A stretch of DNA of 64,000 nucleotides, from assembly GCA_030765065.1 (NCBI GenBank), contig CM060975.1:167930993-167994992 (forward strand), in the 5' to 3' direction. Each line of letters opens with the position of its first letter. Position 1 is the stretch's first letter. The position numbers and the translations under genes are program-made. Below, piece by piece: positions 1 through 64,000 of this stretch. Origin of the DNA: Deroplatys truncata (lineage: Eukaryota > Arthropoda > Insecta > Mantodea > Mantidae). The notes under the pieces were generated by a model. That model searched no databases, was not told where the DNA came from, and worked only from the letters and a program-made list of their open reading frames with translations.

Positions 1-183
1 TGTTCGTTTCTGAGTTATGCTGTTCACAGACAGACACACACACAGACACACGGACATGTTTCCAAAAGTGGTTTATATGCATTCAGGGCACCTCAAAACC
101 TGTATTTCCTGTGAAATCTCGGTATCGCATTTTTGGGTGGAATACAATACTTCCCCTACTTACTATACGTAGTAGAGAAAATA
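1..183 (+). repeat. Family A repeat, right end
   Basis: This contains the family's hallmarks in order: gagttatgctgttcacag, an (AC)-rich stretch, a ggcacctcaaaac block, ttcctgtgaaatctcgg, ttttgggtggaat and the terminal palindrome around tactatacgtagtagagaaa. The left part is outside the window. Confidence 0.75.
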
Positions 184-1592
184 AATATACTTACGCGGAT
201 TTTCAGGATGGTTTACATTTGAAAACTATTTAGTAGTATTTCTCTGGATTCTAATATTTTAAGACTTTTTCGTTGCATAAAATGTTAATGTATCTTCCTA
301 GTTATCACAGTATAACAGTCTAAGTACACCTCAGCATTCACCTTCACTTAGAAATATATGCTCTATTATCAGGCTCAGGAATATTAGATAATGTTTGCAA
401 AATTTGAAACTCGTAATATAAGAAAAGTGCTTTAACGATATGTAATTAGTTTTAAGTTTATTTCCTGTGTAATTTGTTTGCTTGCTCAATAAATGACACA
501 AATATTAAATTTTGTGTAAAAATTATGAAAATTTCCTAGTAATGATTGGTTATATATTTCACTGATATCGCTGTATAAAGTGCAATAACTATAATACAAA
601 CTTTAAAATTAATAAGAATGTACCACCTCTATCCGAAGCAATGCAACAAACAACCGAAGCCACGTGATTCATAAACAAGATAGTTGACAACAGAATATAA
701 AAAATATATAAAATATACGCTCGGTGTTTGGTACTAGTAGAAATTTTCACCCAACACTGCCTGAATTCTGCGTGACGAATCTCGTACGCAAACCGTGTTA
801 TGGAAAACATTGTCATAAATAAACCATGGTGCAAATGTGAGTATTTATTGATTAAAAAGTCTCAGAATACTTTCATTTACTGTGGAACTTAAAACCACTG
901 TCCACTTCATATAATGGCCACTACCCATACGAAGTGCTAGGACCGGAGACAGAGAGGCTGTAATTATAGTACCGAAAATAGGTTTATGTCAAGCTGCACA
1001 ACTTTAACATACTTAAATTTATTACCGCAACAGCAAAGAAGTTCTCCCTCCCACCTCTTAAGTCATTACAAGGATAAAGCAGTCTTCAATTTGCAGAACA
1101 TGCAGTGCAATTAAGAACGGAGTATAAAAGACCTAATGGTAAATAAGTAAAACGTTTCTTTCAACCTACTCGGAACATCGTAAATAACAAAAGCACATGA
1201 GTGAGTATTATACAAGTATTTTCTGTGTAAAACACCAATATGAAACAACAACATTACTACTCAGGTAACTAATTATTGTTTACACATTTGAGTTAAATAT
1301 ATCTGATTTGTATATAACATATATTTTCTGAAAGGTGTCACAGTGTGTTTATGAGTGTGAAATATTTTTTCATGAGCGGTTTCAACAATTACGTCCACTA
1401 TAATGTTCAGTGTTTAAATATCGGTTATCTCACTACTATTATACAATAATATTTTGTTTACTAAAGGTACACTACGGTGCAAAATACATGCCGATATAAT
1501 GAGCTATGTTTTAAGTTGGTAAGAGATTAGTAATACAGCTCCTCCCCATTCATGGCTCCACCCCACCCCTTACCTAGTTCTAGCATTCCAAG

Positions 1593-1967
1593 TTGATTGA
1601 GGACTTTCGCAATGGCGGATGTGCACCAGAATCCAATGCAGTTTTAGATTGGTTGAAAAAACATAATCAATTCAGTTTTATTAATTGTTCTTCCGTAGGC
1701 TCGAAAGGTAGAAGCAGAATAGAAAAGTGTGTAAGTCGACATTGGGGTATCTTACCTCTAGAGAAGTTGCGAATACCTTGTGTTTTACCGGGAAAATTGG
1801 AGTCACATGAAGAATTTCATGAGTTACTGTCATATAAACATTTTAGGTCAGACGGCGGAACAGCAGTATGTGAAGCTGAAGATGGTGGTTCGAACCCTCA
1901 CTATGGCTTGAATTCTTTATTCTGGTTCTACATTTCCATAGTTAATTCGGAGTTAGCATTATCTTGA
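1593..1967 (+). other. Unrecognised 124-codon open frame without ATG
   Basis: The frame opens with TTG, and no ATG occurs inside it. It contains a short motif resembling a tRNA B box (ggttcgaaccctc near 1894-1906). No domain is recognised. It could be a diverged exon or chance; there is no supporting paralogue in the window. Confidence 0.15.
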
Positions 1968-2198
1968 ATAAATTTTGTTATCGCAGTTTTGCAAGAAAAT
2001 GAATAAAAAGAAAGATTGACAACCCTTCTTCCATGTAAAGTAAAAATGCTATGTTCTGCGAGTTTTTAAAATGCTGTTTCGTTTTACAAGGTTAATTTGT
2101 ATAACTCAGCTCCCTAACATGCTTGTTTATGATTTTTTATAATTCAAAATCAATGTGTCTATACTTCTTGGTTCTTTGCAAACAATTTTACCAGAAAG

Positions 2199-2200
<2 letters not shown>

Positions 2201-2258
<58 letters not shown>
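2201..2258. repeat. (AAT)n microsatellite
   Basis: Uninterrupted ataataat repeats, about 19 units. Confidence 0.95.
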
Positions 2259-2259
<1 letters not shown>

Positions 2260-3256
2260 TACTCAATAATAACCTAACCTATTAAATGAGTTATTCATAG
2301 TAAAATACTCTTTATCTATTATTTATTAAATTTACTTTTCACATGTCCTTTAATTTTGCTTGGTAATCCATTGTGATATGTTTTTGATGCTTTTAGCGCT
2401 AAGCGGACTGCATTATGCATTCATAAGTAAATACACCGCCTGGTGCGTGCCCAGTAATCCCATTCACGGCATTTATTCCACGCTCTATTTTGACGCTGTT
2501 CTTGGAGAAACTCCATAGGTCCGCAGCTCCTAAGAGCAATCATTTTCAGTTTGTTCTCCATACCCTTTGTTACTTTCAAATGACATATTAATAAACAGGA
2601 TATTTATTTCACCCAACCACTCCACATAATGCTTGTTTTACTTCCTTACCCCTCATCCCTGCTTCCTTCGCTCCTGAGCCGTAAATCGCCCCCTGTTCAT
2701 TGGTTAGGGTTTGAGTGCCAGACTTTTGTTTCAGACCAATAAGAGACAGACAATCTGGTGAGTGTCTATCGAGTGCGTTCTAGCCACTCAGGTAAAATGC
2801 TTTCTTTCCCACCCCCCTTTCACCGCTAACTTTATTCAAACCAATAAGAGATTAGCACAACCGTGTAGATGTGTAACACAACTGTTAAGGGGATTCTATC
2901 ATAATTAAGTGGATTCTACCAACTATAGAAAACCAAAAGCATTTGCACGCTGTCTTTGCAGCGGACTGTACGTTGAAAATAAGGAGGCCCAAGTTCATGA
3001 TGGCTGTAGCTTGCTTCTGGCAATCTCCCTCCCCCACCTATAAATAGGTTAACTATAATTTCAGAGTCCTGAGTACGTTTCGCTCGCAGGTTTCCAATAC
3101 AGTGTTCTCGCTCTAGAACTGACCGACTCGTCCCAATTGTAATTTTCGGTGGGTTAATGCAAAGTCCAACTCGTCCCCAAATAATTCCCGGCGCATTAAT
3201 CCTGTAGCCCAGGTCGTCTTGGGTGTGTAAAAAGAACTAAACCAGGTAAAGACTTT

Positions 3257-3785
3257 ATGCAGACTTGTGACTGCATAGCCATTTTGCAGGTTGGTGTGGT
3301 TAAAACTGTTGTTCAAGATGATACTGAACATAAAATATACAAGTCTAAACAATTATATGGAACGATTAAAAGAATATTGAAAAATAAAGTTAGAAAGGAA
3401 ACATTAATTAAATTTTACAAAAAAAACTGCTTTACCAGTATTAATGAATGGATCGGAAAATTGGACAATGACTACCAACAATAAGGGAATGATTGAAACA
3501 GCTGAAAATAAACAAAAATGGTGCCAATATGTATTACGAATGACACCATTAAGACCAGCTAGATGCTTTTGCAAAGATAAACCAAAAGGAGAAAGAAGTA
3601 TAGGTCGAACGAAAGCTTCGATGGGAAGACGAACTGTGAGTTTGATCGGACCGGTATTGGTCCATGTTGTAGATGATAAAGTGTGGTTAAGATTGTTGTC
3701 TTTCATAACTTTTACGGATATAAAGCGGATGTTTAAAGAAATTATTTATCCCAGTGAGGCTCAAACTTTGCCTCTTATAAGCTAA
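3257..3785 (+). pseudogene. C-terminal tail of an RTE-like non-LTR retrotransposon
   Basis: Two overlapping frames carry the usual tail of this reverse transcriptase type. The first has K-R-I-L-K-N-K-V-R-K-E-T then K-F-Y-K. The next has G-S-E-N-W-T-M-T, followed by A-E-N-K, and then V-L-R-M-T-P-L-R with K-G-E-R-S-I-G-R. The family's Y-G-S-E-T-W and G-R-P-landmarks are recognisable but shifted between frames, so this is a truncated, inactive fragment. Assignment to RTE-like elements is from memory of the tail motif. Confidence 0.6.
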
Positions 3786-4234
3786 TGACCTCATATTGTC
3801 GCCTTACGCCACCTCCTTCATTTTGTGTTATGAAGCATTTCCACTTCTCTGACTCACTGACGGCTGGTCGCAAGGCATGTTACAAGGTAACCAAAGATTG
3901 AAGTTTGGACAACCAATGACCACATGAATACGTCGTAACTCCGTGAACAATGCCTGAGATAAATCCACCCTCCCCTGTTTCGCTTGAAGTTGGGCGTCAT
4001 TGATTTATGCCATTAAACTTGATTTAGGATCTGACAAAAAGTCAGGTAGAGGCTTTTTAAAGTGGTTGCGGAAGGATATGGAGAATAGAAAGCATTCACA
4101 ATGAAGGTTTCCACAAACAATACATCAGAAATGCCATCCCATATTCAGAGATATTCTGAAACGTTTTGGTTAATACAATTGTTAACATTGCTCTTTATCA
4201 TCAAAAGGCACTAAATGTGCATTTATTTTCAGTC

Positions 4235-4270
4235 AGTAGTAGTATTAGTAGTAGTAGTAGTAGTAGTAGT
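4235..4270. repeat. (GTA)n microsatellite
   Basis: Imperfect then perfect gta/tag repeats. Confidence 0.9.
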
Positions 4271-4682
4271 GTATTGGTAGCTCTAACAATACGGTCTCGA
4301 CACTTAGTGTCAACCATAATTTTCTTTCTCTGAAACAGATGTTTTTCCTGATTCTTCAGATTACCAAACAGCGCATAGCAACTATGAAAAATGTTAAAAA
4401 TTTAAGCAGATGTTACAGGAAAGGTGTGATAGTCGGAGGGAATGAAGAAAATGCAAATAAGTTTCCATCAAATACTTTGAAATGTCGCCAGTTATTGATC
4501 GTTTGGCGCGATTGACAGTATATCAAAGACAAAACAATCTTGGACCTCAGACGGAAATAACATAAGACTAAAACACCACATCAGCCTTTCCAAGTTTCAT
4601 TCGATTATTTATGGTTATTTGACATACCGAGAGAATGAATTTTTGTACTTTGACTCTTTAAAAGGGGGTTCATAGTAGCCAG

Positions 4683-4906
4683 ATGTGTCCTCTTTGAGAG
4701 TATAAACTGTAATGTACTTCAGTTTTATACTATATTGTCATTAAAATACTTTTTCATGGAGAAATAGCACAAAGTGTGATTTATTTAGTTCTGTATTTAG
4801 ACAGATGATTTTAATAATGTCTAGTAAATGTATCCTCTTTGAGAGCAAAAGGTGTAATGTATTTCAGTTTTACATTATGTTGCTATTAAAAATATTTGCT
4901 CATGGA
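4683..4906. repeat. Two-copy tandem repeat with about 145-bp period
   Basis: The block cctctttgagag...gtaatgta-ttcagtttta...cattaaaa occurs at about 4688-4760 and again at about 4832-4906. No coding sense is seen. Confidence 0.6.
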
Positions 4907-5084
4907 AATATTGTACAAAACAGGGATAAAATAGGCTACTTGCAACCTTGGTAAAGTAGTTTATTTTTTTAAATAAATTCGGCACTAGCCGCGAATGTAT
5001 CAATCAATTGCCCAAACCGGTTTAACTACTTTTAGTTTAAAATTTTTTGAGTTGGAAAATGTAAATTCCCATCACATATATGCG

Positions 5085-6313
5085 CTAGATGTTATCGCAG
5101 GAGCGCTTTCGAGAGATGTTTCTCCCATCTTCAGCTGAGAATCCAACTGACGGATCTCCCTCTCCCCTCTCCCCAAGAAGCTTTTCATTAAACATTATTT
5201 CTGCCCTCTGTTGGGAAACCTTGGAACCTAAAGCTGTTGCTGCCCTCTGTGTTGTCTGTTGGTCACTCATCATGCTTCTTTCTTCTCTCTTGTGATGTAA
5301 TTGGTCTGCATTCTGTTGAAGTCTTGAAAACACTTGATCTTGAATTTGCTGCCATCTGTGGAGAACCTTGGGAACTTCTATTTTTTCTCTTGTTGTTTAA
5401 ATGGATCAACTGCATTAAGTGGTCTGTCGGTGGTATCTCAAAATTCAAAACATTCTCAATGTTGAAGTGAATGAACATCTTTTCCCATATTTCCAAATGT
5501 GAGGTATCTGAATAAATTTGAGTAGTTTTATCTCTTGTCCAATCTCATGGTTGCTATTCCAAAAATGATTAGCTACTGCTGATCTGTCTGTTTGTTTCAA
5601 TTTTATGTTTCTTTGATGTTCACTTAATCTAATTTTTAAATTTCTTTTAGTTCTTCCTATGTATAAGCCTTGACAATCTTGACATGGTATCCCGTAAATT
5701 CCTGATTTTTTTAATTTGTCAGTTGTATTACTTAAAGGTGTATTTAACATATTTTTCAAACTGAAAACATTCTGAGGTGCTAATTGAATTTGGTATTTTT
5801 TGAATAACTTTTCAAACGTTTTGAACATGACTGGATGATATGTGAACCTCTTATATATCACATCCTTTTTATTTGGGTTTTGTAAAGTGCTACTACTATG
5901 TAAGTTTTGTTTCTTTTTGTATTTAGTAAGTAAGTTATTAATAAGTTGAGGTTTAAAACCATTTTCAATGGCTACATTTTTTATATAATTTAATTCCATA
6001 TTGTACTCTTCTTTGTCTAAAGGTACCCTCATCAATCTATAAATCAAACTTCTGAACACAGCATGTTGGTGTGACACAGGGTTGTAGAAATTATTTTAAT
6101 GCAATTATCCACATGCGTTGGTTTCCTATAAATGCCAAATTTAAGACAGTTTTCTTTTCTTTTTACAAGTATATCCAGAAATGGTAGAGAATTATGACTT
6201 TCAATTTCCATGGTAAATTTAATGTGTATATCTTGTTCATTTAAAATATCCAGTGATGAATTCACACAATTTTGAGGTACCACTGCGAAAATATCATCTA
6301 CATATCTATGCAT
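5085..6313 (-). pseudogene. Penelope-like element: end of reverse transcriptase plus GIY-YIG endonuclease
   Basis: Reading on the minus strand from 6313, H-R-Y-V-D-D-I-F-A is the catalytic YxDD box of the reverse transcriptase, followed by L-P-F-L-D-I and Y-R-K-P-T-H. After a frame change, the frame ending at 5445 carries G-I-Y-G-I-P-C-x-x-C then G-L-Y-I-G-R-T, the GIY-YIG nuclease typical of Penelope-like elements, then R-L-S-E-H. A further frameshift near 5480 leads to W-E-K-M-F-I-H. The 3' part (5085-5340) has repeated gctgcc-(a/c)-tctgtg motifs. All upstream catalytic motifs are missing, so it is a 5'-truncated inactive copy. Confidence 0.8.
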
Positions 6314-6344
6314 ATTTTAAAAATATGGCATAGATATGTAGATG
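6295..6344. repeat. Perfect 16-bp inverted repeat at the Penelope fragment's 5' break
   Basis: catctacatatctatg at 6295-6310 is the exact reverse complement of 6329-6344, around an AT-rich palindromic centre. Both arms encode H-R-Y-V-D, one on each strand. Confidence 0.85.
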
Positions 6345-6482
6345 CTACTTTTAGTTTATCTACATCTGCGTCACACGCTAAGCTATAGACATGGCCTCTT
6401 GAAGAAAATAATACAGTGGGCCGACTCTAGCTACGGACGCCGCTTTTTCCCGCCATAGCTGTTGTGGCATTTGGATTGGCTG

Positions 6483-6723
6483 TTAGCTATGGTAATCTAT
6501 AACAATTTGCACTCTCATTTTCTTTAGCTTCGGTTTCTTGACAGAAATGAGATTTCCACCTGCGTCCTTGCTTCTCTCGGTCTTTTCTAATCTCTGCCTC
6601 TCCCGCTCTCTTTCTCTCTCTATCTCTCTTTCACGCGTCTCTACCGCTCGTAATTTCGCTAACTTCCTCTGCTGGGAAATACCTTGTGATTCCTTTGCCT
6701 TGTCCCAAGTGCTTTCCAGGTAC
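6483..6723 (-). CDS. Possible exon encoding a charged E/R/K-rich segment
   Basis: On the minus strand an AG (gcaatttag) precedes position 6723. The open frame to the TAA after 6483 begins Y-L-E-S-T-W-D-K-A-K, then has an R-E-R-E tract and ends with a K-K-P-K-L-K-K basic patch. The R-E tract is largely a (CT)n-type repeat on the plus strand, so composition may be misleading. No family is recognised and no partner exon was found. Confidence 0.2.
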
Positions 6724-6869
6724 CTAAATTGCAATTTTTGTGTACTTGAGAGCTTAGGTAGTTTTCCCTTATACAATATAACATATTTCACATTTATAAT
6801 ATAATTTGCATTTATATTTACAGGTATGCTGATATTCCCGCTACAAATCAGATAACTTCTTCTTATCAA

Positions 6870-7855
6870 TCAATCATTTTAGTTTACATAAGCATATACT
6901 GGAATATGAAATAGTTAACAATAATAAAATATAAGTTGTATTAATTTTAATATAAAATAAAGTCATTCATGAAATTAAAGCTAAATTCTACTAACTCACT
7001 AAAGATTTTCTTTTAAAATGACAGACTTTTTCAGGGCTTAAATTAATTATTGTTAATCATATCCCCTTTACAAGTGTAATATTATTTATTTAGGGATAGA
7101 TAAACTCAATTTACAAAAATGTAATTCGGCAATGCAGAACCCCAAGTCTTAAACACGAACAGTTTTGTTATGTTATTTTGGAATACCTGTTCTGTTACTA
7201 TAGAGTAGCTACCGTACAGAATGTTTCTTTAAAGCAGATGTTCAAAATATTAATCGCCTTATGACGACAAAGTGTGCGTCAAAGTATTGTTGCATACCTT
7301 CTGGCATCCTAAAAGAATGATGATGATGATGATGCTGATGAAAAATTCGGCGATCTGAAAGAAGCCCTCGCGTAGGCCATTGGAGCATAATTTGGGCATT
7401 TAATCAACCGGTGATTCCGATAAAACGTACCATACCTTAGATATTTGCCCCCCTTATACGCTCAGGCTCCAAGAAAAAGCAGCCTAAGGATACATATCTA
7501 TCCATGACAATGTCCTCGCATTTGCATAATATATGTTGGTAGGTCCTTTAAAGTAATAACATTAACAAGTAATGTTATATCTCGTTTAATCCACCTGTAG
7601 ATGGTTGTTTGTCTTTGTACTAGAGGATTCCGGTAGTTAAAAATTATAAAAAGTAGGTAGTCAGGATGCGGTTTTTCTCAAGCCATTGTTCAATATTAAA
7701 TTAATAAGCAAATTAACTGTCCTTAACAACCTTTTCTGGATTGCATATCCACGAAAGTACCTATATTGAAATAAATTATTTTATGATACATATATTGTTC
7801 TTCAGTTTTTATTGTTGAGATGTGATATATGTTTCAGAACAAGAAAATGCAATGT
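6870..7855. other. No gene recognised
   Basis: AT-rich DNA with a short (GAT)n at about 7317-7333. Nothing else can be supported. Confidence 0.4.
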
Positions 7856-7859
7856 ATGC

Positions 7860-8235
7860 ATTTGATCGCATAAATTTCCTAGATGTATCATAATTTAATC
7901 AAAATCGTTAAAACTATTTTAAGAAAATAAAGAAAGTTTACAAAGTATTCCATATAGAGTGTAGTTTGGGGTGGGGGGATTTTTTTTTTAAAATCTTCTT
8001 GTCACAAACTTTGGAGGACTCTGAACTTTAAATACCACATTTGGTATACTTATCCGCATTTCCTTTTTGAGTTATGCTATTCACCGTCACAGGTATTTTT
8101 TTTATAAAAAATTGTTGGTTTATTCAAAGGGCCTCAAAACATGTGTTTCCGTTGAAATCTCAATATCGAGTTTTTGGGTTGAATGCAATGTTTTATTTAC
8201 CCACTAGGTACGTGGTAGAGAAGGTAAAATAAATT
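7860..8235 (+). repeat. Family A repeat, right half
   Basis: It carries atttaatcaaaatcgttaaa, gtttggggtggggggat, gagttatgct, a caaaacatg block, gaaatctcaatatcgag and the end ggtagagaaggtaaaa. It ends about 60 bp before the gene A signal-peptide exon. Confidence 0.75.
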
Positions 8236-8295
8236 AGAAAACGGGAAGCTAAGAATCCCTGTCTCACTGATTAAATTAGTTTTACTCTGTTGCAG

Positions 8296-8374
8296 ATAAG
8301 AAATGGCGCTGCATTTGTATCTGATAAACGTGGTACTTACTGTAGTACTCCTGGTTTGCCTTCTACTTTTTGAG
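8296..8374 (+). CDS. Gene A, first coding exon: signal peptide of a small secreted protein
   Basis: The ATG at 8303 opens 24 codons ending at a donor (GAG|gtaatt) at 8375. The peptide starts M-A-L-H and is followed by an unbroken run of V, L, I and C residues, a typical secretory signal sequence. A pyrimidine-rich tract ending tgcag lies directly before position 8296, so this is probably the second exon, with a 5'UTR exon upstream that I could not place. The call rests on a second exon at 54294-54375 with the same layout: AG, then ATA-n-GA, then ATG, the same M-A-L-H start and exactly 24 codons. Downstream exons in compatible frame are at 22763, 30113, 30470 and 30774, giving about 129 residues in all. 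The exon begins only about 60 bp after the end of a family A repeat. The family is not one I recognise. No transcript evidence was available, so exon joining is inference. Confidence 0.62.
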
Positions 8375-8689
8375 GTAATTGGATCTACAAGCATTTCCGT
8401 TGCTCCTTAGTTTAAAAGTTATTTTCCTGATATTTGTTATACATAAACCTAAAAAATTGCAGTATTCTTTTAGCCTTATATTCTTGAGAAGGTTATTTAG
8501 ATATGGATTAATTATTATTTGTAATTTAAATACACTATTCTATAAAATTATGGCATACGATTCCTTAGATTCTAAGTCGATAGGTAGATAAGGTATCTTT
8601 ATTAGTTTTAAATTATTGAAGTTATTACACAATAATTTAGTGTGTGGGCCATTGACCGTACATGCATATTTAAGATACAATGTATGGTG

Positions 8690-9058
8690 ACAAAATAAAC
8701 AAAACAAAAAGGCAACAAATATGAAAATAGAGATAAATTACCTTTACTAACTGAACAAATCTGACCTAGCTTCACGCACTTTAGCCAAGAAATTGCCCAC
8801 GTTTTGCCAGTTCCTCTGGTCAGCCAGTAGATCCCAACATACCAATTTTCTTCTAGAAGGAGCTAAGAATTCCTCTTTGATTTTAATTGTTCGCTGGTTC
8901 TCCCACTGTGCACATTCCGCCAAAATATGTATCCAGGCACAGGCAGTCATCCAAATCACAGAATGGGCAGATTCTCCTGCCAGAATCATCAGTCATTTTC
9001 TGTGCCCTCCAGCCCCCATCTAAACTATGCCATTCCTGACCTTTCCTTTCTTCCTAAA

Positions 9059-9106
<48 letters not shown>

Positions 9107-9400
9107 TTACTCCAATTCCATTTTATTTCATTTGCTACACTAGGAGAAGTTTAGTTTTACAATCTGATTCTATTTCCTGTTGGTTAATGCTTTTAGTCTT
9201 CTTTTGACACCTTTCCATATGTTTTTGTCATTTGTTTCAGCTCTTGTCATACTTGCCACATTCCTATTCTCCTCAAACCCCTTTCTAAATCACCTGCCGA
9301 AAACTTAGGACACAGGTTTTCTCCTTGGTATTTATAATATTTGGACCGTAGGGTGGAATTATCTCCCTGCATCAGCATCAGCCAGTGCTTCACTGCTCTA
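8690..9400 (-). pseudogene. 3' fragment of a non-LTR retrotransposon
   Basis: On the minus strand one frame reads R-I-C-P-F-C-D and the adjacent frame W-I-H-I-L-A-E-C-A-Q-W-E. Together they have the C-x2-C...H-x4-C pattern that closes many I/R1-like reverse transcriptases, with one frameshift. Sequence upstream (9100-9400) also looks like broken coding sequence. A (TA)n at 9060-9105 interrupts it. Confidence 0.4.
9060..9105. repeat. (TA)n microsatellite
   Basis: Uninterrupted TA repeat of about 45 bp. Confidence 0.95.
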
Positions 9401-9614
9401 TTTTGCAATGTATTGTGTCTTCATAACATCCCACCTCCCTCAATACACCGAATTTGATGTGTCTTGAGAAACTCCAAGAACTCTTTTCCAAAATGTTATA
9501 AAAGACGACTTATACTGTTTAAATGCTTTGGAAAAAGCTGTAAACTCTGATCAGAGAGAAATGTAAAACAACGCATATTTTCATTACTAGTTATCAAAAA
9601 ATCTTTTCTTAGGA

Positions 9615-9621
<7 letters not shown>

Positions 9622-9668
<47 letters not shown>
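9622..9668. repeat. (CT)n microsatellite
   Basis: Uninterrupted CT repeat of about 47 bp. Confidence 0.95.
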
Positions 9669-9672
<4 letters not shown>

Positions 9673-9957
9673 GATTCTCCCTGTTTTCTTTCCATTTCTC
9701 TTGATCTCTTATACATTCAAATCAAGTTAAATGAACCCTGAACCAATGAAACTGTAAATTGCATTGTAGAAGTCAATATGTAGTGAATGTGTCAGTGATA
9801 AAATTATATCAATTATATACGTAATTCGAGTTAGTGCGATTTATAGAGGTCTTCGCGACTCCGCCCATGAACACTAAAACTCTAAGTGATGCAGGGAGAA
9901 TCATGTGTATTGTACACAGGGTTACAGGTCAAAAGTTGAAGAGAACGTTAAAATGCT

Positions 9958-10665
9958 GTATAGCTAAAAACTTTGATGCGTTATATTCACATGAATCCAC
10001 CACTTATTAGTGGGTATACAAATTATTCTTAAGAAAGTTTATTTTCCTATCTACTTAATTTTAATCCACGTAAAACTTTTCGGAAATAGCTTCATTACAC
10101 ATTTCATTATATAGGTGGATACAAACGGGACACTGACAGTCAAATGTTTAAGAACGCTATACTTTGACTTAAAATTATGCTCTTTCCATGACATCGCGAG
10201 AAACAGCTGAAAATCGACAGGAAAGAGTGACTATGTATTGAACAATTAGAACAATTAATAACTGGTACCTCCGAAGTGGTTGATGCTACAAAAAGCTATT
10301 TGAAATAAATTGTGTGTTTTAAGGAGATCCATATTGCTTTGTGAAGTACAGTTTCGTCCATTGCTTTGTTTACCGGGTATACAAGGTTATACAAAATTCC
10401 TTCCGAATAAAGAGGACTTCAAAGGCTATCCCCAGAAAATTTAACATATACACTTTATTTGTCATATAAATATCTTTAATACGTGGTATTTTAATCAAAA
10501 TCGCTAAAGCCATTTTTTAGAAAATCAAAGATTTTCAAAATCTTTTATTCAAAGGGTAGTTTGGGATGATGGGATTTTCTTGAAAATCGTTCATGTCGCA
10601 TCCTTGGAAGATACTGAACTTTTTGCTTTTGAGTTATGCTGTTCACAGACACAAACAGACCTTTC
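9958..10665 (+). repeat. Family A repeat, nearly full internal region
   Basis: It runs from the left-end motif (tgcgttatattcacatga) through ttcattttaatcca, aacagctgaaaatcgacag, aatctttaatacg and gggatttt to gagttatgctgttcacag, where the next copy begins. Confidence 0.75.
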
Positions 10666-10667
10666 CC

Positions 10668-10860
10668 TAAAACTCTGATGTGTTACGATCGCATGAATTT
10701 CTCTATCCTCTATAATTTATTAATGGGTATAAAACTATTCTTAGAAAGCTTATTTTTCTAACTACTTCATTTTAATAGTTGCAGAAGCTTTCCAGAAATA
10801 GCTACATTACTACTCCAAAGGGAATAGTGAAGTCAAATGTTTAAAGGCGGACGAAATACA
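10668..10860 (+). repeat. Family A repeat, left part, directly after another copy
   Basis: It starts again with gatgtgttacgatcgcatga and continues to gggaatagtgaagtcaaatgttt. Together with 9958-10665 it forms a head-to-tail pair joined inside the AC-rich segment. Confidence 0.65.
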
Positions 10861-10869
10861 TAAATAAAT

Positions 10870-12360
10870 ATTTCATGCACCATATTAGCTTATTTGTCGT
10901 CAGGAATAAATAACAACGCACGCAGTTTCACCAGCCCAAGGTAAATGGTTATCACGTTACAGCCTGTTGTTGGGTTGACGCATGACTTCATGAGAGCTAC
11001 ACTGCACCAAGACAAGTGTACCCACCATGGTTGTTTTAAATGACTAACAAATTTAAGTATTAATTTCACTAGAAGTTCATAACTTCTCTGAATAACAAAA
11101 CGTAGAGCTAAAGCTCAATTAGTTTTCATAATCCATTCAATACTATGTTCCTCTGACGAGAATATGGTTGTAAGCAATGTGTTGGCATCAACACATTGGA
11201 CACAGTTCTAGCGTTATCTGAGAAAGATAACGGCTCTACTTTCAACGTATCAACAAGGCTTAAGGCCTCTTAGTAAATATAGGCTCCTTGGCTAGGACGC
11301 TAAATGCAATTGAAGATTCATAAGGCGAATGAATGAACAGAGATTGCTTTGTATTACTTTGTACTTCCTTTCTTATTGAGCATTGTAAATAACATAAATA
11401 TCTCACTAGAAAACACCTACACGCTGCTCCAAGTGAGACACGCTGGAGCACTAACGTTGCCCGATGCTTTTAATGTATATAGTAAATCTATTTATGGCAT
11501 CATTGTGAGCTGTCATGTGGTACTATCCCCTCCTCCTTCACTCCTCCGGAGAACAGAATAACCCGCAAACTTTTTCTCGTCAGAAGCCTACAGTACCTAC
11601 TAGATGATGAACAGTAGTCCAACATCTGCTTTGAAAATGAGAGAACGTTTTATCTGACCCTTTCAGTTGAACCAAAAAGGAGCAATTTTTAAGATTTACT
11701 TGATTCCCACAACTGTTCTGAGACAGTTAATGTGACCACCGAAAACCGTGCTCGTTCCATCCAATGGTGTAAGCGTAAGGAATGTATACCTATGAATAAT
11801 GATGAGGAAAGTTTGTGTTCCTTGGGCTATGAAAATACAAAATTAGTGAAGGGTGATTTTGTCGTATCGCAAAGCATCTTAATTTTCACAAATTATTTAT
11901 AGATCATGTTTGAATATTGTGAGTCATAACTTAGCGTTAAAAACAAAATGCTCAGCTAAACAGAAATTACTCACCACCTCCTAATAAGACTTGGCAATAT
12001 CCCTGCTACAAACAGTTTACAGCATGGATTTACTCCTAAGCTGCTATTGGGCACAAGAAGAGTTGCCATAGCGCCATGTATAGTTTTTACTGTTAGAAAT
12101 GCTTTTCAAGAACCCAGCGAGGTGTATGTAGGCTTCAAACTTCACCAATAAACACATAAATTAAAAATAATAAGTTTTAACTTCAGCAATTGTTATTATC
12201 ATTATTATTATTTAAAACTGTATAACGTGTCTGTGACCAACCTTCTTATGTTTGACTGAAAACGCGAGCGATGTTCCAATCGTAGTAACTCTAATGGAGT
12301 TCGAAGAGATTTTTTATTTCACGCATTATCAGCAGTTTAAATTCTTCGTTAGATTTCTCA
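10870..12360. other. No gene recognised
   Basis: Intronic, AT-rich sequence. Short open frames (11260-11561) have no features I can interpret. Confidence 0.35.
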
Positions 12361-12369
12361 TATTTATTT

Positions 12370-14200
12370 TTCATGATCAAGACCCAGATGCTTTGGAGTA
12401 CTGAATTTTGACTTTTTTTTTATTTAGCTTGAAATTGAGATCCAGTGCTACTATTATGGATCTAAGTTGAAGGTCATTATATGAAAAATGTATTCTTTTC
12501 GGAACATAATGAGACGAAGACTGCGATAACTTCCTAAACTGCCATTATGTATGCAGTGTCGAAACGAGTCAAATCTTTTAAGAAGGTGCTATCCAAAATT
12601 ATCTTCTTCAGAGCATGAAAGGCATTTGAATGTCCTTTAATCCATGATTTACTTCTTTGGTCTTCTTTCAACAATCTATCATGTTCACAAGATTTTTATT
12701 CATCGTTTTCTAGCCATTTATGTTAAATTTTATGTGATGAAGAGTTGATGTGAATTTTTCAGTTAGTAATGTACCGTTCCCATTACAGTTTTGCGCAGCC
12801 AACCTAAATTGGTAAATATGGCTTTCCATGCCATTGACACTGGATATTTTGTCCTACCATTTTAATTTTTTTTTATGAATTTTAGACAAATGCCATACCT
12901 CAAATTCATGTTCAACTTTCGATTATTGAGATTTTAGCAGCATCTTTATGTCTGTCTGAGAGAAAAACGTAAATTCTACACATGTCCTGTTTTGCAAGCC
13001 TTGTCATCATGTTATAACAAGCAGTCCTTTCCAAATCGTCTTTCACCATATTTCTTTGAACAAGTTCAAAATCAATTATTTTTCGGGAATTTAAATCCAT
13101 AACAGAATAGATTAAATATCTCGCTGAAAATCCTGCGGAGTCATACTGCCCATCCCTTGCCAACTATATAGGGAAATTCTAATTTTAATAAAGTTATTTT
13201 TTCTTTCCTGAAAATGCTCCAACAACTGATGGTACCATGTTTTGAACGGTTTTATCGATTGTGCGCCTTGAAAATATTGCTAAACCAGTAAATTGCTGAA
13301 AGAATATACCAGAAATAATAAATAACCTGATACTAAAGCATTTTCTTCCGACTTCTTTCCTGATAAACTTTGTGAGATCCAAGTGAATGTATACTACAGC
13401 AATAACACATTGTTTTAACATATAGCATTGTCCCTTTAATGTAATGAGAAATTGTTTTGAGTTCATTTCGACTTAAAACATATACCTTGAAAAATAAAGG
13501 TAGAAATGTCAAAGCTACAATGAAATACGCCGCTGTAGCTTAATTTCCACGTATGGTGAAAGTCTCCTCTTCTTCCACTTCCTCGTTCTCATTTGTATCA
13601 GAATCTGAAGCATCAGGTTATAGCAACTTTCATTCAGCTTATTCTGATCATCTTTATCATTGCTTCTTTCGTACACATTTTCAGGTTCTAACAATACATA
13701 TTTCCTTATGATTACAGTACCTAGTTCACATAGTACTTCTCAATTCTTATTTTTTTCATCACCTTCTATTTTGAATTCTCCTTCACTGCCTTTATCACAT
13801 CGCCTTTGTTGTCAGTCTTATTACAAGCAACACTATTGCATAGCTCAGAATCTATGCTTTTACGATTTCTAGCCTCATATCGTTCTGTTCTGTCGTTTTC
13901 TCTTGGATGAAGATGGTGAAGGATCAATTGTCTTAGTAGAGCATGATATATGGAAATTGTCCTCATTTTTCCTTATAGTAGGAATAGTTCCAGTTTTTAA
14001 TAAAAGCCGTCTGAAATTTTCATCCGGCAGAAAATGAAGGAACATAAGCACACCGAAACCAGGGAAAAATATTTTCTATCCATATCGCATATCTTTTGCG
14101 AGATTTGTCTGTTTGGAAACGTGTAAAATTGAGTTCCCTTGTGCGTTTCCCTTCTCACATTATAGCCATATGTACAACATGGAGGCATTTCATTTTCCAC
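12370..14200 (-). pseudogene. THAP-domain DDE transposase relic (Kolobok-like, inferred)
   Basis: The minus strand from 14200 begins M-P-P-C-C-T-Y-G and Q-F-Y-T-F-P, the start of a THAP zinc finger. After a frameshift, L-H-F-L-P-D-E and T-G-T-I-P-T complete its C-terminal part. Next come F-F-Q-Q-F-T-G (about 13300), then D-G-Q-Y-D-S-A-G-F-S-A-R-Y and L-S-D-R-H-K-D (12912-13163), which match the conserved acidic blocks of this transposase group. Next is an H-x-F-x-V-W-H-L block near 12890. A tail with L-K-D-L and H-F-S-Y-like motifs runs to about 12370. Domain order is complete, but at least five frame breaks make it dead. Assignment to Kolobok-type is inference; inverted ends were not located. 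Confidence 0.6.
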
Positions 14201-14454
14201 AATATTACCTTGTTTGTATAATTCGAAACTGACTCACTAACACCATCACCAAAACACCACCACAAAGTACACTACTTTTAAACTTAAACACAAACAAGAA
14301 CAATGTATGAAAAGAAATACTGCACGTGCAGCAATGACTGACTTACGGCTTCCAGCGCACGGCTGGCGCTGATGACGTAAAACGTGGTTATTATTTCGCT
14401 TGTGCAGTGATAACGGTGTGGCAAAGTGAGAAAACAATCCTCCCACTGTATTTA

Positions 14455-15175
14455 ACAGGAAGAAACATGATTTTTGTCTTTTGTTCCTCTTTAAGAACTG
14501 GACGCATACGCTCGATTAAAAAATTCCGTACTATTTCTATGACATTGCAACAAATAGCTGAAAGTTGATAGGACTATAAAAGAATGACAAAGGTTTTGAA
14601 TAATTCGAACCATTAGTAATGTATATCTCGGAAACGGCTTATGCCACAAAATTTAAAATAAATTGCGATTTAAAATAAATTGTATGCTTTAAAGAGATCT
14701 ACATTTGTGTAGTGGGTTTTCTCTATCGCTTAATGTTTACCAGTTATGAAACATTATACAACATTTTTTGCGAATAAAAAGGACTTCACAAGCTATTATC
14801 TGAAAATTCAACAAATACAGTTTGTTTGTCATGAAAATTTCTACAATACATGTTATATTAATCAAAATTGTTAAGGCCATCTTTGAGAAAATCGAAATTT
14901 TCGAAAAATGTTTTATGTAATGGGTAGTTTGAAAGGGGATATTTTCTTGAAAATCCTCGTGTCGCATCTTTGGAAGATACTGTAATTAAATACCAAATTT
15001 TTAGTTATACTGCTCACAGACACAGACACACATCCACACACATCTTTTTCTAAAAAAACATTTTTCTAGTTAATGCGACCTCAAAACATGTATTTCGGCG
15101 AAATCTGGTATCGAATTTTTAGGTATAATTTAATACCTTCTCTACCTACTGTGCACATGATTGAGGAAAAATATT
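14455..15175 (+). repeat. Family A repeat, lacking its left ~200 bp
   Basis: It begins at aagaactggacgcatacgct and runs in the usual order to gaaatctggtatcgaattttt and a degenerate right end (ctgtgcacatgattgaggaaa). Confidence 0.75.
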
Positions 15176-15646
15176 ACAATTTTTCAGAATCTCTACCATA
15201 AGCTTGTATGAAAAAATATTCCTTCTGTCGGGTGATTCAAAACAACATCAGCTTAGTATGTTTTGCGAGACGGAAAGATGACAATTATTCAAAAGGGGAC
15301 CAATGTCCGTAAAAGCGCAGTCAAGTCCCTGTGAGTCTCCAAGTAGAGCCTGATTATTATACAAGCCATAAAGCATCACTGTAGTATTGATCAACTTATT
15401 GCCTCTGATACATGAACGACAACGCTCCCAATGCATGTTTCTCATTCCAATTTACAATCTTCAAAATAATACCCTTGCTGAGCTGGAGAAGTTTCTTGAC
15501 AAAACGTCGAACGCATATCCATCACGATATTGGAAGTGCTGTTAGATTATGAAGGCCTACAGCGTCAAATCCATGCTTTTCCGAACATCTAAATCTGAAG
15601 GAATATACCAAGTGGCCCAAACAAGCCGACGTTTGCAGTTTTATAG

Positions 15647-15693
15647 GTACAAAAGAAGTTGCCGCATCACTGCTGTTCAAAGGGGCAGTGCAG
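15647..15693 (+). repeat. 47-nt exon-like module, copy 1
   Basis: The core gccgcatcactgctgttcaa is flanked by atag on the left and by gtacc on the right. Two more copies lie at 39647-39693 and 39728-39774. All three are exactly 47 nt between AG and GT. A weaker related stretch follows at about 15715-15738. Confidence 0.6.
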
Positions 15694-15749
15694 GTACCAA
15701 GCGAAAGGTCACTAAGGTAGTGCTGCCGTCTGCAGGTATTAACGTCGTA

Positions 15750-17280
15750 GTTTCATACTGATGAGCGTCGCGTGAATGTCTGCATGCAGTTCGAGCCAGG
15801 TCGTTTGGACAATAAGGTAACGTTCAGCTATAACGAACTCACAAATGTTACGAAATGTACGGAAACGCACCAAAATGCAGTTGAGGCTCGCACGCTGTGT
15901 TCGGAACATTTTCAGACTCGGCATGTCTTCTGCGCTCGTTTGTTTTAATGCACGTACTGAAAGAATATTAAGAAATGATAAATCATTTCAGACAGAATGT
16001 GGACCTTAGAGGACCTTACATCAATTCGTCCACCAGGCGAGCATGTTTTTACACATGCTTATTATGAGTAATTCACCAATAGAAAGTAATTTAATTCTAA
16101 TGCACCTTTAAGCATACATAAATACAATACAAATAGAATTGCATTTAACCTTGTTAACTATGTGCCACCAAATGGTTGTACTCATTATAGACAACTGTCA
16201 TGGAACTAAATAACCTAACACGTGTGCTCAAGATTGTGTTAAGCAGCAATCCTGAATTCTTGTTAATGAGCGAATTGCTTATTAAATAACCGCTAATACA
16301 CCCTCCCATACACATAGGTACTCTCACATTCGAACACTACACTCTGGGCATACCGTAAAATGTTTTTTTAAAGACAAACTTTCTTTAGCCCAGTCGAGAA
16401 TCGAACCCTTAATACCTCATATAGCGGCAGTTTCTCCACCGGATGACCTCTGGTAACAGTAATAGTAGTTAAAGTATTCGTTTGCAAGCACAGATATTGT
16501 CAATATTGACTCCCCTTTGTAGTTCTACTTAGGCAAACCTTTTGGCGCTTATCGGTATAAACTAATTCTACGAAAGGCTTGTGTGGGTCACCTGGTATTT
16601 ATAATCCCGCACGACATATCGTTGCCGGCGTTGTCGCCCTCTGTACGTTCGGAAAACAAGCCACTAAAAATTGCTCCAGTGTGCCGATACGCAATGTAGC
16701 GAGTGAACGTGTCTATGTATACTCACTTGACGCGGTTTGTATCGACAGCGCATTATTGTGGGAGCAGAACTCTCAACAATGAGTATCGCAGTAAACAAGT
16801 TCTGCGATATTAAGTAATTAATAGCTAAATTGGGTGCAAGAGGACTGCGTTTAGTGCATCTTGTATCAATATAAGTTATTTATTCCATTGCAGTTATTTG
16901 TTTGACAGCATCTTAATTACGTTAAGTACAAGTCAGGAATCCAGAACTTTGCGTACCTAAGCTTCTTAAGCAGGTCAAGAAAACAACCGTTCTATCGAAA
17001 TGACCCCTAAATGAGTGGTCACCATTTCGAAAATGCAACCTAATGAAACCCAATCATTTAGAAGCTACGCCAGTGCTGCACAGAAGGACGTCTTCCTTAC
17101 GAAAGAACAAGCCATCGTTCTGGATTCTGTATGTGAACTCACCCTAAAGGAATACACGTACATTATTGCAGGCTAATTAAACCTACAAATATATGCTTTG
17201 TGTCTGGACTAGCCAGAAACTGTAGCTGCCTGTATCTAGTAAACAAAGTAAACCACATTTAATTTCTCACAATTTTTTTA
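15750..17280. other. No gene recognised; one tRNA-like segment and one shared 21-nt module
   Basis: A minus-strand tRNA-like stretch sits at 16380-16455 (ggttcgattctcgactgg as B box). The 21-nt module at 16578-16598 is identical to 39879-39899. The rest is unassigned. Confidence 0.35.
16380..16455 (-). repeat. tRNA-like SINE head (degenerate)
   Basis: On the minus strand a B box (gggttcgattctcgac) is preceded at normal distance by a poor A box (ggtggagaaactg). No intact cloverleaf is apparent, so it is more likely a SINE fragment than a tRNA gene. Confidence 0.35.
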
Positions 17281-17289
17281 GGATAAAAC

Positions 17290-17655
17290 AAAATTTACAA
17301 TATTCTAACCTCTGTGATGCTGTCTGTTGATGTTGCTTTGATGTCCAGCTTCCTGCCCCTCTCTCCTAGATGTATATTTCGCCTCTGCGTCGTACTCTGA
17401 TGAATCTGCGTCGTCTCACTGTTTTGATATCGTTGTTGAATTCCCCTGTTGCCTTCTACTCTCGTAATTACGATGTCCACTCATCCGCGACGTAGGTCGT
17501 TCTGGAGGTTGTTTCTGGGATTTGCGTCTTGTAGTTAATTGCACTGCTCCATTCACTCCACGTCCTGGTTCCTTCGTCCCTTCCTGGTTATTTTGCTCCA
17601 TCCTGGTTAATTCGCCCCTTCCTGGTTAGTTCGCCCCACGTTGTGGGTGCCAATT
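17290..17655 (-). pseudogene. Leader and start of the internal region of an LTR retrotransposon
   Basis: Directly after the minus-strand LTR end (CGACA at 17656) come three bases and then TGGCACCCACAACGTGGGG (17634-17652), a typical tRNA primer-binding site beginning TGG. Then comes a leader and a Q/R/N-rich frame (17601-17416, starting M-E-Q-N-N-Q-E-G) that may be the start of gag. Similarity to retroelement sequence stops around 17290, so the element is truncated here. Confidence 0.55.
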
Positions 17656-17742
17656 TGTCGCGGTCACTTCGTGTTATCTTTTGCTGGGCGCCTGTTATTG
17701 TATTACTACTTTGAATGTTGGGTTCATTGTCCTCCGGCTAGC

Positions 17743-17787
<45 letters not shown>

Positions 17788-18555
17788 GTCGTGCATATCT
17801 CTTGATCAAGGTGTGTAAACGGAAAGGATTTGTTACTCAAAGATAACACTGATAAAAGAATTTGTTTCTTACACTTATTACCGTCACAATTAATTAAGTT
17901 CACATATTGACTCGTGATATACGCCAAACTGAAACTGTTATATTTTCTAATATCACTATAATCACTTATTTACTGCACATTATTAATTCGCGTGTTTCAC
18001 ATTTATAACAAACTTTAAGACGCGAGGGATTCTGTAGAATTGCGTAACGTGTACTTTATGTATGCTTCCGTTGAACTACGCGACGTATAACTCACGAATA
18101 CTTATGTTGAACTGATCGACGTATTACACGCGAATGCTTCTGTTGGACTGACGAAATCTGTCTCTGACTTTAGCTTTTTATACTCCCACACCCCGATATG
18201 CCTAAAGATTATAACCGAGCTGCTATTGGTTAATAAAACGCGCCAACATTAGCGTCTATTTTTATATCCAATCAAAAATTACGAAAACATATGCTCTAGC
18301 GAAAATATTCCCGCTATTTCTAAGAAAAGCACGCCAATCTGACGTCATTTGTTTGTCTCTTCTAATCGATAAACAACTCACCCCCTCACTACATTGTTGC
18401 CCGCTCTTATTGTCAGTTTCAGTGAGGCCGTGTAAACTTATTTCCTAACAATGCTTATAATTAACAAACATCTCAAATCAATGTCATACAATAATGCTTA
18501 TTTACACTACAATCTCTCTGGCATTTACATTGATGTGATTCAAATTACTGCCACA
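17656..18555 (-). mobile_element. 5' LTR of a truncated LTR retrotransposon
   Basis: The minus strand begins TGTGGCAG and ends GCGACA, the TG...CA form, and is about 900 bp long. It is related over its full length to the solo LTR at 50968-51847 in the opposite window orientation. A TATA box (gtataaaaag) lies mid-LTR at about 18176-18185, and the primer site follows the 3' end. It contains an (ATT)n at 17743-17786 and degenerate 35-bp repeats (about 18020-18160) that are regular in the other copy. Confidence 0.75.
17743..17786. repeat. (ATT)n microsatellite inside the LTR
   Basis: Uninterrupted att repeats. The other LTR copy lacks the expansion (it has only attattact here). Confidence 0.9.
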
Positions 18556-21500
18556 AGGTTTATAAGCGGAAAAGAATCCCTTTTAGTACTTTGCAGAAAA
18601 TTTACACCAGATATAATATGTTTACAAGAAATCTACTTTAAAGGAATTTCAAGCTTTCATAAAGGACTACGCAGTTTGCGAACAATAGAATCTCAACAGA
18701 CCACGTACGTTTCCACTTATGTTAACAACAAATACAGCTCGAACAGGTTAACCTTAAATAAAAAAAAAAATACAAATTTGAACTGATTGCAAACAAAATT
18801 ATTGTTTCCTAAAGCAGCACTGACAGTTTGCACCATATATCTTCCTAATTATTACCCATTTACATTTTTTCCTTAAGTGATGAGCTGCCCAAGCCATTTC
18901 TTTTAGTTGGAGACTTCAATAATCACGTTCCATGTGGGGATCCTATAAGTTAGATGCAAGTGGCAGAGTAGCTGAGGATCTTATTGACTCAAGATATAGT
19001 ACTGCTAATTACAGAACAACTAACACGTTTGAATAGCATTTGAATCACGTTTAGTGGGCGGCGCCGTGGCCGAGTGGTTAGACCGCTCGCCTCCCATCTA
19101 GGCGGCCCGGGTTCAATCCCAGGGACCTGCATGTGGGATTTGTGGTGGACGAAGCGGCGTCTGGGCGGGTTTTCTCCGGGTTCTCCGGTTTCCCCCGCCA
19201 TTCATTCCACCAACTGCTCCATCATCACCTTTCCTTTCATCCATTTCACCAACATTTCGTTTCATCTACTTCCTTCATCCCATACCAGGCATCGGGCTGA
19301 TCACCCACCTGGATGCTCTGTCCGATCCATGAGTATCTGCTCCTCGACGGGCCTCTGACCCCAGGCACCCGCTTGTAAGTCCTGGGGGGTGTAAGTCCTA
19401 CATAAGAGGAGGGTAAACAGATAATGAATGAATGAATGAATGAATTGAATCACGTTTAGTGCAATAAATTTACCCTTCTGCAATTCCAGCGTACAAATTC
19501 AAATGGTTTGTAGCACAGGAACCTTGTGAAATTGATCACTTGCCAATTGCCATTCAACTTCAGTATAATCCGATAAATTAGACCTGTATTAACAAGCACA
19601 CCGACATGGAAATTTGAACTCGACAGCTTTGAACGTTATCAAAACATTATATTAACAAAATTAAATTGTTTGAACTCAGATATTATCCCTGAGTACATTG
19701 ATCAGAATGTGTTTAATTTTACTACAATTATGTTTGATGTAGTACAAGTTATTCCTAAAACTACAGGAAAACCAAGAAAAAAGGAATTTCCTTGGTGGAA
19801 TGAAGAGTGTCGCTTAGCACACAAGCTTTGTCACATTATAAAAGACATCGTACTAATCAGAATAAACAAGAATATCAGAGATCTAGAGCAAAAATGAGTA
19901 GGACTTTTTAAGACAACCGATCTGCATCCTGGATAAAGTTTATTTCAACATTATCATCTGGAACCTCAACATAAGAAGCTTGGAATAAAATCATAAGAAT
20001 TAACGGACAAGGAAAACGAAAAGCATGCTCTTCCTTGTTACATCTTATAGTAACATCATCACAAATCAAAAAGACATCGCCAATGGGCCCTAGCATCCAC
20101 ATTTTTAAAATTATAGAAATGCGAATTGCCTTTCTGAGTTAATCAGGTACAAAAATACCACAAATATACCACTGAACACGTCTTACAATCCAATGTAGAA
20201 TCTACCCCACTATTATCCTGCTCAATAGAAATCTCAGAAGTTCTCAACGCTCTTTTAAAATACCAAGAACTCTAATCCTGGTTATGATGGCATATACAAC
20301 ATGTTTCCGAAGAAAATCCCAACCATCGCCATTAAAAATAGCACGAAGCTTTTTAACGAAATCATCTGCAATAACAATATTGGCAATGACATTTAATAAT
20401 CGATTATATGGAAACCACATATCAAAGAGAGCAGAATGTTTACGTAGACTCTCAGTGTAATAAAGGCTCTGTCCAGTAATAACTGGGGTGCTGTTAAACC
20501 TGGAATTATATGCACTCATAATGCTTTAATTCGATCGAAGTTAGACGACGGAGTCATTTCTTACGATTCAGCCAAGAATCATTTTCTTAACTCTTTAAAT
20601 CATATTCATAACACAGGCTTGCAGATTGACATTCGAGCATACAGAACCAGTTCAGTTTTTAGTACCCTTAAGGAAAGCAACCAAGAGCCACTGCATGCTA
20701 GAAAACTTACCTTTAATTATGCTGCAAAAATCTCACACATACCAGAAAATCCTGTGTGTAAAAATGTTTTCTCTAACGAACGTTTTACTAGCTATATGAG
20801 AAGAAAAACATATCACAAATCTTTCTAATATCGACTAAATGTACATATCCCGAAAACAATTCCAAAAAGGATCCCCCAAGAAAAACTCTGACAAAGCGTT
20901 CTTCCAAACATCGACACCACTCTAATGGCTCATCATAAAAAGGAAGCTAATGCTTGCATTTATACAGCTCTCTTCAGTGAAACATTGGTTAAATTCAGAC
21001 TTCATTAAGTTTAACAAGGATGGATCCCGTTCGTCAAGTGTTACAGGATGTGCAATTGTGAATAATAATGACGTAATCAAATATGAGCTAAATGACATAT
21101 GCTCGGTCTTCCTTTGTAAGGCCTTCGCAATTAGAAAAACTTTGGAAATAATTAAGAATTATCTAAAGAATCAAAATCTCTAATTTTTACAGGCAATTAA
21201 AGGCATCCTAAGTCATGAAAGAACCAATAATTGAATAAATCCAGCGTGTGTATAATGAAATTCATGTCAGCATACGCTTATAATCTAGTGGATGCTATTC
21301 ATGCTGGATTTGCTGGAAAAGAAGAAGCAGATAAATCAGTCAAGGTAACAACAACACTCACCGCTTGCAATGAAAAATCCATTTCTCATCGGATCTCAAA
21401 ACACATCTCAGTAGTTTAAACAAAAAATTGTGGAATATTTAAAGGATGAAAAACTGCACCAATAAACTTTCATAAATCAGGAACTCGGTATTCAGCAGCA

Positions 21501-21983
21501 ATCAAGTCCACCTAAAGAACAGAAACGACAATATAATTTACACGCGGTTACGAATTGGTCATTAGCAACTGACACATGAACACCTAACTAAAAGTCAAGC
21601 CTCTCGGTGTAACCACTGCAAAGTAACCTTTACAATAAAGCATATATTTGATTGCAAACGCTTAGAACCTTATAGACTAAAATACAAAGTTCCTTCAGCA
21701 AACGGAAGCACTGAATGACTCTACACCCATTTTCAACACTATTAAATTTATCCATGCTATACCATACTTAACTTTATTACATGTCTACTATGTTCAATTT
21801 TTATTTTAAAGCACTATGGTAATGCTAATGTAATATCAATACTGGCTAGTACTTAAAGTATTGCTGTTCATTTGCTATTTTCAATACTTTTTACTGATAT
21901 ATAAAGTAATATTATATCTATTTTACATGGTCGCTCATGATCTAGTTGTTCATGCGATCTAAAATAAATACATTTAAAAAAAT
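18556..21983 (+). pseudogene. I-clade-like LINE relic with endonuclease, RNase H and zinc knuckle
   Basis: Motifs in order: P-D-I-I-C-L-Q-E (apurinic endonuclease, about 18610), L-L-V-G-D-F-N (18900), D-H-L-P-I (about 19540), then P-W-W-N-E-E-C (about 19800) before the reverse transcriptase, which is largely deleted and shifted. RNase H pieces follow (N-K-D-G-S-R at 21020, E-E-A-D-K-S at 21320). A C-x2-C...H-x4-C zinc knuckle lies at 21620-21660. The 3' end is an A-rich tail at about 21975-21983. A SINE is inserted at 19057-19444. Many stops make it inactive. The LTR element abuts its 5' side. Confidence 0.65.
19057..19444 (+). mobile_element. tRNA-derived SINE with 17-bp target-site duplication
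   Basis: The head has a good A box (tggccgagtggttaga) and B box (gggttcaatccc). The body ends in a (GAAT)n tail. Exact 17-bp direct repeats (ttgaatcacgtttagtg) flank it at 19040-19056 and 19445-19461, inside the LINE, so it inserted after the LINE. Its 3' body recurs on the minus strand at 34675-35022. Confidence 0.9.
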
Positions 21984-21989
21984 TGCTCA

Positions 21990-22740
21990 TGCCCAAAGCA
22001 AGATAAAGCAATGCAATTTATTGCAGGTGTATCTGGCAATCTGCTTAGCTGTGTAATGTGAACTTATGAATATGACATTCCTTATGTACATATATTCATG
22101 TTTGTATAAATGCAAATAGTCAAATCGCTAGCTCAAACCTTACGCAGAATTACGAATGTCACATCTTTTATATTCTCTTGTGGTGTGTTCTTCAATTAAA
22201 TTCAGCTTTTCATGAAGGAGCCTGTATTAGAGTGCCTTGGATGCATTTACCAATAATTTATGCTTACTAAATTTGAGATAACTTTACTCGGAAATTTAGC
22301 CACTATTGATATATATACACTTTATAGAAATGCAGTTCTATGCACCAGATTTAATATATGTACATATATTTGATATTTTATTGTGCATTAAGTTTCTGAT
22401 AAAGCAAACTATATTTGAGTGCATTAACTCTGTTTACTAATAAAACGGCAACATCATATATTTCTATAGGATTCCAGGCCACGAAATAGGTTATACCTAA
22501 TAACTAAATTGCGTTTGCATAAGATGCTTCTCTAACGGTGTGCAATAACTTAATAACTTTGGTAGCTATTAATCAACACTACTATAGTTTACTCAAAATA
22601 ATGTTAAGTGTGGTGCCACTACTTAAGCGTATTTAGTTTACATTTCAAAACATTTTCGAATATGGCCTCTGTGTAGAATTTATTTTGCTGCAGATTTCAG
22701 GGAAAATCTCTAATTAACACTACTATACTTCCTTACTACA
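21990..22740. other. No gene recognised
   Basis: AT-rich intronic sequence between the LINE tail and gene A exon 2. Confidence 0.4.
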
Positions 22741-22762
22741 AAGTGTGCATTTATTTTTGCAG

Positions 22763-22803
22763 AATGCTGCGTTTGTCGCTGCTATGCCAAAACCGGTGGC
22801 AGG
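22763..22803 (+). CDS. Gene A, second coding exon (41 nt)
   Basis: The sequence tttatttttgcag precedes position 22763 and a good donor (gg|gtaaga) follows 22803. Read from codon phase 0 after the signal-peptide exon it gives 13 codons (N-A-A-F-V-A-A-M-P-K-P-V-A) plus two bases of the next. It resembles the 39-nt exon of gene D at 62038 (both begin AATG, share CGTTT and GCCAAA-CC, and have similar acceptor flanks). This should be the start of the mature protein after signal cleavage. Intron 1 is about 14.4 kb and full of transposons. Caution: this exon leaves phase 2, while the gene D exon leaves phase 0. Confidence 0.55.
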
Positions 22804-22998
22804 GTAAGACCAACTTATTCATTTATTTTATCCATTCTGTGCAATGGAAGTAGCTTCACATTTGATATTCAAAATGTCTTGTTTGAATATTCGTGCGCTG
22901 AATTGTTTCACGGAAATTCTCTGTTCTTATATCTAGTCAGCGAGTGCTGAATAATAATAATAGATATTTTTGAAGTGTAGCTGAGAAGCCATTAACAA

Positions 22999-23001
<3 letters not shown>

Positions 23002-23042
<41 letters not shown>
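23002..23042. repeat. (AT)n microsatellite
   Basis: Uninterrupted AT repeat of about 41 bp. Confidence 0.95.
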
Positions 23043-23045
<3 letters not shown>

Positions 23046-23299
23046 AAAGACTCAGGAGCTGACTATATTGTATCAGCAATAGCCAGAATTTGCCTGACAG
23101 GAGAGGAAACGCTAATAGAGTACGGTAACCGCCAATTCAATTTGTATGGTTAGGTAGGGCTGATTTGTGTAACTTGCTTACCAGTTGGCAATCCTCGATT
23201 TCGGAGGGAGATTATAAGGAAATGGATTACGTGGTGCAGAAAGCACTTCTCTGTTAATCACTGGCTCATTCTATTGAATCATAGTTATTTTAGGGATAT

Positions 23300-23525
23300 T
23301 CACTGAAAAATTTTAGTTTTACCCTCAATTTCTATTACTGCTAATTTTATTTTCACGTGGCTAGCAACTTCTAGGGTGAAATCAACGGTCGCTGTCGGTG
23401 GGCTGACACTTTATCCCGCATGATGGTACTTCGCTGTGGAATGTAAGCACAATTACGCATAGCTTTGGGTCCGGGATCAAACCCGCAGCATGGAAAACCA
23501 GAGATAAACTCGCCGCGCCATTTAG
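23300..23525 (-). repeat. tRNA-derived SINE, degenerate
   Basis: The minus strand has the B box gggtttgatcccgg (rc of 23469-23482), with a tRNA-like 5' head toward 23525 and a body running to about 23300. The A box is weak. Confidence 0.45.
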
Positions 23526-24811
23526 TATGACCTTTACTCTTTAAGATTCAATTTTTTATTTATTTCTCTGTTTAAACAAAAATGTCTAACCAGAAAACCA
23601 GAAGAATTTTTAAACGTTACAGCAAGGAAAGTGGCTCACAGGTTTGTTTGAAAGCGTTAATGTAATTTTCATTTACACTGTACATTACAGTTATTTGCAA
23701 GCACATTTTCAGTATAGAGTCCAAAAAACTGGATTTTAGTGGATACTAAGAAGAAACTGCTAGGTTTTCTATAGAATACAAAATAAAAAAAGTATAAATC
23801 CATGACAATGGTAGGAGCACTTGAAAAATTTCTTTATACATTCTTCTGTGTAGTTAGAATTAAATTTACTCCGTTGTTTGTTTGAGGCATACCGTCCTTC
23901 TTAATCACAACCACAATGTTCTTAGTTAAGTTGGCTATAAATACAACTTCACATTACTCCTGTGGTGTGATTTTTGGGGCCCATTTTACTGGTAATAACA
24001 AACAAAAAATACTGCGGTCACGATTATAGGATTTAGGACTCGCTAAACATTAGTGATAGAGTAAATGTCTCGTTACGTAATGGTTCACAGTCAACTAATA
24101 AAATTCTCATACATGAAACACATCTAGACAACTAAAGACTGGTTCACAACAACCGAAATCGGCAACTACAACAAGAACGACAAAGTTGAAATACATGTAT
24201 TCTAATGGGAGCGTTCACAATCGACGGAAAGCTTTCCCGGGCCCCGCGAACGGAAAAGAAGACTTGGTCAGGTTTTAACTTTTCGTTCCCGTTCCCAGGC
24301 ATGGCATATTAGATCACATATTGTGCATATTAGATTCTTCAGTTTAGAGGTTATTCTAGGCGGCCATGACATGAAACAGCCGCTAGTATTCTCAATAGTC
24401 GCAAGCTGGAAACATGAAACTGGAAGAAATGCGTAACATTTATGTGCTTCCTAATCCCAGATCTTGACTCCTTCAGATTCATTGATCATTGGTTCTTATA
24501 GTGGAAGGGTCATCTGTAGTTTGTTTATATGCAACTTAAAATTGACTATGGGCTCAAAAACAATAACATACAAAGAACAGCAAAAACCGGTAAAAATTAA
24601 CGAATAATAATAAACAACTTTACTGTATACGGTTAATTAAAGGAATGAAAGCTTGGTACGATTCAGGAATCGGAAATGTAATAGATATTGTAACCGGAAG
24701 TATTGGCAGTAATGCCTCCCGACCTGCGAAGCGTCGTCGGAACAATAATGAGCGCGGAAAAAAAGTCCTTTGTTTGCCGCTTACCTGATCTGGAGCGTCT
24801 GTTTCGGCATG

Positions 24812-24892
24812 TTCTCGCTCTTCCGTTTCTAGAAGCTTCCGCTTTGTATGCGGACCTATATAAGGGAGGCTGCTCATACCGACGAAGTCAGT
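24812..24892 (+). promoter_or_regulatory. Heat-shock-like core promoter: HSE, TATA box, initiator
   Basis: TTCTAGAAGCTTC at 24827-24839 is a perfect three-unit heat-shock element (TTCnnGAAnnTTC), with extra TTC units at 24812 and 24821. TATATAAG follows at 24857-24864. The arthropod initiator TCAGT is at 24888-24892, about 33 bp from the TATA box. Spacing is right for a functional RNA polymerase II promoter. An AATAAA at 25080-25085 could end a short transcript. It may be a captured host promoter or the U3/R part of a nested solo LTR. Confidence 0.5.
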
Positions 24893-25079
24893 GTTGAGTT
24901 CTGTTAAAAGCGATAGTACAAGCGGACAGTGCAGTTTAATTGTGATTGTACTCAGCACTCAGTTGCGAGTCGTGCAGTTCAGTTGTGATTTGGTTCGACG
25001 GAACAGTTGTATTGTATACCGAGTGTGTGCCACAGTGACTCAAGTATAACGCTTGTGTTACGTTGAGTGCCTTGTGGTA

Positions 25080-25085
25080 AATAAA
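25080..25085 (+). terminator. Polyadenylation signal after the heat-shock-like promoter
   Basis: AATAAA is followed by tgtgttttctcag and a GT-rich stretch, about 190 nt after the proposed start site. Confidence 0.4.
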
Positions 25086-25439
25086 ATGTGTTTTCTCAGT
25101 AACTGGTGTTCTCATTTGTTATAACGTACATTTAGATGTTATGCACATTATGTTTATGCACAATATTTATTCTATCTAATTTTGACATTGGCGAACACGC
25201 ATTATGCTCACTGAATTGTAAGCAGGTGAAAAAGAAAAATATAATTGGTCAGTTAAAAAAAAATGAAATCTCAACGCGCATAATCGACTTACCACCTTGT
25301 AATCGAAGCGATCATTGATATGCATTCCCGTTCTCGTTACCGGGCTGTTGTGAATCAAAATCTTTGTATGCTGCATGGCTTCCCTTCTCGTTTCCGTTTT
25401 GGTTGCTGCTGTTTTCGGGTTTTTGTGAACCAGCCTTAA

Positions 25440-26515
25440 GTCCTTTCTTTCTTGAAGAGTATATGCCGTGATTCTAGTGTAAATAGAAGGTAGCAGTGCT
25501 TTAAAACTTAGAATGAGGTAAAAAATATTGATATAGATGAAGCAGGTACTACATCTATCGTACAGTGCTTCGCGCCTTTGCCTTTGAGCACAAAAGCACT
25601 CACTGCATTACGTACTACAAAACTCTTAAGTATGTGCTTCTAAGGATATAGTTAGATTTTTACCATCCAATATGCAGCTATCACGCGCAATCCACTAAGA
25701 GGTGGCTGAATGTGCGCTCAAGCGAAACATCTACAGAGAAAGACTATTAGTGCTATGAATAAAATTGTGCATTTACTGTTTTTCCAAGCTTTCAAAGTGT
25801 ATCCTTAATTTAAAATGAATATATCGCTGCTAGGTTTTCATACATTAAACACTTCAATTTGACTTCCCACAAGTCAAGTGTATCAGCCTTGTTTTTGCCA
25901 GGAATAAAACTCAACGCTTGCTTGTAAAACTGACTATATTACTTATAAGAAGTTTTTAAGGTAGTAATATAATTTTTACTTTGTAAATACTCTTCTTAGT
26001 TAATAAAAGAATTTATGCATTTTTGTAGTGTTTGTAGAACATTGAGTAAAGTTGAGTATAGAATTATCTACAGCTCTGATAAATATAGTTTAGAGTAGAT
26101 AATTCGACCTATTTTAGTAAATAACACCGAAAATGTAATAAGTGATATCTTAAACAATGACTAGTCACGAGAACTTTTTATTTCTTAACTTAAGTCATAA
26201 CCACATCGGAATTTTCAAGACCTATGGAATTACTTCGAAGCTTTATCTGGATAAGTAAAATAAAGAAAGAGGTTTAATGCATGCTTTGTGTCTCATGATT
26301 TCACGGTTAGAGCGTCAGTAAAGAAAAGTAAAGACTGTTTTAGTTTTATACCTTCCTTCCATCCATCAGTAAATACTACAAAACTCGTAGGAAATAGTGC
26401 TTCTAATGACATACTGACATACACCGACCAATATCATCACAGACAAAGAACTGTAAAGCTTCTATATAACTTGCATCATCGGCCATTCTACTTGTACTCA
26501 CATCTGCAGATGGGA
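25440..26515. other. No gene recognised
   Basis: Intronic AT-rich sequence with only random-looking short frames. Confidence 0.4.
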
Positions 26516-26516
26516 C

Positions 26517-26765
26517 GTCCTCCGTGATCTAGTGGTACCATGCTAGCCTCTAGTTCCCGAGATCGCGGGTTCCAACTCGGCGGAGAGCGATCAATTTTTT
26601 CGGGTAAAAATCCTTAGCATTGTTTCCTTCGGAAGGAAAAAAAGGCCGGTGGTCCAGTCACGTAAAAGGCCCTCAAGCGTGATAAAGAGGGCTCTGAGCA
26701 AAATGTACGGTCTTTCACGCCCAATATAGAATGGGACGCTAAGAACCATAGTACAGAGCGTCCAT
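26517..26765 (+). mobile_element. tRNA-derived SINE, second family
   Basis: The head has tgatctagtggtacca (A box) and cgggttccaactcgg (B box). The body includes ttttttcgggtaaaaat, tccttcggaagg, gagcaaaatgtacggtctttc and atgggacgctaag. The same sequence in the same order is on the minus strand at 34385-34640. Confidence 0.75.
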
Positions 26766-26769
26766 AAAT

Positions 26770-27950
26770 GAAAACCAATTTTTTTAATCTACAAATGGAG
26801 GAGACTAAAATGGAAGCGTTCGTATGCAGGAACGAGGTCATGGAAAATTCACTAGAAGGTAAAACTGCCCACCAGAAATGTGCACATGTACACATAAAAT
26901 ACGGAAGACTGCCCTTTAATGACAACACTTAAGTACATTGGGTTATACACAATAGTTACAGTCGTTTTGCAGGAAACTGAATACTAATTGAAAATATTCC
27001 AATATTAAGAGAACAATAACTTAACAAACGCTTTGTATGGATGCGTTTCATTTTCCTAACAAAACACTTTGTAAAAGACATTCAGCTAAAGCAAAGAAAG
27101 GCCTGGAACGTAGGTACAGCACTCACATTCAGCATCACTTTTCACCCGAAAATAGTAGCCCATTCCACTTCCATGACAAAACATGCCATCTAGGACAGTC
27201 GGCATTACAATGCTCACATTTTAGAATGCCAAAAAATTATATTAACATTACAATAAAATGGAACAATTGAATAGCCTCTGAAACAATTAACAATTTAAAT
27301 AAACTCTCAATATTAAACCAGAATAATATAACAACACCCACTAAAATGAATAGTAGGATATTAAATAGCACAAATAGCACAATAATAAAATGTTTACAAG
27401 CTTCCCGATACAAAATTCAAATGGCCTAATCACCGTCTGTAGCTCTGCGTAACCACTAATCTTGAAATTTCTCATATGAAAATAAACAAAATATTAGGAG
27501 GAGATCTAAGTAAAGGTAACGGTCAGCAAAGCCCGGAAGAAAATGCAAATCGTCGACTACGTCATTAATGCTTACCCCGAGATCCGTACACTTGACCGAA
27601 GAGAAAAACGCAACTCACTCTCTCTCTCTTGCATCAGCCTGAAGACGCGATTGTAGCGCTGCTAACGGTGAAGAAAAGAACCCAAGCGATACAGAAGCGA
27701 CGTTCTCCAACAAAAAAAATCAGATATCACGCGGTCTTTATCAACAGAACTATAAATGCTCTGCCGAATCGGTACAACTTGTTATATTAGTAAATTTCTA
27801 AGCTCCCTTTACACGTAGGCACATGGACTTATTACAGACAGCTTTGGGTCCATTGAAAAATGCATTGTTTCCATATATTAAGAGACATTCAGAAACAGAG
27901 AAGACCGGCAACATAACAATCTTCTCGAAGCTTCCCATCAGTCTGAAATT
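26770..27950. other. No gene recognised
   Basis: Open frames at 26614-27270 have no recognisable domains. The GC-richer 27540-27720 stretch holds a short (CT)n but nothing else I can name. Confidence 0.35.
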
Positions 27951-27954
27951 TATG

Positions 27955-29825
27955 AAAGTTGCACCACTTGAGACATTTGCTGAGTTTGGTTAACGATAGA
28001 AGTGAAATAACGATTTTTGTCTTACAATATAGGAAGATAACCATGAATCTATGTGGGGAGACGCTGGATGTGTCCACGGAGAGGGGCTGCCCGCAGGGGG
28101 GTGTTTTATCACCCCTGCTATGGAACCTTGTAGTGGACACACTTCTTTGCGCACTCAATAGTGATGGTTACTTCACAGTTGGTTTTGCAGATGATATTGC
28201 AATAATCATAAGAGGGAAAATTCCTCACACAGTTTCTCAAGTGCTACAAATGGCGCTTAAGAAAGTGGAAGCTTGGTGCAAGATGAATAATCTAACTGTT
28301 AATCCAAGCAAAACATTAGTGGTACCCTTCACCAGGAGAAGGGGGCCTGATTTAACCAGACTCTCTCTCTCTCTTTGGTGAAGCAGTGTCCTATTCAACA
28401 CAAATTAAATATCTTGGGCTTGTTTTAGACAAGAAATTAACTTGGAAACATCACATGGAATTATGTATTACCAAAGCCTACAGAGTCTTTTGGACATGTA
28501 GAGGTATGCTTGGTAAGACATGGGGTCTGAAACCTAGCATAGTGTATTGGATATACACTGCCATGGTGAGACCTATATTCTGTTATGCCGCACTGATGTG
28601 GTGGCCTAGAGTTAATTTAAAGGTGTGCAGAAAGGAACTCTGTAAATTACAGAGGACCTTCTGCATTTCAATTATGGGAGCCTTCAAAACTACTCCAACT
28701 GCAGCCATGATCGCGTATCACCGTATTTGTCGCCAAACCAGTGTCTAATACTGGACATATTAATCATCTCAAGCTTCCTTGGGATAAGAATGTACAACAG
28801 TTACTCAACATGGGGACTGACATTCTTGAAACAAGATTCAAGTTTGATTTGAAATTTACGGTATCCTATCCACAGCGGAGTGAATGGGAAAGACTAGTAA
28901 AACCTCATAATAACAAAGGCCCAATCTGGTATACTGATGGTTCTAGAACCAAATCGGGAACGGGGGCTGGGCTTTACGGTAATGGTACCAAGATTTCTTA
29001 TAGTCTTGGTACCTTAGCTACAGCTTTCTAGGCTGAGGTTTATGCAATCCTAGCCAGTGTCATGGAAAGAATTAAAAGGATATATAAGAATAGAAGTGTT
29101 CTTATCCTCTCAGACAGTCAAGCTGCTCTTAAAGCACTTGAATCCCCATTTATAAAATCAAAGCTCGTCTCAGAATGCCGGGAATCCTTAATGACACTGG
29201 CTGAACACAATAAGGTTCAACTTATGTGGGTGCCAGGACACATAAGTATACCAGGCAATGAGAAAGCAGATGAAGCAGCCAAGATTGGCAGTGAAATCCC
29301 ATTTTTTGGTCCGGAGCCTGTACTGGGAGTGTCCTACAGACCAGTGAAATAGGCTATTAAGTGCTGGGCTCAAGCAGAACACAAGAACTACTGGAACTCC
29401 ATTGAGGGTTGCAGACATTCCAAGTTGTTCATTACAGACCTGGATAACAGCCGGGCAAAATACTTGCGCGGTCTTAGTAGAAGAAGACTTGCATGGGCAA
29501 CAGGATTCATTACAGGACCTGTGCCATAAAGTTTAATCTATACAGAATGGGATTGTTTAACAACCCTATCTGTAGTAGATGTCTAGAAGGAGATGAGATG
29601 TTACTCATCTACTATGTGATTGCCCTGCTCTTGCGAATCAAAGAGCAAGTACTTTTGGCAGTCACTTTTCAAAGATAGATGAACTATAGAAACCTCAGTT
29701 AGCAGTCTGTTTAAGTTCATATCGAGCAACAGACTACTTAACTGATGAAAGGGGGGATGCGCAATAGATCTTAAGGTCGCAGTGCTTGGGCATAAAACCC
29801 ACCCCTTCTCAAACTAGAACTAGAT
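27955..29825 (+). pseudogene. 5'-truncated RNase H-bearing LINE (I-clade-like)
   Basis: The reading starts inside the reverse transcriptase: G-C-P-Q-G-G-V-L-S-P-L-L-W, then F-A-D-D (catalytic YxDD-type box, about 28185), then N-P-S-K-T. After a TGA at about 28380 it continues I-K-Y-L-G-L-V-L-D and M-V-R-P-I. An RNase H domain follows: Y-T-D-G-S-R, A-E-V-Y-A-I (preceded by a TAG at 29029-29031), S-D-S-Q-A-A-L, and G-N-E-K-A-D-E-A. Then comes N-P-I-C-S-R-C, the zinc knuckle start. Four or more stops or frame changes inactivate it. It lies just upstream of gene A exon 3. Confidence 0.85.
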
Positions 29826-30112
29826 ATAACGATGAAAGAAAAGAAACGTGAGTGTCAAAGCGACGAATGTAAAAAATTGTCTTATTTATGTTATTGTAAA
29901 GTCAACATTTGAATTGATTTTATTCATTTGGCATAATACTGTACTGTACAGTAACAGATCACATTAGCTTATTCAAATGAAATGTTTTCGTGCATTTGAT
30001 AAGGTATTAAAACTCTATGCTTGGCACTGAAGGTGAATTTACATAAATTAATAGGCTTAATCAAATCAATATAATATAGATATTTTTCTATTTTCATTAT
30101 CATTTCAGTTAG

Positions 30113-30290
30113 TTCCTTCCTCCGTTACTCACCCATTGGTAGTGATGGCAGAGAATTTTGCAATTTTCTCGACCGAACAAGGCTGCATATAATTGATATA
30201 GAGTCGTATGAGAAACTATATTTAAATTTGACAAAAATAAAGCATATTCCATATCTCATTAGCTCTTGTGGGAGAAGTATGCAACCAGAA
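30113..30290 (+). CDS. Gene A, third coding exon (largest)
   Basis: A pyrimidine-rich tract (ttttcattatcatttcag, then ttag) precedes it. Using the second AG, the first base completes the glycine codon left by exon 2, and 59 further codons are open. It contains two cysteines (about residues 54 and 90 of the full protein), one N-glycosylation sequon (N-L-T at about residue 76), and a D-R-T-R-L stretch. A paralogous exon at 41408 reads D-R-A-K-L at the matching position after 24 residues. The proposed donor is gaa|gtgatg at 30291, which is weak. If it is not used, translation stops four codons later at TGA 30300-30302. Choosing the first AG (exon from 30109) would give an immediate stop in the frame inherited from exon 2. 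Function unknown. Confidence 0.55.
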
Positions 30291-30469
30291 GTGATGCCCT
30301 GATCAACGACCGAAGAATCAGTTTTTCTACGCCATAATGGAGATGCAGACTTTCAGAATGGCGTAGCAGAAAATATTGGTGTTCATTGACTATCATAACC
30401 AGGAGTGTGTGAAATTTCTTTATAACTGCTATAAATTACAATTTTTAATCGCATATGTTTTAACTACAG

Positions 30470-30553
30470 AATGACATAAGTAGGTTACGTAAACACGTCG
30501 AAAAGTACATTCCAGTTGACAGCTTCAATAACAAAATAACAGAGGAAGAACTG
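30470..30553 (+). CDS. Gene A, fourth coding exon (28 codons)
   Basis: The acceptor ttaactacag ends at 30469 and the donor ctg|gtaata begins at 30554. Only phase 0 is open. It is a charged segment starting N-D-I-S-R-L and ending T-E-E-E-L. Related sequence occurs at 36760 and 41625, where the AG at the start is kept and a GT lies at the matching end (gtacga, gtacgt), but both copies carry frame damage. Conservation of the splice positions across three copies supports the exon ends. The open frame also continues another 29 codons to TAA if the donor is ignored, so an alternative longer terminal exon is possible. Confidence 0.5.
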
Positions 30554-30773
30554 GTAATACGTCGAACAGATAGTGAAAATGATCGTTATTATCAGGATTT
30601 CAGTCTGCATTACCAGATAAAGACAATAACTCTAGGCTAAAAATTCAAACACATTAGAGCATTAGTATGAAGCCCCTATATCGACAATCTGTTAAGTTGA
30701 AACTTTTAAGTTAGTTATATTAGCTTTATACTGGGATTATTTGCTTAACGTAATCATAAAGTCTTGTCCATAG

Positions 30774-30788
30774 AGCATGCTTTCCTGA
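30774..30788 (+). CDS. Gene A, terminal exon: last four codons and stop
   Basis: After the acceptor gtccatag, phase 0 reads S-M-L-S-stop. The matching site in copy B (acceptor ccacag, exon from 37053) reads N-L-L-S-stop. Copy C (from 42720) has the same start with small insertions. Agreement of the short reading and stop between A and B is the main reason for placing the C-terminus here. The 3'UTR continues to about 30905. Confidence 0.45.
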   Translation, partial: SMLS

Positions 30789-30884
30789 GACGAGTTTGAT
30801 TTTCTGTCGGCATTGGATGAGAGTATGAAGATAACTTTTGTAACACTTCGGCAATTAACTGATAAGATGTACTGAGTTCAAATG

Positions 30885-30890
30885 AATAAA
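30885..30890 (+). terminator. Polyadenylation signal of gene A
   Basis: AATAAA lies about 100 bases after the proposed stop codon and is followed by a T-rich stretch. The paralogous block has AATAAA at the matching position (37173-37178). Confidence 0.45.
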
Positions 30891-31264
30891 CGATTTTTTA
30901 AAAGTAATTTATATTAAATATACTGAAAAATTTTAAACCGGAAGCCCCAGTTTTATATGTCATAATTTTCCTAAAAACATCCATACCATGTATTTACAAA
31001 TGACCACAATTACTAGCATGCAGCTCTCATGCTGCGAATGATTTCAGTGATTTATATTGTACACGATATTTGTTATTTGCTAAACTTTAAAAGAATACGT
31101 AGAAACGTTAGCGTAGAAGCAGAAGCACAGATGAAAACGAGGAAGAAAGCATTTGGAAGTAGTCTTTATGACCAACCACATTGTTTGTGCAGATTTTATG
31201 CAGGTTCATTTTTAGTATTTTAGCAATCACCATCATTTGCCTAATTCTGCTAATTCTATGACTT

Positions 31265-31690
31265 ACTTATTATAGTTATACGAAGTATTGTTTTTCATTT
31301 AAACTTATAGTACCCCTATTTCACTGAAAATGTACGTTATAGTAGTTATGGAAAGTATATTTTTTTCCTTCAAACCTTCAGTAGCCCTATTTCACCAGAA
31401 ATACACATTATCATAGTACAGAAGGTATATTTTTTCCTTCAAACTTTCAGTAGTCCTATTTCATCAGAAATGCACGTTATCATAGTTCAGGACGTATTGC
31501 TTTACTCTCAAACTTTCGGTACGCATATTTCACCGGAAATACACGTTTAGTACCTACAGGAAGTATTGTATTTCTCTCAAACTTACGGTACTCATATTTC
31601 ACCAGAACTACGCATTATAATAGCTATAGGAATTATTGTTTTTCTCTCAAGTTTTCGGTACCCATATATCACCAGAAACACACGTTTTGA
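31265..31690. repeat. Tandem array of the family A terminal unit, about 80-85-bp period
   Basis: Five to six copies of a unit containing tcaaactttc-gta, c-atttcacc-gaaat-cac and a gaagtatt motif. Each unit is the reverse complement of the last 80 bp or so of family A. The paralogous segment at 37740-37800 has one unit. Confidence 0.7.
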
Positions 31691-32210
31691 GGTACATTAA
31701 ACGGCAGTAGGCATTTTTCAAACAGTTCCGTGTATGTGTGTATGATTTACTATGTACTCCTGTCAGTCTGTCTCTGTTTCTCTATGTGCAAATATTAAAT
31801 TTCATATTTTTTTAAACAACCTAGTTTAAGGTTTTCAGCAACATTCCTGTAAATCGAACTACCCTTAGCAATAAAACATTGTCGTTATTTTAAATTATCT
31901 AAAAGAAATACTGTATCGACTCCGTCAAAGTATAATATATTTGAAATATTCATGTGATAATTGAATGTATTTTTTTTTAATTTTTCCGTGAATTTCTTGT
32001 GAAGAACTCATCATACTGTTTTAATTACCGATCTCTATAACTGTAAAATAACAATAGAAAGAAAAAAAACGTTTGAGTAGGAAAAATAAGTAGTTCATTA
32101 AAACGTACAAATTATTTGAAATAAATTGTTTGGTAGTTAAGGCCGTTTTTCAAACATTCATTTTTGCATCCTTACGCTTTCGCATACGTATGTCGTATGA
32201 CAAATATGCT
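31265..32210 (-). repeat. Family A repeat, reverse orientation, with amplified end
   Basis: On the minus strand the internal part (to about 32210) matches the family: aaacaatttatttcaaataa, caaatatattatactttg, gggtagttcg and cttgaaaa-like blocks. Its right-terminal unit has been multiplied into an array at 31265-31690. Confidence 0.6.
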
Positions 32211-32912
32211 TCAAGTTATATGTAAACAATCACTAAATGACTAAACGTTTCCTCGGGTTTTGGAGGGATTTTCGTCTTGGCAGCACTGTGCTAAATACGA
32301 TACCTTTGATAACTATTAAATAATCCATTTATATTTTGAGAAAACATCTAAATAACTAACCTAAACTATCAGTATTCTGATAACTGTTCTATTTTATTTC
32401 TTTTCTGTATTACTTTCATTATGTTTATTTTATATGTTTAATATCAGCACGTTATATTGTTTCATATGTTTCAAGCATATATGTATTTAGTATACTTTGC
32501 CCTTACGATCAACCTTATTATTGGAGAAGTAAAATAAATAAGTAATTCAATTTGAAGTGGTTTATGGGCAAAATGTAATTCCTATTAACATAATTTGTAG
32601 AGAACAATTACCTTCTGGAACGTCAAGGTACATAACGTACGTATGTAAAATTATCTTGCGTACTACATATATTTTTGCGTTCCCGACCACTTTTCCGAAT
32701 CCACTTTTTCTATTCCAGTTTTAGATGGCTAAATTTTTGTGAATCTATATTTAAGAATCTAATTTTCCTAGTTCATTCTTCAGAACGCTATGCATAGTCA
32801 ATTCGCGTAGAGAAATGATTACGCGTTACGTTATAACAAATTAAAATTTTGTGTCTGACTTTTAGGTAACTTAAATTTTTCGTACACATGTTGTGCTTAA
32901 ATTGTTTGTGCT

Positions 32913-33220
32913 ATGGACATAACAGTACCAATTATTACTACAGAAAGTGGAGAAGTAAAGCTGTTATTTAATGGTTTCATTTACTGCAAAACCAGATCTG
33001 GCAAGGAAGATAAAATGTACATCATCCCAACTGAACCGCGCTGAAGGTTTACATAATCGTTTACAACTTGTATTCAAGAAGCATCATCGAATTTCCACTC
33101 AAAAGTTCGGATGATGTTCAGCTCTATCAGAACTACAAAAAGAGCAGGGCGGACTCTGAATGATGTGACACAGGAAATTACAATGGCCGAGCAGTAAAGG
33201 CACTGCCCTAGAAGAAATGG
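32913..33220 (+). pseudogene. FLYWCH-type zinc-finger relic
   Basis: The frame reads V-P-I-I-T-T-E-S-G-E-V-K-L-L-F-N-G-F-I-Y, then K-T-R-S-G-K, which resembles the start of a FLYWCH finger (L-x-x-x-G-x-x-Y). The C/W residues that should follow are absent and stops intervene. Such domains are common in MULE-type transposons. Weak call. Confidence 0.3.
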
Positions 33221-33682
33221 TATATAATACAAAAACAAATACAATCCATTGCTTTGAATTATGAAAGTTGAAATTCCTACTAAACGTAAATTATTCTCAT
33301 TAAATTTTATTGGAAAAATACCCCTGTATAAATAATTATTACGTTCCGCAAAAATTTATTTCGGAATTTAGGTATTCCGAAACAGAAATAGGATAACAGC
33401 CTTTCAGAAAAACCGGCAATCGGAAAAAATCTACGGGAATCAGATTTTGATCTCACAGTTAAATAACTGTTTTAACAAATGCAGCAACATATTTAGACTT
33501 GGCATGTTTGTAGGCCCCATGAGAACCGTCAGTACAAATCACAGGCTTCCTATAACTGTCATCGCATTGCGCTGATCCCTGTAAGATTGGAGAAAAGGAA
33601 GTCGGAACAACAAAATCTAAGATACTAGCCATCCATGTTTTAGCTGAGAGCGATATAATACTGATATTGTTTCCTCTTTCTA

Positions 33683-34275
33683 TGACTTTTTCTACCCTAC
33701 CTAACAAAAGATAAATTGTTGTATTCCAACAGAAACTGCAATACCCATATTTCACCAGAAATATAGGTTTTTGAGACACCCTGAATTAAAAACGTCCAAT
33801 GTGTTGCATTAACAAGACTTTCTCTACCCAGTCTCTCCAAAATATTCATATAATCCCTTATTCTAAATCTAATTCTTATTAATATAATTCAATCTTGATT
33901 ATACATTCACACATTTCAATGTAGGTATAAAAAGGATACAGTAAACTAAGGTGTTAATCAAATATTTTAAAAGTAGGTTGCTATGTGTAGTAAACAAAAA
34001 CCAATAGTGGTTTGCAATTGAAAAATGTATACAATATTTGAAAATGAAAACCATTACGAAGTATATCTGGAAATGTTTATTGTCACAAAAGCGTTATTCG
34101 ACATAAATTGGGTAATTTACCGATATCTACAGTTTTGTTTTGCAAGGCCTTTTTGTAAAACGGTAGCCTCAAAACGTGTATATCCGGTGAGATCTCGGTA
34201 GTGAAATTTTGGATGGAATACAATACTGTTTCCTATAGGCAATTAGTAGAGAGGGGGGAGCGAGAGAAAAAATAA
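33683..34275 (+). repeat. Family A repeat with both ends, internal deletion
   Basis: The left end (gactttttctac...gtattcca...atttcaccagaaata...ttgag...ccctgaatt, 33683-33785) is the reverse complement of the family's right end. It is followed by the usual internal start (aatgtgttgcatt...ctttctctac). The right end is at 34160-34275. This copy shows that the family has inverted termini of roughly 100 bp. Confidence 0.7.
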
Positions 34276-34384
34276 AAATAAATAGAAAAAGCTAAACGTG
34301 CGTGTGTGTGTATGTGTGTGCATCTGAGTGCGTCTCTGTGTGTGAGTGTTTGTATGTTTCTAAAATTAAGTGGAGTTTTATTTA

Positions 34385-34640
34385 TAGACGCTCTTTAATT
34401 TATGGTCCTTAGCGTCCCATTTTATATTGGACGTGAAAGATCGGAAATTTTGCTCAGAGACCTCTTTATCAGGTTTGAGGTTATTTTAAATCTACGACAT
34501 GGGACCACTGCTTTACTTCCCTTCTGAAGGAAGCTATGCCAAGTGTTTTTCACCCGAAAAAATCCATCGCCCTCCGTCGGGTTTGAACACGCGACTTTGA
34601 AAGCTAGAGGCTAGCATGGTATTACTAGACTACTTTGTAT
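34385..34640 (-). mobile_element. tRNA-derived SINE, second family, reverse copy
   Basis: Same element as 26517-26765, in the opposite direction. Head: tctagtaataccatgctagcc (split at the A box) and B box gtgttcaaacccga. The body matches through ttttttcgggtgaaaa and gggacgctaag. Confidence 0.75.
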
Positions 34641-34674
34641 GATGTGTGTGTGTATGTGAACACCAAAGCTCTTC

Positions 34675-35022
34675 TTCTTCTTTAATTAATTAACCTCCTC
34701 TTTATAGGACTTGCATCCCCAAAGGTTTTATATGCCAATGCCTTGAGTCAGTAGCCCGTCAAGAGTAGCAAACAAACTCTGGATCATAGCAATTCCAGGA
34801 TGTGCGATCAGCCAATGCCTGGTATGGCGGTGAAGAAGAAAGAAATGAAATGTAGTGATGAAGGAGATGATATGAAAACTCCAGATCAAATTAACCAATT
34901 CGGTATTCGCCTAGCGACTGACGAAAACTGTGAAAAAGTCTTCGATCAGATTGGTTGGCTCCGGGGGTTTGAACCGGAACCTCCTGAATGCGGGCCACAG
35001 AGTTACCACCTGAGCCACCCCC
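34675..35022 (-). mobile_element. tRNA-derived SINE sharing its body with the 19057 SINE
   Basis: On the minus strand a head with ggtggctcaggtggtaac (A box) and ggttcaaacccccgg (B box) leads into a body containing ataccaggcattggctgatc, cttgacgggc, gatgcaagtcctat and aagaggagg. These blocks recur in order in 19057-19444. The heads differ, so two SINE types share one 3' body. Confidence 0.75.
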
Positions 35023-35095
35023 CTTGGTCAACAGTATAACTGAAAACGAAAATTCGGACGAATATCAACATTGGCATTTAAGATTTTTAAATTAG

Positions 35096-35097
<2 letters not shown>

Positions 35098-35126
<29 letters not shown>
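35098..35126. repeat. (TA)n microsatellite
   Basis: Uninterrupted TA repeat. Confidence 0.9.
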
Positions 35127-35131
<5 letters not shown>

Positions 35132-35447
35132 TTCAATTAGTTATACTTTTTACAGACATTAGCCTGGTCTTGGCAATTTTTTAATATGGAGTCAACTGAA
35201 AAATTCAGTGCCACAGCAAGTACTTCAACGTTGGGTGTTTAAGGGGTCCTTAAGATCTTTACATTAATATTGTATATAATTAATTCAACTAATTATATCT
35301 TTTTACAGACCTTAGCCTGGTCTTGGCAAGTTTTTAATATAGTCAACTGAAAAATTCAATGCCACAGCAAGTACTTCAGTGCTACGTTTTTAACGGTTTC
35401 TTAAGATTTTACATTAATATTATATATAATTATTTCAATTAATTAGC
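35124..35447. repeat. Tandem repeat, about 151-bp period, two units plus a partial third
   Basis: Units start at 35124, 35276 and 35426 with ataatta-ttcaa and share tttttacag, ttagcctggtcttggcaa and gccacagcaagtacttca. Confidence 0.85.
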
Positions 35448-35561
35448 ACTGCGTCAGCAGGTCACCATTGAGATCGCCATCTCGAGCGAGTTGGCTTGAT
35501 GGTCTGTCTGGGAAACAACCTACGTGAATTGGGGAATTCAATGTCCTACCTGTAAGCTGTC

Positions 35562-35700
35562 GCAGTAGCTCAGTGGTTAGAGCAACCGTACGGAGAGCGG
35601 GAGAACAGTGCTGAAATCCCGGCTGTTAAGTTCAGTATCTTTTAAAGAAACTCTTCCAACACCAAAGTAGGTGCTCTTTATATGTAATAAATTTAGTTAA
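35562..35700 (+). repeat. tRNA-derived SINE head
   Basis: gtagctcagtggttagagc is a near-perfect A box. The B box (gctgaaatcccgg) follows at normal distance but is degenerate. A short body follows (ctttaaagaaactcttcc). Confidence 0.5.
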
Positions 35701-35709
35701 TTTTGATTT

Positions 35710-36465
35710 TCTCAAAAAAGGCTATGGCGATATGGATTAAATACTATATGTTTAAGATATTCACACAATACATTAAATGTATTTCTTGAATTTTATGGGA
35801 ATGAGCTTTTGAAGAGCTTTTAATTGTGAATGACTTTTGTATAACTGGTAAACGTAACAGATAGGTTGGTCTATATAAATATTTTTCATATGTTTGAGCG
35901 CACCTGTCTCAAGCACATGATAAATAATTGTGTAATGATCCTTTAGTCAAATTTAAGCTATTAATTTCTTCAAATTTACCTTTGGTCAAACAGAAACGTT
36001 AATGAAATTAATGAAAAATGACAAAAATTTGTTAACCGCTAGCTAACCACAGGAATGAAACATACATGCGCTGAAGTTCAGAGAACCAAAATAAAATTTA
36101 ATGTATATGCATAAGCGTTAAGGTATTTCTTATTGACATTAATCGCAATTAATGATTTATAGAAATTGAGCTAGTTTGATTTCCTGCACGTATCTATTTT
36201 AACTACAAAACGTGCTATGAAAACGTATAAAATCCTCGTTTATTCCTTGTAAAAATGCGATTAAACGTTTTATCCTAATATTTTCTGAGATTAACCTTGA
36301 ATATTCAACCATATTTCATGTCTAATTATAATTCATCCCTGTGTGTGTATGTGTGTATGGGTGTGAAATAATTACACTCTATTATTTTTATAGTAGGTGT
36401 TTCTGTACGATTAACCACAACCAATCTATTATTTGGATGAAAATACACATTTCAGAATTTCCCGA
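35710..36465. other. No gene recognised
   Basis: AT-rich sequence with a short (GT)n-like stretch near 36340. It leads into copy B of the gene family. Confidence 0.4.
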
Positions 36466-36546
36466 CACCATATAACAGATATATGACTTATAAGTGAATT
36501 TTGGAGAATAGGTATTTAAGTCCTATGAATATTTTCAGGTTTTAAG

Positions 36547-37178
36547 GAAATAATTAACAAAAGCAATTCTCATTATTTGACCGACCTTGGCCTAACCGAG
36601 CAGGACAGTAGCTAAGTTATACAAATTAAAATACTTGGTTAACAGTTTAGCATAGTTTATGAAGAGATCAATTGCAGGTGTTATGTAAGTTGAACAGACT
36701 ACAAGTTACTTCATAACTGCTATAAATTACAATTTTTAATCGCAAATACGTAAGTACAGATGACAAAAGCAGGTTATTAAGCACGTGGAAGAGCACTGTG
36801 AGCTGACAGCTTCAATTGTAAGGTAACAGGAAAGCCTGAAAAAGAAATAAATGCTAGGTACGAGATAGATAAAGTAAAAGTATTCGTTACTATCCGGACT
36901 TCATGGTTTACAATTATCATATAAAGCTAAAAATATATAGCATATAGACTGACTAGACTAAAATTTATAGAAACAATAGTGTATCAGTATTTTGTATGTT
37001 GTCTTTACCTAACATAATTGTAAAATAATTTGTTGTATTTTTATTTCCACAGAATTTGCTATCGTGAGAATAAATTTTGTATTATGTGTCAGCATAAGAA
37101 TGGATGAGAGCATGGATGTAACAGTTTTGTGTAAGGCGTAACCAATTTGATAAGATGTACTGAATTAAGCTGAATAAA
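36547..37178 (+). pseudogene. Copy B: decayed exons 3-5 of the secreted-protein gene family
   Basis: The block aligns by eye with gene A and copy C. Exon 3-like sequence spans about 36547-36677 (S-H-Y-L-T-D then E-Q-D), exon 4-like about 36760-36857, and exon 5-like starts at 37053 after a clear ccacag acceptor, with AATAAA at 37173. Exon 3 has an early TAA. Exon 4 has lost single bases relative to gene A, so the frame breaks. The exon 5 reading (N-L-L-S-stop) is intact. No first or second exon for this copy was found nearby. It could also be a broken alternative 3' block of gene A. Confidence 0.5.
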
Positions 37179-37428
37179 GCGAAGTTGAAACTAATTTGTA
37201 TTACATATACTGTAATACTTTAAATGGAGTCTCATTTTCCTAATACTATAAGAGACCTGAATGCATCCTTATAAATGAGCACAAATTATTGGTGTGCAGC
37301 GCTCTTGCTGCGAAAGAGGTAGCGGAAATATTTTTCAAATATTATTTCACATATTTAATGCTTGCTCCAGAAACTAAGTGAAATATTCATGTATAAAATT
37401 CTTACAGCAACTCAAATACAATAGCAAT

Positions 37429-37462
37429 AATAATAATAATAATATTAATAATAATAATAAAA
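37429..37462. repeat. (AAT)n microsatellite
   Basis: Imperfect aataat repeat. Confidence 0.85.
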
Positions 37463-37734
37463 TAGATGTGTTGCATATTTTAGTACTTCAATGATTCATA
37501 TTGTGCAGGAAATTTTTTATTTCCAATATTTAACGGTAGGGTAGGAGGAATACATAGAAGCTATATACTTTGGAATAGAAGCAGAAACACAGAAGGCAAA
37601 GAATAAAACGTTCTGAAGTACTCGTGGTGAGGAGCATCTCTGTTCTACAATGTTATTATATGTACGTTCATTCTTAATATTTCAGTAATAGGCATCAACA
37701 GCCTAATTTTACTCTCTCTCTCTATGACTTGGCT

Positions 37735-39010
37735 ATAGTACATACAGGAAGCATTATTCTTCACTCAAGATTTCTATGACAAAATTTTATCGGACATACT
37801 CGTTTTGAGGGACACTGAATCACAGTGTTTTTCGGAATCATTTCCGCGTTTCTCAATAAATCGAAACAATCAAAAACTTAAAAGTGTTATAAATACTAAA
37901 CTTCATACTCGAATCGGGCACTTTTTAAGCATACCAGACGAAGATTTTTCAAGAAGACTTGTGTAAACCGAACTGCTTTTAACAGTAAAAATGTTTCGTT
38001 ACTATTAGTTTTCCAAAAACATCCCTATACATTCTGTTATAGTATGAAACGTGCTCTTTTGACCTAAAGGAAGTGGATTAAATTAGGAATAATGGCAGAT
38101 TATTACTTTGAAAATGTATTCCATAAATTAATTAAGAATCCGATTTCTTTCCATTTAAAAACTTACATTCAATAACATAGATAATTACAATTTACAAAAC
38201 CCTTATTCGTTCACCATTCTTTACATTCCTTACGGCTTCAATGCTTTAAATTAAATTACAATAATTACGGAATTGATTCCTGCTCTCACATTTACCGATA
38301 TATTTCAAAACTAACAGCAATAAGTCTATAGTTCACACGATCGATCTTTTCCCGGTAAAGAATTACTAAAAAGAACTTTGAATAGGTTAAGCCAAAAAAG
38401 AATTTAGAAATACCGTCCAGAAATGTCTTCTGTCTAAACGTTGTCCTGCTGTTTTCCTCGTAACCTAGCTCGCCGTCGAAGAAAGACTCATCAGCCTTGT
38501 GGACAGCACATTGAAGAAGGCTGGAACAGATCCGGCGCCTGCGCAGTCGACGACCACAATCGCCTGACGTACTGCGTGACTCAAAATAACTGCACCTTTG
38601 TTGTTGTTGTTGTCGTGTCCTTGAGAACCACTACCATAGTCGTTTCCCTTGTGTTCCCGTATATGTCAACCTTCCTTTAGTACAGCCCAGTTGCCTAAAG
38701 TAGATTTCTCCGGGGAGGGTCAATTTGGCACAAGTATTTGAAATATTTATATGAAGAATTAAATATATATCTCGAACTATTCTGTGAATTTCCTGAGAAG
38801 ACCATTTCATAGTGATTGAATCTTGTATAACTTTGTATAACTGGAAAATAATAACAGAAGGACAAACGATTAGATTAGAAAAAACAAATATCACCTTAAA
38901 AAACATAAATTATTTACAATAAATTGCTTCGTTATGAAGGCCGTTTTCCAAATACTCAGTTTTGCATATTTACGCTTTCCCATATATGTCATATGACGGA
39001 CATACTTCAA
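37735..39010 (-). repeat. Family A repeat, reverse orientation, interrupted
   Basis: The right end is at 37735-37815 and the internal matches continue to about 38025. They resume at about 38720 and end near 39010. The intervening 0.7 kb includes a GC-richer block (38450-38690) with no recognised identity. Confidence 0.55.
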
Positions 39011-39199
39011 ACTTTGGAATTGCACATTTTTTTTACTTGCATTGCAAGAGCTGGTAGAATAATAAAACACTTTAATTTTGTTTCCTCATGCTATGTGTAA
39101 ACAAACACTTATTAAGTTGAAATCGTTTGTAAGCAAAACAATTATCCTTAATAACATAACTTCACAGAGGAGTCTCTTTTAACATGAACGCTAAAATAC

Positions 39200-40205
39200 A
39201 TGTATACTGGCATTCCCCGGAATACATGTTATTAGCACCCTGAATAAAATCTTTATATGTATTCCATGCACATGACATTTTCTACTCACTCTTCTATAAA
39301 GTATTTATGAAAAGTTATTTTTCAATCTACTTCTTTGAGTTATATCTTCATTACAAGTCTACACATTTCGATGTGTGAATAATGAGAATAAGGTAAACTA
39401 AAGCGGTACTGAAATGTTTTAAAAGTGGGTCGTTAAGTGATGGCAGTTTCTTTGCATGACAACGCGAAAAAAACTGATATAAATTTGGAGTAGAAAAGTG
39501 CATAAAGTAATTTAAAATTTTAAACACATTGGAAATGCTATCTTGGAAATGCTTAATAATGTCACAAAGGATATATTTGTATAAACTGTGTGATTAACGA
39601 GGTAGTCAAAACTAGCCGTCCTTTGTTTTGTTTCCCACACACATAGGTGCTAAAGAAGCTGCCGCATCACTGCTGTTCAAAGGGATGCTGCAGGTACCTT
39701 TACATTTTATATTTCCCGCATACATAGGTGTAAAATAAGTTACCGCATCACTGCTGTTCAAAGAGGCAGTGCAGGTATTGGTCCTTCATTTAGTGTTCTC
39801 TTCTCTGTCGATATGGAGTATCCTTTGCACTTTGGCATCCGCGCTATCCGGCATAAAGTAACTTCAAACTGAGGACGACTTGTGTGGGTCACCTGGTATG
39901 TTTTGTCTAGTAAGACTATCTCTTGTGGTTTACCAACTACGCTAAAGTCATTCAGAATGAAGAGGTCTTCACAGCCTACACCCAGAAATTTCAAGATATA
40001 AAATTCATTTCTTATGAGAAAAATTTAAACTTTTGGTGCTTTAATCAATATCGATAGTCATTTTGGATAAAATCAAAAGAATATAAGTCTTCCACGTAAA
40101 CCTTGTCTAGGGTGGGAGATATGCTTGAAAATCTTTGTGTTGTATCCTTGTAAACGATGAAATTAAATATCAAGTTTGGTGTTTCACTTATTTTTTATTT
40201 TGTCT
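39200..40205 (+). repeat. Family A repeat split by a 268-bp insertion
   Basis: The left end (tccccggaatacatg...gcaccctgaataaaa) and internal start run to 39631. Matches resume at 39900 (ttttgtctagtaagac) and continue to caagtttggtg. The interruption is flanked by gttttgt on both sides. Confidence 0.65.
39632..39899 (+). mobile_element. 268-bp insertion with possible 7-bp target duplication
   Basis: gttttgt occurs at 39625-39631 and 39900-39906, and the sequence between is foreign to the family A consensus. It holds two 81-bp tandem units, each with the 47-nt module (39647-39693, 39728-39774), and ends with a 21-nt block (39879-39899) identical to 16578-16598. The same modules in the same order occur at 15647-16598. 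No family is recognised. Confidence 0.45.
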
Positions 40206-40905
40206 AAAACATACACAATAGATAGAGAAGGTATTACATTCCACCCAACAGTTCTATACCAAAATTTTACCGGAAATACATGTTTTGAGGCCCCCTGCAT
40301 CCTTAATCTCAACCCTTTACATGGAATATTTTACGAAAGTTTTAATTTTCTAAATAATGACTCTAACGATTTCTATTAGAGTACCGCATATTAAGATATT
40401 TACATGACAAATAAAATGTATAGCTTCAATTTTATGGGAATGCCTTTGAGCTCCTCTTCATCGTAAGGAATTTTGCATAATCTTATATAACTGGTAAACG
40501 TTAAGTGATAGACGTAAACGTACTACACAAAAAACGTAGAAGTCTTTAAAACACACAATTTATTTCTATAAGTTTTTATGGCATAAGCCATTTCTGAAAC
40601 ATGGATTATTAATGGTTCGAATTGTTCATTTCTTGGTCATTCTTTAAAGTCCTTTCAACATTCGCTGTTTCTCGCGATTGCGTGGAAACACTAAGGAATT
40701 CTAAGGACAACGTATAGCTTCCAGTTCTTAAACTTTTAACTATCGCTGTTCTCTCTGTATCTGTAATGAAATGTGTAATATAGCTATTTCTGCGACGGTG
40801 GATTTGGATTAAAACGTAATAGATATAAAAATAAGCTCGTAGGAATAGCTTGTGTACTCACTGATAAACAATAGAGGGTAGAGAAAGTTGTGAATATATC
40901 ACATC
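40206..40905 (-). repeat. Family A repeat, reverse orientation, nearly complete
   Basis: It reads from the right end (agaaggtattacattccaccc) to the left end (gggtagagaaagttgtgaat) with all the usual blocks reversed. It abuts the plus-orientation copy at 40205. Confidence 0.75.
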
Positions 40906-40914
40906 AGAAAATTG

Positions 40915-41090
40915 TTTTCGGTTATACTGTTCAGAAACAGACACACGCGCGAGGATATTTTCCTAAAGAGGTTTTTTTGTGTTCAGTTAGCTTAAAAACG
41001 TGTCTTTTAGGTGAAATCTTGATGTCCAATTTTTGGATGGAATGCAACAGGACCTATATTTATGTAGGTTAGTAGTAGGTAAAGTAAAAA
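40915..41090 (+). repeat. Family A repeat, right end only
   Basis: ggttatactgttcag, AC-rich stretch, ggtgaaatcttgatgtc, ttttggatggaatgcaac and taggtaaagtaaaa. Confidence 0.7.
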
Positions 41091-42119
41091 AAAACATTTT
41101 TAGAAAAGGTACGTGTGTGTTATGTCTGTGAGTATGTATATGTGTGTGTTGTGTGTGTGTGTTATGTGTAGCACAACTCAAAAACAAAAGGTCGGTTAAA
41201 TCAAAATTGATATTTAGCTTCAGTATTTTCGAAAGGTGCGAATGAAGATAATTATACTAGCACACCATAAGTTGTGCTTCCGATCGATTTTTACAGTCAA
41301 GATATTGTTTGAATGAAAGTAGTTATCCCACAAAAACATTTGATGGATGTATAAGTCAATTTTGGAGAATGGCGATTTAGACTTATGAAGATTTTCGCGT
41401 TTTCAGGAAATATATTTCCAAAGGAGATTCTCATTATTTGACTGACTTTAACCTTGCCGAGCAGGACAGAGCTAAGTTATAAAAATTCACAAGCAGTAGA
41501 TATTACATTTTGTTTGAAGATTGCAGCGTAGTTTAGCAACAGTCTTATAAAGACTGAGGAGACTGGAGTTTTGTTCATAATTCCTGTATATTGCAGGTTT
41601 TAATCCCAGATTATGTAAATGCAGAATGAAAAAAATTAGTATACACATCGAAGAACAGTTTCATTAGACAGTTTCACTTTTGAAATAGCAGGAGAGACTA
41701 TAAAGAAAAAAAAGGAGAAAGAAACAAACAAAGAAATAAAGAAATACTAGTACGTGATAAAGTAAAAATGGTCGTTGTTATCAGGACTTCACAGTTTACA
41801 TTATCAGATAAAGCCAATAAAGTCTAGAATGTAATTTAGGCTAAAACTGAATCCTGTGTGCGCTACTTTGCAGATTCGCAAAGCGCTTATTAAGTGGTTA
41901 ATTTTATTGGAAATATTTTGTTTTGTAATGACCTTTAATAATAAAATATCAATATTTGTAACTATTTCATATCATAAATATATTTATATACTTGAATATT
42001 ATTGTAGTTTTTAACTAAAAGAAAGCAACATCCTCGCAACTGCAGCCAAATATAACCCCGTCAACATCCACATGAACCATTACATCAGTTATTTAGTGGG
42101 TCCTCCCCATCCTATACCA

Positions 42120-42210
42120 CAGACATGTTTGACTGGAGTTGCTAGGTTTCGAACTCACGACATTCGGTTTTGAGTCGATGGCCAGTCCATTTCGTCTTGG
42201 CTAAAGATCA
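42120..42210 (-). repeat. tRNA-like segment inside copy C
   Basis: On the minus strand gtgagttcgaaacctagc resembles a B box, preceded by gactggccatcgactc in the A box position. Probably a SINE head. Confidence 0.35.
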
Positions 42211-42404
42211 TGGCCATTGGATCGGTTACTTAAGGTGCCTGTGACAGTGATATTAAAATCGGTTTGGGAATTAGAGTAAGAATGGCATATATAGCAAAAT
42301 AATTTGTACAATGAAGGGCTTAAATCCATAATGGAGCATCAGTATGAAGCGCCTTTACCGAAACTGTGTTAAGGATAATATATTTAATTAGTTGTATTTG
42401 CTTT

Positions 42405-42643
42405 CTTCTTCTTCTTCTTCTTCTTCTTCTTCTTCTTCTTCTTCTTCTTCTTCTTCTTCTTCTTCTTCTGGCAAACAGCTCTTATAGTGTAGCTAGCGCC
42501 TCCTTAATGACTACAGTCCATTCTTCGCTAATTCTTGCCTTTCTTCTCCATCTTGTAATCCCCTTGCTATGCAAATCCCTCTTCACACAATCCAGCCATC
42601 TTAAACTTGGTCTTATCCCGTCGCTTCTCCCTTCAGGTTTGGC
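42405..42643 (-). mobile_element. Truncated LINE tail with (GAA)n and 9-bp target duplication
   Basis: atttgcttt flanks it at 42396-42404 and 42644-42652. On the minus strand it encodes R-W-L-D-C-V-K-R-D-L, then R-W-R-R-K-A-R and E-E-W, followed by a stop. This is the usual end of an RTE-type reverse transcriptase, and it has a (GAA)n tail (the CTT repeat 42405-42468). Gene A's matching region lacks it, giving the empty-site state. Confidence 0.85.
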
Positions 42644-42744
42644 ATTTGCTTTATATTGGGATTATTTGCTAATATAATCATAAAACAATTTTTGGTTTTA
42701 TTGCCACAGAATGTGTTTTTCCTGTTGAGGGTCGGTCTGCACGG

Positions 42745-42952
42745 ATGAATCCAGAGGGATAACAGCTTTTGGCACACTTCAGCAACCAATTTGACAACAT
42801 GTACTCAATTATACTAAACAATATTAAAATATATACTCCATTGCAAACATGAGTCCAGAGGGATAACAAGTTTTGGCACACTTCAGCAACCAATTTGATA
42901 ATATGTACTCAATTATACTAAACAATATTAAAATATATACTCCATTTCAAAC
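42745..42952. repeat. 104-bp perfect-phase tandem duplication
   Basis: atga-tccagagggataac...caaac occurs at 42745-42848 and 42849-42952 with few differences. It involves the 3'UTR-like part of copy C. Confidence 0.9.
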
Positions 42953-43244
42953 TGGAAGCCCCTTTTTTCTAATGACGTATTAATAAATGACCAAAATTAT
43001 TAGCGCACAGCTATCGTGTTGCGAATAAGTGTAGCGGAAAAGTTTCTGATCCCTAAAATAAATAACGCATAAATTGAAACTGTCTTTTGCAGAAAATGCC
43101 TTCTGAGCGTATTTCGCATACCTTTTTAGCCTATATGCCAGGAAATGCAGCACTGTAATCAGGTCTGGCTTTTTTGTACCACACAAACAAATCTTCAATA
43201 TAAAACATAGCTTTCCTGTAATTTCCACCGTATTTTCCGCTGAT

Positions 43245-44110
43245 TCATGTAAGAATAGAAAAAATCGTATGTGTTACATTCACATGGCCTTCTCTACGCT
43301 CTTTCGTTTATTAGTAGATATACAAACTATTCTTACGAAATTTGTGTTCCTATCTACTTTATATTAATCCAGATAAATTTTTCGGAAACAGCTACATTCC
43401 ACATTTCGTTATAATACAAAGGGAACAGTTATAGTTAACTGTTTTAGAACTGGACGCTATACGCTGGCCTTAAATTCCATTTTCTTTCCATGACATCGGG
43501 AGAAATAATTTACAATCGACAGGACTTTAAAGGAATGTCTAAGTATTGAACAATTTGAACCATTTATAACAGATATCTCCAAAATAGCTGATCCACAAAG
43601 AAAAGTTAAGTAAAATAAATTTTGTGTTTTAAAGATATCGAAATATTTTGTGTGGAGTAAAATTTTGTCTATGGCTTAACATTTACAGTTATGCAAAATT
43701 GTGTAAGTTTATTTCCAAATAAAGAGGGCTTACAGGCTGCTCCCAGAAATTTCAAGTTATACATTTTATTTCTCATGTAAATACCTTTAATGTAAGGTAT
43801 TCTAATCAAAATAATTAGAACCATTTTTAGAAATAAAAAAGATCTAAAAGTATTTCATGTAAGGGTAGTTTGGGTGGGGTGGATTTTCCTGAAAATCTTC
43901 ATGTGGCATCTTTTGAAGTTACTAAACTTAAATACCGACTTTTCATGATTGACGTATGCTGTTCACAATTATTCATACACAGCACACGCACACGGACGTA
44001 TTTTCTAAAAATGCGTTTTTTGGATTTAGTGGGTTCCGAAACATGTTAAAATTATTGATACAGAATTTGTCAATGGAATGCAATACCCTGTTTATCTCTT
44101 ATGTACACTG
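43245..44110 (+). repeat. Family A repeat, nearly full internal length
   Basis: It runs from aaaaatcgtatgtgttacatt to the damaged right end (ggaatgcaataccctgt). All internal blocks are in order. Confidence 0.8.
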
Positions 44111-44734
44111 TCTTACATAAACGGTGGACCATTCCCCTAACTCGACATAATGTTTTTCTCTCAGAAAGGTTTCCATCTTAAGATAACCAACTTTTGATTT
44201 TACCCAGCCGGTATCAGTTATCTATGGACTGGTCTGAAAAACAATATATGAACATACCGACTAACCAATGAACCATGATTATAATCTTTGTGAAATGAAG
44301 GGTGATTCGGATACCACCTCCATGAAAGAGTCACGTTACGATTAGTACGCAAGGGAAGGCTAATTTAATTACAAATAACTCGGCATTCTAGAGGAAGTGT
44401 GAAAAATAATTTGCATGTGAGGTTAAAGTGGATGAATACAACAATTATATCTATGAGAGCTTTCATCAGCGACATGTAGACTAAGGTTAAAGATTTTCTG
44501 CTACAAAACGGCAATCAGAAACGGCAGTGTAGCATTAAAATATAAGGTTTAAGTTGTAATGTTATCCGTCGGCAGTTCTGCCATACTTTATGGGAGGAAA
44601 AGTACCCTGCCAAGCCAGAAGCTAGAACTGTACTCGTAAAAGAGATGTGGTCACGCTGGTAAGGTTGGGGAAAGATTTTGTCAGTAACAATTAACAGCTC
44701 CGTTCTATTATGGGCCATTTTATGCTCGCCAGTA

Positions 44735-45065
44735 CATTATTAGTTAGATGAAGTACTGTATTCCAATAGTTAATTCCATACAGAGATTCCGCCGGAATTA
44801 CATGTTTTAGGCACCACGAATAAAAATAATAAAGTGTGTTGTATTGCTTTCATGTGCATTCTCTACTCATTGTTCTATAAATTATTCGTGTAAAATCTAA
44901 TTTTTATCTACTGCTTGTTAATAGGGTTAAATCTTCATTGCACATTTCCATGGAGGTATAAGGAGAATACAGTAAGCTAAAGCCACAGACAATTCTTTTA
45001 AAAGTGGGTCGCTATATCATGGCTTTGAAATTTCATTCCCTATACATGATAACGAGAAAAAAATA
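44735..45065 (+). repeat. Family A repeat, left end and start of internal region
   Basis: Inverted left terminus at 44739-44825, then aaagtgtgttgtatt...attctctactcattg and aaagtgggtcgctat. Confidence 0.65.
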
Positions 45066-45074
45066 GCGCTTTAC

Positions 45075-45410
45075 CTGTGAAAAATATTCACATGACTTTC
45101 TCTACTCACTATCATGTAATTTTTTATGTAGCTTCTACAAATTATCCTTACGAAAGCATATTTTTCTATCTGCCTCACGTTAATCGAGACAAACACCTTT
45201 CCTATAGTTTCATTATACATTTCATTTTAGGTACGAGAGAGATAGGGGAAACCGAATCGATAGTCGCTATGGTTTTAAAATTCCATACTGTTTCCGTGAC
45301 ATCGCAAGAATCAAGTGAATTGCACAGGACACAACTAAAACAAAGTATTGGACAATTGAAAAAAAAACTATTGACGGATATCTCGGAAATGGTAATGCCA
45401 TAAAAAGTCT
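45075..45410 (+). repeat. Family A repeat, left internal part
   Basis: ttcacatgactttctctactcac begins it. It continues through tacgagagag and tgacatcgcaagaa to ggatatctcggaaatgg. Confidence 0.7.
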
Positions 45411-45419
45411 ACCGCAAAG

Positions 45420-46490
45420 AGCTCGCGAAATAGCCCGATAATACGAATCCATAAATGTTTGTGTGGTCAGGAACGAACCGCGGGAGTGGAGCCAGCGAGA
45501 GTAACATAAAGTGCGTGTGATTAAAGTAATTTAGCCATCATCGGCGTCTTTATTGTGCATCGGAAAACACGATCTGAGATAAGAGATTCATCATTACACC
45601 CATGCACCTCCTTATCTCTCCCTTTACTTCTCTCCACGAAGACGGATCCAGCCGCACGACGCATATTGTATAATTTTGTGTGGATTTTTGGAATCATTGG
45701 AAAAGGAAATTCTTGCGTTGTCTTTGTCCGAGGAATTTAGCATATCTCATTGATAACTTTACGAGGAGGTGTAGAGGATACACAAAATCAGAAGAAAGCA
45801 GTTATTCAGTGGATAAGAATGTTGTTACAGAAGTCCCAGAGTTATAAATCGTGGCCAGATCCCGAATTATTCTAAGTATTATGGCTAGTGTGAATTTAAT
45901 TTATTTATTTTATTTCCCCAATGAAGGGGGTTGTCAGTAAGGACAAAGTATGCTAAATACAAATGTATTTGAACGATATGAAATAATAGAATAATATACT
46001 AATATTAATTGTTCTAAATATTATTATTATTATTATTTCAAAGGAAATGAGCAAAATATGAAAACAAATCACTTATGAAGCTTTGTTTTTCTTAAACATA
46101 TCACAGAGCCTAAAACTGTGACATTATCCAGTGTAATTGCAAATTCAATTCCTATATTAAAGACTTTCAGCAAGTGACGTAGTTAATACTAGGAAATGCC
46201 CAACGGCGCCGACATTATTCCTTCTTACTTTGGGCAAATTATTTGTCGAGATTTCGTAACCATCAATAATTAAAACTCATTTTTCCAGGATGCTGATAAA
46301 AAAAATATTTTTAGTAATTTAAGTAATTAGTCTAAAATTATGTGCGAATAAGTTTTTAAAGTAAGTACCGTTTTCATATTTTGCCACTGGAGTATTGCAG
46401 ACGCGATTTTGAGCATACGCGATCACTTATTTTCATTAGGAAGCCAGGCGTAGCTGTGAGCGATCATCACTTTTCCTGTTGTCAGAGCGT
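45420..46490. other. No gene recognised
   Basis: Mixed AT-rich sequence with a short (TTA)n at about 46018-46037. Confidence 0.4.
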
Positions 46491-46496
46491 TGCGAA

Positions 46497-46922
46497 ATGT
46501 TCAAACAATCAAGCAACTTGCCGACTGTGAAGTCAGATAAGTGATTCGTTTTTTGAATGCAAGAAATGTTACGCCAGCAAACATTCATCGCCAATTATGT
46601 GAGGTTTATGGGGAAACAATTATGACGGGCAAAGACTGGACCACACACAGTCAAACAAACTCAAGATTTGACCGCATTATTTGGTTGGGAACATTCGACC
46701 CACTCTCCTTATAGACCTTATTTGGCATCAAGCGATGTTCATCTGTTTCTTCATCTGAGGAAATTCCTTGGTGGAAAACATTTCAACGACGATGATGTTG
46801 TGAAACAGAAGTGCAGCTTGGCTTTCATCTTCGTGGGCAACATTCCTTGACGAAATTATGCAAAAACTGGTTTTCGTTACCACAAATGCATGAATAACGG
46901 CAGTGGCTATGTGGAGAAATAG
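46497..46922 (+). pseudogene. Internally deleted mariner transposase
   Basis: The N-terminal part reads V-I-R-F-L-N-A-R-N-V-T-P, then I-H-R-Q-L-C-E-V-Y-G-E-T-I-M, the mariner helix-turn-helix region, with a TAA before V-I-R. It then jumps directly to the C-terminal third: P-H-T-x-x-Q-T-Q-D-L-T, H-S-P-Y-R-P-Y-L-A-S-S-D-V-H-L-F-L-H-L, K-F-L-G-G-K-H-F and Y-V-E-K-stop at 46920. The catalytic core between is gone and the usual S-P-D is R-P-Y. A deletion derivative, inactive. Confidence 0.8.
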
Positions 46923-46929
46923 TGTAAGC

Positions 46930-47392
46930 TGTAAGGTAAAGAATGATAATAAAGTATTTGGAAAATAATGTTGTGTTATTTTTGAAAAACTTAACGATAC
47001 TTACATTAAAAACGCGCCTTTTACAACTCACAATTAGGCACACACAGTTTTGTGGTATGCTTTTAAATAATCGGCAACCAAAAGGATTTCAACTTTCGAA
47101 AACCGGGCTCATATTTATGTAATTCTCGCCATTCCAAATTACGTTGGGATGTAACAGATATATCTAGGCTCTCATACTTAAATAATCCGTTAATGCTGTA
47201 ATTTTTGAACCATCGTTTTTATACTCTTAAGCATGATTAACGAAATTTTATAGCCATCGATTGACTTGTTGGTAAATTATAGGGTAACACACATGGATAC
47301 ACATACGCAAATACATAAACAAATACATATATACATACATACACACAGATGCATACACACATGCATACAAACATATACACAACATACATACA

Positions 47393-47423
<31 letters not shown>

Positions 47424-49095
47424 CGACTAACAGATTTAAAAATTATATTTTTTGCCATTGTGCAACTAATCACAAGCATTAACATATGCTATTATTCGAA
47501 AATAAAGAAGGGTAGAGAGAGTGAGAAAAAGAACTATGAAATTAATTGGTGTTATGTATTTTATACGCGTAGATTACCAAAGAATTTAAAGTTAGGAGCA
47601 CTTACAAAGTTTTTGAGCTTAGACTTAAACTTACGTAATCATATAAATTACTCTGTATTCTTAGACATGTGCTTTTATAACGTCAAACAAGACTTGCTAG
47701 TGATACGACTCTTTCGCAATTAAGGTTTTATATGACCATATAACTTAAACAGGTTAAAATATCCATTAGAGCAAATGAGTACAGATATTAAGAAAGGAAG
47801 ACTAGAATATAAGAGTTAATGGCCAGTGCACTAAACATTCCTGCGGTATCTCGTGCAGCGTAGATAACACAACTTCACCAAGTGTACTCTGTGATCGACG
47901 TTGTAGGGAAAGGCACTCAGAATATTTAATAGAGTAAACTTTAACCATTTTCAGTATTTTACAAGGTGATAAAAGAGCTTATCATATTTGAATATAAAAT
48001 TACATTATTTATACCTTTTTCCAAAATTTTCATCATAAGTAAATTCTCGTATGTTTGTTGCTAATAATAATTATAAATAGACACGAAAATAATGTAGGAG
48101 AAGACATACGAAATATTTTGTATAATGTTGTAATGATTAACGGTTTAACCTTAAATTTCACAGAGGTGTATGAAAATGCGTCCAAAGTAAGACATTTTCT
48201 AAACAAAATATGTTGTATGAGTTTTTTCTAAATTGGAAACCAGACTTTAGTAAATAACTCTTCTGAATAACTGCAGAGATGGCAAAAAGCTAACATTAAC
48301 TCCCCAGCTTAGGTTGTTGAGAATATTGTAATAGCTATATTGTCACGACAGCTGTTATGGCATTCTCAGGCAGTGAATGGAACAAACTTATGTAAAAATG
48401 AAGCCAGAAACTTACAGGGCCTCAATTGTAGTAATAGGCAGTTAACATATAGACGATTTTATTCAGTACTTGTGTTCTAAATTCAGAATGTTTTGAACTG
48501 GATACAGGAAGTAGAAGAGAGGTAAATAGGTGTTCCTTCCTCAGTCATTCACAGTCTATAATGTGTTAACACCTATAAGGAAGCCAGTGGTGAATTGGTG
48601 AATTACATTCTCTGAATGTCCCAAACCTCGCCATACAGTTCGAGAATAGGGTGGGTTAACCTGCCTTCTGGCTTAAGACAGAACATAGTTATGCCTGCCT
48701 GACATAGCATGAACGAAAAATTGTGCCTGTTATTGATTTAGGTACTTTACATAACAAAGAAAACAAAAGCATCAATGGGCATCCCAAAGAGATTCATTCA
48801 TGCAAGCAAAGATTTCAGGCAGGTTTTGTTTTCTTTCTTCATTTATTTCTTATTTCTTTCATTTACTTCTTTACTACTTGGATTAACAAACTCATGCAAA
48901 ACTGTAATAAAATGTTAAATTTGGTGGAAGCTAAGTACAAATACACCTTTAATTATTCATTCAGGAAACACTGATTTTGAAATGTGAAATCGTTGTTAAA
49001 TTTAAGGGCTATAACATCATAAAGCTTACTAAAACCGCACTGCAGATGAATATAGGGATGCTTTTTAAATGAATTGCAATAATAATGTGCATAAG
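46930..49095. other. No gene recognised
   Basis: AT-rich sequence with a (TACA)n block at about 47325-47420. Open frames over that block are repeat artefacts. Confidence 0.4.
47325..47420. repeat. (TACA)n microsatellite
   Basis: Interrupted then regular catacata repeats. Confidence 0.9.
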
Positions 49096-49103
49096 AATAA
49101 GGA

Positions 49104-49970
49104 TATAAAAGAATCTAATGTGTTGCACTCACATGACTTTTTTCTAATGCACAATCTATTTATAGAAACGCTTATCTCTATCTACTTCATTTTAATCGAG
49201 ATAAGCATTTGCGGAAACTACATTCTTGCTAATTTTTTGTAGGTACAAGGGGAATGTGCTAGGCTTTAAGCACCAGTCAATTATTTTAAGAGCTGGTTGT
49301 TATGTGGAGCATTCCATTCTCTTTGCATGTCCATGACATAAAAAAAGAATAATGAACTCCCATTTGAAAAAGTATAAGTATTTAAAAATTTAAACAAATA
49401 ATAAGGAATATATTGGAATGTGGTTCACTGGACCAAAAAATGTATATGACATAAATGGTGTGTTTTAACCAGATATACATGTTTTGTGTAGTAAAATTTT
49501 GCCTATCTCTTACGGTTTACCAGTTATGCAAAAGTCATTCAGAAAGAATAGGACATTTGGGAACATTCCCAGAAAATTCCAGATATACATTTAATTTCCC
49601 ACGGAAATATCTTAAACATATGTTATTTTAACCAAAATCGTTGGAACCATTTTTGAGATCAGAATTTTCGAAAAGCATTCCATGTAAAGAGTAGTGTAGG
49701 AGGGGGGATTTTCTTCAAAATCTTCTTATCACTAGCAAGTCTTGGAAGATACTGAACTCAAGTACCAAGTTTGGTATTTATCCGACTTTTCGTTTTTGAG
49801 TTATGCCGTACACAGACAGGCACAAACAGGGACATGTTTCCAAAAATACGTTTTTTGGATTCAGAGCACCTCAGAACATGTATTTCCGGTGAAAACGCGG
49901 TATCGAATTTTTGGGTGGAATGCAATACTTCCACTGCTTACTATACGTAGTAGAGAAAGTATAAAAGAAT
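49104..49970 (+). repeat. Family A repeat, best internal copy
   Basis: Blocks run in order from gtgttgcactcacatgac to ctatacgtagtagagaaag. tataaaagaat occurs at both limits (49104-49114, 49960-49970). That may be a target duplication, but other copies have similar sequence at the left limit. Confidence 0.8.
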
Positions 49971-49979
49971 GCTTATGAT

Positions 49980-50735
49980 GTTTGAGAATGATTAACGCAT
50001 TAATATTAAGTTTACAGCTGGATTTGTGTTTCAATTAATTAATTAGCATTGCATAGTTCGGATAATTACTTTTTTAGACAGCAAAGCTTAAAAGTATAAC
50101 TTCTAACACAGTGCACACGAGCTAAAAGCTTTAGTGCATAATCCTCATTGTGACCAACTTTAGTTTCAAGTCCAATCATATTGCAATTGCTTTTCGTATT
50201 TGCACAGTTTAATAATTCGAATTGGTTTGATTAGGTTTTACTTTTCATTATGTCGTTTCACATGATTAATTTCTCATAGCATTTCGCATTATCTGTTCAC
50301 AATACAAGTCGCCATACTTCATTATCGCACTTCGTTGTACAATTAACCTATACTTTATATATGCAGCTTTCTTTGATCTAAAACGCTACTCTTTTATGTA
50401 ATCTACGTAAAGATTAAATGGAGGAAATTATGAATTGAGAAGAAAGTGAAATGGAAGTGAAATTACAGAGGCAGCAGAAAGAATAACACTAAAAGTACTT
50501 ATGCAAAAAATCCAGAAAGCAATATGATATAGCATTTAATCGCTTAAAACATGGTGAAAATAATTACACTGAATATGACTGGTAGGGAATCAACAAAACA
50601 TCAAAAAATCTGACATCTCGCTTTTTAACACCATTTCTCTTGTTTCATAAACGTGTTCAAAGCGTAATCTCTATTAGTTTCAGGAATCAATATAACATTA
50701 TTGATATATTACAAATTCGAGCGCTGTCTAAAATA
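49980..50735. other. No gene recognised
   Basis: AT-rich sequence. Confidence 0.4.
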
Positions 50736-50740
50736 GTTTA

Positions 50741-50872
50741 TTATGCAACGAGACTATAATGGTAGTAATTAAAACGCGAGTATTATTATTAACCGAGCGA
50801 GCGAATCGCTCGTTCGGTTAATAATTATCATACGAGCGTTTTAATCACCATTATAGTCAAGTTTCATACGAC
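50741..50872. repeat. Foldback palindrome (hairpin MITE-like)
   Basis: The left arm gactataatggt...attaaaacgc...attaaccgagcgagcg is matched by its reverse complement on the right, with only three bases between. The arms are about 60 bp and nearly identical. Confidence 0.85.
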
Positions 50873-50967
50873 TGTTTATGCTCGACCATGTATCTAAATT
50901 AAAGGTTTCATAAGTATTCGTTTCTGGTTTGAGTGATAAGCTACAATCCTTATTCCTTTATCTATGG

Positions 50968-51847
50968 TGTGGCAGTATATCACAACACTGTGAATGCCAG
51001 AGTGATTTTAGTGTAAATTAACATTATTGTATGACAATGATTTTAGATGTTTGTTAGCTATAAACATTGTTAGGAAATAAGTTTACACGGTCTCACTGAA
51101 ACTGACAATAGGAGTGGGTATCTATGAAGCGATGGGGTGAGTTGTTTATCACTTAGAAGAGACAAACAAATGACGTCAGGGTAGCGTGCCTTTCTTTAGA
51201 AATGGAGGGAATATTTTCCCTAGAGCATATGTGTTTGTAATTAAGATTGGCTAACAAAATAGCCGCTAATGTTGGCGCGATTTAGTAACCAATAGCAGCT
51301 TTATTATAATGTTTAGGCATATCGGGGTGAAGGAGTATAAATTCTTGAGCCTAAAGCAAGTATCGCGCAGTTCTGTAGAATCATTCACGAGGTAAACGTC
51401 GCGCGGTTCTACAGAATCTCTCGCGAGATACACAATATGCAGTTCTACAGAATCATTCACGAGGTACACATCACGCAGTTCTACAGAATCTCTCGCGAGG
51501 TACACATTACGCAATTCTACAGAAACTCTCGCGTCATAAAGTTAGTTACAAAATGTGAAGTACGCGTACGACAATAATTACATTCGGATTAACAGTTTCA
51601 GTCAGGCGTGTATCAAGATTAAATATGTGAAATTAATTAAGTGTGACGGCAATAAAAGTGTGAAAATAAATTCTATTATCAGTGTTACCTTTTAGTAACA
51701 ACTCCTTTCCGTTTACACGCCCTGCTTAGAGATATTTGCTCGACTGAGTAATAATAGCTAGCCGGAGGACAAATAACCCAAAATTCAAAACAGTAAACAA
51801 TAACAAGCGCCAAGTAAAAAAGATAACACGAACAGATTACTGTGACA
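50968..51847 (+). mobile_element. Solo LTR with 4-bp target duplication
   Basis: It begins TGTGGCAG and ends GTGACA. ATGG lies directly outside both ends (50964-50967 and 51848-51851). It has a TATA box at 51336-51341, five roughly 36-bp tandem units (about 51364-51535) and AATAAA at 51651-51656. No internal region follows. It is related to the LTR at 17656-18555. Confidence 0.9.
51364..51535. repeat. 36-bp minisatellite within the solo LTR
   Basis: Five units of the form cagttctacagaatc-(t/a)-ctcgcgaggtacac. Confidence 0.85.
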
Positions 51848-52486
51848 ATGGTTACAATACAATGACCTTGTAGCACTTGTGTGAAACAAAGTTGCTAGCG
51901 TTGTGAGACGTACTACGCAGAATAATCGATACTTGCGCTTTCACAATGTTACGTGGCCACTTATGATTGATGGAATGCCAATACTTTAATGAACAGGTGT
52001 ACTTTAATGAGGCCCATTTAGGTACTGCCACCAGTCGTACAAATACTACATTTTGGAACGGTTGAGAATAAAATAGTATTCGTCACACGTATTAAAAGTG
52101 GTTTTACCCCTTTTCTACTACAGTAGTAATCTACTAACATTCGTCTTAGATGCTAAATGTCTACCCAATATTGTGCAATTGTCTGTAATATATTTAGGTC
52201 TGTAGGGCTTCAAGCTTAAAGTTGACTATATTTCATACTTTAATGTTTCTCAAATAGCTAACAACCCTCAAAAGCTAAACGAAGAAATCAAATAAACATG
52301 TGTGTTCTAGTGCTTACTGCACTGAATGCCAAGTTCGCACTATCAGAGTTCACTGTAATCACGCCATCGAGCTTATTCTCCTTTCGCTCTTAGGCTAGCA
52401 TAAGTCAGAAATACGTTAAACAGATATTAATTTTTCACAAAGCATAAGCCAATTCGCAAAACGTTTATGTAATATTGTGCAATGGG

Positions 52487-52575
52487 CAGGATAGCTTACG
52501 TGACAGCGTCTGAGACGCGCATTCAGTAGGTTTTGGGCTCGGTTCCAGTTGAACCAATCATTCTGAACTCGATTT

Positions 52576-52626
<51 letters not shown>

Positions 52627-52800
52627 CCTAGTTCGTAGGTAAATGTTGAGGTATACTTTTTCTATCACGAATTTCCTTGTCTCTCCTTTCCTTTCATCTC
52701 TCAGGGTTGTTGGGTGTGGCATGATTTAGATGTTTTTAAGAGAACTGTTTCTTCTCTGGCATGGGAACTTCTCATCGCCATTAAATGGTGGTGATGTTGG
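52487..52800 (+). repeat. tRNA-derived SINE with (GT)n
   Basis: gatagcttacgtgacagcgtc (A box) and ttgggctcggttccag (B box) form a clear tRNA-like head. A (GT)n at 52578-52624 and a body ending near a ggtggtgatgttgg motif follow. The full extent is uncertain. Confidence 0.55.
52578..52624. repeat. (GT)n microsatellite
   Basis: Uninterrupted GT repeat of about 46 bp. Confidence 0.95.
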
Positions 52801-52884
52801 TAGCAGTTATTGGATTTTAGATGTATTGTATGCTTTAGCTGCTGTTTAGAAGCACACCTTATGTCATTTACACTGATAAGCGAC

Positions 52885-53735
52885 TACAATAGAAAAAAAT
52901 CTTGTGATACACTCACATGACCTCCTCTACCTCTATCGTCTATTAGTGGGTACTCTTACTAAAGCTTATTCTTCTATCTAATTCATTTTAATCCAAATAA
53001 ACCTTTGCAGAAATACCTGCATTACAAATTTCATTATAGATACAAATGGAATAGTGAGAGCCAAAGGTTTAAAAACTGGACACTATATGCTAGGCTTAAA
53101 ATTCTATACTGTTTCCATGCAATCGCGAGAAACCACTGAATGTTGACAGCACTTTTAAAGGATGATCAAGTAATGAACAAATCGAATCATTACTAACAGA
53201 TATCTCATAAGTGGCTTATGCTATAGAAAAGGTTGTTATAAATAAATTCTGTGTTCTAAAGAGATTTACATTTCTTGTGCAGTATTTTCATTCATCGCTT
53301 AACATTTACTGGTTATACAAGATTACACAAAATTCCGAATGAAGAGGACTTCATAGGCTATTCGCAAACAATTCAAGATATACATTTTACATGTGATATA
53401 AATATCTTTAATATATAGCATTTTAATCAAAATCGTTAGTCATTTTTTAGAAAATCAAGATTTCCAAAAATGTTCCATGTAATAGGAGTTTAAGTTGGGA
53501 GGATATTCTTGTACATATTTGGAAGGTACTGAACTTAAATACCAAGTTAAGTGTTCATCCGCATTTCATTTTTGCTTTATGCTGCTCACAGACATACATA
53601 GACACTCACACACGAACCTATTACTAAAAACTCATTTCTTTTATTCAGGGAACTCAAACCATGTATATCCGGCGAAATCTCGATATCAGATTTTTAGTGA
53701 AATGTAATGTGGTAGAGAATGCAAAAATTATACTT
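52885..53735 (+). repeat. Family A repeat, nearly full internal length
   Basis: It runs from ttgtgatacactcacatgac to gtggtagagaatgcaaaa with the standard block order. It is the last copy before gene D. Confidence 0.8.
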
Positions 53736-54293
53736 TAAATAATGCTTTGATATCTCCAGTGAATATTTTCTTTTGTAATAAGCTTAACACCACACCATGT
53801 TTTCTTCCTTCAATTTACTTTCTATGTAAATGTGATTGGTTTTTAATTTATTTCTTTAGATTGTAGCACTCTTATTAGTAGTAAGTAGTTTTCCATTCCG
53901 TCCCCATTTTTTATCACCTGTACGTATACCCGCTATAGACATCCTTAAAAACTAAATGATTTTCTATTGTTCAGTTTTCCATACTTATTCCATATCGAAA
54001 CTCGAAAAGCTGCAGTTTTATACGACCTTCAGAAACATGAAGTTGGCCAAATACATTAGGCATATTTGTTTCTGCCTGGCTAGAGGTATACTGTGTACAT
54101 TTTTCAGGTAGGAACACAACATTGGGAGCAACTCATAATCCCCGATGTTAGGTTGATCGTGAAAATAATTCTATACTTTACAGAACAAGTTGGGTTCTAT
54201 TCAGAGATAATTAAAAATTAAGTCTAAATGATACCAGGGAGAGGTACTTAAATATACATTATTATCTTCACAATTAGAATTCATTCGTTTTAG

Positions 54294-54375
54294 ATACGAG
54301 AAAATGGCACTTCATGACCTTCTCATAAAAGCTGTGATAGCTGTGGTGTTCCTGTGTGGCAATATCCTTAATCAG
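54294..54375 (+). CDS. Gene D, first coding exon: signal peptide, paralogue of gene A
   Basis: The acceptor attcgttttag precedes ATACGAGAAA and the ATG at 54304. It encodes 24 codons starting M-A-L-H, followed by a hydrophobic core (A-V-I-A-V-V-F-L-C), the same length and layout as 8296-8374. The base after the exon begins gcatgt, so the donor would be of the rarer GC type; a GT lies four bases further on but would break the frame match with gene A. The second exon is proposed at 62038. The rest of the gene should lie beyond the window. Confidence 0.58.
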
Positions 54376-54379
54376 GCAT

Positions 54380-57110
54380 GTCTTATTAACCCTCCAATTA
54401 ATACTCTTAGTTTAGTATCATTAGATCTCGTTTCCTTCTTAACTTCAGCGCAGTGGAATTAAGCAATCACTTGCTAAGACAGTGGTGGGGGTAGGAATGA
54501 TAGAGTCCAAGCGATCTAGAATTAGGAGCACTCACGTACTTGGGTAGGTAGAGCCTCTACGCAGAGCGAGAAAGAGAAGAGATAGTACATTGTCTCTTTC
54601 TTTCATTCTTACTCGCTATGCGCTGACAGTTGACGTGACTCTTTGAAGTAATACTGCACAACCTACTTTCACCCGGCATCCTGTGTGCTGCCGACTATAA
54701 TGCCGAACAAATGCTTCAGTTTTTCGGACTGGCATAAAATGCTAGTGGCCGTCCACTTTCTTTGCCGTGTCGCAAGAATACATATAGGGGTCATAGGAAA
54801 CCTGAGTCAAATAGATACTGAAGAAGTAGAAGGAGATGAAAGCGTAGCCATAATAAAATAAACTATCTCTGTAGCTATTTATCGATTCGAACCAAATTCA
54901 ACTAAGAAAATCTTTCCTTGTGGAGTTTCTAGCTTTAGAACACCATTTTTGTCTCAGTCAGGTTAGGTCTAAACAGACTAAAACCTGGGAAAGCTTCTAG
55001 AAGAAAATGTATTGGTGCAGTTAGTGCTTTAATTGTGAATTCAACATAAAACATTAATAATAATAAAATTGAACCAACTATATCACACAGGTACAAACAA
55101 TAACGAACAACACTGAAGTGTGGAAAGAGTAGACACTAACATCACTTCGATTACCGAGGAACATTCAAGATTTGGAACAAGCACATTTATTTGTAATACA
55201 TTTATTACGAATACATGTTTAATGTGGAAATATTCATTTACAATATACTGTATTGTTATAGTAATTGAAATCCACATACACTTACAAAAGTAACAAATAG
55301 AACACGTGGGCACGCACAAAAACATGATTTAATAATTTAATGATTTTCTAGTGAAGCACGGTGACAGGACCAGAAACGGGCTTGTTTATCACACCTTCAC
55401 TTACTATGTTTACGGTATTCTGCTAACTGCTTATCCCCCACCAGTCTCGTTACATTAGTGTAGTTACTGCAGATGGAAATTCCGGTTAAGTTATGTTCTT
55501 ATTCCAACGCGTAGTAGATAATATCACTTATTCTTGGGGTTTCGGAAGTTACAAGGCATGTATTAGTATATTCTTCTTTTGCTAATTTTATCCGAGGTTT
55601 TGCAAAATACTACAAACAATTAACATTAATCATGAATTTAAAAAGTGGATTTAATATTTAAATAAGTTAGTTTAAAATGTCCGTTAACTCCAATTATAAT
55701 AGTGTAGTGATTAATTGATATAACAATTTCGTTACCCTTTTGCTTTTTGTGCTGCCTTCAGTGTGTTCTAGTAAAACACTTCGGTGTATGGGGCATAGAT
55801 TCAGCTGTTAAGAATTATAGATGTAGTAAACAATATCCTTTCCTGTAAATAATCTACTAGCTAATACCGGTATCATTACAAGGCAAATTATACGAAGGAA
55901 GTGAATTTTGAAGCACGTAGATGTTACTGCAATGGTGCGAGAATTTGGTACCGGAATGTAGATGCCACCTTTTCCCGTTGTCTCAGATATACTGCTGACT
56001 CTTCTGCCGGCTGCTCTAGTGGTAATGCTACGAGTATTTTCCCACAGAGTATGTTTGGATATATTGTGAAGGCCAACACCAGCTTATCTTGACTGAGAAA
56101 TTTATTATAAACTATACTGGAGTTCTTGTAGTGGGTTGTGGACGTTTGTAATATAGTAATGGGCTGATTCTGAATTGTAAACTCGAAACTATAACACTTG
56201 AATTACTATACCTGCTAACTTCTGCGGGATCTATTTTACGGTTTGAAATAACTGTTTCCACAATAAAAGAAACCAGTCGTCTAAGTCATCGTGAGTCGCA
56301 AAAAGTTGACTGGCCAGATTCCTCGCGGCAGACGGAAATCTCAATCACACAAGCAAGTCTTTAAACGCTTAACATCACACTCGTTAGTACCGCTGCCGGT
56401 AACAGTGAGCAAATAATTAATGTTTGCACAACTGTGTGCACTAAGGTCGCTGCGTATCAATTACGGTACCAGAGAATATTTGTTACCTTTAGCTCCACCT
56501 ACATTCTACCTTATACGTTTCCAAATCTCAAAACTGTTAGTATACGAATGTTACACTGTTGGTTAGGCGATGCGTCGCTTTTCTTATAATTTCCGTTGCC
56601 TCTCTAATTTCCAGAATTGGCCTGTATATCGTATTGCACTTAACTCTAAACTGCGTTCGCAGAAATCCTTAATCTAACGTTTTCGCTCCTTCTCGACTCA
56701 CCAATGACTCAGGCTAATCTAACTGCCTAATTATCTCCATCTTTCCGGACAAACATTTCAACTCAAACTTGTTATATTATACATTGATTTAATATACGAA
56801 AATTATTTATTGCAATTATTTCTCTATCTTACTGTTATTTATTTGATTATTTATATCTGCCGTCAATAATTACAGTATAAATTTTCAAACTTCTTAACCC
56901 TCAATAGGAAGAATGATTTTTATTACTTAACTGGAAATACGGGGTGTATCACTGTGTTTGCTCAGTTGTGTGCTATTATTCTTTCTGCGTGAAATAGCGT
57001 CAAAATCAAACCATTCTGATATGGGTACGTTATTGCTCTTTCCGATGTAAAATACTTGTATTCTAAGATTATTAAGCAGTGAAAGAGGCGTGATTTTATC
57101 ATATCCAAGA
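54380..57110. other. Intron of gene D, no further gene recognised
   Basis: I see no repeat relationship to the rest of the window and no convincing open frame. Confidence 0.35.
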
Positions 57111-57114
57111 AGGT

Positions 57115-58045
57115 GATCTCATGTGCACTCAACAAAAAGGTAAGTCCACATCAAGACTTATTCCAAAAGGCAAGAAACAGAGAAATCCACGACCGGCCAC
57201 CAGTCGCACCCCGGAGATAATTTGGAAGGTGAAGGCCCATGCCTCTGGACAAATCCTGCAAATTAGAGAGTCATTGCTCTGTAATTAGGTATCTCTGTTA
57301 CTATTGTGAACGCCATAATCAACCAGGATTTGAAGTAGAAAAGTGTCATAAAAGCCGGGGATATAAGCTGTTGCCCCACACATTGCAGAACATGCCACTA
57401 ACAGCATAAAGCTGTATGGACGAAACCTATCTTGTGAAAAGTGGATATTTGTTATGTTTTTAGATGAGGCATATGTTTATCGAAGTGACTGCAACAAATC
57501 CTGGCTTATGTATTACCGAACAAGGGAAGAAAAACTGAAAGTTGGTATAAAGAAATTATCGAAACTTTCCCCGATGGTTTCATGGTAATAACAAGGTACA
57601 GTTAGAATGGCAAATTAACTATTCGTCGTGTACAAAAAAGAATGTGAAACGTCAAATGGAATATTATCAGACTAACGTTCTGATACCAATTTTTCAAACA
57701 GAAATCTCTGCTTTCTATGGCGCACATGTAAACAAAGTCTGGTAGCATCAGGATAAGGCATCAAGCCATACGTCTGCTTCAACCTACAAATTTTTGATAA
57801 CATAGAACTAGAAATGGGAATACATTCCATACCTTACATCGACACCCGTGTTAAGTCATTGATGCACCATTTATAGAATTTTGTGCATTTCAGCTACTGA
57901 AAAGAGCTCTTGGAAGCAGACGTTGCGAACTTTGAATGATTTCTGGAAAACTGCCAGGAAGAATGCAATAAACTGGACATCCCTATATTTCGTAGATGTT
58001 TGCTCCAATGGAAGCTGTGCTGCAGATTAATTGCTCAAGCTAAAG
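57115..58045 (+). pseudogene. Tc1/mariner-superfamily transposase relic
   Basis: Across shifting frames: an N-terminal H-Q-D-L-F-like region, then F-L-D-E-A-Y-V-Y-R-S-D (first catalytic D, about 57461) and M-Y-Y-R-T-R-E-E-K. Next, in another frame, come F-M-V-I-T, L-T-I-R-R-V and H-Q-D-K-A-S-S-H-T-S (second catalytic D, about 57745). The usual S-P-D is unrecognisable. Multiple stops and shifts mean it is inactive. Confidence 0.7.
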
Positions 58046-58049
58046 GCTG

Positions 58050-61000
58050 CCAGAGAGAACATCACTGCTGGTGGAGGCGTGATTTTTATAAGCTAAGGGA
58101 GTCTTAGGTTTGTTACCGTAGATTGCAAACAACCCTCTGTATATGTCTGATAAACACGGTAACATATAAACTATGCTTTTTGGAAAAGCGGTGCATGTAT
58201 ATATTACTACAATGAAGAAACTGAATAGTATTTCACTAAACATCCCCATTAAGCAAAGATTCCAACACTTAGGCATATTACTTTCATCAATATTTATATT
58301 AATTTTACCTTCACAAAAACTATCAAAATTGTTTAAAAAATGTCAGATATAAGCTTTAAATTCACATATTTTAGTTAATTAATCCATTCAACACCTAACA
58401 TACATTTTTCTGAAGCATTCCAGACAAACAAGCCTATCAAAACTCGTGCATTTAAATCAGTTATTCTACTAAAGACAAAAACTGCACTTCCTTTTTATTT
58501 CTATTTTGTAACTCTTCACCAGTCCTTGTTCATCTGTCTTCTTCTGTGAGTCTTTTCAAAGGACATTTTGAATTATAATCTTCAAATTTCCTCTCAAATT
58601 GGAGATAAGTAGCCTGTTTTTGAGATGAAGTCTCATTAGATTTAGAGACAGTTATTTGAACAATTTGTACCTGGAGAAACTTTTTGTGTTTCCAAAGAAG
58701 AACTATAGAATGCAGCTGTTCACTGTAATTATGTTTATTAAAGAAAAACCAGCGTCTGCATTTTCTATTAAATGAGAAGTTGCCACATTTTTTATCCAAT
58801 GTGTCTACTGCTGAGAGGGCTGAGAATAGAAAGAGAGAGAAATAGTAGTCCAATTCCTGGAACTCGAGGGAGTTGGTAAAATACAAGGAGAAACATGTGC
58901 TTTAAAGTAAGATGAAGTTAGTGGGTTTTCCAAACAAGACACCAGGACTTGTGTCAAAACTTGTGTCAAAACTTGACACATTTTATTCTCATGGCACGCT
59001 ATGTAAAAGTACTAATAGAAATAATTGTAACAAATAAGGGCACGAATTCCGTCGTCGTTGATGAACAAATAAAAGAGGAGGGAGACTCAGAGTTTGGTCA
59101 TTCTCTAAATTTCTCTTATACTCTTATATTTGCTATCAACGTAGCAGTCGTCGTACTCACCAGTGATGTGATTAAGTTGTGCAGTCCGGCGGAAGATTCT
59201 TCGTATATGTGGGTAGGAATATCATGTAAAGTATTAGATAAGTCCACAGAATAACTTCGGTATTAGCGGTAAGATGTAATATATAAAGATTTATAGCATC
59301 ATAGGGAAAGTTGCTAGCCGCCTGAATAGACATCACTCTTTTAATAAATCAAGGTTTAAGGGAAATCAGTTTATCATTTGCCTTCACCTACAAAATCCTT
59401 GAGGTCACATTATGAAACTGTGAAACTGTTATGCTACGATAGGATTTTTTTTTTGAGCTCTCCGACTAGCAGCCGACACAGAACATCTATAACCAGGGAG
59501 ATCCAGACTGTATACGAGGACACGTGTACACCCGCTACATGCTCCACGTGTAACTGCCACCATCAACAATGGCTTACAACACTAGACTGACAAAGAAATT
59601 GTATGAAGCTACAGAGGCATTTCCGCAAAGCAAAAACGCATGCGTGCCTCTCAGGCACATACTTCCTTTTAGGAGTTAAAGCTTAGAAAGTGCAAAATTT
59701 TCGAGAAATTGCTGAAAATTGGCGTTAATACCGATTCGGATTTCCACTCTTTTTAACATTAACATATTAATAGAAATAATTTGTTTGTGTTTACATGTAA
59801 GTTAGATAAAATACCCAAACGATTGATAGTTTTTACAAGCTTGTCCTTTTCCCGAGCACAAGGTATAAGACAGCTACTGGTTTCAACATTTAGTTGTTGT
59901 TGTTACTTCATAAACAATGCTTCTAAAACTAAAAGCCAATTGTGTTCTATTCCAAGCAATATACATGAAGAGCATAATGTAACAACTAAGCCTTGGAGTA
60001 ATATTAAGCAAATGAAACAGAGCGAAACAAAAGCAATCGATCCTGCTTTATAACTATGTGTATGTTATATTTATCTCTTTGTTGTTGGAATTTTTTAAAT
60101 TGTTGTATATTTTCAGAGAAGATAGTAAACTTTTATACCAATGCTACAAATGTATGTACCGGAGTTTTCTTATAAAAGCAATGATTTTAATTGCTCTCAC
60201 ATAAGTAAGTTTTGTGTTATTTCCTTTGTACATATGTAGTAATCAGCTTTCTTGTCTTTATTTGTTTGTTTGTATACAAATTTACTTTTTTAATCCCAGC
60301 TGTTGTATTCAGCTGAATTATAAAGGGAAAACATTTTCCTCCGTAATATCCGAAATTAATCAAGAGATACATTCCATAATTAACAATTGAAAATATTATT
60401 TTCTTAAGGATTATCCGTGATTTACCAAACTCAAAATGTTGTAAATGCTGGAGAAGGAGGGGTATGAAATGTTAAAATCCGGCAGATTGACTCCTATTTC
60501 TTTGAGTATTAATGTGAGGGGATTATATACTTCCTAATGTGAAAATGTAAGAGCATTTACATCATTAAATAGCACAGGATCAAAGAGAGGGTACAAAACC
60601 TTTAAAATTCCTCTGCTGTTATTAGCTGAAAATTATTTGACCAAGCAAGGTGATAGCTGTTCCTTGTTGGTGTCGTCAAATAAGCTAAACATGTTTTTGG
60701 GCTAGCATATCGTGATGGAGCACATATTTTACTTCATAATGGGGTAATTCTCCAAAAATACATTTTCGGGTTATTGAACATTTCCAGAATTTTGAACATT
60801 ATCTGCCTAGGAAAGGTAGAATCAGGCGACTGAAAAATTCAATCAGTCCTCTGACTCCACCTTTCCAACCTTGTCCTACATACGGCTTGTAAAGAAAGAT
60901 TAATTCCATTATTCTCCTATGTTTGACTATCATTTCCGTGAATATTATACGGTTTGATTTATTACCTAGTATATAATAGGATAGTACCTACATAGAGTTA

Positions 61001-62030
61001 AAAACACAAAAATATGAAAATGTCTTGTATATTCTTGTATAATAATTTATAAAGTATACGAGGGGCATTGAATTAAATTAATATAATTGTTATTCAAGGC
61101 TTCCATGAAGCGTAGGGAAGCCAGCTATTAAATATAAATATATAAAATGCAACTTTTATCTAAACATTTCAAATTATGGAATTATATCTAAACAATATTA
61201 GGCAGAAAAAGTAGGTGTACTAATGTTGCAATAAACTCCTTAAGTTCACCCGATTTCTAAATGTTCTATATAAAACAAATATAGTTCAACAACTAATTTC
61301 AATTTTTATTTTGGATAACGTTATCTTATGCCGCCAAGAAGCTTTTATATGAAGTAATGTAAAATAGTGTATATACTCATAATGTATTTTTAATGAAAAG
61401 GACTTTTTATAACCTTATTTAATTAGTTGGTGCAGAAATAACAAAATACATTATAGCAAATAGTTTCATTTCCATATAAGAACATTTGTAATTGGGTTAC
61501 AAATATTTAAGGACAGCACCCCATGAAGAGTATCAGTGATAATTAACTTAAGGATCAATGAAAATGTTACGTAACCATATCTATAAACATCTAATACTTC
61601 CGTTACTCAAATTAACATTTAATATCATATTTATAACGAAATTATAATTAAAATATTATAATTATTAATTTAACAAAACACAATACAATTTTATGTTGCC
61701 CTTAAATATATTATAAATGAAATGCATTCAACTCTGTCTAAAATAGCAACCTGTTTCTACAAGAGGTTGATTTTATAGTATATATCATACTGTGGTAGTC
61801 CATGTAATTTTATTTTACGTCAACTACATTAATTTGTATAAACAATTCGTACACATATTTGAACATTATTATACCTCTACTCTTATTTCAAATACTTGAT
61901 TAGACTATCGCATAGTTTTGGAAAGAGTCAGCCTAAAGATTTACATTAGTAATTTGCCAGGGACCTTTTAATGTCACCATGTCAGTATCGCAACAATATA
62001 ATTATTTAATGTAATATATTATATGCATTG
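58050..62030. other. Intron of gene D, no further gene recognised
   Basis: Several short open frames (58530-58886, 58949-59254, 59781-60053) show no motif I can name, no paralogue and no splice pattern that ties them to gene D. Confidence 0.35.
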
Positions 62031-62037
62031 TTTACAG

Positions 62038-62076
62038 AATGTCGTTTTAGCGAAAGCCAAACCTGACAAAATCACG
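62038..62076 (+). CDS. Gene D, second coding exon (39 nt)
   Basis: The acceptor tgtttacag and a consensus donor (acg|gtaagt) bound exactly 13 codons, N-V-V-L-A-K-A-K-P-D-K-I-T. It is similar in size, start and flanks to gene A exon 22763-22803. The intron before it is about 7.7 kb and holds a Tc1/mariner relic. No exon 3 candidate is visible in the remaining 1.9 kb. Confidence 0.55.
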
Positions 62077-62705
62077 GTAAGTTCAGAACAGATTTCCCGC
62101 TCTTATTTAATTAACTATGAGATCATTTATTAATATTGGAGATAATGTGTTGATTATTTCTAATACTAATACATTTTTATACATTTTAGATTAATATAAG
62201 TGAAATATACCTTTTTTGTCAAAGAAACCCGTTTAATTAATTTTCGAAAATTTCTAAATCTATTAGGCTGCAAAAGAACTAAGAGTTTACAAATTATATC
62301 AATGAGTGTACATTACAATAGACATAATAATCAATATTGGTAATAAATGAACTGATGAGAACAAAAAACAGATACATTATGTTGAAGTTCCAAAATTCTA
62401 TAAGAATTACATTGATTTTAATTCATTGTTTCTTTGTTACATACATTAATGGAAGATGAACTATTAATTGATTTTTTCCAAAGGAAATACCTGTCATCTA
62501 ACACAGACTAATATAACTACCTCTTTTTTTCCAAAAATCTAATCATATATATGTATATATACACCAGGTGGGTCAGCTGTCCCTAGTTATTCGTATCTCT
62601 GCAACCCGCAGTTTATAGTCTAATGTGAAAACATTGGCTCTTTTAGTAAACAAACTGTTATTGTAGCTCTGTCCTTCTATTCAGTACTATACGCAATTAG
62701 CATTA

Positions 62706-62879
62706 ATGATTAAAGGCCTGAATGAGAGTCAAAGAGCTGCGAAAGCCTTAAAAAAGAAGGCGTTTCATGGATATAATGCTTGCAAGGAGATAGAGGAAGG
62801 TTTTCCCGAAGAGCAAGATAGACGAAGTGGGTTCTGGCTGAGTGCTTTAGCGGCTGGAATGTGGCGAAGCAAAGATTAG
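62706..62879 (+). other. Unrecognised 57-codon ATG frame
   Basis: Charged, coding-like composition (starts M-I-K-G-L-N-E-S-Q-R, ends M-W-R-S-K-D). No family is recognised. It may be a transposon remnant. Confidence 0.15.
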
Positions 62880-63232
62880 CTTTGGAAGTTCGTAGCTGAT
62901 ACAGATATCAAAATGTTTTTCTTTTTTCCCTCCTTGTGTTTATTTTCTGTATTTTAGTGTACTAATTTATTTATTTTTGTTACTGGCTCTTCTGTGAGCC
63001 AATGACATAGGAATTACATTCAGATAATTATGTATCATGTTTACCCTAATAATCTGTACTGTATCTGGTGTTGTAAACCGTGATATTTAGCTTTCATTCT
63101 TTTGGATGCATATCGGCGATATTAAATATAATAGTTTTTGTTTCATGTTTAAACCCTATGTTTCACTTCTTCTATTGGCAAAGGAGTTGTAAATGTGCTA
63201 AGTTCACGGTTAAACAGAATAATAAATTGTTA

Positions 63233-64000
63233 AAGAGCGTGGATTTCATCAAGAAAGTAAGTGTCAAAATGACGACCCCCTTCATCAATGCACATTTGTG
63301 TACGTTGCCGGAGAGACACTCTCGTATGTTGTAACATGCGCGGTGTAATTGCTGCATTCTCCACGTATGTCTTCCCGTAGATGATTTGGGCTTTGCGGCT
63401 CTTGAGCCTAGACCCGTTCCATTAAATGACCCCACATAAAGAAATCCAGTGCGGTGAGATCAGGTGATCTAGGTGGCCATGCGATTGGGCCCCCTCGACC
63501 AATCCATTTCTGCGTATATATTCTATGTAAAAGATTTCTTACAATCACTGACCAGTGTGGTGGAACACTGTCCTGTTGGAACCACGTTTCTGTCCGTTTC
63601 ACTAGCGGCACATCTTCTAGGAACAATGAAAATTCTTCTTGCAGAAATACAAGGTACCGTAGTCCTGTGAGGTTGCTTTCAAAAAAGTACGGTCCAATTA
63701 GCTGGCCTCCTATTATTCCGCACCAGACATTGATGCTCCACTGTACCTGGAATGCAACTTCTCTCATCCAGTGAGGATTGCCTAAACTCCAGTAGTGCAC
63801 GTTATGGCGGTTAACAGTCCCGTTATTGTGAAATGTGGCTTCATTACTGAAGAGAACACTTCCTAAAAACTCTGCATCCATTTGCGCTCGTTGCTGAGCC
63901 ATTGTGCATATATCACTCGCGCTTAAAGTCGCGTCCGTGGAGAGCCTGGTGTAGTTGTAGATGGTACGGATGATATTTATTATGATGCAATGTGCGCATC
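63233..64000 (-). pseudogene. Mariner/Tc1-type transposase, damaged, continuing past the window
   Basis: From the right edge the minus strand reads H-H-N-K-Y-H-P-Y-H, then a TGA. A shifted frame then has V-L-F-S-N-E-A-T-F-H-N-N-G, N-P-H-W-M-R-E-V, N-V-W-C-G-I-I-G, W-F-Q-Q-D and W-P-P-R-S-P-D-L-T-A-L-D-F-F. There are 36 residues between the second and third acidic residues. The first catalytic D is N in this copy (F-S-N-E). After a further frame change the C-terminus (Y-G-K-T-Y-V...R-H-F-D-T-Y) ends at TAA about 63233. Inactive by three separate lesions. Confidence 0.85.

Follow-up and report, generated by a model that had tools for sequence, protein, structure and literature searches.

A cluster of putative secreted-peptide genes with tiny exons in the genome of the mantis Deroplatys truncata

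Analysis of a 64,000-nucleotide stretch of the Deroplatys truncata genome (assembly GCA_030765065.1, contig CM060975.1, positions 167,930,993 to 167,994,992; hereafter the window) and of its flanking DNA revealed a locus of about 200 kb that holds at least six paralogous genes, E, A and B on the plus strand and D, C and F on the minus strand. Taken as a whole, the locus is best explained as a cluster of secreted-peptide genes with three predicted coding exons each, a reading to which we assign a probability of about 80%. The coding exons measure 41–94 nt and are spread over 5–29 kb per gene. A first-pass annotation of the window had proposed that a family of genes for small secreted proteins lies hidden here, its tiny exons set in large, repeat-filled introns, and that proposal holds up.

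Start exons and second exons

Two start exons (E1) lie on the plus strand of the window, that of gene A at 8296..8374, with an ATA leader, an ATG at 8303 and a signal peptide of 24 codons, and that of gene B at 54294..54375, also with 24 signal-peptide codons. The AG border, ATA leader, M-A-L-H start and exactly 24 codons previously described for both were seen again; the donor of gene B exon 1, at 54376, is GC rather than GT, which had been overlooked. The likeness between these two exons exceeds chance. With a BLOSUM62 score of 40, they form the top hydrophobic pair on both strands of the window, compared with a maximum of 22 in 60 Markov-3 simulations. With the hydrophobicity filter off, they came second to one repeat pair (56/49834, scoring 91 and 65 at two lengths), and the simulated maximum was 38.

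The second exons (E2) are also on the plus strand. Exon 2 of gene A (22763..22803; 41 nt, phase 2) would encode the end of the signal peptide with a V-A-A cleavage site, followed by MPKPVAG, while exon 2 of gene B (62038..62076; 39 nt) is out of phase with the other five genes. Their AATG starts, their lengths and their GTAAG donors were all borne out. Using a splice matrix made for this analysis, from which all splice scores given here derive, exons 2 of A–D have acceptors of 3.0 to 4.2 and donors of 5.6 to 8.1; the exon 1 donors of A, C and D score just 2.0–3.7, and the acceptor of gene B exon 1 is weak (−0.4). Nucleotide similarity between A and B is confined to the exons. Since it ends at the exon borders and differences favor the third codon position, we regard the start and short exons of A and B as genuine paralogues.

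Scans and profiles of the flanking DNA revealed four further genes with the same exon pair, and the family thus extends past the window. Gene F was found by E1 and E2 profiles built without it (E = 2.9e-12 and 2.2e-8), in DNA examined after model building, and its two exons lie in the correct order and on the correct strand, about 2.5 kb apart. They score 44.6 and 32.0 bits, against maxima of 10.0 and 9.1 bits in 3.14 Mb of controls. The start exon of gene E still scores 21.1 bits when E is omitted from the E1 model. The E1 profile match to gene A exon 1 (E = 5.8e-20) involves a member of the profile's own training set, and gene A exon 2 is likewise included in that of the E2 profile. E1 and E2 can be aligned across five genes. 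Over the 10 pairs of five genes (E left out), differences at the three codon positions number 157/94/218 (column permutation p = 5e-5). Exon 2 of gene E, chosen post hoc among four listed candidates, ends in A-V-P, a poor cleavage site, and for gene C an exon 2 at 125990 was superseded by a better candidate at 153262. At the level of sequence, these comparisons establish an E1/E2 exon family with coding-type divergence and an exon phase common to five of the six genes.

It is barely credible that the start exons are fragments of a mobile or repetitive element. An 820-bp repeat does lie 0.1–2 kb upstream of five of the six start exons (not C), in the same orientation, but 314 kb contain 127 matches to it, counting both strands, so that its closeness to start exons is expected. 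The five start exons searched were themselves confined to this locus: those of A and B, searched singly, each match one place rather than hundreds of loci, and a 35-letter E1 pattern, designed on C, D and F themselves, has 3 matches in 4.29 Gb, which are C, D and F (reversed-pattern control, 0). Similarity that ends at exon borders also argues against a mobile element. The repeat was ruled out as a shared promoter of E1, being dispersed.

Terminal exons

One short terminal exon, with a stop codon and a nearby AATAAA, comes directly after exon 2 in genes E, F and C, and gene D probably has one likewise. On sequence grounds, we regard the terminal exons of E and F as established, that of C as good and that of D as a fair candidate; a second candidate in gene D has an equal score. 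The E and F terminal exons have in common the motif C-P-x-K-D-x-[WF]-G-[KR]-T-x4-C, and their peptides match with a score of 41, reached in none of 200 simulations (maximum 35). The terminal exons of F and C were selected by eye from a list, and their similarity to each other alone is at chance level (15/200 simulations). A joint test of score, acceptor and AATAAA was reached in 3/200 simulations for C and 0/200 for D.

A six-frame scan of 314 kb for C-[PIVL]-x-[KR] early in a terminal exon, given an acceptor of at least 1.5, yielded 15 matches in the predicted frame, against 10 and 9 in the other two. Raising the acceptor threshold to at least 4 and requiring AATAAA within 110 nt, cut-offs chosen once the four exons were known, leaves four matches in the predicted frame, with a single match from the other two combined; the four are exactly E, F, C and D, each downstream of its own E2. 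Without the motif, the terminal-exon filters gave no enrichment of the predicted frame (9 matches vs 9 and 10). Exon-anchored comparisons (14 codons; 10 and 16 codons) found no exon recurring among the genes, and at 10 and 16 codons the predicted frame scored no higher than the control frames. A one-codon offset among the terminal exons of F, C and D, together with the omission of E, is the probable reason why these comparisons failed to pick them up. A tblastx lead at 142039, which has no acceptor, was dropped, as were gene C exon candidates at 151311 and 149790, for want of convincing relatives. For gene B, no terminal exon passing the filter was found in the DNA searched, and this gene is probably broken.

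The region downstream of gene A exon 2

For gene A, the first-pass annotation had predicted a secreted protein of about 129 residues encoded by five exons and carrying one sequon and, in its mature part, two cysteines; exons 3, 4 and 5 were placed at 30113, 30470 and 30774. This product is now highly improbable, as E, F and C have their terminal exon directly after exon 2. The frame is uninterrupted across all five proposed exons, and an AATAAA at 30885 lies 3' of proposed exon 5, but the splice scores are weak (acceptor −0.9 and donor −0.7 for exon 3; 2.7 and 1.8 for exon 4; acceptor −0.6 for exon 5). The contrast with the exons 2 is softened by the low exon 1 scores given above and by a stronger acceptor (3.7) available to exon 3 at 30109, the frame of which is, however, mismatched to the 41-nt exon 2. 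Searched against the genome, the 129-residue composite matched its own exons alone at E ≤ 10 (9 candidates scored), and relatives of exons 3 and 4 were not found downstream of B, C, D or F. Proposed exon 3 (30113..30290, plus strand) has an open frame with weak splice sites as drawn and is not supported; neither of the two sister copies of the block contains a clear equivalent. Proposed exon 4 (30470..30553, plus strand) lies in the triplicated block, is open in this copy alone and broken in the other two, and is not supported as coding. Proposed exons 3–5 were rejected as family exons, their relatives not being found.

The three exon 3-4-5 blocks of the same annotation held up in part: three collinear copies exist of a segment that takes in the last part of intron 3, all of exon 5 and 3' flanking DNA, while exon 3 is unmatched. 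A genome search with 30400–31040 returned itself and the second copy; it missed the third, so its sensitivity is limited. Shifted one base later, the triplicated "exon 5" (30774, 37053 and 42710) fits the terminal-exon architecture. The first copy, U1 (30774..30828, plus strand; ACFPETSLIFCRHWMRV), comprises 1 nt, 17 codons and a stop, with a weak acceptor (−0.6) and the AATAAA at 30885. The second, U2 (37053..37107, plus strand; ICYRENKFCIMCQHKNG), has an acceptor score of 5.1 and an AATAAA at 37173; its peptide, alone of the three scored, reaches similarities of just 16 and 17 to those of F and C. Both are probable copies of the gene A terminal exon by architecture only. The third, U3 (42710..42728, plus strand), reaches a stop after 5 codons, with AATAAA 256 nt off, and is probably dead. 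One of the three is the probable terminal exon of gene A, U2 being the likeliest.

Alternatively, U1, U2 and U3 could all be alternative last exons of gene A, yielding several mature peptides per signal cassette. We consider this unlikely. The three collinear copies lie downstream of the sole E1–E2 pair found between genes E and B, and U1 and U2 each hold 17 codons in the frame predicted by exon 2, like C and F; the stop after five codons in U3 and the weak U1 acceptor suggest, against this, that the copies may be mere remains of tandem copying. The broken U3 would also suit a cluster that is dead throughout, the decayed relics of an old gene family, as would the GC donor and out-of-phase exon 2 of gene B and a TGA in gene C at the position of a TGT in F. 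Such wholesale decay is improbable in view of the coding-type constraint over five deeply diverged genes and of the open frames and splice sites of E, C, D and F, with AATAAA near each stop.

Precursors, possible function and known families

Given the single short terminal exon after exon 2 in E, F and C, the supported products would be precursors of about 52–70 residues. The start exon would supply a short leader and 24–26 signal-peptide codons, the second exon, of 41 or 47 nt but 39 nt in gene B, the end of the signal peptide, usually A-x-A or V-x-A, and a short pro-part, and the terminal exon the mature peptide together with the stop codon, a polyadenylation signal lying close by. Signal peptidase would cut within exon 2. 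A dipeptidyl aminopeptidase may then trim the X-P pro-part, or cleavage may occur at R-R in F and C; either would release a peptide of 14–30 residues that one disulfide would close in E and F. Trimming of this type at E/D-A/P pairs is reported for insect peptide precursors (PMC3415428), and EPEPEPEP in F, DPDSDP in C and MPKPVA in A, after the predicted cut, are possible counterparts. The X-P pro-part is clear in F and partial in C and A; D, B and E, unlike the precursors described there, have no clear dipeptide run.

The curated Pfam-A cut-off was reached neither by the 129-residue composite and its pieces nor by five E1+E2 products or five precursors (best E 0.02–0.06). In the PDB, no match was found at E ≤ 0.001 (best E 1.5 for the composite and 0.67 for part of F, none for the E precursor). 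Among the papers listed in literature searches, none was recognisable as an account of this peptide family, which is weak evidence of novelty.

The bicycle genes of aphids, characterised by a paired-cysteine (CYC) motif, have many microexons per gene, unlike the cluster genes with their three coding exons. They are alike in encoding fast-diverging proteins that are recognised, as reported for bicycle genes, via gene structure rather than sequence (PMC9168663). The aphid KQY/KHI cassette effector genes, as described in PMC7495047, likewise join conserved signal-peptide coding to divergent mature coding, with small proteins, large genes and small exons. The same cassette pattern is found here, the terminal exons having just a short motif in common. 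By the description in PMC7495047, KHI6 has 10 exons and KQY1a 37, of which 33 do not exceed 15 bp, and most of the genes lie scattered, whereas those studied here have three coding exons of 41–94 nt in one cluster. Growth-blocking peptide / ENF cytokines, reported as disulfide peptides of 19–24 residues released from a precursor (PMC6439351), offer another likeness to the small peptides predicted here. The ENF motif given there, C-x(2)-G-x(4,6)-G-x(1,2)-C-[KR], was absent by eye from the peptides of E, F, C, D and A (U1 or U2), none of which has Gly three residues after the first Cys.

We favor a putative family of secreted defence- or signalling-type peptides with a fast-diverging mature part. 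A defence role is tentatively rated, at less than even odds, slightly likelier than signalling or reproductive use, which is also possible. More doubtful is the idea that these are undescribed, locus-specific single-disulfide peptides with the E/F motif, built from a conserved two-exon signal cassette joined across kilobases of repeats to fast-changing terminal exons, several of them available to gene A.

Genes made of three such short coding exons across such distances are easily overlooked by gene finders. If transcribed, the cluster would represent a new peptide family and would show that, with nothing but the sequence of a multi-gigabase genome, such genes can be recovered by profiling signal exons and then searching for a terminal-exon motif. 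With the corrected gene model, the right peptide can be tested.

Start exons and second exons of the gene cluster

Direct inspection of the sequence bore out the two start exons (leader plus signal peptide) and two short second exons described in the first-pass annotation, those of gene A at 8296-8374 and 22763-22803 and of gene B at 54294-54375 and 62038-62076, with the splice borders it gave, except that the donor of B exon 1 is GC. Start-exon candidates in the window were defined as an AG followed by 4-14 nt, an ATG, 18-32 open codons and a GT or GC. Among them these two formed the top hydrophobic pair; their score was 40, whereas none of 60 simulations exceeded 22. The similarity of the aligned A and B flanks drops away at the exon borders, a pattern of exons under selection, unlike that of a recent repeat.

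The DNA examined was extended by 100 kb on each side of the window and then by a further 50 kb, to 314 kb in total; coordinates outside 1-64000 are window-relative, the genome position on the same contig being 167930992 + coordinate. In the 100 kb flanks, a protein search and start-exon scan located the start exons of genes C (156044, minus strand, 24 codons), D (119844, minus strand, 24 codons) and E (-25768, plus strand, 26 codons), which have the leader AG/ATA in common. Exon 2 of D was located by a second-exon profile and that of C by a short-exon scan with a signal-cut pattern, while exon 2 of E is one among four candidates of a later scan. Gene F was found in the 50 kb added after the profiles had been built (start exons from A-E, second exons from A-D). 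Its start exon at 170318 (24 codons, MALYALLIKSLFFALLLCCIVLYQ) scored 44.6 bits (E=2.9e-12) and its second exon (167759-167713, minus strand) 32.0 bits (E=2.2e-8); reversed and simulated controls over 3.14 Mb gave maxima of 10.0 and 9.1 bits. Gene E scored 21.1 bits with a start-exon model built without it. Exon 2 measures 41 nt in A, C, D and E and 47 nt in F, each leaving phase 2, and the 39-nt exon of B is the sole departure. The signal peptides end in V-A-A (A and D), V-L-A (C), V-T-A (F), A-K-A (B) and A-V-P (E). Scans and profiles thereby yielded four further genes.

Coding signature and locus specificity

Across the 37 codons of exons 1 and 2, summed over 10 gene pairs (A, B, C, D and F; E left out), differences at codon positions 1, 2 and 3 numbered 157, 94 and 218, a third-position excess with p=5e-5 by column permutation (1/20000). 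Start exons belonging to a repeat with hundreds of copies at unrelated loci would have undone the first-pass proposal. A DNA-sensitivity search of the assembly (4.29 Gb, 818 contigs) placed those of A and B at one genomic place each, in a search whose missing matches are no proof of rarity; queried with the block 30400-31040, it recovered, besides the query, a single copy near 36.7-37.3 kb and missed a known third copy. A 35-letter pattern derived from C, D and F, allowing up to 3 mismatches, occurred genome-wide at exactly those three places, with 0 matches for the reversed control.

The surrounding DNA carries a dispersed repeat of ~820 bp (e.g. 52888-53715), with 127 matches on both strands in 314 kb, fragments counted apart, which is the source of many window self-matches. 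Pfam domains mark retrotransposon remains at 27956-29352 on the plus strand (reverse transcriptase, E=4e-17; RNase H, E=1e-8) and a GIY-YIG domain at 5445-6095 on the minus strand (E=5e-5), in a frame that we take to resemble a Penelope-like element. Outside the window, a frame between genes C and D (123230-122412, minus strand) presumably resembles a Tc1/mariner transposase. An inverted repeat pair (17668-18555 and 50968-51832, ~32 kb apart) shows 74% identity over 913 aligned bases, and tandem repeats occupy 31290-31706 (unit ~69 nt) and 51367-51546 (unit ~36 nt).

Terminal exons and precursor models

The terminal exons (third coding exon with stop) of F (165370-165316, minus strand; RWCPYKDRWGRTQKRPC then stop; acceptor 4.3; AATAAA 78 nt past the stop) and C (148611, minus strand; RLICIGKDKRGNTFVRP then stop; acceptor 6.5; AATAAA at 71) were spotted by eye in a list of terminal exons, in the frame predicted by exon 2. 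A pattern derived from the pair, C..[KR][DEN][RK].G.[TS], had no other match in six frames of the 314 kb. By similarity alone C scored 31 against F, matched in 15/200 simulations; the joint test (score at least 27, acceptor at least 4, AATAAA within 110 nt) was passed in 3/200. With the F and C peptides as queries, the terminal peptide of E (-14111, plus strand; NRCPQKDMFGKTALVSCEPPLNEDHNDITG then stop; acceptor 7.5; AATAAA at 44), from 349 candidates in three frames, scored 41 against F, reached in 0/200 simulations in the predicted frame. The D candidate (106522, minus strand; LCPYKVPALLPCNG then stop; acceptor 5.0; AATAAA at 48) was equalled in the joint test by 0/200 simulations, and a second D candidate with a similar score exists. 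In the A and B intervals, nothing exceeded controls with these queries.

Near terminal-exon starts, C-[PIVL]-x-[KR] occurred 15 times in the predicted frame and 10 and 9 times in the others (six frames, 314 kb). Adding an acceptor of at least 4 and AATAAA within 110 nt, cut-offs chosen once the E, F, C and D exons were already known, left 4, 1 and 0, the four in the predicted frame being those same exons; filtered without the motif, terminal exons were not enriched there (9 vs 9 and 10). The resulting predicted precursors measure 70 aa (E), 57 aa (F), 55 aa (C) and 52 aa (D), with terminal-peptide net charges, counted by eye, of about -2, +4, +3 and +1, respectively. R-R stands at the exon 2-3 junction in F and C, and the final Cys codon of F is TGA in C.

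The exon 5 of the first pass, present in three blocks, fits a terminal exon of gene A by architecture when read one base later. Two of these plus-strand copies have 17 codons, U1 (30774-30828) with AATAAA 59 nt past the stop and a poor acceptor (-0.6), and U2 (37053-37107) with AATAAA at 68 nt and a good acceptor (5.1); the third, at 42710, stops after 5 codons. U1 and U2 agree with the family in length, phase, position and AATAAA and differ in sequence, so that architecture is what ties them to gene A. The one copy scored, U2, gave similarities of 16 and 17 with the peptides of F and C, and stayed below 20 when compared with those of F and E. With either U1 or U2, the gene A precursor would measure 55 aa. 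For gene B, no terminal exon passed the filter in any frame of 62.1-119 kb; this, the GC donor and the out-of-phase exon 2 suggest that the gene is probably broken. The five-exon, 129-residue composite proposed in the first pass matched its own exons alone in a genome search at E<=10, and no counterparts of its segments 30113-30290 and 30470-30553 were found downstream of other family genes. The detection was right and the gene model wrong.

Relation to known families

The family products matched no Pfam family above cut-off, and PDB held no relative of any of the three sequences searched. The growth-blocking peptide motif, as given in PMC6439351, does not occur in the peptides. Aphid cassette effectors (PMC7495047) and bicycle genes (PMC9168663) are alike in logic, whereas their exon number differs from that of the peptide cluster. 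In an ant antimicrobial peptide precursor, a dipeptidyl aminopeptidase trims at E/D-A/P pairs, according to PMC3415428, and gene F is the family's best fit to such trimming. What the genes of the cluster do we infer; the cluster of small secreted-peptide genes itself is real, and has been seen to date at this locus only.
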